From: Antedon mediterranea | Taxonomy: Eukaryota > Echinodermata > Crinoidea > Comatulida > Antedonidae | Length of the DNA: 64,000 nt | Direction: 5' to 3' | Assembly (NCBI RefSeq): GCF_964355755.1 | Contig: NC_092673.1 | Coordinates: 1,679,001 to 1,743,000, forward strand | Shown here: piece after piece, positions 1 to 64,000 of the stretch | Layout of the letters: each line of letters begins with the position of its first letter | How positions within the stretch are numbered: the stretch's first letter is position 1 | Program-made: the position numbers and the translations under genes | Notes under the pieces: model-generated | Seen by the model: only the letters and a program-made list of their open reading frames with translations | What the model was told of the DNA's origin: nothing | Databases searched by the model: none

Positions 1-1440
1 GCGAACGAATCTTTTAAGTAGTTCAGTGTCTCAGATACCATTAAACTTTGATGGATACTGTAAGTGGACCGCTAAATAATAAAATGGATGCCAAATATCT
101 CTCATAACTTCTCTATTGATTATCGTAAATATATATTGATTCAAAGAGAGACCACACTTAAATGTGATCACAAACTATAATAACTAAAATATAATTAATT
201 GGAATATAGTATAAAAATGAATATTATAGTATAGATATAAGTCAGATTATTCGTCAACAGAACTAAGGCTGAGATTGTCTCAACGTTTCATTATATGCTA
301 CACTTCAACCGTCTTCTGGTGTAGCTAGGAAAGTTGAGGCGAATATATGAAAATGGAAAAGCATAAAGCCTGTTTTCCATTATTGAACATATTCGCGCAA
401 ATCGAACATTCTTGAGTTCTGATTGGTTACGCATTTTCTCCCGTCATTTTAGATATGCCTGCGAATTTAGTCAACACTTTCGATTCGCGCATAGCTTTTC
501 CCACCTAGAATCTGTATCTATCCTGAGCGGCGGAAACCACCCGTTCGCTCCCCGTTGTGTGTAAATGGATAAGGAATAACATAGATTCCATATTTGTTAT
601 TACCGTTACCGCTCGGTGTAAATTGGCCTTTAAGGTGGACTGGCAGTTTGTAAACTAAATCTAAATCAGGCTTGCTTTCAAAAGTAGATATTATATTAAT
701 ACAAAGCCTGTGTCTTGACGTCTTGAAGTCTAAAATACACACAAAATTAACTTTTTCAGTTGCAATTATTATTCAGAGATGAATTCTGTTGAAAAGTACA
801 TTTTGCATTTTCAGATAATAAGTTCAGAGATGACTATTGTAAAATTGTACCTTTAAAAGTTAAACCTGTAACATTGTGTCGAACTAGAAGATAACAGTCC
901 ATCATGATAATACCCTGTCTTGTTCTTGGTAAATACATGCCGTTAGCCACTACTGCCAAGATAAAAGTTCGTACAAATCTTAGTTTATGTTTTTTGAAAA
1001 TTTGTCTATGACGCGCCCACTGTGCATCCCTTCGTCTTGTCGCAAACCTATTTCGTTGTGATATTCATATCTGAAGAACATTTTGATTTATTGCTGATAA
1101 TGCTGATTCAATATCTAGCATTGCGTTCAAAATGATTCCTTGAAATATTTATAATACTGTCGTTAAATGAGTTGAAATCCATTCTGTAATTTTATTGAGC
1201 AATCACTGTAAAACATCGTCTTGTATATCTATGCCAAATCGTTACCTGAGAAAGATAAAAGGTGTTTTTTCTATATTTTTGAATATTTGATTTCTTAGTG
1301 TTGTTGAATGTTTTGTTTATTTTGTAGGTTATTTGGAACTTTTCCATTCCAAATGAATATACTAAAATTGTACTCACCTAAAAGCACCTGCATAATATTA
1401 TAACCCTGTGTAAAACCCTGTCTACACTATGAAACTTAAA
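1..1440. other. Intergenic, no gene seen
   Basis: AT-rich sequence without a recognisable exon. The two short open frames on the minus strand (518-742 and 1192-1377) have no recognisable domain. A fragment resembling the end of MITE family A (CTGTCTACACTATGAAAC) lies just before the satellite, at about 1417-1435. Confidence 0.5.
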
Positions 1441-2863
1441 ACGGACATAATTATGATAAACCAAACTAAGTGTGGAGCCATTGGTGACCAACCTTACGAA
1501 TACGGACATAATTATGATAAACCAAACTAAGTGTGGAGCCATTGGTGACCAACCTTACGAATACGGACATAATTATGATAAACCAAACTAAGTGTAGAGC
1601 CATTGGTGGCCAACCTTACGAATACGGACATAATTATGATAAACCAAACTAAGTGTGGAGCCATTGGTGACCAACCTTACGAATACGGACATAATTATGA
1701 TAAACCAAACTAAGTGTGGAGCCATTGGTGACCAACCTTACGAATACGGACATAATTATGATAAACCAAACTAAGTGTGGAGCCATTGGTGGCCAACCTT
1801 ACGAATACGGACATAATTATGATAAACCAAACTAAGTGTGGAGCCATTGGTGGCCAACCTTACGAATACGGACATAATTATGATAAACCAAACTAAGTGT
1901 GGAGTCATTGGTGGCCAACCTTACGAATACGGACATAATTATGATAAACCAAACTAAGTGTGGAGCCATTGGTGGCCAACCTTACGAATACGGACATAAT
2001 TATGATAAACCAAACTAAGTGTGGAGCCATTGGTGGCCAACCTTACGAATACGGACATAATTATGATAAACCAAACTAAGTGTGGAGCCATTGGTGGCCA
2101 ACCTTACGAATACGGACATAATTATGATAAACCAAACTAAGTGTGGAGCCATTGGTGGCCAACCTTACGAATACGGACATAATTATGATAAACCAAACTA
2201 AGTGTGGAGCCATTGGTGACCAACCTTACGAATACGGACGTAATTATGATAAACCAAACTAATTGTGGAGCCATTGGTGGCCAACCTTACGAATACGGAC
2301 ATAATTATGATAAACCAAACTAAGTGTGGAGCCATTGGTGGCCAACCTTACGAATACGGACATAATTATGATAAACCAAACTAAGTGTGGAGCCATTGGT
2401 GACCAACCTTACGAATACGGACATAATTATGATAAACCAAACTAAGTGTGGAGCCATTGGTGGCCAACCTTACGAATACGGACATAATTATGATAAACCA
2501 AACTAAGTGTGGAGCCATTGGTGACCAACCTTACGAATACGGACGTAATTATGATAAACCAAACTAAGTGTGGAGCCATTGGTGGCCAACCTTACGAATA
2601 CGGACATAATTATGATAAACCAAACTAAGTGTGGAGCCATTGGTGGCCAACCTTACGAATACGGACATAATTATGATAAACCAAACTAAGTGTGGAGCCA
2701 TTGGTGACCAACCTTACGAATACGGACATAATTATGATAAACCAAACTAAGTGTGGAGCCATTGGTGGCCAACCTTACGAATACGGACATAATTATGATA
2801 AACCAAACTAAGTGTGGAGCCATTGGTGACCAACCTTACGAATACGGACATAATTATGATAAA
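1441..2863. repeat. 61-bp tandem satellite, 23 full units plus a partial
   Basis: Units beginning ACGGACATAATTATGATAAA recur exactly every 61 bp from 1441 to 2844, and the last 20-bp partial unit ends at 2863. Units are nearly identical. The main variable base gives GGTGACC or GGTGGCC, and a second variant (GGACGTAAT) marks units 14 and 19. There is no long open frame. Units 13-17 and 18-22 show the same variant order, which points to a five-unit higher-order duplication. All units but number 14 carry TAAGTG. Confidence 0.97.
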
Positions 2864-4852
2864 TACAAAAATAGAATAATAAAAGGAGAATGAAACTCAA
2901 ATCTTGAACTTTAAAAAAATAGAGAAACATCATAGAGACATAAATCGTTTTAAATATTATTATTATTTAAACATTGAATTATGTCAATGTTTAAAAGAAA
3001 TGTAAAATATACTGCGTAATAAAAATGTTTACATTTTATGTAACGAGGCAATCTTTTGTTTGTCGAATGTGTTATAGGTAGGTCTGTTTCTATCCCGTCC
3101 TGTATTTTACGCAGTAGAAATATTTAATATCTTTGCACTTAATTTAGCTTATTCAACAACCATTAACATCAGCTTTCTGCGAGCAATATAACCATAGATG
3201 ATACCCAATATACATAAATCTTAGCGCTGATATCGGAATTATAATACCAAATAATCAGTTCGGACTAAACCAATGAAATCTCAATCCAGTTCTCAAATAG
3301 CCACATGAATTCCCCAGACATCCGCGCCGCGTGCTCCATCTCATTTTCTTAACATGAAGGCCTAGTTCATACGAAAGTGAAAGAGATTTACTAAAATAGC
3401 AAGATTAACTTCTAATGTTGAAGAAAAATACGTTTTCGCCGACTTTATAATATCAAAACTATCCAATTAATATTGTGATTAAGAACTATTTAGCGATACT
3501 TAAGCAGATTCTTATGATGTTCTAGCTCTAGGCATTTACATCTGTCGGCTTCTGGATCGGTATGTAGGGAGGAGTATGACCGGCGCTCGAGCCTAAACAT
3601 TACGTGGCCTACTCACTTTTAAGATTATTTTTTTATTGATACTGAAATTATTTCATAGGGTTAGGCTAACAACACAAGATTCGTGTTCCTTTTTTAGAAC
3701 TTAAATAATTCGTTAATTGTTCTACTTTCATTTTTTCCATCATTTATAAATTTATGGTATCATTAAGGATAACGATAGGCATACGCCGCTTATGCAAAAA
3801 TATAATTCTTTAAGAATTAGTAAGTTTTACTTTCTGTTGTGATACTTGTAACCATTTATTTTAAGCAAGTTAACTTAGTGTACGCGCGTGTTTGAAACTG
3901 TCATCAACACTAATTTAAGTGTGAAATAGTGTGTTCAATTTAAGAACGAACAAGAAATCAAATGTCTTAATTAGCCAAAAAGATATTAGCAATAGCATAT
4001 AAATCTTTAATGTGACCACTCATCGACACGTGTGTATAATAAGTACCGTACAACACACGTTAAAAGGTGTTGAATTATCAATAATACAATCAGACTGATG
4101 TCTTGTTAGAAACAAAACTCGCTTGCTAATACCATCTGTTAACTTTCAAAAAAATGTAACCCATTGCAGAGCGAATCTGCAATCATATATTAAAAATAGA
4201 TAATTGACTTGAGTCAAGTTTTAAATAATACTAATCCAGCTTCTTAAGCACGTACTTAAGTACTCTTAAGCACGATATAATATTCGTATGAATGTCAATG
4301 GATTGGTAATTAAGATGAAGTTAACCAACGCATGTGCACTGATTTGGAACAAGATGAAACAGCGCGTAACAGAACGAATCAAAACACTTGATATTCAACT
4401 TCTGAGTAATCACAAGATGAATGCACATAAAAATAAACGACTTTTGAAGAAATTATCTAACGAATTTTTTCAACTGATAAGTTACTGATATATCATTCCA
4501 ATTCGTGATTTTTGTCTGATTATTATCGATAGTTTTAATCGAATTTAAGGTCTACCAAGTTAAGTGTTGATTTCCATATACAAACACTTTAATCAACTCT
4601 GTAGTTTTTAAACATAAACATAATTATTATAACGATATTGAAGAATAACTGATATACATGAACTTAATCAAATTACTCATCAATCTTTTTTTATTACTCA
4701 GAATTAATAAAAATATACACAAATTATTAATATGGGGTTTTAAATATGAACATTAAACAACACGTTTTGTTTTTAAAAAGTTATAAAAAATAGAATAAAA
4801 AAGTTACAGATTATTATATTAATACACTTCTCGGTTCCTCCTTTCGGTTTCA

Positions 4853-4870
4853 CCCCCCCCCCCCCCCCCC
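4853..4870 (+). repeat. Poly-C tract (18 C)
   Basis: An uninterrupted run of C from 4853 to 4870, followed after AA by another five C. Such a homopolymer in AT-rich DNA is length-unstable and error-prone in assemblies. Confidence 0.9.
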
Positions 4871-6195
4871 AACCCCCACAAATATTAAACATATTCAGGT
4901 AAAGCAGACAAGTGACCCTTACGAAACTGAAATGGGCCGATGAAGTATAGATAAACATCAGTGACAAACTTACAAAAATGCAAAATGGTAAATATGAACT
5001 CAACATAATCCACAGTAAATATTCAAACAACAAAAATTATTTTATAGTCAAACATTTTTTTATATTAAACATTTTTTAATGACGAAAATTGAGTAATAAT
5101 CTCAGCGGTCGTCGAAGAATATGTTTCATTGGTGCTTTTCGAATTGCTGAGATTCGTAAAGATTTATATTCGTCACACGGCTTGTTAGATTCAAAAACTA
5201 TTATCGTTATACACAAGTCATTAGGCGAGATACTACACGATGTTTGAGACAATTTCTTCCGTTTTGTATTCCCTAATGATGTATATACACCGTACAGTTG
5301 AGATAAATTAAATCTAAAATAATTGTACATATACTTGTGGATGGTGTACGCTATGATTATTATGACTAGTACTTCACTCTTAATAACCTGATTTAATAGG
5401 TGATTTGAAACACTTGGCTGGCCGCGTGCATGTTCAATTCACGGCCTGTTGCGGCTACAGCGTTACTTTCAATTACTTTGAGCCAAAATACAAGAGTTTC
5501 TACCCTCACTTGTATACTTGATATATAATTATGAGTACTTGATTTTGTCTTCTTTTCACTAAGGCTTTGCTTTAACACTCTTAATCTCGATGTATTCTGT
5601 GATTTTAAGCACGTTATCACATGATATGCACTCGTGATAAATGGCGCGAAGAATAGTCGTTAACTTTTTGCCTCGTATCGTCTGCGTTTATGACGAAATT
5701 TGTTGAATCGAATACTGCAAATTGCCATTTGAGTATGTCCTAGTAATTCAAACATAAATCGAATTTTTAAATCTTGTAAGTGATGGCAATAATTTCAGAT
5801 AAATATCGAAAGATGATTAAAAAATATAAGATACTAGATATATAAGAACACTGAATATGGCCATAAATCAGGATCGCCTTCAATATGTTGTAATTCGATT
5901 TTATTGAAATATGTATTAGTTTATATCAAAATTAAATGCACATATCAATGAAAGTCTTTATGCTTGTCTATTCCAACTATTATAATTATTTTATTTTTAA
6001 TTTTTTATTCAAACTAAAGATGGGAACTTGTAACTGTGGCATAACAATTTAAAAAATGGCATATCATATTTTTGTTAAATGTTCCCAAAGTTGCAATAAA
6101 GATGATCAAATGCTTTAAAAAAAACGAAAACAGTTTCATAAAATTATATCAATATATTATAATAATTATTAATATACATCTCTAAAGGAAAATTA

Positions 6196-6305
6196 CTTAA
6201 AAATGACAATGCTGTGGGTATCAGTGTCTGGATATCAATAGTGATAACAACAAAAAAAGCACTGAAAAATGAAAATGCTGTGGGTATCAGTGTCTGCATG
6301 ATATC
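6196..6305. repeat. Two-copy tandem duplication, about 67 bp
   Basis: The string ATGCTGTGGGTATCAGTGTC occurs at about 6209 and again at about 6276, each followed by a TATCAAT...GATA(A/C)AACA-like stretch. This is a simple local duplication and creates the short plus-strand open frame at 6214-6408. Confidence 0.75.
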
Positions 6306-7739
6306 AATGGAGATACAAAAAAAAAGGAAAAACCTATATCAAAACGATAAAGTAAAACAGCCAGAAATAAATTTGCTTTCGGGGCAAAACTGCCTTCCTC
6401 ATTTATAATAAGTGATATTTGTGCCTTTATCATTTGGTCATTACAAAAAATAATCGTTATTATATAATGTTTTAATATGGCCCTGTGTTAATATTATCAT
6501 TGCTTCTGAAACGCTACTACCCATAATATGCGAGCACATATAACAATTATTACTTGTTTTTAAAATATTTCATCTGGTTTTAGACGATGGAACGCCAGTT
6601 TAGAATGAAATCTCAGGTTCGCTTATCATTTTGTGGTTTTTACAAAAAGAAATCTTTGTTATAATTATTACTTGTATCATGTCAACCGTATGATCATTAG
6701 TGAGTTATTATTATTATATACATTTACTAATATTATCGTCTTAATATTTAATCATGTTTTCTCCGCCGTAGCTTTCCATACGATTTCTTAACATGAGGAA
6801 ACACGTTATGTTTTAACGAGTGAAGATCTGAAATGGAATAGATTGTATCAAATCGAATTTTAACGCCTTAGTAGATTGTTAACAATCAAATCACAATGAG
6901 TAATTATTATAGTTATCTTAGTACCAAATAAATCTATCTCTATCATATACCGTTAGACCATGTGTTATACTTAATGATGTAAAGATAGCTTTATTACAGT
7001 AATTTTTAAAAAGAAATCATTATTTTAATTGATATTAGACAATTTAAAGAACTTCGCGACTTTTTTTATTGGGATATTTTATTTGTAATGTCAGTAATTT
7101 ATGTTATCACTTTGTATGTATTTTTTATGATGATTTTCCAAATAAATTCAAATCAAATCATTGTACATAGTACATAGTTTTAAATACTAATAGCAAAAAA
7201 ATGATTATTAACTAGTTTTATTACATTAAGGATTAATTTTAATTTATAATGTTCAAACTACAAATTCAGACTCAATTAGCGATTGCCGCATCGAGTCTCC
7301 GCGCATAGACCTCATCATCATCGTAACAACGGTGAACAACAGTGAGAGAGCATTGATTCGATAAATTACTCTTTTGTGAATAAGTTAATTTCTAGATAAT
7401 CATTTCAATAAAAAGAAATAAAAGAAATAGCGGGTAATGACGAATTTTACTTTTTTTCTAATAAGCGATTCGCATCATTGATTATAATTTAATTTGAATA
7501 CAATTTGGCTATAAAGAATCGCACCTGTCTTCGATTCATTACCGTATAGTTTACAGCATAATGCTCTGTTAATACCGTTTCATCTTCAGACGAATTGACT
7601 CTTTATTGAGACAGTATTGGTTATCATCAAATGTGCAAGACTTTATCTGCATTAAGCTATTAATGAATCAGCATCAGTATAGTTGAAATATAAGCCTACC
7701 ATCACCATTTGATACAAAAGAAAATTTGTATTAATCACT

Positions 7740-8112
7740 ATGAATATTCGTCATAATCATTTTCATCATCGTATAAATCATCGTCATGGTCGTCGTCATC
7801 GTCATGTTCGTCATCGTGATCATCGTCATCGTAATCATCGTCATGGTCGTCATCGTAATCATCGTCATCGTTGTTGTCATCATCAGCATCGTTGTCATCA
7901 TCGTCGTCATCAGCATCATCGTTGTCATCATCATCGTCATAGTCGTCATAATCATCATCATCATCATTGTTGTCATCATCGTCGTCATCATCATCATCGT
8001 TGTCATCATCGTTATCATCATCATTGTCATCATCATCGTCATAGTCGTCATAATCATCATCATCGTTGTAATCATCGTTGTCATCATCTTCGCTGTCATC
8101 ATCATCGTTATC
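7740..8112. repeat. Imperfect ATC/GTC triplet repeat
   Basis: About 370 bp built from CATCGT and CATCAT-type triplets. Because the unit is three bases and rarely makes stops, several reading frames on both strands stay open, giving apparent His/Arg-rich, Ile/Val-rich and Met/Thr-rich proteins. None has other protein features, so I treat it as a microsatellite and not as a gene. Confidence 0.93.
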
Positions 8113-10037
8113 GTCAATTTCCCAGAATAATATTTTACAAAAGTACCGTCTCCCAAAATGAAAGAGCGTTAATCAACAACTCGACATAAAATAACGTTTA
8201 TACATCTTTATTATCATTTTATTGAATTAAACTTATTTACAAAATTGTATCGACGTCACTATTTGAAACACTAACACACGAAGGAGTAATTGATACTTGA
8301 ATAATTTGAATAATGGTTATAACATGATATTATAATAAAGAAATACTAAAATTAGATATAATTGCACATTTTATATTTTTAGAAAAAACAAATATTTCAG
8401 ACCATACAAAATACGGTAATATAATTAAACGATTATTGGGTGGGGATAGTTTATATAAAAAAATAATTAATGTATTTACACGTGATATATAATACTTATT
8501 TCAAATCAAATAAATTATTTGAATTGATGCTGCGCCGATTAAAACGGTTAAAACGCGCGCCAGTAGTAGTTCGTCTGACGCGCGAGTTTAAACGTTGATA
8601 AAATAGCATGATGGTCGACTTTACGCGCGCGTCTGTCCGCCGTGTTGTATATGGGAGTTGCAAATGTACGCTTTGGGTGTGGTACCTCTCTCCATCTGAA
8701 CAAAACAGTAATATAATAATAAAAAACTCATCATCCCAAGATAATAAAGATAAAGACGATTCATTTTGTGCGTGTGCGATATACCAAGGTCAAGCTGATG
8801 AGACCCTCGTGCGAGTGTTTTTAAACCGAACCTTGTCATTTAGCCCATAAAGGCCAATATACTAAACCTTTGATTTATATCTTCATTTTTATTTGATCCG
8901 TTGAATCTATTTCTTCTAATCACTGAATAAATCTATCATCAGAAAGATGTTTCTTTGTGAGATTTTCTCTCAAAGTGCACATAGTTTGCTCACAAAATAA
9001 ACATCAACAACGATAAATTTGTAACCTTAAATTAACCTTAAGAAAAAATAGTAGAAAGTACTATGCAACATATTCCCAATCATGTATTTCAAACGCTGTG
9101 TATTATAAAATCAATATACTACATGGAAAAAATATGGCCTATAATTACCGTAAAACAGGCCCATATTTAGTCTGTGAGGCATTGTACAACGTAAATTATT
9201 TCGTAAATAAATACAAAGAGAGAAGTAAGCCGTTGTTCACGTAAACGTATTTGGTGAATTATTGATTGTCTTCAGTGACTCGTTGGAGACGTGTAACTAT
9301 ACAGAGGTCTAACTCATCCTAAATATCCTTTGAATTATTGTTAAACGATGGGGCTTTAACTTCCTTCATGGTTAAACAAAACGTAAATTATGGCATTGAA
9401 CTACAGTACTTTGAGGCCTACTAGGGCTACATATCAAGTCAGTTAATGAAAAAATGGTATATTCAAAAGGAGCCAATCTCCTACCATTGTTCCATTACAT
9501 TATGGAGGATCGAACCATATATATATATATATTTTATTCGAGGGTTTTGAGCCTTCTGGATTCGCCCATAGATAGGCATTTGACACCATTACATTATTTA
9601 CAGATAATATGATAATTATTCTACAGATTTCAGCTAGTATAATATATATTACATGTACATTAAAATGCTGGAATTTTTTTATTTTATAGGAATGCCTTAT
9701 TTGGAATTAATTGTGAGGAATGCTGAACAAGTAAACCATAGACTTACAACGTCTGTATTTTAGAATAGTTTTTTAAAAGTTTACTATTTAGCACCTGCTC
9801 AATTATTACGTAACGTATGAAGTAATTAAACCGGAAGAAATGCCATCCATTCAAAGCGTAACACTATACCAACGAAGGAATAAGCCCGTCTTTATACTTC
9901 TTGAGTAAGTAAAAAAGCACTGTTTGAAATCACTTAGGCTTAGGCCCTAATGAATAGTTTATAAAAAACATTATTGTCACTTCTGTCATATTCAAAGTTC
10001 ACTATATATTATGATGTATAATAAGCCTAGTACATTT
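8113..10037 (-). other. 3' flank of tlx, possible 3' UTR
   Basis: Region downstream of the tlx stop codon on the minus strand. Candidate AATAAA signals on that strand lie at about 9678-9683 and 9533-9538, roughly 350-500 bp after the stop. In DNA this AT-rich such signals are common by chance, so the polyadenylation site is not fixed. An AT dinucleotide run lies at about 9518-9532. The frames at 8608-8850 and 8621-8839 are unrecognised. Confidence 0.35.
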
Positions 10038-10272
10038 TCACGTTGAAGGGGATGATGGTGGCGAACAGGACATTTCTTCAGCTGATGTCTTCATGGGTTC
10101 ACTACTCCACGGTTGGATACTTTGTAACGCGTTTAAGGAACTGTTGTGAACGCAAACTGCGTCACCTGTAGAGGGCTCCTGTAACTGTTTAATCATCGCT
10201 TCATGTTGGAGATTAAAGACAAAACGTGCTGCTGCTTGTCGTTCAGCTTCCCGTTCCTCTGCCGTCTGACGT
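10038..10272 (-). CDS. tlx: tlx exon 3 (C-terminus and stop)
   Basis: Acceptor TTTTTAG|ACGTCAG completes Arg57 and adds Arg58 and [11 protein letters not shown], matching the residues after the TLX homeodomain in vertebrates. The exon continues through FNLQHEA and [14 protein letters not shown] to a Ser/Pro-rich end and a TGA at 10038-10040. The phase fits exon 2 exactly, and all 77 codons after the split codon are open. Confidence 0.94.
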
Positions 10273-13200
10273 CTAAAAATGAAAAAAAAAGGAATATTAT
10301 TGGTAAGAAAATAAACGAATTAGCAATATTGAATAAAAAAAATGCAAAATTAACTATACTGTACATCATAAAACACATCCTTTGGGACACTCCGATTGCG
10401 TGTGTGAGAACGAGAGAAAATGTAGGTGGAGACGCTAGATCTCGTTATTCAAGGGATAACTCTGTTAAGGGGACATTTTTTGGTTTATGTCCCACATATA
10501 GAGGTTCTACTGTTGGCCTAACTACTTGCCATAATTCATTTCAAAATCAAAATCATTTTAAAAGCAAACAATTATCTAACGTAGTATAAAGCTGGGAGAA
10601 TTGAAAGATACGCGAGGGACATTTTTGTTTAACTTGTATTGTATTGTTCCAAATGTTAAATTGATATTGTATCTTGAACTCTGTGGTGATTCCTTGTCGT
10701 CTTATTAGCCAAAGGGTATACCATCATCCGATAGATTACCTATTCAATCAACACTACAATACAAAATCAAACGATACGATTTCTAAAAATTGTTTGAAAT
10801 TAAAATAATGAGCGAAAATACAAGTCACTATTAAGAATAGAGGGTAATAAGAACAAGACAAATATCGGTACACACACATCTGCGACAGATGCGCGCGTTT
10901 CCTGAATAGAGGACAGACTATCAATCTCACAAACCATCCTTCAGAATGGCGCCAAAAGTGAGCTTCAGATAAGTCAAAAGTCAAAGAATTACGTTCCTTC
11001 GGGCAAAACTTTTTTTGACAAATTCAACTTCCGAAACATTTACAAATCAGGTGTTATGTACCTCACGCCCGTTCTTAACCCCATTGCTTTCATCAAAAGC
11101 TGCATTCAATTAACATATTAACATTGATTTCTAGGCCTGTTGAATACTGGCGCCTTATACATCAATTTGTTGAGCACAAAGGGCTTTGTGATTGACTCAG
11201 AACGGTTGAAGATACCCGTGTTAGGCTCTGTAAATCAATACGACTTGGGGCTACATTTCTTTTGGATTGATATAAAAAATTAAAACAGATAAGCCTTAAG
11301 AGAAACAGCGAATCATACTTTTATCAAATAGATTCATACTATCTGATGGGAATTCGACCACTGTGTTTAAACAGATTGATACACCTGCCCGGTATTTCAG
11401 TAAACGACTAAATGTTACATGCTTAAAATGTTCAATCGTAAGTTATTTTTAACAAAAACAAAGGTTTTGCTGAATCTGTTTCCCTGCAACAAACTAAATT
11501 TATAGTTTTTCTACTTCTTGTCACCAAAACATTTACAAATGAATACAGATGAATAGACCATTTTGTAAAAAGTTATTTCACTTATTATAAAAGGAGAAAA
11601 TTAACGGTAATATTTAACAATCTTGTCTGACAGATTGGGCTAACTTTCTAACTGACTATTTTTTCCTTAGATAATATATTTGTTCTGGTAAATATTATTT
11701 TGTGTGAATAACTAATACGTGACATTAAAATGGCATATTCAAAAACATATTTTTTCTTGGAGACATTCCTTTAAAATAAGTTTAGAAACACTGGCCTACT
11801 GTATACCTGTTTGTACGCAATTGTTTGTTCATTTTTGACTATCGGCGAATTTACACGTAACTTAAATTTAATTAATTTTAATAACAACACATCAGTGTGA
11901 ACACAGTAATTGCTCACACATTTGTAGACGATTACTTCACATAATTTAATTACAACATATCAGTGTAAACGCAATCTTGTTCGCATATTTGTAGACGATT
12001 ACTTCTAAAGTACAATTTAATTACAACACATCAGTGTAAACGCAATCTTGTTCGCATATTTGTAGACGATTACTTCTAAAGTACAATTTAATTACAACTT
12101 ATCAGTGTAAACGCAATCTTGTTCACATATTTGTAGATGATTAGTGTAAACGCAAGGTTTGTTCTTGTAATTGTACACGTAGCTAATAACATCTTTGATG
12201 ATATATATTAATAACTCGTGTACATTATACTACATTCTACGGCATGATTGCTATTTGATTAAGACATCTACGTTAATTTACTATTTATGTGTAAAAGAAG
12301 CAACTCGTCAGAGACTGCTAATTCATCGCTATACATTGGGGATGCATTTGCTTGAAAATCTCTGCTCTATTAGAATCTCATTATAAGTAAAATTCCCATG
12401 TGTACCGTATTCATCTTAGTTGAGAATTGGATTGTCGTGAGGCGTTTCAGTGCTGGGATGCGCACCACCGGTTACCATATCTCTATCAAGAAAGGATCAT
12501 GTTAAGTTGACGCTATAATGATTAAGAAAAAAATATATAGAAAACACCACTTCCAATTTTGTAAGGATCACTTTAAATTGACGTGATAAATTCTAAATTT
12601 TAACCGGTAATACGTTTAGATTTGTTGTAAATCAGTTTTGGAATATTTCAGATAAGAATTTGTTTAAGATTGTGATAATGGTTGTCTTGAGTGCGCGCAT
12701 AAAAACGGCGACGTAGTGTTGACGCGTTTAATGACGTGTATTCTTAAACAAAACCACGTGCGTGTCAATAATTGTATCATTAAGTTGCTTAATAATGTCA
12801 TCAGTCATGATTAAGCAACTTACAACGGTGTAATACATCATTATTATTTCTTAACTGATTTAACTTTTAAAAACAACACAATCTATAAATAGACCGTTAA
12901 TCTATAATTATAGATAATCGCCAAAGGCTTATTTCTCAAGTTTTTAAAAATTAATCAAGGCGTGTTGTTATATAATGACAGATATTATTTAATGACATAT
13001 GATTTATATAGAAATTAAACCCTTTCAATGAAGGTAATGTGAATACGAATTACCATAGTTTAGATATTCGGAAATATTCAATTGGACATATACAATATTA
13101 TTTAAAGTTCCATTTCTTCAAATTAAAAAGATGATTATTAAATTAATCAACACGATTGATAATTATTGACGTACCGGTATCAGTAATACTTCAAAGAGAT

Positions 13201-16200
13201 GAACTTTACGCGCGCGTACACCGTAACATTTTTATCAGCTTTCAAACGCGCATTTAACGCGAGTAAAACGATGTAACTTTAGATGTCATCTTCGTTATAA
13301 CAATGTATTTCAATCATATTTTTAATTGTAGGCCTAAGCCTATAGCTATATATAAATTCATGTTTCCAATGTTTTTATTTCGAAAAAAACTGATCGTATA
13401 AATCTAACGTCAACTCAATAATAAGTCTATAGTGATTAAGTCAACTTAGCGACAAGATCAATTGTATTTAAAGTGTTTAAATCACGTCCACATTCCACCT
13501 GCTATTCTCTATCAACTGTAAAGTTTATAATTACCTTTGTTTTCTTTATTAGTTGATGATGTGTAATTTATTCAGTTTAAGATGTAATTATAGACAGCAA
13601 TTAGATTAACAACGAGGTAAGGCATCTATCACATGAACGTTTCAAAGCACAAGTCTACTGAAACTTGATCAAAAGCAATTAAACTTATAAAATTAACGCT
13701 GGGAAAAAAGCGACAAATCGAGAAAAAAAAATCAGAGACGTCGATAACACAACATTTAAAACGAGTTGGATTTCACTATCTTCATAGAAAACATATTATA
13801 AATATAGACACAGTTAAAGTGATATTTTGTACCTATTTATTTAAGTTTCTATTTTTACGGACTTAGATAAAAAAAAAACTGTAGGCCTATCGAATAATAA
13901 AAAAAGGGATTATTTTATGCAAATTAAATTTATATACATTTCTATTTTTACGGACTTTAGATTTTTTTAAATACTAAACTGTATCGAATAAAAAAATTTG
14001 ACTATTTTATGTTAATTAAATATATAGGCCTAATTGTGCATATATATATAATTATATATATAATATATTACAGTAAAGTAGTATTTAATAATTACGCTTG
14101 GTATATCGCGAGAAATGTTGTTGCACAATGCATGGTGGGAAGGAATTGTAAGCAAGTAAAAACAAATCCTGTAAAACGCAACGCGCGTACCTTCATCCCA
14201 TCATGCTTTGCGACGCTATTTGCGATAAACCCACTTTGAAAATGTTAACTTATAATTTAGTTCAAACATCGCTTATTAGGAGGTTGTTTGAGTTATGGTG
14301 TTATATCTGTATTGTACACCACGTGGATTCGATGTTTTTGACAATTATGGTTGTCATATTCCCAGTTCGTTAATTTTTCTTTTCACTTTATTTTACTTTT
14401 TTTGTTACTTTAAAAATCGTAAAAATGCATTTACCAAAATGGTGAATATTTTCTGAAGTTTTTAATTATTGTATAAAATATAGGCCTACGTTTCAATCGT
14501 GTGTATTTTATTTTTATATTTAAAGTATTATATTATGGAATACTTTGAGGAAAATGTTAGAATTTTAAGTTATACTAACTAGAGGGACTAATATGCGTGG
14601 AAAGGAACTGGCTACCCCTGGCCAAGGCTTAGTACAATGAGCTCCTAACATCTCATTCCCCTACGTTCAAAATAAACACGGGACTCACCTTACAATATAC
14701 TAATGTCAACATGCACATTTTTTTTTAATTAATTAGATATTTAAGCTATATTATGTTTACAGTTTTAAAATGTCAAATTCACTTATAAGCCCTCGATACT
14801 CTGGTTTTCAATTAACACAGCTCATTCGTGAGATGACGCTTGAATACAACGATTAGGCCGCCCTGATGATGTATGCTGTACATTAGAGGTTAGTGCGGTT
14901 GTATTCAAGATTACACTTGAGTTCATTTCGTCTAAATTCAAATATTAAAGATATATTGGCATCCGTAAATTTTTTTGTTGGATATGCCATTTTAATGTCA
15001 CGTAATAGTTATTCACATTAACTAAAAACTGGATCGGAACATTTTTTATTTCATTTCAAGCCAAAAATATATAAATGTTCTGTCAGACAATGGTTTTTTG
15101 TTAAAATTAACAGTTTCTTTTGTCTTTTTATAAGTTTATAAGTTATTTATTAAAACTGCAAAATGGCCTAATTTTTCCTGTTCTGGGGGGACAATACATC
15201 TTTAATCATTTTATACCCTTTTTTTTAAATCACAAAAATAATTAACTTATTTCAATAGAGTGACATAAGTTAATACATGCTAAGAGAGGGTTAAACTTTT
15301 GGTATTTTGGGGTTTATCAACTAATACCACCAACATTTGTAGTTTGTTTACCACGACTTGTTATATTATTTAACTATGTAATTTAACGCATTAATATAAT
15401 GTAATAAATGTTTCATGTTAGATGCAAGTTTTCTTCGAACCGATATAGAGGTAAACTCCGTAAATTCAGACCTGGTTTTTTAAAATATATATATTTCAAG
15501 CTGGACAAAAATTATTATATTTATCTAGCTTTGAAATATTTTATTAAATAAAAGAGACAACATGGGTTGATAATTTGGCTCCATCCTGATTAATGTTTCA
15601 TTAATACAGTCAAGGGGGAAATGGCAAAAGGCTTCATACTTTCTGGAGTTTTATCAGATAATCTATATTGTTTTCACAACTCTGTAACATGACCATAGTG
15701 CTGATTTTGCAATTTCCCCAACTAACTTTTCTTAAACAAATAGTTAAACACAAAACCGATTGTAAAATATCATTAGCCTACCTCCATTTAGTTCTTCTAT
15801 TTTGGAACCATGTTTTTACTTGGGCATCTGTCATTTTCAAAGCCTTTGCTAGCGATGCTCTCTCCGCCGATGCAAGGTACTTCTGCCGGTGAAAGCGCTT
15901 CTCTAACTCACAGATCTGAAGCCTAGAGAATGAAGTTCGTGGCTTTTTTCTTTTCGGTGGTGTTCTGTTTTGATACGGATGGCCTATCCGACGAGTTACT
16001 GTGGTTTTAAGAAAATATATTGCTTAACGGTAGAGAATTAAATTGTTTTTCAAATTTATTTTAAAACAAATGTATATTTTTCTCGTGAAAAAACAGCAAA
16101 AACAATCGATTACGTTATAGAATCTAAAATGTAGGCCCACATTCGGAAGCCAATACATTTTAAAATGTAAGCTTGAACACTGTATTTGGCCTATATGTGT

Positions 16201-19200
16201 ATTTATAAGGTATAAATATAACTTAAGTATGGTCTACATGGTCCTTGATTTTTATTTCTTTTATTGATTCATCGTATAATATTAATTCGTTACATATATA
16301 CATCTATTCAAATACAATACGGGTCCTTGATAATATTAAGACAACAAATTATGATTTTCATACGACAATCTTGCTATCCGTTTTGGTATGATTGACGTAA
16401 GTATTCCATTTAAATCAGGACGCAATAATATCGAAAAATGAATTTATTCATACGTCTTTAAATTTGAATAACTAAGAAACCAAGTCTCCATGTATATACT
16501 ATCAACAGTTTAAAGCACCATTAAGGTCTGATACATCATCGTTAAATCTACCAGGTCAATCGAAGTATCTCATTTTCAAATACAACACTTGGATAATAAT
16601 GCTATTAAGAAGATAAAGTATAGAAAATTAGCTATTTATATTCATAGTCAATATACATAGTTGGAAATTCACAAGTTTAGCACTTTTAACTACGACTAAA
16701 GATCTCATTTAAGAGTCACATTAACAGCATTATTTAACAGGCTATTTATGTCGAACTGAATCCAATAAGGCAAGAAGTAGATATTAACATGGTAAACGTT
16801 TTGCTGAAAAAGGTTTACATTTAGCTCGTGACCTATGGAGGAATAAACCCCACATAAAGTGTATTATAATTATATACACCATGTATCTATTTTATTTATT
16901 TCTTTTGAGGCGTGGAACCACCAGTTTTATTCAATCATCAACAACACTTTAAAATTGGTTAATGAATATTTTTTTATCTCGCTGTTATACTTTTTTTTCG
17001 TTATTTTCTTATATTTTCTTCATTCCTTAATATATAATTAAACTATTTTAATCAGTTATATTTGTATATTTATTTTACTTCTTAATTTTTGTTACAATGT
17101 TGTTGCTATCTTATTATCATCATTATTATTATCATCATTATTATTATCATCATTATTATTATCATCATTATTGTTATCATCATTATTATTATCATCATTT
17201 TTATTATCATTATTAATAACTATGTTATGTTGTTATTATTTGTCTTCGAAAATCGTATATTCTACGTTTTTCATATTCCATTTCCAATCTCTATTCTTTA
17301 TCGCTATCATTCTCTATACAGATTACTGGTGTAAGGACACATTGCAAGATGCAATTTTAGGAAGTTGTGTTAATAAGTATAATATTGAATGTCCAAATAC
17401 AAAACCTATATTTACCAGCCATTACATGTTGTACGATTAATCAATTAACATAGGCTATTATTACAATATGAATATCTATGCTACTAAAGTGAATACAATT
17501 AAAATTGATTTAATATTTTGATTTAACATTTTATAATGAAATTATAATTCGTTTCGATGTACACGTCTTTTTATATTACAATACAAGGTTTATTTTGCTT
17601 ATGGGAAGTTAGAACGAAATCTGTTTCACCACATATCTGTTTTTTTTTTGTGGTTTAGTTTTCCACCTTGATTTAACATTCTAAAATGGAACCTATGTTA
17701 TGGTTGCATCTAATGCGGGAAGTTATAATAGTTATACAGACCGCCTAACCCAAAGACGCCACCCTCAATAACCCTTAATCCTAAATAATGGTGCCTCGAT
17801 ACAAAATTACTATTACTCTTAGAGAAAATTAATTTGAAACACTACCAAAACAAACTTATAATAATCGTTTTTATTAATTATCTAAATCAATCAAACCAGA
17901 GATATACCAAACTGCTTTTGTTCAAGTGCTTCATCTTTATATAGTACGGCACATGTACGGTAGTGATGTGAAAGTTGATAACATCGAAGTGCATAACAGC
18001 CATTAAGATGCAGCTTGGCACCAAGAGGCCACTTAAGCAGTAAACATATGGGTTGCAAAATAAATTAAGGAAATCAAAGACACAATTTATGTCAGGAAAA
18101 TCATAAACCTAAAACATTATTATCTTTGAATTATAACATCAGACAGTTTGTCCTAATTTGTAAACAATTTAAATTTACCAGGCACCAGGTGACAAGCTAA
18201 TTTGCATAATGTAATTTTAGGCAGGCAGTTAAGGTTATATCTGTTAATAACCTCTGTGTATATTCGTATATATTATGTTTCTTTCATGCATTCATTTTAG
18301 TTGGTCAAAATCATTTTCAACATGTATACATCAACAAGAAAAATACACATAAAATGGAGTTAAAATGGTATAAAACTGCAATAACATAAAAAGCAGAAAA
18401 GCGTGAGTTAAAATATTGAAAAAATACAGTCATAAAGATTATGGTAACAAATGTTTAAAAGGAGATGCAAATGCATTAAAAATATTGTTTTCAGAATAGT
18501 TTTCATTTTTAATTTATAAAAAACCCAATACGAATTTACCAATGCCCTTTGAATACATTACAAAAAATATATTTCTAAAATAACAAAATTATTCAAATTA
18601 ATTAATAATTAGTTTACTAGAATAGTGTAGTACAGAATAGTTCTATTAATATATCAATTTGCACACAAATATGAAAAGCATAAGCTAATACGAATCTATG
18701 TTTGCAATTATCAATGTTTGCAAAAAAAGGTATTTTTAAAATTAAAAAATGATTCAAATTAATTATTTTTTTATAGTATACTACTTGTTATCAGTAGTTT
18801 TATTAATTTGCAAATAAAACAAACATAAATATCAGGCTTATGATTGTCCACTGTTTGACATTAGGAAATATTTATTTACCATATACACAATTTTTAAACA
18901 TTCATTTTATGTAACACAATTATTTAAATAGATTAATTAACTTCTATTGTAAGTGTAGCATAGAAAAATATAAGAACATTGTTGAAAAAAGAGGTAATAT
19001 GGAATACAAAGTGGATTTACAAGATTTAAAATGTTACTGATAAGTTGATCAAATTAACAAAAATTTTATAATGAAAATAATATGATTTTATGGTGAAAAT
19101 GATATTAATGTAAATAAAAGTGGTGTTTACGCGACAAAAGAGAACAAAAAAAACTTCTAATTAGTTTGTTTGTTTGTGCCTGATGCATTTTTCAATGGTT

Positions 19201-20680
19201 CGTCCTGGTAGAATAGACTCAATTCATTATCTGTATTATTTCACAGACGTTCAAATGCATATCTTTGCATTAACGTTACAAAGGCAATCGTTTCGTTACC
19301 ACCACTTATCCAAACGATGTATTGCATCGTGTTTATGACTTCCTAATCTCATTTGACAAAATATGAAAGTAATGACAATTATTCTCATCGTAGTTTAGAC
19401 ATGTAAAGAAATGCTGTTATTAGGAATGTCCGAAACACAGAATAATAGACCGAAACTTGATGCAGTTTCTGGCCTAACATCAACCTCATTGCATACTTTA
19501 ACGTGTTAGGCCCTCCATACGGTATAGCGAATTGGGAAGTTAGCGCAGTAATAATAATACTATGAACCAACATACAATTATGCACTGTAATTTTGTAATT
19601 ATTTATTTTGTTACAAAATTATGGTTACATAAATTTGTAATTAATTTTGTTTTAAATGTTTTCCTAATGTTTTATGTAAAGAAATTATTTTAAATTTGTA
19701 AATGAATCTAGAAATTAGACTTATACTTATGTCAATACTTATTATACATCGTACATGGTAGCAACAACGTATACCGTAGACATGTATACAGGAAAATTAT
19801 AATGTACTTAATTTATTTAATTCTTTTCTAAATATCATTTAAAACATTTAATTATCAAAACAATTTATAGTGTACATCTGAGATCTATTTTTACTGATGA
19901 CTATGCATGTGTCTATAGGCGTATTAATACATAATTGTATATGATACATCATCTTAATTAATAATTAAGAGGAGAAAATTAATTAAATAATGTGGTTTAA
20001 TTTGTTATTATAATAAACAATAAGGTCAAACATACCTAAACGTACATACATTACATTAGCATTGTATAAACTATTATTAACTATGTATATTTACGACCTA
20101 TGGTACTAAGGTACTATTTATCTGTTAACATTTATTCGTAGCAATGTTTGTTCAAATAATAATAATTGAAACAATGTTTGTATAGGCCTACAATAATCAT
20201 AGGAATTACAAATTGCTTCAATATAATGTTTCTAACCAAGTAAAATGCATGGTTATAAATAGAGATATTTTTGTTTGTTAAATAATGTATATTGCACACT
20301 TTTAATGATTAAAATATTAACGAACCTGTTAGTCTTTCTTTTGCTAGACGTCTACTTTCCATCCACGGGAAGACTGCAGGGAACGGGATCTGGAGGCTGG
20401 GAATGGGACGATGTGCAGGAACACGAATGACAGCGGCGGCACAGTTCAAAGCATTGGCACTAGATGAAGGTGGTGATAGGCCTAGACTGATCTGAGGTAC
20501 ATGGATAAACGAAAAGGTTGGTCTATTCAATCTGTTAACCATTTCTTCTTCTTCTTCTTTATATGCATCTGGTTTACTTAAAATACTTTTAATGCTGAAT
20601 GGTAGTTTATCTGCAGTTTTTATTTCCCCAGTTTGTGGGATATCGTCCGTTTCGTCGCTAGATTCGAACCGATCATCCAT
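10038..20680 (-). CDS. tlx: Tlx homeobox transcription factor (clawless/C15/Hox11 family), three exons
   Basis: Joined exons 20680-20326, 15998-15782 and 10272-10038 give 268 residues, close to vertebrate TLX proteins (about 284-330). The N-terminal eh1-like motif is LPFSIKSIL (26-34), a Groucho corepressor binding type. The TLX hallmark VIRVPAHRP lies at 84-92 and the Pbx-type hexapeptide FPWMES at 104-109. [13 protein letters not shown] leads into the homeodomain (about 135-194), which has Thr47 in KTWFQNRR, the TLX-specific residue. [11 protein letters not shown] follows, with [14 protein letters not shown] near the C-terminus. Intron 1 is phase 1 just before the homeodomain. Intron 2 splits homeodomain codon 57. 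I chose the ATG at 20680 for its good context (AAAATGG). An in-frame ATG at 20767 would add 29 residues; the open frame from 20794 starts with TTG. The nuclear factor specifies neurons, distal appendage or gut mesoderm in known animals; its role here is inferred. Confidence 0.96.
11884..12150. repeat. 71-bp tandem repeat, about four copies
   Basis: CAGTGTAAACGCAATCTTGT recurs at 11961, 12032 and 12103, a spacing of 71 bp. A more diverged copy (CAGTGTGAACACAGTAATTG) begins at 11893, and a truncated one follows near 12143. Each unit ends TTTGTAGACGATTACTTC. It lies within tlx intron 2. Confidence 0.92.
12781..12822. repeat. Perfect 13-bp-stem hairpin
   Basis: TAAGTTGCTTAAT (12781-12793) is followed after 16 bases by its reverse complement ATTAAGCAACTTA (12810-12822). 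It lies inside tlx intron 2. It may be a small MITE remnant, a cruciform or a structured RNA element. Nothing further can be told from sequence. Confidence 0.8.
13848..14030. repeat. Two-copy imperfect duplication, about 90 bp
   Basis: TATTTTTACGGACTT begins at about 13849 and again at about 13941. Each is followed by ACTGT...ATCGAATAA...ATTATTTTATG-like sequence and a TAGGCCTA. It is intronic, and appears to be a simple tandem duplication that has diverged. Confidence 0.7.
14590..14666 (+). mobile_element. Truncated SINE 3' part
   Basis: GCGTGGAAAGGAACTG, CTTAGTACAATGAGCTCCTA and CTCATTCCCCTA match, in the same order, the 3' part of the SINE at 56806-57012 read on its minus strand. The tRNA-derived head is missing here. 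It lies in tlx intron 2, opposite to the gene. Confidence 0.8.
15782..15998 (-). CDS. tlx: tlx exon 2 (most of the homeodomain)
   Basis: 217 bp from acceptor ACCACAG|TAACTC to donor TGGAG|GTAGGC. With the G from exon 1 it encodes [19 protein letters not shown] and homeodomain positions 1-56 plus two bases of codon 57. Helix 3 reads [14 protein letters not shown]. This exon has no in-frame ATG near its start, so a simple ATG-based search misses it. Confidence 0.97.
17110..17216. repeat. ATT/ATC microsatellite
   Basis: A run of TTATTATCATCA-type 12-bp higher-order units with period 3. It produces a poly-Ile-like open frame (17089-17334 plus) that is not a gene. Confidence 0.93.
19104..19152 (+). 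repeat. Dispersed repeat, copy 1
   Basis: AATGTAAATAAAAGTGGTGT and the following TTACGCGACAAAAGA have a close match at 39824-39866 in the same orientation. The AATAAA-like core suggests the 3' tail of a retroelement or UTR-derived repeat, but no coding part is visible. Confidence 0.55.
20326..20680 (-). CDS. tlx: tlx exon 1 (coding part)
   Basis: Encodes residues 1-118 with the eh1-like motif, a run of five Glu (42-46), the VIRVPAHRP block and [15 protein letters not shown]. The donor is ACAG|GTTCGT, in phase 1. Reading through the donor meets a stop within a few codons. The frame stays open upstream to 20794. Confidence 0.94.
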
Positions 20681-20905
20681 TTTCGTTCGACAAATTCCTT
20701 CCTTGTGTTTAAAAAAAGTTATTTTTTGATTGTCGTCTCTCCGTACATCAATCGATTTCAACGTCATCAACTTAAACACTTGTAATATGTGCAAACTATT
20801 AACTATTTCTCGTCAACATCGTATTCATAGGGTATTTATGTCAATACTTCTGATTGGTTGGTTTTGACTTTTGACACAGAAACATCGTCGGATCATTCAA
20901 CCAAT
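20681..20905 (-). promoter_or_regulatory. Likely tlx 5' UTR and promoter
   Basis: On the minus strand a TATA-like CATAAATAC lies at 20832-20840, with CCAAT at 20853-20857 just upstream and a second CCAAT in the other orientation at 20901-20905. This spacing puts transcription start near 20805, about 125 bases upstream of the preferred ATG at 20680. It also leaves too little leader for a start near 20794. The assignment rests on motifs only. Confidence 0.45.
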
Positions 20906-22110
20906 CACAACGCTTACAAATCAATAGTAACGCTCATTAATCAGCACTATGTATGATATGACAACTTTCAATTTCTCAAAAAAAAAAAAATTAAAATCAC
21001 AGATTAATAATCCGCCTCAAATGAAAATTGCGGAATACGTGATCCTTACGAGACCTTGTCCCGGTTGCATACTCCCAATCTTATTGTGCGTAGGCCTAAG
21101 CTGTTACTGGTTTTACGCGCGGTTTCGGGCCGCGTTCAATTTTCATATACTTTAGGCCTAAATGCTAAATGATAGTCTGCTTAACATGAGTAGAATGGTG
21201 AATATCTATCATCATTGAAATAAACAATTTTAAATGCTATCACGACGGTCAAGTTGATGCCCGTATGTAAACAATGTTTATGAAATGTCTGTCGGCGTTT
21301 AATTTAAGCGCCTACACTTGCATAGACACACGATGGAGCCTACATATTTAACTCGCGTTGTTTCAAATTGTTTATATTATTTTGAAATGGTAGAGCAAAT
21401 TGTTTGCATAGAACATGTTTCTAATCACCTACTGTGTATATTACACCAAAGAATTATCACTTCACTTGACAACTCGATAGAAAATGGGAGTTATTTCGCC
21501 TGTCATTGCGTACAACTAAACACACACAAAAAAAAACCCAGTCAATTTTGTCACACCAAACTTGTTCACCCAAGGTTCTTTCGTTTATAAATACGCGCGA
21601 AATAAAATACATAGGCATATGATGATAATATAAGGAAATTCCACACCATGCGTTTGGTATTAATTTTCTGTTTAGCGTGATAAATGGACCAATTTCATAT
21701 TTTATTAATTAGGAAGATGCTCGGCGATCCGAATCAGATTTATGAGAAGGCGTGAAGATCCTAGGCGTGAGACGAGTCGTGTTAGGATCGGTCATATTAA
21801 GGGTTCACTTAATTCATATTATATCTTCATTATTCATACGCCTATAACTGACTTGTGTATAGGTTTACATACGAAGGATGATTTAGAAATAAATTATTTA
21901 CAGATCACCGATAATGTAAGCGAATGTGACTTTGATTGCTAAAGTAAAATGATATTTCATTTTAAATAACATTTTTTTAAATCACAGCATTTAGTCAATC
22001 TGAACAATGTGTTCTAGAAAATTGAGTCTATAGGCTTTAAGTATTATTATTATTATTTTAATAGGTCAAACAGAAAACATTCTTCCAAATAATGATTCAA
22101 TCTTTTGTTC

Positions 22111-22240
22111 AGCTCTGTCTACACTATCAAACTAGTTTGACAATAAAGTGCGATGCGCTTAAATATGGTGGTGAATTATGTTCAAATATGGTAGTGATAT
22201 GACATCATCGTTTCCATATGGGCACATCACATAAAGTTTC
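22111..22240. mobile_element. MITE family A, copy 1 (one end)
   Basis: Begins AGCTCTGTCTACACTATCAA followed by ACTAGTTTGACAATAAAGTG. It shares the internal block AAATATGGTAGTGATATGAC and ATCATCG with the copies at 26856 and 35617. The right inverted end is not clear. Confidence 0.75.
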
Positions 22241-24857
22241 ATATTTGAGATACTAGAGTATGAGAGTAAGAGATTGGTAATACTAACCCTACCCGGTGTA
22301 TATGCGAGGATTTAGAACTCTCAATTTCCCAAAAAATTTTACAAAAGTATAAAATGGTTTAACTTTTGAATCAAATTGCGTCATTTAAATCTGCCATCTG
22401 ACCCGCCATTTTGTAACTCTATTTCCATCCATTATAAAGCGTTACTTTGGTCTCGCTTCACGAATAAGGTTAAGATGGGTAACTCTTAATTGCACTGTAT
22501 TCTCTATAAGTATGTGATAGATATGTCACGCTTTGCTAATAACCAAAGTGACACACTCGCCAACAGGGCAATAGCACTCACTTTTAATGAGTTTTCTATC
22601 TAAACTGTTAAACCACTTCGTTACAATATTTTGTTAAATGTCTTCGAAAATAAACATTAACGTTGGGTACTTAGGAGAAAGAGCGGCGTCATATTGTCCC
22701 AGATTCTTTTTTTTTTTTCATAGGACAACACAAAGCATTCATAAACGCATCTTAGTTAAACGGCTGTCCCCAGAGACTAGTTATCATTAGTAAATCGTTG
22801 AGATGTAATTAGTAGTTATCAGATAGCTGGTGATATTTAACGGCTCAATTTATTTCTTGTTTGGTTCATTTAAGATAATTAATGAGTACCTGTCCACGTA
22901 AGAGTTAAATACAGGCCACTTGAGCAGGCTATCTTTAACAATAATAATAAAACGAACCTTTTCAAAACAATGTCTGTTACGATATGAAAGCCCAGTGGAG
23001 AATACAAAGCTTAAATGGAATAAACGGATATCTACTAATCATTATGGTATTTACTTATTAAATAATCAATTCGATTTATTTCTTGATTTACATATCATCG
23101 GAAATTAGACTAACGCGTAAAAGTACGTATTGCGCACGCGTCGTTGCTAATTGTACCACGTGATGGTTGTTTAAGAACTGAGACACGATTATTTGGTCTT
23201 ACGAAGAGCTTTTAAAATTGATTTATTAAACCAATCAATGGTTAGTTAATTTCAATATGCAACATATTACATTCAGATATGAGAGATCATGGTAAATCGA
23301 TATAAAAACAAACTTAACTGCTCTGTAAAACTTCTTTAAATACTCGCAGCAGAGATTTCTTTCCGAATATTGAATATATAATCTTTATTTTAAAACTCCC
23401 TTAATGCTATCACCTGTCTAGATTTTGCCGTTCGTTTGTGTTTATTTTTCCGGTTTTATTTATAAGTATCGTTTGTGAATAATTGTCGCTATACGACTTG
23501 AATACGTCGGTGTATGTTTTACGCCCGTCCAAACTTTTGGGCCTCTTTTGGGGTCGAAACCGACAAAATAAGTGATTATATTTTATATAAAGATAGTTTT
23601 TATTTATACAAGCAGCCGCTTTAAGATTTTATGTCAATTTTTTACGCTTCGATTAGTTTCATATCGTTTTTTTTTATTTTCGTTATTTTTACAGTGAATT
23701 TTGATCCCAAGTGACATAAGCGTGTATTTAAGTATATGTATAGTTAACTTGACTTTTCTTCATAATTAGCATCTACTGCTGAATTGACAATTGGAGGTTT
23801 GATATATGTATATGGTGCCGTCGTATCATTAATGTTATCAACTTAATATCGTTATCATCGTCATGGTAATCATATAATAGAACCGCTGTTACCGGGACAC
23901 CTTTAGGACCCAACAACGTATCTCCCGGGGAAGCCCCGTGAATAAGGTCGTTTATTCCACTACGATACCACATTTTACGCTAAATTGTGAACTTAAGCAA
24001 CCAAAAATCATTAGAAAGTGGTTATTAATTCAATTGTTTCTTTAACTACAAAACGATTGTAATAGCATTTCAATAGATTAGTCCGCAGCAGCTGAAATTA
24101 CAAACAATATAAAGACAAACGAAAATACACAGTTCGTTGTCCACTACAATTCATTACAATAGTCAATCGGTCTACGAAACTCCTTTACACCAAATACAAC
24201 ATGCTAAAAATTATTCCACTTCTGTGTTGTGTAAGTTAATTATCATAGTGCATTGTTTTGTCTGTTGTTGACGAACCGTCATTTACGGCGAGTCTGGGTT
24301 ATAGCAGCAAATATGACGATTATAAATCCATCGATCATAATAATCATTTGTCGCGGCCAAATTTGTTTTTGTCATTGAATTTTGGACGGAAGTGTAACGA
24401 ATTGATTTATTACACAAAGTGTATTGTTCTAAGTTTATTTATTACCAGGCGCTTAAGGGGACGCGCGTGCTTAGCAAGGACAGCGCCCGGTAGTCGCGCG
24501 CGTTCTAAATTCATTATTTTGATTTATACCAACAATAATATTTGCAATCAATCATAGCTTGTACAAAAATAATAAAATGGTCACCTACTTTTATCTGTTT
24601 TTTTTTTTATTGGAAATTAAACAGTTTGTGGTATGACAAGTTGTTACACTGAATCACAATATCAAATAATCCAAGAAAAAAAGTTATTTAGAAAATGTAT
24701 TTTAATAATTTGTTTGACGTATAGTACGCTATCATACGAACATAAAACATTTATCAATAATGTTTTCCAAAAACTTGGTATGGGTTAATAATAATTATAA
24801 TAGGCCTAATAAATAAATTTAAAAAATATTTTATAAATTATCTATTTATCAATTGAT

Positions 24858-24995
24858 CCTGAGAGGAGCGAATTCGGCACTTCTATTTAAACGTCAACTT
24901 AAAACTTTTCTTTTTAATTAATTACTAAGTATTGTTAGGGTGCCATATAAAAATCTGTATTGGTACTTTAGTAGTATCAAATAAAGTGATCTTTT
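24858..24995 (+). mobile_element. Possible non-LTR retrotransposon 3' remnant
   Basis: A plus-strand frame reads NSALLFKRQLKTFLF, a pattern common at the very C-terminus of LINE reverse transcriptases. It is followed by an AT-rich tail with AATAAA near 24980. No reverse transcriptase core is visible, so this could be chance. Confidence 0.25.
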
Positions 24996-25721
24996 GTTGT
25001 AAAAGGGTAGGCCGCCTCCTAACTTGAAAATAGAACAAAAAAAAGAAGTTAAGTGGATTACAAAATGTCTTATTAATTAAATATTCATATTCTAACCTAT
25101 TTAATTAAGTCAAAATGAAAAAAAAAAACATTTTAATTTAATAACCTAATTTTATTCACTTGGTGTCAGTGTAAGTTACACAAACGTGTAAAGCATGACT
25201 CCAGTCTAGAAGGACAAAAAATGTATTTAAAATGAAAAGACGATTACAATTACATCACAATTGATTAAATTTAGGTAAAATTAAATAAGTATTTGAATAA
25301 TTAATAATATAATATCAAGTAAATTGTAACTAGATCTCTTAGTCTGTCAATGAACACATTGTCATTGAACTCGGTTTTAAAAAGTGACAATGATATCGAG
25401 AAAAAAAACTTAAAACAAAGAGATATCGTACATACAGATACCTCCTCGGTAAAAGGGTTGTCGATATAAAATATCATTTTTCTTATCGATTTATTCATTA
25501 AAAAAATATGTATACTGTATTAAACAACTTTAATTTCATTTATGTACTTGTTTTATATTTATTTTATTATCAATAAACCACAGCATTTAGGTGTTAATTT
25601 ATAAATGACAGTAATTAATAAATACGAACTTTGAAATGATAACCATTAATTTGGCTGAACTCACAAAACACACAAAAAAAACTATCTGACTGGAAGCACA
25701 ATCTGGTTACACATTAATACC

Positions 25722-25742
25722 GCCCTCTTGCGGTAACCAAAA
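25722..25742. repeat. Short inverted repeat
   Basis: TACCGC and GCGGTA flank CCTCTT, forming a six-base-pair stem with a six-base loop. It is probably a chance or transposon-end remnant. Confidence 0.4.
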
Positions 25743-26855
25743 TATATTAAACTTATTACAGGATGCTGACAGTTCACCATCATGGGTCTAATAATCCTAT
25801 AAACATTTTGTCATATTCATATTTTTAGAGATAAATGCAAATTAAATGATATTAATTTTTTCCGTTATTAAATTCCAAAATCAGATTACAGAAAAAAAAA
25901 ATACGGTTGCCGGATCTGAATTTAAAATACAACACAGTAAAAAGCTAAATTAAAAGTTCAGTAAAGATTACATTGCTTTATTTATATAAAATAATCATTA
26001 ATTAATGTATATAATAAATAATATTAATAATCTGTCACAATAAGTTTAATTCGTTATTTAAAAAAGTAGCCTAAATGTTGAATATGTCTTAGATAGTATT
26101 CACTGAAGCCATGCATACGTTGTATTTCCCAGCGGTCTCACCTACATACGATTTTAATAAATAAGCTATATGATTGCAAATGAATATGTTTTTATCAATA
26201 GAAACAAAATAAAAAGGGCCTACACTCCATAATTATGAACATTTTACCTATAATGCAACATTTTGTCGTAAAGAATGTGTTTGGTCAGAAGGGGGCGCCA
26301 TACGACTATTTTATATCAATTTCGTATTTTTTCAGTTCTATCAATTAAATTAAAAGTGTTGTATTGGGTAGAACCAAACAATCAATCTGTAATTATGCCC
26401 ACTACTCTGAATTTATTACTAAATCCGTTTTATTGATTTTAATTGACATAGATGGTTTCATTAGGAGGGTTTAAAACACATTAACTTCGAAATAACTGCT
26501 AATGACCGAAAACACCATAGATTGTAATTCTCTTTCTTCTTGTCTCACAATTGCCAATAAAACCCTAACACATCCTGAATGCTTGTGACATTCACACCCA
26601 TCGAATTCAGAACCAGCTTAGTACCGACTTAATGTTTTATGGGTACTAATCCGTTAAGTGTAACCCAAAGGAAGTGATCTTGTAGGCCTAGTGTTGTTAC
26701 ACCTGAAGTGAAAGATAATGGCAGTGCACACCTGACCACAGCAGGGTGTACCTATTTTAAAAGGATGGGGTGTTAGGCCTACGGATTTTTAAATTCCTTT
26801 GCATATATGTTTACAACCAATTATTATTATTATAGTTTGTGTCTCTTTTTATTTT

Positions 26856-27004
26856 AAACTCTGTCTACACAATTTAATAGTTTGACAAAAAAGTGTGATG
26901 GGTACATCACACTTTTTTGTCAAAGTGTGATGTACCCAAACATGGTTGTGATATGCCCAAATATGGTAGTGATATGACATCATCGTGTCCATACGCACAT
27001 CACA
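26856..27004. mobile_element. MITE family A, copy 2, with a perfect 20-bp-stem hairpin
   Basis: Starts AAACTCTGTCTACACAAT and carries the shared internal block AAATATGGTAGTGATATGAC, ATCATCG and GCACATCAC. Within it, 26881-26900 and 26905-26924 are perfect reverse complements around the 4-base loop GGTA. It is non-coding. Confidence 0.85.
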
Positions 27005-27223
27005 TAAATAAAACGATATTACAGTATTAGGGAAGTATTTCTAGGGCTAAAATATCTGGTTTTGGAACATTGCAAAGTTTCCCACAAAGACTATTGTCTA
27101 TGATCGACCATCTAAACATAATTGAGACGTTTAAACATGTATTTAATGTAATACTGTTTAAAGTGTATACATTAACGTACTTAGTAAAGTAGGCTTAGTC
27201 TGTTTGAATGACAGTTTTCATTA

Positions 27224-27264
27224 ATTCCTCATTCAGCTTAGAGTCTACTCAGCTTAGAGTCTAC
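27224..27264. repeat. 18-bp direct duplication
   Basis: CAGCTTAGAGTCTACT occurs twice in tandem at about 27234 and 27250. It is a small local duplication without other context. Confidence 0.6.
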
Positions 27265-28493
27265 TCAAGTTCGACCTACACACGTGTGGTATTCCCTCAT
27301 CTACTTACACTTATGCTCCCTTTCTACACACTTGAAACTTGAAGGAGAAAGCAACGTCGCTCAAACTATTATCTTGTTTTGTTTAGATTTTACAAGATCC
27401 CAACTCCAGCTATTAGAAATAAATGTAAATATTACAGTTTGATAAATTCAGTGTAAATACTTCTTAAAAATTATTATACTTAAGTCTACTCAAATTTGTT
27501 TAGGCGTGGATGTGGCAAGCCAAGTTCGCCAATAGTCGATCCTCAATCCAAACATTGTTTTTGAATAGTATGGATTGAGGACTTGTGACTTAATTGTCTG
27601 ATGCATTGTTTATTTCAACTACACTGATAATCCTTTATTCATTTTCAAAGTCATTTCTATAATTAAAAAAAAAAGAGAATTTAATAGCTTAGAATGGTAA
27701 TTGAACAACTTAACTTAAAATCTCATTTTTATCAAACGAAATAACATACAGTATTTCCTAAATGAAAGTTGTGTTAGCATGTCAAACGCCCTCTATATTG
27801 ATAACGAACACATCCGATAGAAAATACGTCATCGTGTTCAATATTTAGGACAAGTTGTGTTTTCACGTGCTTTTGGCCAGACTGAGTGGCACCGGGAAAG
27901 CCGTTCTAGGAACAATAATGGCTAACAAGGCATATGGGACGTTAATGGCCCAGCTTTCTAAGAACAAAAGCCTAAGTTAGTGAGGAATAACAGAAACTTA
28001 AATCTTCATTGTCATCAAACAAAAGAATGAGTTAAGAAGTATTCACCATAAAAGTGTCTCAGTCTAGATTATTAACTTGGTAGAAAATAACTTAGTCTTA
28101 ATGAACATGATTGACTCAAACTAGCACTCAACACTCTGTTTTAATTGACTTCTTATTGTTTGTTATTTAACGTTTAAAAGCTCTTTGTCTGTTTATCTGA
28201 CCCAAGTTGACGGAGATCGTGATTTGGGGCTTATTTACTTATCTGGTGGCTCAAACTCTGTTTATAATATATGTTCAGAATAAAACCCATCGTTAATCTT
28301 AAGTACAAGTACTTCAAATTATAAGTCTTAAAAACTTTTATGAAGAATATTTTTTTTACAGCTGATGATACAACAATACTACTATACAAATATTGTCTGA
28401 GCCCCATAAACTATAATATATATAAAATATAAAACCAATCAAAATGAAGCTTAAATGTTTCACAAACTGACAATTAAAAGTATCTTTAGTTTA

Positions 28494-28735
28494 TTTGGAA
28501 ACGTATTCTTTGGCAATGGCAAATGATTACGAGGCGCAACGCAAGGATTGATTACCTAGGACGTAACGCAAGTGAATTGACCAATCACAAGCCACATTTT
28601 GATGATCCATCGCCTATGACTGGTCAGTGCGGTGCGCGTGCGCTTACGTTCTTACATTGCGTGGGAACCAAGCTTTAAATTTACATTTACTTTACGTATA
28701 CATCCTTTTGTGTTACGTCCGAGGGAACCAGTCTT
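28494..28735. mobile_element. MITE family B, degenerate copy
   Basis: Contains GGCGCAACGCAAGGA, GACGTAACGCAAGTG and ACCAATCACAAGCCA, and ends TTGCGTGGGAACCAAGCTTT at about 28679. A second right-end remnant (TTACGTCCGAGGGAACCAG) ends near 28735. It matches family B copies at 42673, 58309 and 59085. Confidence 0.8.
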
Positions 28736-28752
28736 ACAAGGTTTACCAATTG

Positions 28753-29175
28753 TCATAATACTCTGAAATATAAAAAGGATGTAATCTCCCCATTATCTGT
28801 GAAGCTAGACCTACTTGAAAAACCTATCGAGTCATTAGGACTTTCATAAATAACTAAAGTTCTCACTGTAGATGTGTGAAAGGACAATGCTGGCGATTTA
28901 TATCTTTCATGTACACTTTGTGTAATTGACAGGGCAGTGAAATGTTTCTTTATTTTGATTCTATGAGGGTTAATTTGCCGTAATTGATAATCGCAAATGG
29001 GATAATGGGCACCCATCGAGTCCACACCTGTGGGCAATCTTCGTCCGGGGAATCGAAGACAACACCAGTATAACATATCATGGAAAGATCTGAATGAATT
29101 ATTATTAATGAGATATCTGAACCAAACATAATATAGGCCTATATATATCTTGGTGTCAAAGAATACAACATTCAC
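28753..29175 (-). other. Unexplained high-complexity stretch with a 140-codon open frame
   Basis: A minus-strand frame of 140 codons is open here, and the sequence is less repetitive and more GC-rich than its surroundings (especially 28960-29060). The predicted protein has no motif I recognise. It could be a chance frame over a conserved non-coding element, a decayed mobile-element fragment or an exon of an unknown gene. Confidence 0.25.
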
Positions 29176-29696
29176 GACCCGATTAAGAATTGAACTTTAT
29201 TTGACAGAAAATATAAACACTTTCCCGTTAAGACCAGAAAAAAGTCAAATTATTTCACTCTTCCCTGGTTACTGGTTAAGACTATAATAAAGGGACGCTT
29301 TGTTGTATACTACATTTCCCCTTAATTGGAATTCTTTTATTGCATAAAACAAGCTTAGTAAAATATTAAGACAAAGTACAAAATGAATAATAATTAAAGT
29401 TTGGTACCACTTTGGTACCAAAATATTGGAAATGTCCATTATTGCAGATTTTCCAAAGGAAGTTGTAATTTCAAAGTAAAGTTAGTTAGCAGGATAAAAA
29501 GATAAACAAATGAATGAAATGTCAAAATGGGCAAACACAATGTAATACATTTACAAAATAAACAAACAAACACACACACACGCTACCGATTACATATACC
29601 TCCGAGGTAAATAAATGCTATAGATGATTGAATGAAATATTGTGGGCAGTGTTACTTTATTTCCTCCATGCTTATAACCTAATGAGTCGTTAATAC

Positions 29697-29885
29697 CTAG
29701 CCTTTGTCTTACTGGTGTTAATTATCCTTAATATAGTTAGCAGTTTCTAATCATAATGCCTAGGCTTTGTCTTACTGGTGTTAATTATCCTTAATATAGT
29801 TAGCAGTTTCTAATTATAATGCCTAGGCTTTGTCTTACTGGTGTTAATTATCCTTAATATAGTTAGCAGTTTCTAATTATAATTT
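29697..29885. repeat. 63-bp tandem repeat, three copies
   Basis: CTTTGTCTTACTGGTGTTAA recurs at 29702, 29765 and 29828. The three units are almost identical, differing at CCTAGCC/CCTAGGC and at AATCATAAT/AATTATAAT. It is probably a recent expansion. Confidence 0.95.
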
Positions 29886-30140
29886 GTATTTAATTATTGT
29901 CAGTCTTACTAATTAGGTATCAAAGTCATCATGATTGCTGTCCGTTTTAACATGTTTGTTGCATTCTAATTATTGAATGTGTTGTTTACAAAAATTAGAT
30001 TAACCGTTTGTATTTATTGTATTATTGGTGCGGCAGTCCTGGCTTTGTTTTAATTTAGAGAATCTTTATTTAGTTGCTACATGTTTTGATTTAATTAGAC
30101 CTTGTTGACAACTTAATCCTAATTATTGGTATTAAGTAAT

Positions 30141-30178
30141 CACACTTTTGTTATCAAACTAGTTTGATAATGTAGACA
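30141..30178. mobile_element. MITE family A fragment
   Basis: CACTTTTGTTATCAAACTAG followed by TTTGATAATGTAGACA is the terminal part of family A, with both an inward and an outward copy of the TATCAAAC end. Confidence 0.6.
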
Positions 30179-31265
30179 AACCTTAAGACATTATTCAAAC
30201 TATTGTTTATGGTAGCCCGTTGAAAATGACTATATATAACATGCGGTATTTTGATCGGGATTGATCGGGATCAATCGGAATGTTCACAGTTCGTGCTTTA
30301 AAGCTGACTTGTCTTAACTCCATTTAGCTTGCACTAGATATTAATGGTTTGTGTATAATTTGGTAGTTTAAGTAAATCATTGATTGTGTGTGGTTCAACA
30401 CTATCACAGAGTGCTTGTTTAGCAGTAACTTACATCATAGTCATAAATTTCAAACTGATTTCGCAAGTCGTTTATTTGTCTACTCCATTTTCTCTCGTAA
30501 CTTTGTGTCAAAAAGTGTACAATAATACTTACCCTCTCTAAGGATAAAAAGGTTACGACCCAACGAATTAATTAAATCAAAGTAAATGTAAATGTTTATT
30601 TAATTGGTTAGGCTGGTGTAATACATAAGAACTTGCGTGTAATGTGTAATTTAAATACGACACTGACGCGTTGTTGTTGACAAATGCGTTTTAAATGGCA
30701 AAACCGCGTTTTAAGGAACGCAAGATTTATATAAGGTATATTAGTTTAATAAACATTATTTGCGTTTGTATGTTTGAAGAATGTCTGCCGATTTGCAATG
30801 TTTATATTTGCTTGTATAGAATCGGTGTGGCATCACTTGTCATCGACATAAAGGCCTATTAAATTGGTGATAATGTTAATACATTTTTACGACCACTTTT
30901 ATTTCGTTATTATCAAACAATCAGATTTATTAACTTCCTGAATTCAAGATCAGATTTTACGATGTTACAATCTTCGCTGGTCATATATGGTATGATACTA
31001 CTGCAATTAGTTTACAAGAAGGAAAATACTTTCATCGACAGAATTGTTAAGATGCGAAATTATATCCTCCTCTCGTGCTTAAATTGACAAATAAGTATAT
31101 GCTCAGATTAAGGAATATACTACCCGTGTAAAACATACAAAAGTTATTCTAAATTGATTCTTAAATCAAAATAATTTGTTAAAATGAAATGTTTACAATC
31201 CCAAAGCCAAACTCAGTTTCATGGAAGATAAAAAGCACGTGACTACCAATTTTAACAAATTATCT

Positions 31266-31420
31266 CAGTTTCCGTTGCCAAAAATTAACCGATAAAAATT
31301 AACCGATACAACTGAACCGATACAAATTAACCGATAAAAAATAACCGATAATTGACCGATAAACTGCCTGTGGAAACTGGGGTTAACCGATTCTGCTCGA
31401 GAAAAATTAACCGATAATTA
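31266..31420. repeat. 14-bp AACCGATA repeat flanked by inverted CAGTTTCC
   Basis: AACCGAT recurs every 14 bp at 31287, 31301, 31315, 31329 and 31343, with further copies at 31385 and 31409. CAGTTTCC at about 31267 and GGAAACTG at about 31372 are inverted around the main block, which suggests a small transposon with an internal array. Confidence 0.7.
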
Positions 31421-32269
31421 GGGTCATATCGTTCAAAGGGGATAATTATCGGATAAATCCAGTAATTTTTAACTTTTGACCTGAAGAACAAAGTGTTATG
31501 TTGTGATTGGGCACATAGTCGTTTGGTAATGACTGATCATTTTAATTAATTACCTGATTGTTAAAACCCCAATAATTTTGTTTTGGCTGCGGAAACACGG
31601 CATCAGACTGCTTACAATTGTGTGTACATGTAAGTTAACAGTCGTGTTTTGCAGTGTAAACCAACATGATGTGTGTATATATAAAGGCCTCTCATGAAAC
31701 TATTATAGCTCAATACTTTTGGAATTATTAGTCTTAAGTTTGTTCTTAGGCACGTCTTCCTCCACTTAACTACTATGGTGGTATGCAAGTGATAGCATGT
31801 AATTTGTTTATGTATCGCCAGTACCTCAATCAGGACGACCTATGTGACATTGTAAAAACACATTAAAGGGACCAAAATCACAAATTGGTGACGTACAACT
31901 CATTCTGTCAATCATCCTCAACGAGACAACATTTTTATCCTTGTATTATTCGGCTTTTTTTCTCTTGTTTAAAACATTAATGATGCTTTGTGTGTAACCA
32001 ATTCTCTTTGTTTAAAATAATTTAATTTATTTTGTGCTTGATACTTCTTAAAATGTTTGAGAATCATGAACACATTATTTTCGATGGTTGTACATGGGTG
32101 GGCCAAAATAAACCAAGGTGCTGATATAATAATAGATTGTTAATAGATATGTAATGCTAAAATTATAGATGGTAAAATTATATATTCGTTAAACATTAAA
32201 ACTATTAAACATAAACCATGAGAGAACATTCTTTTAAGCTACTAATGTTTATTGGTTGATGCACCTTAG

Positions 32270-32515
32270 GATAGGTAAGACATGGCTAAGAAGATGTCCT
32301 TTATTAACCCCGTGGGTATTATCTAAGCCCTCTTCGAAGCTGACCCCTGGACACTCTGTTCGACACTGAAGGGTACTCAGCTGTGCTAACGCGGGGTGCG
32401 AGTCGGATACGTATCATCCATGTTGAACCACCGCCAAGGGTGTCATACAAGCCTCTAGATTGTTGTTCCTCTTTTCCTTTTGTTTAAAACAAAAACCAAT
32501 TTCATTCATTCATTT
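32270..32515. other. GC-richer island ending in ATTC repeats
   Basis: Roughly 190 bp (32290-32470) are clearly GC-richer than the surroundings and are followed by TTTCATTCATTCATTTT. A tail of short repeats after a compositionally distinct body is typical of a SINE or LINE 3' end. I found no promoter boxes or reverse transcriptase motif to prove it. Confidence 0.35.
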
Positions 32516-32939
32516 TCTTTGTAAATAAAGTAGATAAATAAAGGACAAAATTAACATTTATAATTACAAAATTGATTTAAACAAAGAAAAGGGGAACATT
32601 TTTTAAGCAGATGCTTAGAAAAAAAATGTTTAATTAATATATTTAAATATAAAATTCATTAATAAATGTAAACCAGCTCAAAATTATAATTTCAAAGAAG
32701 TTTTCTTTGAAGTTTTCAATATCATGACAATCTTATAAATGACATGACATGACATGTACATAGCCCTTGACAAATATGTCTTAATGTTTGTTAAATGTTT
32801 AAGATAAATAAACATCTTTCTTCTCCTCTTTTGTTCTTACAGAAGCAGAATGACGTATTGAATCTCAAATGACAAGTAAAAGTAAATGTTATTTTATTAT
32901 TTAATAGAGTATATAGAAGCCATATTAGGGGAAGATCCG

Positions 32940-33105
32940 GACTCTTATGGCGGGCCAAACTGTCATTTAAATATTAAATCTCTATTTAAAACTAAGATAT
33001 CTCTATTTAAAACTAAAATATCCATATTTAAAACTAAGATATCTCTATTGAAAACCAAGGTATCTTGTTAATGATTAAATGACAGTTTGGCCCGCCATAG
33101 ACTCT
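32940..33105. mobile_element. MITE family C with 25-bp inverted ends and 6-bp target duplication
   Basis: 32946-32970 (TATGGCGGGCCAAACTGTCA and on to TTTAA) and 33075-33099 are perfect reverse complements. The hexamer GACTCT flanks the element directly on both sides (32940-32945 and 33100-33105). The interior holds four imperfect 21-bp units containing TTTAAAACTAAGATATC. It is 154 bp and non-coding; the open frame across it (32886-33071) is incidental. Confidence 0.93.
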
Positions 33106-34260
33106 CGAAACACAAAATGCCTCTTAATACAATGGTTCACTGAAAGGGATTGGCCGAATGTTTCGATTGTATGTTTCCCCGGAAACTATTTTTGGGGTGT
33201 TCCTTGAATAATATAAGCATATCCGTACGATTCCCCGTAAAAGTGCCCTTAACTCTTAATAGAGGATGTATCTTGAACATGTGCGTCCCAGTTAGAGGTT
33301 TTATCTTATCCTGTAATGAAATTTCAAATATTAAATGCATCTGAATTTATTTATAGACACTTTAAGTTGAATTTATACTCGTCAATCGTAGGCCCTTCCA
33401 TCTTTGACCTGTCATGAATGCCCATACACTCCAAAAACAGTGTTTATATTTGTTTAATGGTTGCAGCCTGAGCTATAAAAGAAAAGAAAATAACCATCAA
33501 GTCAACCCAATTTAGTACAGCATAAATGTGTATATTTTACAACGGAAAATGAGGTATCTAGTGTCGTAGGAACAGAGACTTTAAGATAACAACTTAAACG
33601 ACAAGACGTTTTGAAAATGTCAGTTTCAGCTCCGAGGCTTCCGTCCAATTCCGTAGGCCATGTTCGCTAAGTTCTCATCTTTATAAAACTTTAAGAAAGA
33701 TCCGGTTACTGGTAGTGAAATTGTAGTCGACCGAGTGCATTATAAGTAACTGCCTTACAAAAATGTACTGTCATTTAGTAAGTAGCGAGTTGATCTTGAT
33801 TGTGATGATGAGGAATCCAGTTTAGGTTGCCAGTGATGAGCGATGACCAACATGTCCATCATGATTTCATGAACGCTGTACACTAATGATGAGCTTAGCG
33901 TCAATTTTGACATCCTTTTAATTTAATCTCTTTTTAATCGTTGTATTAATATTATGTTGTTGTAATGTATTTTATGTAATTATACAACACTTTATGAATC
34001 TTAATATTTGATTAAACATCCACTGCTCTTCTTCTAAAAAAATCTCCGCATTGACAAAATCAGGAAAGATTTCTTGTTGATATAAAGTTTGCGGTACACC
34101 ACGTATATTAGTTCTGAAAGGAACTGTTGAAGAGATTTATTTTCTTGTCATAATTTTGTATCAGTATTATATTTTTATATATATATAGGAAGAGTACTGT
34201 ATCTTTTTTTCGCATCTATCTTTTTTTTGTAAATGCCCTCACAAACCGATTGTTTGTCTG

Positions 34261-34645
34261 AAATGCAGACTGTAAATTGTCTTGTATATAACATTCTTCA
34301 TAATTTAACTCCTGACTATCTCACTAATATATTTACATTTTGTAATAATGCATTTAACCCTAGGCATAGTCACTTAAATGTTGCTCTGCCTTTATACTGA
34401 ATATTAAAAACGTAGCTTGCATATAGGTGCACTGAATGGAACAACCATGGTGTTGACATTCACTCGTCTACCACCCTGCAATTGTTTGAACATGAACTTT
34501 ATTAAAACCTTTTAATATATATTTATATAACTGTACATTGTTAAAACATTGTTGAAATAGTTTTTTATGTGCATGGCCCCAGGGAAGAACAACCATGTGT
34601 TGTTCTGTGCCTCTGTGGTTAAATAAAGTTGAATTGAATTGAATT
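34261..34645 (+). mobile_element. LINE 3' end (CR1/Jockey-like reverse transcriptase C-terminus)
   Basis: A plus-strand frame from about 34276 reads YNILHNLTPDYLTNIF, then NPRHSHLNVALPLY, and after two stops CTEWNNHGVDIHSSTTLQLF. This order (NxxTPxYL, RHS, then EWN and SSTTLQxF) is typical of the C-terminus of CR1/Jockey-type LINE reverse transcriptases. Stops at positions equivalent to LY* and KT* show decay. The 3' tail is AATAAAGTTGAATTGAATTG, the same TTGAA tail seen at 54043-54061. The element is 5'-truncated. Confidence 0.78.
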
Positions 34646-35616
34646 TACAAGTGAGAAATTTAAATTTGAAAACAAGACTTCGGATATCAATCACGAAACA
34701 TCAGTGAACTAAACAATAGCGTAGTTTCCAGTCAATATTCACATTCATATTGTTATTATATCCAAATGCTCTTCTGTTTATTAACGATTGTATAATTTTG
34801 ATTTTGGAAGATAATTGAGTAATTTCGACATGTTGTCTGCTGTAAAGTGTTGGTTAAGGCGGCGCAATGATTCCTGTAAATATTCCATTGACGTGTCAAT
34901 TTACCAGCTTTATAATAGCATGTCTATTACTTTATCGATTTATTCGCAAGATATCTTGAGAGCTTTTCATTAATTTGTATTTTGATAGTATGAGATGGGT
35001 TACAACATCAATTTGGAATTAGAAAGTGACTCGCAATTTGTTCAATTGTCACTTAAGTACAATATTCACGCGCAATTAATTATCAAATTAACACCGTATA
35101 CCGCGTTGAGCGATTGTGTAATTTAAATTAACGGACACAAACATGACACGCGCGTCGTATTCTTACACTCAATGATTCCCTTCAATATCAACACCATAAA
35201 TGGAATTTTGTGATTTGAGAAATAACTTGTAAGCATTCTTTAAATTGGATGATATGCTGCTAAGATGGACAAACAGACAGACAGACACTCGTCGTATTGC
35301 AGAAAAGCAAACATCAACGCATTAAGCGTGTTCGTCAAGAGTCCTCAATTTGAGAGCATCACTTTAAAACCAATTGGTTAATTGATATAAGCGTGGTTTT
35401 TATTAGTTTGTACTTTACTAAAGGGCGGACTAGATTCACAAATAAATCATTCATTTGTTAATAGATGTGCTCATCTTCCTATTTCACTGGTATCCATCAT
35501 AGGTAATTGTTTTAAGATTAATCATAGTGTTTAATTAAATGACTAATCTACGTAATGGAATCTAAATATTTGTAGAATATCATGATTACGTAATATAGGA
35601 ACTGTAGAAGTTTATT

Positions 35617-35764
35617 AAAGCTCTTTCTACGCTATCAAACTTTGTGACAAAATATGTGCTGTGCCCATATATGGACATGATGATGTCATATCACTACCCT
35701 ATTTGGGCATATCACTGCCATATTTGTGCACATCACACTTTTTTTAGATTGATAGACAGAGCTA
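35617..35764. mobile_element. MITE family A, copy 3 (both ends)
   Basis: Left end AAGCTCTTTCTACGCTATCA and right end TTGATAGACAGAGCT are inverted. The interior has the shared GATGATGTCATATCACTACC block, inverted relative to copies 1 and 2. It is about 148 bp and non-coding. Confidence 0.85.
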
Positions 35765-37957
35765 ATTTAGACACTTTTATTTTTATCTGCATTCAAAGAT
35801 TAACTTAATAACTTTATTTTTCAACAAAAAAAGGAAAAGAATTAAGACAATGAAATTATTATACATTAGGCCTAAATAATGAGAAAAACCATACAAAATC
35901 GAAGCTTTAATGAGGTTCAACCGAAATAACAAAATACTCTGTTTTGCATAAAAAAATATCAGATAAAATTCGATAAATCAGTATAAATTGTATTGTAATA
36001 TTAAATACTTATAATGATGATAAAATCGCAAATAACGCAATAAAATAATGTTGATCAAATCATTTATTAAATTAAGAAAAAAGTTATGAAACTAAAACAA
36101 CAAAAATAATTTACCATAAAATCATGGACCTATTAAATTAAACGTCCATGATAAAATAATGAGACAATACTCACTTTTAAATATGTGTTTTAATCAATAA
36201 AATATAAATTGAAGTCAATTTTTGCATATAATGTATTTATACATGTATTTATAATACAACTTACTAAATAATTAGAACAACTTGAATAAATATTTGTTTT
36301 GATAATAATTTCTGATAACCGTTAGTTTGCTTAGTCTTTATTGATATTAATATTAACAAGTACATTGTTATTTGCTTACAAGTTAATTTTAAAATGACGA
36401 ATTAATTGAAAGAAACGTTTACTTTCATTTTAAGAGCAATTATACAAAGTTTAACCGATTTTAAAATGTCATTAAAATCGCAACATAAGTTTAAGAACAA
36501 TATTATTCGCAAGGGACTGAGCATTGAAAGTGCCTTGTTAAAGTAGGCGGGTTAACGGGAAATTGCGTCGCAGCAGAAAAAGCAAAACTTGTTGATGTCT
36601 TTATAAACGCTAAGTTCATAATGTGGTCGTTTGGTAGCAATTGGGAATTCGCTTTCTACATTGCAAAAGCCGGAAACTGTCTATTGTTTGAAGGTTTATA
36701 AAAACTGCTAAATCATAATTAGTTTTTATTCGTCACAAACTCGACAATTAGCGTTGATTACGATGTTGGTGAGAACGTACGATCTAGTTTGTTAAGAGTT
36801 CGATCATGATGCTGCATGGGGTATGTTTCTTATTAAGGAGGAACCATGATATGAAGAAACATCAGGAAGTGTTGATGATAACATAAAATGCTTATCAAAA
36901 CACATTCTGTTCATGTTTACCGTGGCAATTACACACCGTTTGCATATGTCATCAAGATTATACTGTATTTTATAATTATTATAATGTAATTTACAATCAA
37001 TGTAGTTGGCAACTTAATGCACAATTGTTTATATCAGGCCTAATATTATAATAATATTATATTTATTTTTATATCATAAAAGAACGATCTTCACTCGTGA
37101 GGACGATCAAAGTAATATGTTGATCGAAACGGGGTTTTTTTAGAACTAAATGTACGTGTGTTTACAAAAACTGGTGATTTTGAGTACGAGTAAATAATAT
37201 CAATTATTAATAAAGGCCAAATAAAATTATTTCGCAGAAACACAAAAATATGCAATTACAAGATGCAGAATGGTTACGACAAAATCCATCTATATATAAG
37301 TAAACTTACACCAAATATAAATCAAATTCATCCACTAACAATAGAAAATAATTATAATAATAAATGTACTTTTTTTCGTTTTTCTTTGAAAGGAATAGAA
37401 CATTTATCTTTGTTAAAAAAAGATAAATTTTCTAATTCTGACAAAGAAAAACGAAAAAAGTATTGTCATGCATTATAATTGTACTGACACGTTTATAAAA
37501 TATTTATATCTTATTTTTAAAATTTATATTTGTAATTGTTTTCTCTAATAGTGGTATTAAATATTAATAATTATTAATCGTGTGTATCGAAGCACTAATG
37601 AAGATCTAGGCTGGTATTTTTAATTTTATCTATCAACACGTCGCCATATTTAAAGGAAATGTTGTACGTTAATTGAATCTGCTACACATCTAAGTTCATT
37701 AGACGTTCATTATAATCTGACCGTTTTTTGACCCCTCCTAAATAGTGAAAACGCCCCTTCCCCAAAATAAACGGTTAGAAAAATGCTTTTAAATTCATTA
37801 GGCCTATAAACAAAAATATCTTGGTTAACTTAAGAGTTCTCCAATATGACAAATAGAGATGAATGAAATCAAACTTTGAATAGACCACTTTGTAGTTAAA
37901 AATTAACAAAATTGGCCTATTAATTTCTTATTTTAAAAAAAGACAATATAAAAGGTT

Positions 37958-38022
37958 ACTTTTAACCAAAAGCGAACTTTTTTCAAAATTTGCTTTAACC
38001 AAAAGCACACCTTTTTTCAGGT
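37958..38022. repeat. Short two-copy duplication
   Basis: TTTAACCAAAAGCGAACTTT and TTTAACCAAAAGCACACCTT lie about 36 bp apart, each followed by TTTTCA. It is a minor local duplication. Confidence 0.55.
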
Positions 38023-38270
38023 TGACAATATTTTCTTTAAACTTATCGGTTTTATCAAGAACAAATATTTTGTAATCGAATTCGTCGAAGTGAATAACAA
38101 TTAGGCCTATGTAGCATATAGCGGTCTATTTTAACACAAAATGTGTGTTCCAATTTAGGAAACTTGTCTGTTTGATAATATATTTTTCACACGACAAGTA
38201 AAAGAACCAATCATTAACTAACATTTAGATTGAGTGAAAAGAAATGAATAGAGCATTTTATGGCTTAATA

Positions 38271-39018
38271 AAGAATAGGCGTATAGGAAGAATAGGCGTA
38301 TAGGAAGAATAGGCGTATAGGAAGAATAGGCGTATAGGAAGAATAGGCGTATAGGAAGAATAGGCGTATAGGAAGAATAGGCGTATAGGAAGAATAGGCG
38401 TATAGGAAGAATAGGCGTATAGGAAGAATAGGCGTATAGGAAGAATAGGCGTATAGGAAGAATAGGCGTATAGGAAGAATAGGCGTATAGGAAGAATAGG
38501 CGTATAGGAAGAATAGGCGTATAGGAAGAATAGGCGTATAGGAAGAATAGGCGTATAGGAAGAATAGGCGTATAGGAAGAATAGGCGTATAGGAAGAATA
38601 GGCGTATAGGAAGAATAGGCGTATAGGAAGAATAGGCGTATAGGAAGAATAGGCGTATAGGAAGAATAGGCGTATAGGAAGAATAGGCGTATAGGAAGAA
38701 TAGGCGTATAGGAAGAATAGGCGTATAGGAAGAATAGGCGTATAGGAAGAATAGGCGTATAGGAAGAATAGGCGTATAGGAAGAATAGGCGTATAGGAAG
38801 AATAGGCGTATAGGAAGAATAGGCGTATAGGAAGAATAGGCGTATAGGAAGAATAGGCGTATAGGAAGAATAGGCGTATAGGAAGAATAGGCGTATAGGA
38901 AGAATAGGCGTATAGGAAGAATAGGCGTATAGGAATAATTGGCGTATAGGAAGAATAGGCGTATAGGAAGAATAGGCGTATAGGAAGAATAGGCGTATAG
39001 GAAGAATAGGCGTATAGG
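38271..39018. repeat. 17-bp satellite, 44 nearly identical copies
   Basis: The unit AAGAATAGGCGTATAGG repeats in register from 38271 to 39018. Only one unit, around 38935-38942, differs (GGAATAATTGGCG). Such uniformity means a recent or actively homogenised expansion. The true copy number may differ from the assembled one. Confidence 0.98.
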
Positions 39019-39823
39019 AATAATGTGATCTAATATCTATATTAGAAAGAAACTATAATTATTACCGTATTCTATTATTACATTGTTATTTTAATATTTA
39101 ATTATTATTTAAACAAAATATTTCACTTTATGTTTTACCTCTATAGTTGTCTACTTTGGCACATGTTTTTTTTCTCTTTGTTGGCATATGTTTTTTTCTC
39201 TTTGGCATATGTTATTGTAACGTTAACATACTAAGTCTTACTCTGATTAAGAAGGTACCACAGCTTGTTGTCTCTAAGCACAAGATGAAATTCATAAAAT
39301 GTGTAGTGTTCTATGACGTAATATAGGCACATTTGGATCCAATCGGGATTGTTATTGTTTTTACTAAATGATTGAGTAAGTAACTCCAAATGTTACACAT
39401 CTGAATTTGTGCAACCGAACACACGTAGGCATGCATATACACCCGGTAGATCTAGGAAGAACGTTTCATGGTGCGATCAAATTTGACACCTCCCCATCCT
39501 AATGTATGTTGTGGTTACTCCAGTTATAGTGAGGCCTAAGCATATATGAGTAGCCCTGCTTAACATTATAAACAAACTTACTCATCTTATTGTCCAAATT
39601 ATAAGTATTTATTTTCTTACTGTTTACGAATTTAATTTTAAATTAAGTAAATTAAGAAAAGATAAAATGTGCATTCAAGTAAAGGGAGAAGTGAAGACCA
39701 AAATGTAACCTGTTTTCCTTATAGGCCTACATTAATATGCAAGAAAGGAATTGTAACATTTGGAATTAACAAAAATGTGTTAAATGATATAATTTTATGT
39801 AATGACATGACATAATATGAATG

Positions 39824-39868
39824 TGAATAAAAGTGGTGTTTGCGCCACAAAAGACAAAAAAAATTAAT
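39824..39868 (+). repeat. Dispersed repeat, copy 2
   Basis: AATGTGAATAAAAGTGGTGT and TTGCGCCACAAAAGACAAAA match the sequence at 19104-19152, same orientation. Probably a small retroelement tail; nature unknown. Confidence 0.55.
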
Positions 39869-39929
39869 GTGCAAGAAAGATTTCTCTTTAATTGAAACAA
39901 AACATTTATTTAATGTTCAATTAATGTTT

Positions 39930-39978
39930 AATTAATTATAATTATTATTATTATTATTATTATAATTAATTAATTATA
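39930..39978. repeat. AT-only palindrome around an ATT run
   Basis: TTAATTATAATTATTATTAT runs into ATTATTATAATTAATTAATT, a near-perfect inverted repeat of A and T only. It is a simple-sequence element that could extrude as a cruciform. Confidence 0.7.
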
Positions 39979-40439
39979 ACAAAGTACTAGCATACAACTT
40001 GGAAAACTTTTATTTTTCCAAAGTAAAAAATAAGGTATTATGTTTAACAATGTATATAACTGTGTTATACTCAGAGTGCAGAAATTACGATTGGTGCTGA
40101 TGCACTAAGTTATAGCAGTGCAAACTGAATGACATTACAGTAACTACTTGAACTTGTCAGACCCCATTTAAGACATTGAAGTAGCGTATCATCCTCATCT
40201 CACGCTTGTCTTATAATTATTTCCTTTGTTAATAAGCCATGTCATTAATTTCATTATCCAAAAGTGTGTGCAACATTTCGAGTCAAATTATTATAAAACG
40301 ACGCTTAAGTTACTGTTTTTGTTTAGTTTTTCTTTAGATTAAAAGTGATTCGTTATTTCCGTAATCGGAAATGTTCAAATCGTAATCTATAAGATTTAAA
40401 CGAACACTGATATTAATAATGGTATACCATTAGCGCCTC

Positions 40440-40690
40440 ATATTCTTCCGGAGTGTCGTAACTCTCCGGGGGCAGGTGCTGTTAGAAATTATAATAGTGA
40501 TAATAGTCAGTAACAGATGCTGGGCCTAGCTGTTGTGAGTGTCGGCGGCGCATCTTCCGAAGATGATGCTGCTGATGTAGCGGCGATGAGGTTGAGTGAG
40601 TGAGTCACGTACCTAAGGGCCTAGTGATGGTCCCTAGTGGGCCTAACCTGGCAAATCAAGCGACAATGATGAGTCTGCATTTGAATCTGT
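40440..40690. other. GC-rich island of unknown nature
   Basis: About 250 bp, rich in GC and CpG, with short inverted repeats such as GCATCTTCCGAAGATGATGC at 40550-40569 and GGGCCTAG/CTAGTGGGCC around 40618-40644. A 28-codon plus-strand frame from ATG at 40518 exists but is not recognisable. It could be a regulatory element, a non-coding exon or a repeat end. Confidence 0.3.
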
Positions 40691-40947
40691 ACCACCTGGT
40701 TTAACTAAACTTAATACAACACACACTAATCTATTGTAGTGTGAAAAGAGCTGACTCACGACTGTACAACAATACAAAACGTACACCTGTGTTGATGGTT
40801 TATCAGTCATTCAGGCATAAGTTTAGTTTACACCTAACTTTTATTAAAGTTCATTGACAACTTTTCTGTTCGCAAATCATCCTCTTGTCATCGTATGATT
40901 ATCATTGTTTTTATCATCGTATTGTCGTAAATATTTATCTTTAGGCC

Positions 40948-41005
40948 TATCACCATCATCGTCATCATTATCATCATCATTATCATCATCATCATACATC
41001 CTCAT
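40948..41005. repeat. ATC microsatellite
   Basis: A run of CATCATCGTCATCATTATCA-type triplets, similar to those at 7740 and 17110. It yields a Ser-rich chance frame at 40905-41120. Confidence 0.9.
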
Positions 41006-42672
41006 CTCACTATCATCATTAAAACATATCATACATCACACAATCATAATTATATTCTTTGAAAATGTAATCCTTTGTATTACACTTTACATTCGTTCAT
41101 TTTCATTTTTGGTTTTATAACTTCTCTTTTGAACGCGTTACAAGAGAAATTGAAAAAAAAACATTGAGAAAACATTTTAAATCTAAATTGTATGTAATAA
41201 ATTAATTAAATTGACAACCAATTTTGTTGAATTTAAATCATCATTTTATACGTCCAGTATTTAATTTAATCAATCTTATTTAATATTTAGGCAAACCACA
41301 CAATTATTGTATGTGTAACAGATATGTTGACAGGCGTGTTTTATGTTTAACAATCAAACAAAAAATTAATAAGTCCTTATGATATGATATTCTAAGCCTA
41401 TATTTATTTATTTGATTTATCCTACGAATAATTTATTTAATTAGGCCCACCTGTCTCTTTGGGATGTACATTGTAATTAACTATAAATTCAATTATTAAT
41501 AAACGATTGGATATCCCGTCTAATTTGAGAGTACATGGTTTGAATTAAGATAAGACAAACCATTCTCATGTTTTCAGCGGGAGTTTAATATAAAATTATA
41601 ATATATAATTAATCAATATGATTAGTTATATAAGTTGATTGGAAATAATATGTATTGAGACTAGTGTACCCCGACATAGCAGTCACATTTATATAACGCC
41701 TTTTCAAAGATCAAATCGCTTTATGAACCAGTCATTAGGTGAACATACTATTTCGGAAAAGGTGCGTGAGACCCTTGAAGATAATTTAAAATATTTGTGC
41801 TGCACACAGTTTATATAAACGAATTTAATGCTTTTATATTTTTAAAAGAATTATTGTTTTATTATTTTTTACATTATTATTTTCGATAAATGTCTTGCGT
41901 GTTTAAATAATACAACTTTTTATCATCTTTAGGGACATCATTTACAATCGGTAGTTGTACGTTTTTCTTTGGACGCTCGCGTGCCAAGTCTCTTCGTTGT
42001 GCAACTAATACCAATTAGGCCTATGTTGATATGAATACATTGTAAAATTGATTCATCGAAACATGTTATACAATTATCTAACCTTGAATTATAGTTTTAA
42101 ATTATATCAAACGGACAGCACATCTTTCTTTTCCAACTGTTTAATAGCCATTGTAGCAATATCGTTGGAAATGTAGCTACAGTACCACTTTATTCCCTTG
42201 AACAAATTTGAATACTTTTACCGTAATTGTACTACATCATTACTACAATTATTGAAACATATTCATTTTAAAATTGTTGTTTCCAAACTTTATTGAAATT
42301 ATTAAAAAAAAATATTATTCTTAATTATATCTAATTTAAATAGCTAAACGAGACTCCGTTATCGTAGTACTTAATGACCCTTGATGACCTAAGTAGACTC
42401 ATTGAATGTTATCGTCATTTTACGTTGTATACAATCACGGAACTTATGTTTTAATGTGCTACTTGGGCTGAAGTGGTAATTAAATACAGACTTTATGAAA
42501 GTATTTTAATTTGGAAATTTGATAAAGATTTTCCTTATGGTCATCAAATCAGCGTTAACTATTGAAAAAAGCGTTTGTACCATGCCGGAATCGTGCGTTG
42601 TGTACTCGAAGTACGCATCAATTTTGTACGAGAAATCCGAGTTTGTTCCGGTACCGTACGGTACTCTTAACA

Positions 42673-42835
42673 GTTTGGTTCCCACTAGAGACGCAAAGCA
42701 ATGACGTAGACACAACGCAAACAAGTTGACCAATCACAAGTTCAAATTATCCATCGCTTGTGATTGGTCAAATAACTTACGTTGCGCTTACTTCATTGCG
42801 TTGCGTCTCAGTGGAAATCAAGCTTTTACGTATCT
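42673..42835. mobile_element. MITE family B, full copy
   Basis: Left end GTTTGGTTCCCACTAGAGAC and right end GTCTCAGTGGAAATCAAGCT are inverted repeats, continuing inward into GCAACGCAA-type sequence. The centre has ACCAATCACAAG on the left and CTTGTGATTGGTCAA on the right. It is about 163 bp and non-coding. Confidence 0.88.
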
Positions 42836-45489
42836 TCGTGCGTACCACCGCAATTATGCGTAGTAGTAGAGTACGGTGCACATCATAGCTTGTAAAAAGA
42901 GTCATTATCAATACTGGTAAATATTGTATCAACATCTCAGTATAACACGTTTCCTCCCTCTTGACAATGCTGCCGAATCAATGTGATATCATCGTATTGC
43001 TTGTTAACAGTAGTCCGAATTGACAATTCGATGTAAACTTCTTCGTGGAAATAACCAAACAAGTTCGAAAGTTCATGTCTATAGAACCTTGAAAGTCTTA
43101 CCATTCAAACCGTGTCAATATTAATTGAAATAATCGATGTATCACATGAAAAATAATAGTCCAGGCCGATCCGCAATGGATTGTTAACATTTCGGTTTTC
43201 AACTTGAAATTAACTTATAAAACGAATTATTAAGGAAAAATTTATGTCTCTTTTGTGATGACAAGAAATGTATTTAAGCATTTTTTAACAAAGTTAAACT
43301 AATAATTATTCTTGTTTCAATTTCAGGTTTAATGTTCTGGGGCCTCGTAGTGAAATAGATTAGGATCAAGTCATCGGTGAGTTTTAGCGACAAAATTACG
43401 GTAATTTCAGAATAGTGCAAGTCATGTACAATTTGACGATAGGCCCAAGAGTTTGTTGTGTCTTAGCTGGCAGATTTCGATTACTTGTGACAGGCTGTTA
43501 TGTAAAGTCATGGTGGTTTTACACTATGCACTGCCTAGAATACATTTAGTAGCGTTTGTTGGTTGTGAGTCTGTGATCCCTGGAGACTAGTGGTAGTAAC
43601 ACATACTCACGATATACGTAAATTGAATCAGTACAGAGTGGCTAGGAAAGAAGGCAATTTTAAAACTTGTTGCTGCGTACATTTTATGTCAACCGGGGCT
43701 TTCCATACAACACCTGTTTTACTGATACGGTTAAAAGATCACCGATAACTGTTACAAATAATGTTTGTAACAGTTACATATTATTATATTACGTAAGGGC
43801 ATGTATACTTATCGAAACAGAAACATTGATAATTCAACTTTTATAATATTCATATATCAATGAAATACAATAGTATTAATAAAAACAAGGAACCGGAGGC
43901 TAACAGTGCAAAAAGAATGTCCAATCAAGTTTTTTAAAGGTTACGTGTAATGTTTGACATCATTAATACGTAGGTCATTAAATTCTTTAACCTAACTGAA
44001 CAATTTGTTTCCTTTTGTATGAGTATTAAAATCTCTAGAGGGAGGTTATAAGGCTAGAATGTTCAATATTAACAATTATTCAGAAGTTTTAACAATTTTC
44101 TGTGATTCTCCTGGGCAATACCCAGCTAGATGACACACGATAACACGGAATACATGAACATAACATACGTTGAACATAATTTGGTTAAAACAATAACTTA
44201 TTTTGATAGAGGCTGGCCACACACGTCATGGGCGTATCCATGGTTGTGGTTAAAGTTTCCAAAGTGTTGAGCACGATCAACGGAAAACTCCAACTGAGTA
44301 AATGAATACGGAAAAACAAAAACAAAATACCACTAACTGATGTTTATTGTAACTTTTATTTCTCGATTGCATCATTACTAAAACTGAATGTTTATATTTT
44401 ACGGTTTACATGTGTATTTAATTGTATAAAATATACTTTATTTTTACTGTGGCTTTAAGAGCTTTCACTTAAAATGTGGTCAAAGCTTGTCTGGGACGAT
44501 TGCTCCTAATTAGCGATTCAAACTAATGAGAAATGTACCCCAGACTGAAAGATTCTACACAATACATAAGCGCTCTATAACACCGTTAAACAGCTAAAGG
44601 TGTGAAGCTTAACAGTTTTGGTTACTCAACTCCACTGTCTTTATGTTAATGGTACAGTGTTCACGCTGGCTTCCACTTGTGAAAATATAACCGCATATAA
44701 TAGCCAACGGTAAGAACTCATACAGGGAACCATTCTACTACGAAAACTCGAAATAATACCTTTAAACCATAATTTGCACCTGGCCATTACGTGATCTAAA
44801 AAGAATATTGAATTAATAATTAAGATGTACAATATAACAGTTATTCAAATGCATGAAGTGTTGTCGTTTAATACTATTATATCCAATTAATACTGTTATG
44901 GTAAAATAATTTTATTCAACTGATAATTGTTCGTCTCTTGTAAATTGTTTCTCTTGAATTGTTTAGATATGCAAGGTTGATCAACTTGGTCAAAGAAGTA
45001 CTGTCTATAATATTCCATAATTTTTAAATAAATAAACACTTTTTTTTCAAATAGCATAGTACAATTCACATTGTACGCTTATTAGCATTTGTAGACAATT
45101 TATAGGCCACAATTTCGCCATCATTATTTCGGCAATTTTTTTTCTCTAGGCCGCACAAAAGTCACGTCACATTTAGGCCTAAACTTTTGTAAAAAACAGC
45201 CTTATATATTCATTATTATACTACGGGCATAATAATTTCAGAGTTAGGCCTATAAAATAATAGTTATTTAGATATTAAACAACTTGTCGATTTTTAACAA
45301 GAACAATTAGGCACATAACAAATACAACACTAAGTCCTGACGTCGTACGTTCAAACACTCGCTTAAATTAACATGTACATTGATAGATTCTTTTCTCATA
45401 TGTCTATAATTTCTATATGTACAAATTTACAATATATTTATAAGTACACTAATTAATTAATTATTTACATATCAAATATCTTTTGGTTT

Positions 45490-45938
45490 TTATTTGCCGA
45501 ATACAGGTAGGATGCTTCCAAAGTGTGGTACGGGTACCTGCCCCCAGAACGGATAAGGTACACTCGTGCAGTACGGTGAAGGGCCGAGACCACACGGTGT
45601 ACATTGTGGTACACTTGGGATATCTGAGTAAAACAGTCTTGGTCCGTCACTATACAATACTTTGACTGCTACTTTTTTGGCGGGAGGAGTCATGAGTTCT
45701 GCAGCAATTTGCTTCCGTTTTGTTTTGTATCGTCTGTTTTGGAACCAAATTTTGACTTGTTGCTCGGTAAGTTTTAACGCAGCCGCTAAATCTGCTCTTT
45801 CTGGTCCTGATAGATAGCGCTGATGGCTGAAACGTCTCTCTAATTCGAACACCTGAGCGTGAGAGAAGGCTGCCCTGGACCTCTTCTTCCTCGGCTTTAA
45901 GGATGTGGATCGTGGGCTAGAAGCTGAGTCATCACTAC
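45490..45938 (-). CDS. nk3: nk3 exon 2 (homeobox)
   Basis: Acceptor TTTTTACAG|GTAGTG completes Gly167. The exon carries the entire homeodomain, the VAVKVL motif and a Pro/Phe-rich tail ending VFGK, then TAA at 45490-45492. Confidence 0.96.
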
Positions 45939-48096
45939 CTGTAAAAAGTAAAGTTAAATAGGAATAATAAAGTGTGACGTATACGTCCAGGTTTTTTAAA
46001 TTCTAATATTACACAGGGGACCACTTTGTTAGCATTATCAAGAGAGATGTAAAGATTCTCAGACCACATCATAATCAACGTTTCCACTCATCTAAAGCTT
46101 ATTTCCGGAGTGACAATGCAAAATAAAGGTAGGCCTAAAAGAAATACATTAAAATGATATATAACTAACTAAATTTGACTGATAAAAAGCATACTATATG
46201 CAAAACAATGTGGTATTATTATCAATTATCGTCGGCAACCAAGAAACAATGTTTAACAATGAATAATATGGGTTTTAACTTAATTCATTTATACTATTTC
46301 TGATTTTAATGAACATTTGGAAGAATCATATAGTACAAAAAATATTTTTTTTTTAACTAAGCAAAAGAATAAGATATGTTAAACTATATGATTTTTATTT
46401 ATTATTTTTTTTTTAAAGGCGTTATTCGATGACCGTGTTGTTGATTATTGTATTTTCCTCTTTACTTTACTACCTTTATCGTATCCAGGTGTAAAAATAT
46501 GTTTATTATCATATCAGAATGTGCATTTTATGACCTAAAACATTATCTCGTGTGTGGGCCTGAGTGAAGTAAACTTGGATATCACAGCTGACTGGTGAAT
46601 AGATAGCAAACTTATACAATCGGAATGTGAATGGTGGTAAGTTAGGGAAATAATATGGAAATATCAATTACACGCTTACTTGCCTGTAGCATGGTAATAA
46701 AGATGTAAACCGCGCGCTTATATAAGCAGACGACATATGAAAACTCATCGTCTGACAAAACTATGGCGCGCCATATAAAACAGTTATTATTTTTATTTAT
46801 ACAGTGTTTGATAAGACGTTTATTTATTTATTTTTTTGGAGAATTAACGAACTGTTGTAAAAGTGTTAATAATTTTTTTTATTTATTATTTATTTAATCA
46901 CACTCTTGTTTATACAACAAGATATATAATATAGCAATTAAAATAGACACACTAGATAAAAACATCAAACTAACAGTCTTAAAACACCACAAATAAATAA
47001 CGACCTCAAGCAAAGGAATTTTTTTCTTTTAAAAGACATACTGTATATAATGTATGTGTACATTAATTAATTTAATGATAAGATCTTTTAAAGTAAATAA
47101 AAAACCCCAATCATTTTGTACTAATTGTCAATAGCAGGTCAATGTCTATGGAATACGAGTATTTCAGAAGAATTAAACTTTGTTTTAGATTTTTGTTTAG
47201 AATGTAATGATTTTTCTATTATAGTAGACCTATAATATTAATAGGTATACGTTTATCTTATAATATAATTATGTTTAGATACTTTAGGAACTTAACCAAT
47301 GGCCTATATGAAACGTTTGTACTATTTAGTGACTCCGTTTATCAATAAATAAAATGAATTTATTTAAAATGAACCCACTTTTAATACAAAAATGAGTTTG
47401 AATGACCTCAAAATGAATGTTTCTTAAAATGAAATTGATAATTTTATTTTATCGGGTTTACCAACCAAAAATACAATTTCAAACTGATTTTATATAATAA
47501 CTATATAACAATATGGGCTTAGGCTTAATCAGTGTTATATTTATTTTAAACAACAATAAATAATGACATTTATTATGATAATGATTTATGTTCTTACCTT
47601 CACTTTCAGATTCGTTTGCTTTTGAAATAGAATTTTCATCCTCGTCATCAACAATAATAGAAATTCGGTCATCTAATGTTGATTCTGAAGGGTACGTTGA
47701 TGACACCGTATCAGAGCCTGTCCTACAATCTGCCGATGGGTACGTAGACACAGTATCTACGCCTGTTCTTGCTTCGGGTAACTCATCCATATTCTCCTCC
47801 TCTTCCATTTTATCAGGTAGGCTTAGCTCATTATCCTTTAATTTGGACATTAATCTTTGCTGTAAAGTATGTTCTAATACAGATTTATCGTTGTTAGATG
47901 TTTTCGAGATTGGAGAAAAAGAGGTGTATGGATTGACTCCAGTATCTAAACCGTTCCGCCTCACGTCTGAAGAAGTAAGCATTCTCTGTTCAGGTATTTT
48001 AGTCCTATTACAAACACGGCCATCCGATTTTTTACCTAAAATATCAAGAATTGAAAACGGTGTCGACGAACTCTCTGCTGCCTGTGATCCAACCAT
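45490..48096 (-). CDS. nk3: NK3 (bagpipe/Nkx3.2-type) homeobox transcription factor, two exons
   Basis: Exons 48096-47598 and 45938-45490 join in phase 1 to give 315 residues. Exon 1 has the TN/eh1 motif TPFSILDIL (12-20), which recruits Groucho repressors, and an acidic stretch (IIVDDEDEN) near its end. Exon 2 encodes [16 protein letters not shown] and a full homeodomain (184-243) with Tyr54 in [11 protein letters not shown], the NK2/NK3 superclass residue. The segment [16 protein letters not shown] is typical of NK3. AKKVAVKVL after the homeodomain also matches Nkx3 proteins. The ATG at 48096 has a good context (ATTATGG). The protein acts in the nucleus. In known animals NK3 genes pattern visceral mesoderm and, in vertebrates, jaw cartilage and spleen. 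It stands between nk4 and tlx, same strand as both. Confidence 0.97.
45939..47597 (-). other. nk3 intron (1.66 kb)
   Basis: AT-rich, with GTAAGA donor and TTTTTACAG acceptor. Apart from poly-T and poly-A stretches no repeat or second exon was recognised. Intron phase and position relative to the homeodomain match nk4. Confidence 0.88.
47598..48096 (-). CDS. nk3: nk3 exon 1
   Basis: Encodes residues 1-166 and the first base of codon 167. The donor GAAG|GTAAGA is close to consensus. Open frame continues past the donor to 47479, but those codons (NINHYHNKC and on) are intronic by homology. The opposite strand is also open here (47588-48109), a mirror of this exon. Confidence 0.95.
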
Positions 48097-48330
48097 AATG
48101 GAAAAATAATTTCCAAAGCGAAAAATTTTTGAATAAAGTTTTTTAAAAAACTTTTTAAAATAGCTTTTCTAAGCTGATATGATCAGAACGTGTGTAGTAA
48201 CGTGTTTTCGGCGCGACGAATAATTGTTAAATGAACTCCTGTTGTTGTTAAAACCGCTGTTGTACCAGTGGCTCATCAAGAATGATCAGACGGTATCCTA
48301 GCACAAGTCACTTATAATTGGAGGGTATTT
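48097..48330 (-). promoter_or_regulatory. Candidate nk3 promoter with TATAAGTG composite
   Basis: On the minus strand CCAATTATAAGTGACTTGTG lies at about 48303-48322, some 210 bp upstream of the ATG. It combines a TATA-like element with TAAGTG, the core preferred by Nkx3-type homeodomains, and an adjoining CACTTGT-like inverted half. A further CCAAT (minus) lies at 48506-48510. This is motif-based inference. Confidence 0.35.
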
Positions 48331-51300
48331 AGAGTGTACATGGAAGACAGTGGTTTTTTGATTATATCAATTATTCATTACTACGCATCACTCACTATAC
48401 ATGACACGAAATAGCAAGATTGACGCGTGTACTTTGAATTGACTCAATAGGTCTCCGAAGACGATGGGAGGGAGATAGCTAATTCTGATCGTTTGACGCT
48501 TGCTGATTGGCTACTGCAATACACCTTAGCGGTTAACTTCTGTTGATTAAGGTGAGTAGAACATTAACATAGGTGATGTTTGTTTCTGAAAGGTTAATCA
48601 CTGGTGTACACCCTTATTAAGTACCGTACTAATTGGTGGAAGTAAGGACGATCAACTTTAATGAATGGTTTACGGGATTCCTGCGATTGGTAGCGTTATC
48701 TTAATAAACCAATAAAATTGTTGAATTTTATTAAAACATTTTTGACCTACTTATTGTTTTTATTTATTATTATAATGTATTATCTATAGCATAATATACG
48801 TTATTAGTTAATGACAAAACGCAAAACAAACTGGCATTACGTAAGTATGGAGGTATACAATTTTATAAAAAAGTTTTTACCTCCATGACATAATTACCTA
48901 ACCGAGTCCCTACAATGTAATTTACATTGTTGTCACTAATAATTATTAGCAATTAGTTTAGTCGTATATTATGAATATTACTGTATTTCGTAGTCATTGT
49001 ATTTCATAGGCTACTCTCCCACCCGCATGTTACGGTATTATATTCATCTCCCTCTAATCGGGCCTAACATAATTTCTACTTTTATCGCTTGTTCGGTCAG
49101 TCTATTTATTGCACACTTATGTTTCTATACTTCATTGTTTTCCTTCTCTTACTCATATCCTTTGTACAGTATATCTATATTACATATTGATATATAACCC
49201 AGACAACACAATCCATTTTCAATTTATTTTAAATCAATCCTAATAATCGTTAAAAACGTTGCGAATGACCTCAATAATATAGAACAATAAGTTGTGACAT
49301 ATTATATTTAGACATTTATGGAAAGAAAAATTAAGAAAAAGTTTAATTATCATCGTTAGATAACAATAGCAGAGGGCAGGTAGATATTTGCATATCATGG
49401 TTCACCTGTAAAATCGAATCAAGGTATTAAACTTCTCACCTGAGTTCACCTGCTGTCTAATTTCCCCTTTCATTTACCTCTTTTCCTGCATTTGCTGTTG
49501 CGTATCTAAGAGGTCGACACCCTATTTATGTCATGTTCTATCATTGTACTACTTAATGCCTAATTTCAGTTGTTGTCTATTATTAACAAGGATTTAATCA
49601 TCATTGGTTATTACCTATTCTTGTCTATTCATCACTTTAATCTTTATTCACACAAAGCACTGACAGCTCGATTACAGAATATACCGTACGCTTAGAAAAC
49701 AAAGGTAACATTTATATAATATAATAATTTCAAAATACATTTAATTTTAAACGAATACAATTAAAAATATCTATAAATAATAATAAAAGACAGGAATTAT
49801 ACAACAACGAAAGTCTGTAAAAAAACGCCATTTTTACAGACATTAACATAGTAAAATGTCATGACGGGAGGCCTACAATGTGTCTTCAAAGACATAATTA
49901 AAAATGTTACTGCCGAAAACAAACACATTTGGCATCTTAATTTCTTTAAACACGATGCTTTGTATTTTATTATAAAATCGGTTGAGTATCAAATACTTTT
50001 AATTCAATGCGCTTGAACGACTATTACCAAGCCGATTTTATCGTATTAATCGTAATACTGTCGAATAAAATAGAATATCGTTATGCTAGTCCAGATTAAA
50101 CTTTGTAAAGTATAACCAATGTATACGTGTTCTGTAGGTGTATAGTTTTGAAGAGTTTGACGCGGAGGTAAAGACCAATGAAGTTTTGCTGATGTTATAC
50201 GGTAATAAGTCTGTCTTAGGGCTTTTAATGTAGAAATCTCATGGCATTTTACCGGACTTTCCAAAAATTGGAACCGATTTCTTCGCAGCTAGCAGTATTT
50301 TGTAGAAAGTTTGTTGACTAGTGAGGATGTATTGATGTAGACGGCTACACGGTACAGCTGTCCGCGTACCCAGCATATCCTCTCGTACCCCACCGATGAA
50401 GTCATCAGAGATGATGTGTATCAAGGAGATAGCGGCGGGAAGCCCCCACTTCACCCTCATTAAAATCACCGTGGGTCACCTGGTAACGTGTTTATACACT
50501 CTGCCACTGCCTAGCGTGACAATGACATTATCATTAACTGGTAATGATAAACTATCAAGTGTTCTTTATCGATCTTTATCGGGTATTAGTGGTCCAAATG
50601 TTGTTGACATGTTTTGTAAAAGTAGGGCGTACGCTTGTTTGTTGGAAGTAATCCTATTTCATCATTGAAAATAAATACTGAATTTGTCCTAGATAGTTTT
50701 AACACCTCAGTCGTTAGATGTCATCTCACATTTTCTTCATGTCTAAATTAATTTTCTTCAAGATAGGCGTAACTGGAAGTTGATGAAAACCAGTGAATTG
50801 ATGAAGTAATAATAATAATAAACGTGTGATTCATATCAGACAAAAATGACGGTTTTAAAATAAAAACAATGATGCGTGAGGTTTATGAGTGACAAGCTGT
50901 CAAGTTCAGCTTGGAGACATAACCAGCGGGAACCATTAAAATATGACACGACCAGTTAATACTTGTAAAATATTAGCTGGTTTTAGGAATAACCAACCGT
51001 TTGGGTGGTCTTGTTTGGTGGCAATGTTTAGACAAGCGTCATTCCCTACGTTTTCTTATCTTTTGACAGCTAATGTATTTACGTCTAGTTTCGTACATCC
51101 AATTGGATAATATGTTTTTAAGTAGTTAGGTCGAGTGATTCAACGTAAGGGTGTCGCTGATTGGTTAATAGTGCGTCATTACTGAACCATTTTGTTGTGA
51201 CGTATGCTCTCTTGGGACGATACCAGTGGTTTGTAATTTACTTGATTGAAGAATGTCAACAAATGTAAGTGCTTGTTTTCATCGAATTTACTTCCCCCCT

Positions 51301-53280
51301 CTAGCACTGTAGTAGTCAATTACTGAGCTAGCATTCCGTTGGCATTCGTAGGGACCGCCTCGAGATCTTTCGGGTCTTCCCCACGGCTCAGAAACAGGCT
51401 TACTTGATACAGACCTACAGGACGTCATTTCTTATATCCACAAACATAATGACGGAGGTCGCGAAGCTTTCTTATATATAAACATTTGTGAGTGCTCTAC
51501 GAGTAATTTGAAGTTCTTACGTTGAGATGATATATGCAATAGCTGTGATGGTGGTACTTTGTCACTCATTATAGACTTCAGATTGACAGATTCTTCCAAT
51601 TGATTATTGAAAATTAAACAAAGACGGCGATGGTTTATCACAATCTTTCTCGTCATCTCATCAGTTATCATCTTCATCATATTCAATAAAGTGACGTCAT
51701 AATCATCACCGTCATAAGATCATCTTCACAACGTTCCATCTATTTAATGTTCATGTTAATGTCATTTATACAATCACAAATGTAAGGTCAACAATCAATA
51801 TTTAAAGATATTTTTCCCCAGAAAAAATAATCTAAACATTTGTTTTGTCGAAAATGTAATGGTATGCCACAAAATAACTTATTCACTTTGAAAAAAACCC
51901 AGTAATTTAAAGGGAATACAGTTAACCGGAAGCCCCTTTAAGTCAATGGGTTTCTGGTTAAATTTAACCGTTTAATCATTCCTGGTTTTTGGGGGTGTTT
52001 TTGGCAAAAGTAACTTGATTAAAACTAGAAATGGTCAAAGTTTTTATTTTATTCATTTTACATGTTTTTGGAGAACAATACTTCATGTTTAACCGATGGC
52101 TGTCAATCATATTTAACACCAGTTTCGTGAGAGGCATTCCCGCTGATAAGCAAGGACCACCAAACGACCGTCAAACAATGTAATATTATATTATAATTAC
52201 CACAAACCTGATACTCCTCTTGAAAGTTGACAAAATGTCAGATACTAGGGTATATCGTAAAATGTAAGTTGTGAATATTGTGTTATCGTGTTTGATTGAT
52301 GAAATCTTGACAAATATCACAATGTTCTGAAGTTATGAATGACAAGTGTTGTCACGTGATTGGATTTGGTGACTTTCATGCCAATCATTGTATAATGTTT
52401 GAGACATTCATAGTGACTCGTCAGAATTGTAAGTCGGCCTAGTTAAGTTTTAACTTAACTTTTTACCAGTTTATGACTTGGAATAAGCCGAGATTAATTT
52501 TATTCAATTCAAGTAAAAAGTAAAAAAAAAAATGCGTTTACTTCAATTCTACAAATCAATCTAAAATAAATCAAACCCAATATCTGAATTAAACTCTAAT
52601 ATTGCTTATTGAGTTTACAAATAGTTTCCTCAGCTATGCAAAATTTTCATTTACAGTACTATACTGTATTCGATTTCCGAATTATGACTAATTACAAAAC
52701 AGATTTCCAGAGGGCGACATTCAAAATCGTTTATAAAATCAAATCGAGGCCATCGGTCTGTTGTGTCAGGTAAACTTTGCAAGTTCTCGAAGCAAAATTT
52801 AAAAACCGCAATCATATTAGTATTAGAAAATCGTAATTTGTATACAAGTTGTATTTAAATTAATTTAAATTATCGTTGCTTTAGACATTATTTCTTGTAG
52901 TTATAGACTTAATTATGATAATATTTTTAATATGATGATTTTAATATTTAATATTTTTTGCAGCGTGTACACTATACATCGTCATTCAAGTAAATGACAT
53001 TTGAGTGAGTACCAACAGTAATTTATTGAATGTGATATGCTTTGGTTTGATTGTGCTCAACAAGTTCCATTTTTTTCTCGGTACTGTTTTTATATTTTAT
53101 AGAGAAAATTTAGTTTATTATTATTTTAAAGAATGTTGCATTTAAACAATTCCTCTATTTTATTAGGGAACTTGCTGAATATTAAAAATGTTTTGCCAAA
53201 AGTGCCCCAAAATACATATCGTAATTAGCTTTTACAGTAGTAAAAGGTAAAGGTGAGTCTCATGTTCTCTGAACGTAGTA
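48331..53280. other. Intergenic between nk3 and nk4, left part
   Basis: No gene recognised. It includes a 9-bp inverted repeat ATGGAGGTA/TACCTCCAT around 48847-48886, the palindrome ACAATGTAATTTACATTGT at 48912-48930 beside TAAT-rich sequence, and an imperfect inverted repeat with TTAACC/GGTTAA ends at 51922-51961. Higher-complexity islands are listed separately. Frames such as 51432-51686 (minus) have no recognised domain. Confidence 0.5.
50120..50480. other. High-complexity GC-richer island
   Basis: About 360 bp of non-repetitive sequence, with overlapping open frames on both strands (50046-50264 and 50239-50469 minus, 50396-50668 plus). The minus-strand peptide (WGLPAAISLIHIISDDFIGG and on) is not known to me. 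Its position between nk3 and nk4 makes a shared enhancer plausible. A decayed coding fragment is the alternative. Confidence 0.3.
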
Positions 53281-53885
53281 GTAGAGCAGTTAGTGCCATA
53301 AAAATAGCCAAGTTGTGCACTTTATTACCAAAGCATGAAACTTGCCACAAAGTTTCTTTGATGTATATAGATTAAAAATATCGGGGGGTGCCAAGTGTCC
53401 AACGTCCGGTATGGCGGCCATCTTGATTTCAAAATGGCCACCATAAAAACAAAAAGTGTTCATATCTTGGGAACTATAAACAGTAGAGACTTGATTCTGG
53501 TGTTAAATTGTTCACAAACCACATATTTCTATTTGCTCTAATGAAAAGTTTCGTGAAAAAATGACCGGAAATGACGTTTCTCCCAGTTTGACCTTTGACC
53601 TCTTATCTGTATATCTCAGTAACTACTGATCATTTTCAATCGATTTTGGTGTCATTTTGTTCAGCATAGAGACATTTATATTTGTAGTAATGAAACATTT
53701 TCACATAAAATGACTGGAAATACAATTTATAACCTTTGACATATATAATATGTGAACATACTGTATGTGGTTTACATTGGTATAAATGCACCTAATTTTT
53801 TTTAACGAAATAACTGACACTGCAAAAATGACCAGGAATTATTATTCTGAATTTTTGACTTTTGATGTGATAGGATAGGCGTAAA
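53281..53885 (+). repeat. Left inverted arm
   Basis: Carries in order GTAGAGCAGTTA, TTTATTACCAAAGCATGAAA, CAACGTCCGGTATGGCGGCC, ATGACCGGAAATGACGTTTC and GATAGGCGTAA. Each block is mirrored in the right arm. Confidence 0.9.
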
Positions 53886-53929
53886 GTATGACAGATCACT
53901 GAGAAACAGCAATCACTGAGCTCATCTAT

Positions 53930-54061
53930 GCCGACTTGTTTGCTAAACTGTGATGTGTCAATCGTTAGATAAAAGTTTTGGTCCTCTCTCCATCATCTTT
54001 TTTTTTTGCACTGTATTATACCATATGGACAATTGTCTGAAATAAAAGTTGAATTGAATTG
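53930..54061 (+). mobile_element. LINE 3' tail inserted in the foldback element
   Basis: The segment ends GAAATAAAAGTTGAATTGAA, TTG, matching the tail of the LINE at 34261-34645. It abuts and interrupts the minus-strand coding relic that resumes at 54062. The 5' boundary is uncertain and no coding part remains. Confidence 0.55.
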
Positions 54062-54370
54062 TTAGATGCCATTTGGAAATATTTTTGATGTAAAGTAGCA
54101 TTCTTTCGTTGGCCTCTTTGATGTTGCATATGAGACAAGTTCGGAAAGTTTTCATTTTCATGAGTTAAGAGAATACCGTCTTTCAAAGTACTTACTACAA
54201 ACTTATCCTGCATTTGTGCAGTAGACCTACTTTCATTAGTCAGAAACTCAGATAATTCTTGTTCATTTTCGTTGCATCTAAAAAAATGTACTCCATTTTT
54301 ATGGTAATGGGCCTTTGCTGTAAACCATCTGAATCCTTTTCCTCGATTTTCTCTACTCATTGGTTTTTTA
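54062..54370 (-). pseudogene. Decayed transposon-associated coding relic
   Basis: A minus-strand frame from 54360 reads GVHFFRCNENEQELSEFLTN, then FVVSTLKDGILLTHEN and SHMQHQ. After one frameshift it continues as EANERMLLYIKNIS. This order resembles a repeat-associated protein family widespread in invertebrate genomes, in which FLRxNENKxELFxFL precedes a conserved SHEEADTRMLLH block. The frameshift, the missing acidic residues and the LINE tail insertion show it is dead. The family identification is from memory and tentative. Confidence 0.4.
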
Positions 54371-54571
54371 GCAAAATCCGAACCAAATCAATTCGTAAAA
54401 GACATCTCAATATAATTATTCAAGTAATTCTCAAATTAGTGACATGGACCTACAATATACTGTTCTGTACAAGACCTATTTAGGCATCCACTTGTGGACT
54501 TTCACTTTCAAGGTCTTGGTCTCCTAATCATACAAGAAACAATGTCTGATTTAATCAATCAAAGTAGTGGG

Positions 54572-55852
54572 TCCAGACAAAGAAGGGGATGTAAGACCAT
54601 CCACAGACAAAAAAGGGGGTATAAGACCATCACAGACAAAGAAGGGGGGTATAAGACCATCCACAGACAAAGAAGGGGGTATAAGACTATCCACAGACAA
54701 AGAAGGGCGTAAGACCATCCACAGACAAAGAAGGGGGTGTAAGACTATCCACAGACAAAGAAAGGGGTATAAGGCCATCTACAGACAAAGAAGGGGGTGT
54801 AAGGACCATCCACAGACAAAGAAGGAGGTGTAAGACCATCAACAGACAAAGAAAGGGGTGTAATACCATCAACAGACAAGGAAGGGGATATAAGACCGTC
54901 CACAGGCACAGAAGGGGTGTAAGACCGTCCACAGACAAAGAAAGGGGTGTAAGACCGTCCACAGATAAAGAAGGGGGTGTAGGACCGTCCACAGACAAAG
55001 AAGGGGGTGTAAGACCACCCACTGACAAAGAAAGGGTATAGGACCACTTACAGACAAAGAAGGGGTATAAGACCATCCACAGACAAAGAAGGTGATGTAG
55101 GACCATCCACAGACAAAGAAGGGGGTGTCGGACAATCCACAGACAAAGAAGGGGATGTAAGACCACCCACAGACAAAGAAGGGGGTGTAAGACCATCCAC
55201 ACACAAAGAAGGGATTATAAGACCATCTACAGACAAAGAAGGGGGTATAAGACCATCCACAGACAAAGAAGGGGGTATAAGACCATCCACAGAGAAAGAA
55301 GGAGGTGTAAGACCATCCACAGACAAAGAAGGTGTGTAAAACCATCCACACACATAGAAAGGGGTGTAATACCATCAACAGACAAAGAAAGGGGTTTAAT
55401 ACCATCAACAGACAAAAAAGGGGGTATAAGACCGTCCACAGACAAAGAAAGGGGTTCAAGACCATCCACAGACAAAGAAGGGGGTATAAGACCATCCACA
55501 GACAAAGAAGGGGGTGTAGGACTATCCACAGACAAAGAAGGGGGTGTAGGACTATCCACAGACAAAGAAGGGAGTGTAGGACCATCCACAGACAAAGAAG
55601 GGGTGTAAGACCATCTACATACAAAGAAAGGGGTGTAAAGACCATCCACAGACAAAGAAGCGGGTATAAGACCATCCACAGACAAAGAAGGGGGTATAAG
55701 ACCATCCACAGACAAAGAAGCGGGTATAAGACCATCCACAGACAAAGAAGCGGGTATAAGACTATCCACAGACAAGGAAGGGGGTATAAGACCATCCACA
55801 GACAAAGAATGGGGTATAAGACCATCTACAGACAAAGAAGGAGGGGTAGGAC
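54572..55852. repeat. 30-bp tandem array, about 42 copies
   Basis: The unit is close to GACCATCCACAGACAAAGAA followed by GGGGGTATAA. Units vary by substitutions and one-base indels. Because 30 is divisible by three and the unit has few stops, long frames stay open on both strands (up to 318 codons). They carry only the repeat and are not genes. Confidence 0.96.
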
Positions 55853-56258
55853 CATATTACCGAGGAAGCATAGGCCTACAAAAAGAAGATGCAATCAAAA
55901 TAGGCCTACCAGCCACTTGGAAAACAATAAATTGTAGAATAACTGAGGCTTGATTGTTGAAATATAAAGGGTTCTTTGTAAGGTCATTAATAATATATTG
56001 ATATAAACACGATCATCATACTATTCATTTGACATTCAAATACAGTCTATCTCGAAAAGAAGCTCATACTATCACCTTTTCGAGGTTTTACGGTATTCCA
56101 TAACATGTATGTTATTTCCTCTGTCAAACTATTAAAACTTTTAGCGAATCAGAAGGTGCCAACATCATTGAACTAATGGTACCACCAAAAGCACAATGTT
56201 TACCAATTTTATGTACTATATACAATTTAAGTCCATTAATCATTTAATATAATTACGC

Positions 56259-56803
56259 CTATCAGGTCAAAGTTTAGTTCAAAATTAGGTGCATTTAAGA
56301 CCACCAAAAACCACATACAGTATATTCACATAATTAAAAATCAATAATTAAATGTCAAAGGTCATAAATTGTATTTCCGGTCATTTTATGTGAAAATGTT
56401 TCATTACTACAAATATAAATGTATTTATTCTGAACAAAATGACACCAAAATCGATTGAAAATGACCAGTAGTTACAGAGATATACAAATACGAGGTCAAA
56501 GGTCAAACTGAAAGAAACGTCATTTCCGGTCATTTTTTGACGAAAATTTTCATTAGAGCAAATAGAAATATATAGTTTGTGAACAATTTGAGACCAGAAT
56601 TAAGTCTCTAATGTGTATAGTTGCCAAGATATGAACATTTTTTGTTTTTATGGTGGCCATTTTGAAATCAAGATGGCCGCCATACCGGACGTTGGACACT
56701 TGGCACCCCCCGATATTTTGAATCTATATACATTATAGAAACTTTGTGCCAAGTTTCATGCTTTGGTAATAAAATGCACAGCTCATGTCATTAACTGCTC
56801 TAC
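56259..56803 (-). repeat. Right inverted arm
   Basis: Reverse complement of the left arm. Recognisable blocks include ATGGCCGCCATACCGGACGT, GGCACCCCCCGATATTTTGA and TTTCATGCTTTGGTAATAAA, ending TAACTGCTCTAC at 56803. Confidence 0.9.
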
Positions 56804-56805
56804 TA

Positions 56806-57012
56806 TAGGGGAATGAGCTGTTAGGAGCTCATTGTACTAAGCCTCGGCATTATGTGGTAGGGTGGCAGTTCCTTTCCACGCCGCCTTTTTTCTCCCTAGT
56901 ATTTTCAACCAGGTACTCATTTTACAGCTGAGTGGACTGGGAGTTGTCGGGCATTGAACCCGGGTCTATCTGTACGACAGTCAAGTGTCCTAACCACTCG
57001 GCTATCCAACTC
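56806..57012 (-). mobile_element. tRNA-derived SINE
   Basis: Read on the minus strand, the head at 57012-56941 folds like a tRNA. GAGTTG pairs with CAACTC, the RNA polymerase III A box is TAGCCGAGTGG, and the B box is GGTTCAATGCC. The anticodon arm is degenerate, so it is not a functional tRNA gene. The body runs through CAGCTGTAAAATGAGTACCT and GGCGTGGAAAGGAACTG to GAGCTCCTAACAGCTCATTC and CCCTA. The last part recurs at 14590-14666. The 3' end touches the right arm of the foldback element. Confidence 0.9.
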
Positions 57013-57380
57013 TGTATATAATAATAGTAATTTAAGAGGGCGCTAGACACTTTACATGAAATCCAAAGATCATCTTCTCTCTATGTAACTAACCCGTTAG
57101 AAGGCGTGAATAATGTTAACACCAAACGTTCCTATTATTTCTATAGAAGTCTTTTTATAAGCAAATCCATTTTATTTAGATGAAAGTAAGCAAAAAAGAG
57201 TAGTATAAGTGCAAAGTAATAATAAATGACAAGGCCTACTAAACACGAGTACGGCAAATCTGAAACAGTTGGTTTTAGTGTTCTTTCTCTAGATTTTAAT
57301 AGGCCAAATATTACAGACATACAACAACGTAGGCTATCATTACTTTCTGAAGGAGATTAAAATCAGTACTTTACTCCAAT

Positions 57381-57492
57381 ACCAGTACCTTGCTTGCTCC
57401 AATACCAGTACCTTGCTTGCTCCAATACCAGTACCTTGCTTGCTCCAATACCAGTACCTTGCTTGCTCCAATACCAGTACCTTGCTTGCTCT
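57381..57492. repeat. 23-bp tandem repeat, five copies
   Basis: ACCAGTACCTTGCTTGCTCC recurs at 57381, 57404, 57427, 57450 and 57473. It creates the repetitive minus-strand frame at 57340-57615, which is not a gene. Confidence 0.95.
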
Positions 57493-57499
57493 TATACCA

Positions 57500-58308
57500 T
57501 GCATCAAACATAATGAAATAAATAGTTTAGCGATAAAATAACTTTCACTGAAACGTTGGCTCATTAGCATACAGTACTGTACAAATGTTCTCTTTGTCGA
57601 AATTCTCATCTTCACGGGTTTCTTTTTATTCTTATACCAAAATTATGATGCAAATTATATATATTTGACCACCGTCAATAATTGTTTAAATAGAATGAAT
57701 TTTAAATGTACGGTAATTATAAGAGAGCCTCAGCCACGCCAACGCCAATGAGGCCTACTTAAGTGGGACGATTTTTTTTTAGACCTATTTTGTCAGTACG
57801 GTGGTGTAACTTTACCCTGGAGCTGAAGAGTACTATCATTTTGATTAATATTTTGTTTGTACACTTGTCTATTTTCCTCACCCATTTCACCAGGTGTAGA
57901 TATATTTATATTATCAATATTAGCAGCTATAATAAGCTGTTTTTATCATGACCGATGAGATACACCTACACCAATCTTGTTGGCAACGGGTTTTTTTTTC
58001 TCATAAAAATGCCCTGGTAATAATTAGGCCTAGTTTAAAGGCTGTAGAACAATGTAGTTCGCTTGTGCCGAATGGAAGCCGAATGAATGCCGAATGGAAG
58101 CCGATTGGATATCGCACATTTTGAAGGTCCCTGAACTCTTGATCGATCGATATTATAATCATTAATTAACTTGCTTGTACTGTGTACAGTAATTAATAGT
58201 TAACATTAATTAAACAATATCACAATGTTTATGTGTTAGCGCTTTTTGTAGTATAGTTTGAATAGTTTAGGAATTATACATGCAGCAAAGAGGTTGTTAT
58301 CAAAACTT
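57500..58308. other. Intergenic, no gene seen
   Basis: AT-rich; includes a small triple repeat of CGAATG(G/A)A(A/T)GCCGA at 58068-58104 and no recognisable exon. Confidence 0.5.
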
Positions 58309-58487
58309 AAGCTTGGTTCCCACTAGAACGTAACGCAATGACGGGACGTAAACGCAACACAAGCGTTTTAACCAATGACAAGCGAAGCAGTTAGCAATCA
58401 CAAGCGAATAAGCCATCGCTTGTGATTGGTCAATTCACTTGCGTTGCGTTACGTCCTTGTGTTGCGTCGCTAGTGGGAACCAAGCTT
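58309..58487. mobile_element. MITE family B, best-preserved copy
   Basis: AAGCTTGGTTCCCACTAG at the left and its exact reverse complement CTAGTGGGAACCAAGCTT at the right delimit a 179-bp element. Inner sequence is rich in ACGTAACGCAA and carries CTTGTGATTGGTCAATTCAC. No coding capacity. Confidence 0.92.
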
Positions 58488-59020
58488 GAGTGCTTCACAT
58501 ATATATCAAAACTATCATCATAGTCATTGAACAGACTTGATTTTTTCCACGATTTTAAATTACTTATATCGTGGTCAATTGCGAAGCATCCCTGTCGTCC
58601 AATCACCGTCGCATCTAATTATTACGGTGGGCTTCTTACGTCGTAAGTAAATATAAGGCTGAGAAGGTTATGGTGTCAAAATAAAATTCAACGTGATTCA
58701 GGTTTTTTATCAGAACCAAGCCGACCCAACTGAAATAAATTAACACAATAAAATGTAAACTATAATTTGATTGCAAATAATTGTGTTTATTTAATTTCGT
58801 TTTGACTAAAAACTACAAAAATGCAAACGTTCCAGAAACATGTTAGCTGTTTTATAGATTCGCTAAAAATGACGACGTTTGTGCGTTTGGTATTAAACAT
58901 TTTTACAAATTATATTTACATTGTATAATTTCTAAATATATTATCTAGAACTATATCTAAAACTTTTGTACACAGTTGCATAATTATTTGAGGCAATGGA
59001 AGAATGCATTATAGTTCATA

Positions 59021-59245
59021 AAGCTTGGTTGCCGTTCGAGTTGCAACGCAAGGACGTAAGTGCATAAGAAGTGCGTCCTAGCGTTAAGCGTGGTTCCCAC
59101 TACTAAAGACGCAACTCAAGGACGTAGACGAACAACGCAGTTGACCAATAACAAGCGCCAATCGATTGATCTATTGCTTGTGATTGATCAAATCACTTGC
59201 GTTGCGCTTACGCTCTTACGTTGCGCCGTAGTGGGGAATCAAGCA
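59021..59245. mobile_element. MITE family B, partial plus full copy in the nk4 3' flank
   Basis: A left-end fragment (AAGCTTGGTTGCC) begins at 59021, and a full copy spans about 59085-59245 with GTGGTTCCCACTACTAAAGA at the left and CGTAGTGGGGAATCAAGC at the right. It ends only about 36 bp downstream of the nk4 stop codon, so it probably lies in the nk4 3' UTR. The plus-strand frame at 59060-59320 is a product of this repeat. Confidence 0.85.
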
Positions 59246-59280
59246 TTAGTGTCTTTCAGTTTATTTCGCATACCCGATGA

Positions 59281-59810
59281 TTACCAATGTCTGACATCTT
59301 GCATAGGGGACTGGATATAGCTACACTGCTGTGGCATATTATGCTGATTTGAATAGTTTGTATTAAATGGTGACGACGAACAATTCATATCTACGAGATA
59401 CTGAGATGTGTTGAAGTTATAAGGTGGTGGTGATGCTAGGCAGGAGCGGCCATCTCGGACAAGAACCGGTACAGAAACACGTCGAGAGGCTAGCTGACTA
59501 CTGTGATCGTCTAGCTCCAAATTTCTGTCTTGACGCTGCCTTTTACACTTGTATCGTCGATTTTGAAACCAGATTTTCACTTGTGTAGGCGAAAGTTTGA
59601 GTAACTTTGCAAGGTGTTCTCGTTCGGGTGCTGATAAGTATTTTTGCTGTTTAAATCGTCTTTCGAGTTCAAAAACTTGAGCCTGAGAAAAGAGGACTCT
59701 TGGCTTTCGACGTTGTCTGGGCTTCGTTGGTTTGGTTGGTTCAGTGCCTTTAGAAATGTTCACTACTATTTCGCGTTGTGTCATTGAATCCAGATGAGAT
59801 AGTTCGTCGA
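59281..59810 (-). CDS. nk4: nk4 exon 2 (homeobox)
   Basis: Acceptor AATCAACAG|TCGACG completes Val104. The exon adds DELSHLDS before the in-frame Met113, then the basic linker, homeodomain, NK2-specific domain and an Asn/Ser/Gln-rich tail, ending VRHW and TAA at 59281-59283. Confidence 0.96.
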
Positions 59811-61602
59811 CTGTTGATTAAAAACAAATCAAATTTGTAAATCTATAGATAAATGTCATAACGTACAATATACAGTATTTAGTACAAAGGACATGCAGCA
59901 ACGCGGTCTTAATATCAAAAGTATTAAACCAAAAAAAGTTCAAATAAGTATGCTTTTCGTGTCTTAAAAGTCCACATGCTTAAATAATAGCTTAATTCTT
60001 TAATTGTGAATTTTGTTTTCTCGATATACCTTTCACTGTTTCGTTTATTTCATGTGTTGTTCAGGATTATGTACCGTGCCGTACACTAAAGTTTACCGAT
60101 ATTTTGTTTCAATTTTGAAATCTGCAGAGACGCAAAGCAAATGTTGAAATTCGAAATAAAAATATGAAATATATTTGAATATTATATTATACAGATCATT
60201 TACTGATCCTTGTCAAATCGTATGCATCGACAACAACATGGGTGTACCTAGGCCTATACGTCAAATTTTTGTGTGTTTGTATAAACTCACTGTGTTAGAT
60301 CACACTCAACTCAAGTTGTTTCAAACTCGAGTTGTTGGTTGATGTGTTTATTTTAAAACTTCTACCAGAAACTTAACAGATACTTTATGCTTTCCGCATC
60401 CTCTTGATTCCAAAAAATAACACAACAATTTGCTTTAGGGCACGCGTATTTATGTAATCTTCTTCAAGACTAGCAAAAAACACATGAGGCCTCTATTTAT
60501 CAATGAACATTTGATTTTTCTTTAATTACAGTGCAAGATCAGTACTGTCATGGCTCATTATGATCTGGAGATGGTTAGTGTCACTTACTAGTTTGAGATA
60601 TAAGTATCACATTATAAGTATATCAAATATTATTAGGCCTATTCTTTATTTATTTCAATTCATCACACATAATCATAAACATACATAAATAATCATAGTA
60701 CAAAAACAAACCACAAAAAAAGAATGAAAAGGAGGAATCTGTGAAGCATCTTATAAGTAGAAACCTCCTGTTACAAAACAATAATATTAATAGAAATATG
60801 AAAAAAGGGCACACTGTAGGCAAATAATTTAATTTTTAAGAAAATGCAAACAATCTTGTTTTTTAGCTTTACAAAAAAGATATATTCTTCATTGCAAAGC
60901 ATCATTCAGTACATGGCTTTTTGCATTATTATTATCTCGTTGCTAATTAGACTCTAGCCTTATAAAGCTCTGTCTACACTATCAAAATAGTTTGACAAAA
61001 AAGGTGTTTTTTTTTTGTCACATAACGTTTGATAGTGTAGACAGAGCTTTAGAAATGAGTAGGTATGATTTATTTGACCTATTTTAAAATGAATGGTTTA
61101 TAATCAGTTTACACAATGTTTACAATAATATAGGCCTAAAGATTAAAATACGGTAATCAATAGTCGCATATTGAAAAACAAATTGACTTTGCCTATTTAG
61201 CTGGGAAGTACCTGTTTTCCTTTATATAATGTTTACGTATATTGATATTTACGGTAATTTAGTTAGTTAATTAATTAATTAATAATACATACCTTGATCA
61301 CACGTAGGCGATTGATTGTGCGTCTTGTATTTGTCCGGAATATCATGGATGAAGGATGAATAGACAGATTCCGGGTTCAAATCCATCTCTGTGCATTGGT
61401 TGGTGTGGGACTCCTGCTGCTGCTGCTGCTGCTGGAAGCTCGATGTAGCATGGGAATAATCAACAAACGGAAATTGGTACTGATGCTGTTCGGCTAAGTT
61501 TAATATATCTTTCACCGAGAAAGGTGTACTATTAGCAGTTATGATTGAAGAAGGTGAGTAAGTGGTCATTGAGTTTTGCTGCTCAGTGCTCTCAAAATTC
61601 AT
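59281..61602 (-). CDS. nk4: NK4 (tinman/Nkx2-5-type) homeobox transcription factor, two exons
   Basis: Exons 61602-61293 and 59810-59281 join in phase 1 to give 279 residues. The TN/eh1 motif TPFSVKDIL is at 26-34 and seven Gln at 57-63. The homeodomain (137-196) starts [20 protein letters not shown] and has Tyr54 in [11 protein letters not shown], the NK2-class residue. The NK2-specific domain [12 protein letters not shown] is at 213-224, present in vertebrate Nkx2-5 but not in fly Tinman. The C-terminus VRHW resembles the IRAW end of Nkx2-5. The protein is a nuclear DNA-binding regulator. NK4 genes specify cardiac and other mesoderm in studied animals, and the same role is inferred here. 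The ATG at 61602 has A at -3. A TATA box lies 40 bp upstream. The gene is divergent from the sideroflexin gene. Confidence 0.97.
59811..61292 (-). other. nk4 intron (1.48 kb)
   Basis: GTATGT donor and AATCAACAG acceptor. It contains the complete MITE family A copy at 60965-61049. No additional exon was recognised. Confidence 0.88.
60963..61051. mobile_element. MITE family A, short complete copy with TA duplication
   Basis: AAGCTCTGTCTACACTATCA (continuing AA) at 60965-60986 and its exact reverse complement at 61028-61049 form 22-bp inverted ends around a 41-bp centre. TA flanks both sides (60963-60964 and 61050-61051), consistent with Tc1/mariner-type insertion. It sits in the nk4 intron. 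Confidence 0.92.
61293..61602 (-). CDS. nk4: nk4 exon 1
   Basis: Encodes residues 1-103 and the first base of codon 104, with the TN motif and the polyglutamine tract. Donor CAAG|GTATGT is an excellent match to consensus; reading through it meets a stop after a few codons. Confidence 0.96.
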
Positions 61603-61830
61603 GTTCGTTGCTTTGATCGTCCACTTCTCAAAGAAGCTCCACTTTTATAAAAACTTCTTGTGAGTTATTGACAGATCGGGTTGTTATAGGTGCGGCATAG
61701 ATCACAGATTGACATATCACACAAAACCAAGACACTTAATACTTTCCAAATTTGGGAGGTCTTTTACGGAGCTTTAGATAAGAATTGATGACGCTATAAC
61801 AATCACCCGACTTGATTGGTGAAATATTTA
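61603..61830 (-). promoter_or_regulatory. nk4 core promoter: TATA box with two AAGTGG sites
   Basis: TATAAAAG on the minus strand (61642-61649) predicts transcription start about 61612-61618, close to the ATG at 61602. AAGTGG, the core bound by NK2-class homeodomains, occurs at 61639-61644 touching the TATA box and again at 61621-61626. Further upstream lie AGATAAG (GATA-type, plus strand, 61776-61782) and a CCAAT (minus, 61815-61819). The motifs are seen; autoregulation and GATA input are inferred. Confidence 0.7.
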
Positions 61831-63738
61831 AAAAGGAAACGTGTAAATGTACAACCTATAAAACTCAATCAATTAAGCAGACGATACGCGGGCTTTGCTC
61901 GGAGGTTTTGGAGCCTATCTTGTCAAATTTGTTTAAAAGTTGCGACCCTGGGTTTACATAAGCAGACAATGTTTAGGCATGTATACTTTTACTACAATGA
62001 ACAGGGTATCGGCAACGGGCTTGATTCGTGAGACGACGAATATACATTGAAGTCATTTCCTGTTTATCAAGCAATTGGATACCTAAAATTAGCACCAACA
62101 TTTATATTAAACATCTTGGCTGGGCAATTTAATGAATCTTTAGTTGGATCGGTAGCAGACAGGAGAATGTGTCTTACAAACATTGCTTATCTAGATAGAA
62201 ACAATTTAGTGACATCTAGATAGCCGTTCGACCCTTGTTTACACGAGATTCACCGATGCAACGCTGAATGCTGTTAACTGTTATCTTGTCCATGCCTGCA
62301 TCCATCACTGTTTGGTGTAAACTCTAAACAAGTTGGAGACACAAAGTATGCTTCGATGTCCTACTATCTCTCTCTATCTTTCTTAATTGCATGCTTCGAA
62401 TAGTGGTTTTATTTCGTGACTTTCCTATCGTAAACGAAGATAATTCTCACAGAAGTAAATCAATGTAAAGATGTAAATATTGGAAAATTAAATGGTCCTT
62501 TCTTTTGTCTTACAGTAATCCTTACATTTCTTCAATTTTTAAATTCAGAAAATGTGTTTAAAATGTATTTATCAAGGCTTTCGATTATCCGTAAAACTAA
62601 TATGGCAAAGGGAAACATTCCGCATTTTTTTTATAACGAACGGAAAAATAGTGTAGGGCCGTATAAACTGATGCAAAGTGAATAATAATATCTTATAAGA
62701 GGCAAACATATTTTATTTTTTAAATTTTTGTGAATTTAGAACAAAAACAATATTTATTTACAACAAAAATTATATTGTTTTGATGCCTTTATCAATGCAT
62801 GAAATAAAAAAATAAAAAGAATTGAATAGGCTAATTTATGCATATGATAAAGTTTATTAACACTTTTAAGATGCAAAAACACACAAATATTGTATATGAT
62901 CTGAGTAGGGAGTTCAACAACTTAATGGTTTTAGTTAGAAGTGCAGGTGACATACTGTAGGCATATAATTTCATAACATGTAATAAGTCCTTATTTGGTT
63001 ATTTACTTGTTTTTTAATAGTAGTAACTAATAAATTTGAAATCTTTGAAGGTTGGGGAATATCACACCGCACGCAATAATTCACTTTTGATAATAGTAAC
63101 ATAAAAAGGAAAAAAAAGTGTCAACGTCGTTTATTGTACGGTAGGCGTGCCATAGCTGGTTAATATTATTACATCATCGCCTTTCAGGGGTCAGAAGGTC
63201 AAGGAACTGGGACGATAAAAAGTACGAACCGACGTGGCTGCTTTATTTGCTGTCTTCTTTCACGTCTCCCTGCCTGTTATGAACGAATAAATAATTGTTT
63301 ATAATAGTTTATAGGTATGCATAGATGTGGTAGTTAGATAGAAGTGTTGTACTGTACGAGAACTTGCCTAGCATACCTCTAGGCTAGGCCTAACTGCGCC
63401 AGGCCCCAGCAGTCTGGCCATGAGGCAGGCAAGGCGGATGAACTGCGTATGCGTGCCTACCGACCGTCAATACTAATAGCTCAATTAAAACTAAGTCTAG
63501 CCTAGGAGTAGGTCTCTAATTAATGATCTTGTACCAACTAGCTAATTATATGAGCATCTTTGTATAATTAATGTATATAATAATAAATACTGAAAAATGT
63601 GCATTTTAATTTTGAAAACAATTGTTGTAGGAAGGAGGATATCTGATTCAGCATTCATGATTCTATTTATTTATGATTACTAGCCTAGTGACTGACTGTT
63701 TAAATTGAAAATGTTGTTTTCTTTTTTTTTACATTTAG
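61831..63738. other. Intergenic between nk4 and sideroflexin
   Basis: Includes back-to-back GATA-like sites TTATCT/AGATAG at 62187-62198. A GC-richer stretch at about 63180-63480 may hold the sideroflexin promoter and an untranslated first exon. The plus-strand frame at 61816-62031 is not recognised. No other gene seen. Confidence 0.45.
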
Positions 63739-63756
63739 GCTTCTTCTGAAATTGTC

Positions 63757-63923
63757 ATGGATTCTGAAAATAAACCAGCACGAATTAATCTGAAAGAACC
63801 AAAATGGGATCAAAGCACTTATCTTGGTCGAGCATTTCACTTTTTCACCGTCACCAATCCAGTTAATCTTCTCCTTAGTAGCAAACAATTAGATGATGCA
63901 AAGGAACTATTACAACAATACAG
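63757..63923 (+). CDS. sfxn: Sideroflexin (SFXN1/3-type), first coding exon, partial gene
   Basis: Exon 63739-63923 begins after acceptor TACATTTAG and has 18 bases of 5' UTR before the ATG at 63757. It ends TACAG|GTTAATG. The 55 whole codons plus two bases include [31 protein letters not shown] and [12 protein letters not shown], matching the N-terminus of sideroflexins 1 and 3 (about 320 residues in full). WDQST and HFFTVT are family hallmarks. Sideroflexins are multi-pass proteins of the inner mitochondrial membrane; SFXN1 carries serine for one-carbon metabolism. The transmembrane part lies beyond the window. At least one upstream non-coding exon is implied by the acceptor. The codons after 63923 to the stop at 63942 are intronic. 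Confidence 0.93.
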
Positions 63924-64000
63924 GTTAATGTACAATTTATAAGGAGTTATTACCCTTTATTGTTCAGGAGGGTTTTAATTTGGGGCAGGCATTTATTTTT

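Follow-up and report, generated by a model that had tools for sequence, protein, structure and literature searches.

Organization of the NK locus

Three homeobox genes occupy positions 10038–61602 of the window (the whole 64-kb stretch of DNA that was analysed). All are complete predicted genes on the minus strand, following one another as NK4, NK3 and TLX along the direction of transcription, and the segment is bounded exactly by the TLX stop codon (10038) and the NK4 start codon (61602). A six-frame motif scan of the window finds three homeodomains, each on the minus strand, and the same three were recovered by a genome-wide Pfam homeodomain search; together with the gene models (GT/AG introns, in-frame ends and no internal stop, predicted from sequence only), the scan bears out the order and common strand proposed in the first-pass annotation.

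NK4, of the tinman/Nkx2-5 type, has a predicted protein of 279 aa. Exon 1 (61602–61293) carries the start codon and a TN motif (TPFSVKDIL, at 61527), and exon 2 (59810–59281) the homeodomain, an NK2-specific domain (RRVSVPVLV, at 59484) and the stop codon. From this stop to the start of NK3 is 11.2 kb. NK3 (315 aa predicted, bagpipe/Nkx3 type) likewise has two exons, at 48096–47598 (TN motif TPFSILDIL, at 48063) and 45938–45490 (homeodomain and stop codon). The predicted TLX protein (268 aa) is assembled from three: exon 1 (20680–20326) encodes an eh1-like motif, FSIKSIL, and an FPWMESRR stretch; exon 2 (15998–15782) the homeodomain; and exon 3 (10272–10038) an 11-residue stretch and the C-terminus.

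Family membership was assessed in two maximum-likelihood (ML) trees with reference homeodomains of known families. The NK3 clade has support of 87 and 86, in agreement with the TN motif, and the top structure match of the protein is Nkx-3.1 (92 bits; next 81). The TLX clade has support of 99 and 98; the TLX recognition helix contains the threonine of the TLX/C15 family, then the 12-residue stretch that accompanies it, and the best structure match (126 bits over 70 residues) is chain 3a01_A, which we take to be fly clawless/C15, followed by TLX2 at 94 and the next protein at 78.

A fourth gene, LBX, lies 22–27 kb past the right end of the window (C4:1764855–1769925) on the strand shared by the other three, such that the cluster reads LBX-NK4-NK3-TLX over 81 kb in total. 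LBX has a homeodomain and a conserved exon 1, the latter recognised by eye from its likeness to LBX1. In each ML tree it groups with its fly and human counterparts, although this trio is itself weakly supported (52 in the first, none printed in the second), and no LBX chain is among the best 60 of its 77 PDB matches. One copy of LBX was found. A tblastn search of 134 kb (window plus flanks) with LBX as query recovered that gene, the homeodomains of the other three and a single match of 24 residues at E 4.3; no remnant of LBX turned up in the NK3–TLX interval.

The linkage of these four genes is solid. The same 134 kb contains no N, and the chance of four given genes falling within 81 kb of a 354-Mb genome is about 5e-11 under uniform placement. 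The locus has, on one strand, the tight linkage of NK4, NK3, LBX and TLX that marks the core bilaterian NK cluster, and the proposed close association of an NK3/NK4 block with TLX stands, with LBX added to it. None of ten window ORFs tested, out of 144 of at least 60 aa, had a Pfam match (seven between NK4, NK3 and TLX, one inside a TLX intron, two beyond TLX), nor did the one ORF tested between NK4 and LBX; genes built of short exons could escape such a search. Rfam at gathering scores gave no match in the window, and a tRNA search of it found none.

NK genes along chromosome C4

All nine core NK genes (as listed in PMC6050708) are on chromosome C4, forming an extended cluster whose placement on one chromosome by chance has a probability of about 1e-8. 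Msx, NK1, NK5, NK6 and NK7 lie 1.8–3.4 Mb from the four-gene cluster, with Msx at 4.695 Mb (2.96 Mb from it); most core genes fall into either that cluster or a second grouping, NK7-Msx-Hhex-NK5-NK1, which spans 573 kb. In addition to Hhex, C4 bears Emx and Noto. NK1 had been looked for to the left of TLX, where the Pfam homeodomain search gives only two exon matches, both belonging to one Vax-like gene near 28 kb; it is located instead at 5.05 Mb, 3.3 Mb to the right of the window. A homeodomain at C4:5098447 groups weakly with BarH; no second exon appeared for it in 10 kb of sequence, nor did the second homeodomain exon of NK6 in 1.15 kb.

The genome-wide search scored 150 of 163 candidates and gave at least 104 homeodomain matches. 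We read 68 of them (64, one more and the three in the window), including all 23 on C4; of the other 36, 28 extend no further than profile position 47, the pattern that an intron-interrupted exon would give. Additional diverged NK copies may lie off C4. From the batch of 64, the first ML tree used 61 matches, leaving out a 20-residue match, a 41-residue match and a match with a stop; the second tree added the 41-residue match (Hhex).

Gene order was compared with three ancestral model orders by a permutation test conditional on one-chromosome linkage. Matching adjacencies numbered 3/8, 3/8 and 4/8 (P 0.25, 0.25 and 0.07), such that the overall order on C4 agrees only weakly with the models, not beyond chance.

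Other loci bear on the host phylum, which is most likely Echinodermata. A candidate Hox11/13d-like gene maps to C2:8834273, detached from the Hox run by 0.63 Mb; it was picked out by eye on 46 residues of the homeodomain, which do not separate d from e. A Hox11/13d-type gene is found outside the Hox cluster in all echinoderm classes, with no clear case in two hemichordates (PMC6307216). Hox and Dlx (tree support 100) are both on C2, and share one chromosome in sea star, sea urchin and amphioxus but not in hemichordates (PMC11175523). Tektin exons were closest to sea urchin (2 of 4 exons searched against the PDB). The pharyngeal cluster, considered as a deuterostome marker, carries no weight here: a Pax1/9-like gene sits on C10, but 3.7 Mb from the NK2 genes there, and FoxA was not identified. 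A search for mitochondrial COX1 gave 0 matches.

Origin of the cluster

The agreed bilaterian ancestral order is given in PMC13088399 as Msx-NK4-NK3-Lbx-Tlx. This is not the order found here: LBX precedes NK4, the NK4-NK3 pair splits Lbx from Tlx, and Msx is far along the chromosome, so the first-pass statement that the locus matches the ancestral order is not supported. Its description of the core as intact is partly right, in that the four genes are tightly linked; the displacement of LBX, of which tblastn showed no remnant between NK3 and TLX, and the distance of Msx speak against the rest.

We consider the locus most likely to be what remains, in compact form, of the ancient NK cluster in an echinoderm-like genome, its four co-oriented genes descending from the bilaterian cluster and LBX having moved locally. 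Judging from published orders, LBX would have left its place between NK3 and TLX through a local rearrangement and come to lie beyond NK4. Shared or interleaved enhancers probably hold the genes together. No other gene was detected in between among the ORFs tested. Each of the four proteins has a homeodomain and would bind DNA; by analogy with known families, the TN/eh1-type motifs of NK4, NK3 and TLX would recruit the Groucho co-repressor, and the NK2-specific domain, observed as a motif in NK4, would function as it does in those families.

Closeness of genes does not prove unbroken inheritance, because fly NK clusters are reported to have regrouped secondarily (PMC7566022). With drosophilids as precedent (PMC7566022 and PMC10726417), the NK genes might have drifted apart along one chromosome and been reunited by inversions, in which case the tight cluster would not be ancestral. 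LBX does stand outside the place inferred for it in the ancestor, with Msx, NK1, NK5, NK6 and NK7 megabases away, so the chromosome has been rearranged. We nevertheless find such a reunion unlikely: all four genes lie on one strand, NK4 and NK3 keep their ancestral neighbourhood and order at close range, and no foreign gene was detected among the ORFs tested against Pfam between the four.

The NK4 homeodomain is almost equally similar to NKX2-5 (49 of 57 positions identical) and NKX2-1 (48 of 57), and among solved structures Nkx-2.1 (thyroid transcription factor 1) scores highest, at 104 bits, ahead of Nkx-2.5 (101). Human NKX2-5, moreover, branches basally within the NK2/NK4 group of the first ML tree and does not join the tinman+NK4 pair. 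That the gene is an NK2.1/NK2.2-type duplicate rather than a tinman orthologue is nonetheless very improbable: it pairs with fly tinman at 100 and 99 in the two trees, outside the NK2.1/NK2.2 clade (support 97, first tree); separate NK2.1-like and NK2.2-like genes exist on C10; NK4 adjoins NK3; and CKRQRQD follows its recognition helix, as in Nkx2-5. With both membership markers present (TN motif and NK2-specific domain), the sequence supports assignment to the NK4/tinman family, apart from NK2.1/NK2.2. The trees support all three family identities proposed at first pass, with structure matches adding to the case for NK3 and TLX. An assembly artefact, in which unrelated contigs were joined and the linkage is false, scarcely merits belief: nothing was found in its favour, and against it stand 134 kb of sequence without N and the presence of the four co-oriented genes on the same chromosome as Msx, NK1, NK5, NK6, NK7, Hhex, Emx and Noto.

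Comparison with known NK clusters

Gene order in other animals is taken from publications. The ancestral NK order is described as contentious in PMC13088399 (2026), which weighs it using arthropods and an onychophoran and favours NK5-NK1 placed after NK6; it also reports Hhex between Msx and NK1+NK5 in a spider and a sea spider. Linkage of Hex to the NK cluster is mentioned for a hemichordate, and a Nematostella listing, not stated as a map order, runs NK1, NK5, Msx, NK4, NK3. The NK7-Msx-Hhex-NK5-NK1 group recalls both the chelicerate Hhex arrangement and this listing, and we raise, tentatively and with some doubt, that in the ancestral bilaterian cluster NK5-NK1 neighboured Msx on the side of NK4 instead of following NK6, in which case dispersal in chordates would be derived.

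Tight NK clustering has been described as lost in deuterostomes (PMC2446394), the arrangements described being chordate, with the cluster broken (PMC2446394, PMC5882950). The first-pass view that the chordate blocks are separated holds in outline in these sources, but human chromosomes 10 and 5 keep TLX/LBX genes together with NK4-type genes (PMC2446394, PMC10726417). Lbx neighbours Tlx in flies and many other arthropods, as well as in Platynereis and amphioxus, and rearrangements are far rarer within such gene pairs than between them (PMC10726417); the split pair here therefore tests whether Lbx and Tlx need a shared regulatory region. The arrangement LBX-NK4-NK3-TLX is an informative variant of the known NK cluster: genes largely scattered in lancelets and vertebrates stay close, while one has changed place. 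If true, a tight four-gene cluster and the linkage of all nine genes, in a deuterostome outside the chordates, would point to break-up within chordates, and C4 provides a chromosome-scale outgroup for testing competing ancestral NK orders.

The Drosophila NK (tinman) cluster has the order tin-bap-lbe-lbl-C15-slou. It resembles the present locus in the tight linkage of NK4, NK3, LBX and TLX families, with NK4 next to NK3, whereas here the single LBX lies beyond NK4 and NK1 is megabases distant; the fly members are listed in PMC2446394. Amphioxus retains the NK4-NK3 pair in its remnants Msx-NK4-NK3 and Lbx-Tlx (PMC5882950), whereas here the pair is flanked by LBX and TLX, with Msx far off; NK5, reported lost in amphioxus in the same source, is present. 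An NK4-NK3-Tlx run is common to this locus and spider NK core cluster A (Msx1, NK4, NK3, Tlx, Lbx, NK7; PMC10726417), although LBX is at the opposite end here and NK7 and Msx are distant. In the oyster, a closely similar complement of NK and NK-linked genes shares a single chromosome (PMC7566022), but there they are dispersed among other genes, whereas here four are tightly packed.

Gene models and family assignments in the window

The assembly comprises 354 Mb in 18 contigs, and the window, C4:1679001-1743000 (GC 32%, zero N), holds three homeodomains, all on the minus strand. Each belongs to a gene model with canonical splice sites and a full reading frame: two-exon models of 279 aa for NK4 and 315 aa for NK3, and a three-exon model of 268 aa for TLX. 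These models bear out the single-strand order of the first-pass annotation, whose ends, window 10038 and 61602, match the TLX stop and NK4 start exactly. None of 10 window ORFs tested against Pfam (seven intergenic among the three genes) gave a match. Repeat arrays occupy window 1441-2863, near the left end (61-bp, 23 copies, 98%), 54574-55855, between NK4 and NK3 (30-bp, 43 copies, 87%), and 38271-39024, between NK3 and TLX (44 near-identical 17-bp units, three minus-strand frames being open through repetition alone).

The family names proposed at first pass were checked using two maximum-likelihood homeodomain trees (reference homeodomains entered by hand) and matches to solved-structure chains, and they held. 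TLX matches chain 3a01_A at 126 bits and TLX2 at 94, against 78 for the next protein, and a 12-residue stretch following its homeodomain was counted toward this identity; it also carries an eh1-like motif. NK3 best matches Nkx-3.1 (92 bits, runner-up 81 bits). For NK4 the bit scores alone are ambiguous, 104 bits to Nkx-2.1 and 101 bits to Nkx-2.5 being too close to tell the two apart, and the assignment comes from the trees: NK4 joins fly tinman (support 100 in the first tree, 99 in the second), outside a clade (97) that unites NK2.1 and NK2.2 with the NK2-like genes found on contigs C10 and C9 of this genome, with human NKX2-5 at the base of the whole NK2/NK4 group rather than with tinman and NK4. 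As judged from homeodomain sequence, the tree does separate the predicted NK4 from NK2.1/NK2.2. An NK2-specific domain was found in NK4, a TN motif in both NK4 and NK3, and repression-type motifs in all three proteins.

LBX and the extent of the cluster

A fourth minus-strand homeodomain lies 22 kb beyond the window's right end (C4:1765119-1765289, on the same contig) and in each of the two trees joins the LBX homeodomains of fly and human, support for this trio being weak (52, first tree). LBX exon 2 spans C4:1765354-1764855 and exon 1 starts at C4:1769925 or 1769919, both on the minus strand; exon 1 contains SPLSALEELTNKTF, which we take by eye to be LBX1-like. LBX-NK4-NK3-TLX spans C4:1769925-1689038 (81 kb) on a single strand, with no damage visible in the four homeodomain genes. 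No LBX remnant was seen between NK3 and TLX, and one ORF examined between NK4 and LBX had no Pfam match. A BRF2-like gene lies 12 kb past TLX, with an RCC1-like exon to its left on this side of the cluster, and a fibronectin type III exon lies beyond LBX (C4:1781015-1781272).

This is a real NK cluster, well preserved and slightly shuffled; the "intact" ancestral arrangement claimed at first pass was not borne out, as LBX sits on the far side of NK4 and the Lbx-Tlx pair is split. By analogy with their relatives, the four genes would control mesoderm, muscle and nerve cell fates, and shared cis-regulation would keep them clustered.

Homeobox loci elsewhere in the genome

All 23 homeodomain matches listed on C4 were read (bootstraps denote joining the named reference homeodomain): NK6 (3.61 Mb), NK7 (4.475 Mb), Msx (4.695 Mb), Hhex (4.956 Mb; 78 bits to PRH), NK5/Hmx (4.997 Mb) and Noto (36.1 Mb), each at 100, NK1 (5.048 Mb; 99 and 100) and Emx (15.3 Mb; 98), along with two BarH/Barx-like homeodomains with weaker support (32.5 Mb) and a Vax-like gene named by eye only (28 kb). 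A second homeodomain exon was found for NK7 and for Hhex; that of NK6 was not seen in the 1.15 kb inspected. The nine core NK genes, following the list in excerpts of PMC6050708, are all on C4 (chance ~1e-8 under uniform placement), NK6 being isolated, 0.86 Mb from NK7. A second NK group (C4:4475295-5098587) comprises NK7, Msx, Hhex, NK5, NK1 and a further homeodomain at 5.098 Mb that groups weakly with BarH; this last may be the same gene as the Vent-like one listed beside NK1 in excerpts of an oyster paper (PMC7566022).

Contig C2 carries 12 Hox-type homeodomains and an Evx-like one in a run (C2:7793581-8206132, 0.41 Mb; names by eye), one posterior gene being on the opposite strand. Outside it lies a detached Hox11/13-type homeodomain (C2:8834273, 8.83 Mb; by eye), whose match ends at position 46 as though intron-cut; available sections of PMC6307216 place Hox11/13d and e outside the cluster in all echinoderm classes, two hemichordates lacking a clear example there. 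Dlx (tree support 100) is also on C2, the same chromosome as Hox, a linkage that PMC11175523, in the portion available, describes for sea star, sea urchin and amphioxus but not hemichordates. Two tektin exons (2 of 4 retrieved) show 70% and 80% identity to chains of 8SNB versus 59% and 59% to 7UNG, given as sea urchin and human structures, respectively, in excerpts of PMC10973386. On these features the genome reads most likely as that of an echinoderm, a feather star being a guess at the class.

Three ParaHox-type homeodomains (Cdx-, Xlox- and Gsx-like, by eye) lie within 95 kb at C5:29971187-30066464. NK2.1-like, NK2.2-like and Msxlx-like homeodomains share 173 kb at C10:15151088-15323865, 3.7 Mb from a Pax1/9-like paired domain. 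Five extra NK2-like homeodomains are scattered on C9 (12374355, 13413600, 13464219, 13786941 and 17926539), three strongly diverged (FQNNRAKIR), and possibly represent a lineage-specific expansion. At C8:12532856-12535357, four homeodomains within a single 3,044-codon open frame probably belong, at a guess, to a ZFHX-type zinc-finger homeobox protein.

Gene order compared with published clusters

Linkage of the NK genes and closeness of gene pairs are solid. Conservation of overall order was not demonstrated by a shared-adjacency permutation test (nine core genes, Hhex omitted) against three model orders (P 0.07-0.25): the Wotton order and NK5-NK1-Msx-NK4-NK3-Lbx-Tlx-NK7-NK6 each have 3/8 adjacencies in common with C4 (P 0.25 for both against random orders), and the latter with NK1 and NK5 swapped (NK1-NK5-Msx-NK4-NK3-Lbx-Tlx-NK7-NK6) has 4/8 (P 0.07). 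Literature on an echinoderm NK cluster was absent from the matches listed, subscription journals being mostly outside the search, so novelty is unproven.

According to the accessible text of PMC13088399, Msx-NK4-NK3-Lbx-Tlx is the agreed ancestral order, the positions of NK7, NK6, NK1 and NK5 being disputed. Passages of PMC10726417 give NK3/NK4, Tlx/Lbx and NK5/NK1 as conserved subclusters, with rearrangements much commoner between subclusters than inside them; of these, Antedon keeps NK3-NK4 and NK5-NK1, whereas Lbx-Tlx is split, its members still near each other. Parts of PMC5882950 report amphioxus with Msx, NK4 and NK3 linked and Lbx and Tlx linked, and five ascidian genomes without NK clustering. 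In its slightly shuffled form, the Antedon cluster is informative for deuterostomes. The new point most open to testing is the 353-kb Msx-Hhex-NK5-NK1 neighbourhood, defined from homeodomain genes alone, which resembles those described for spider and sea spider in the same portion of PMC13088399.
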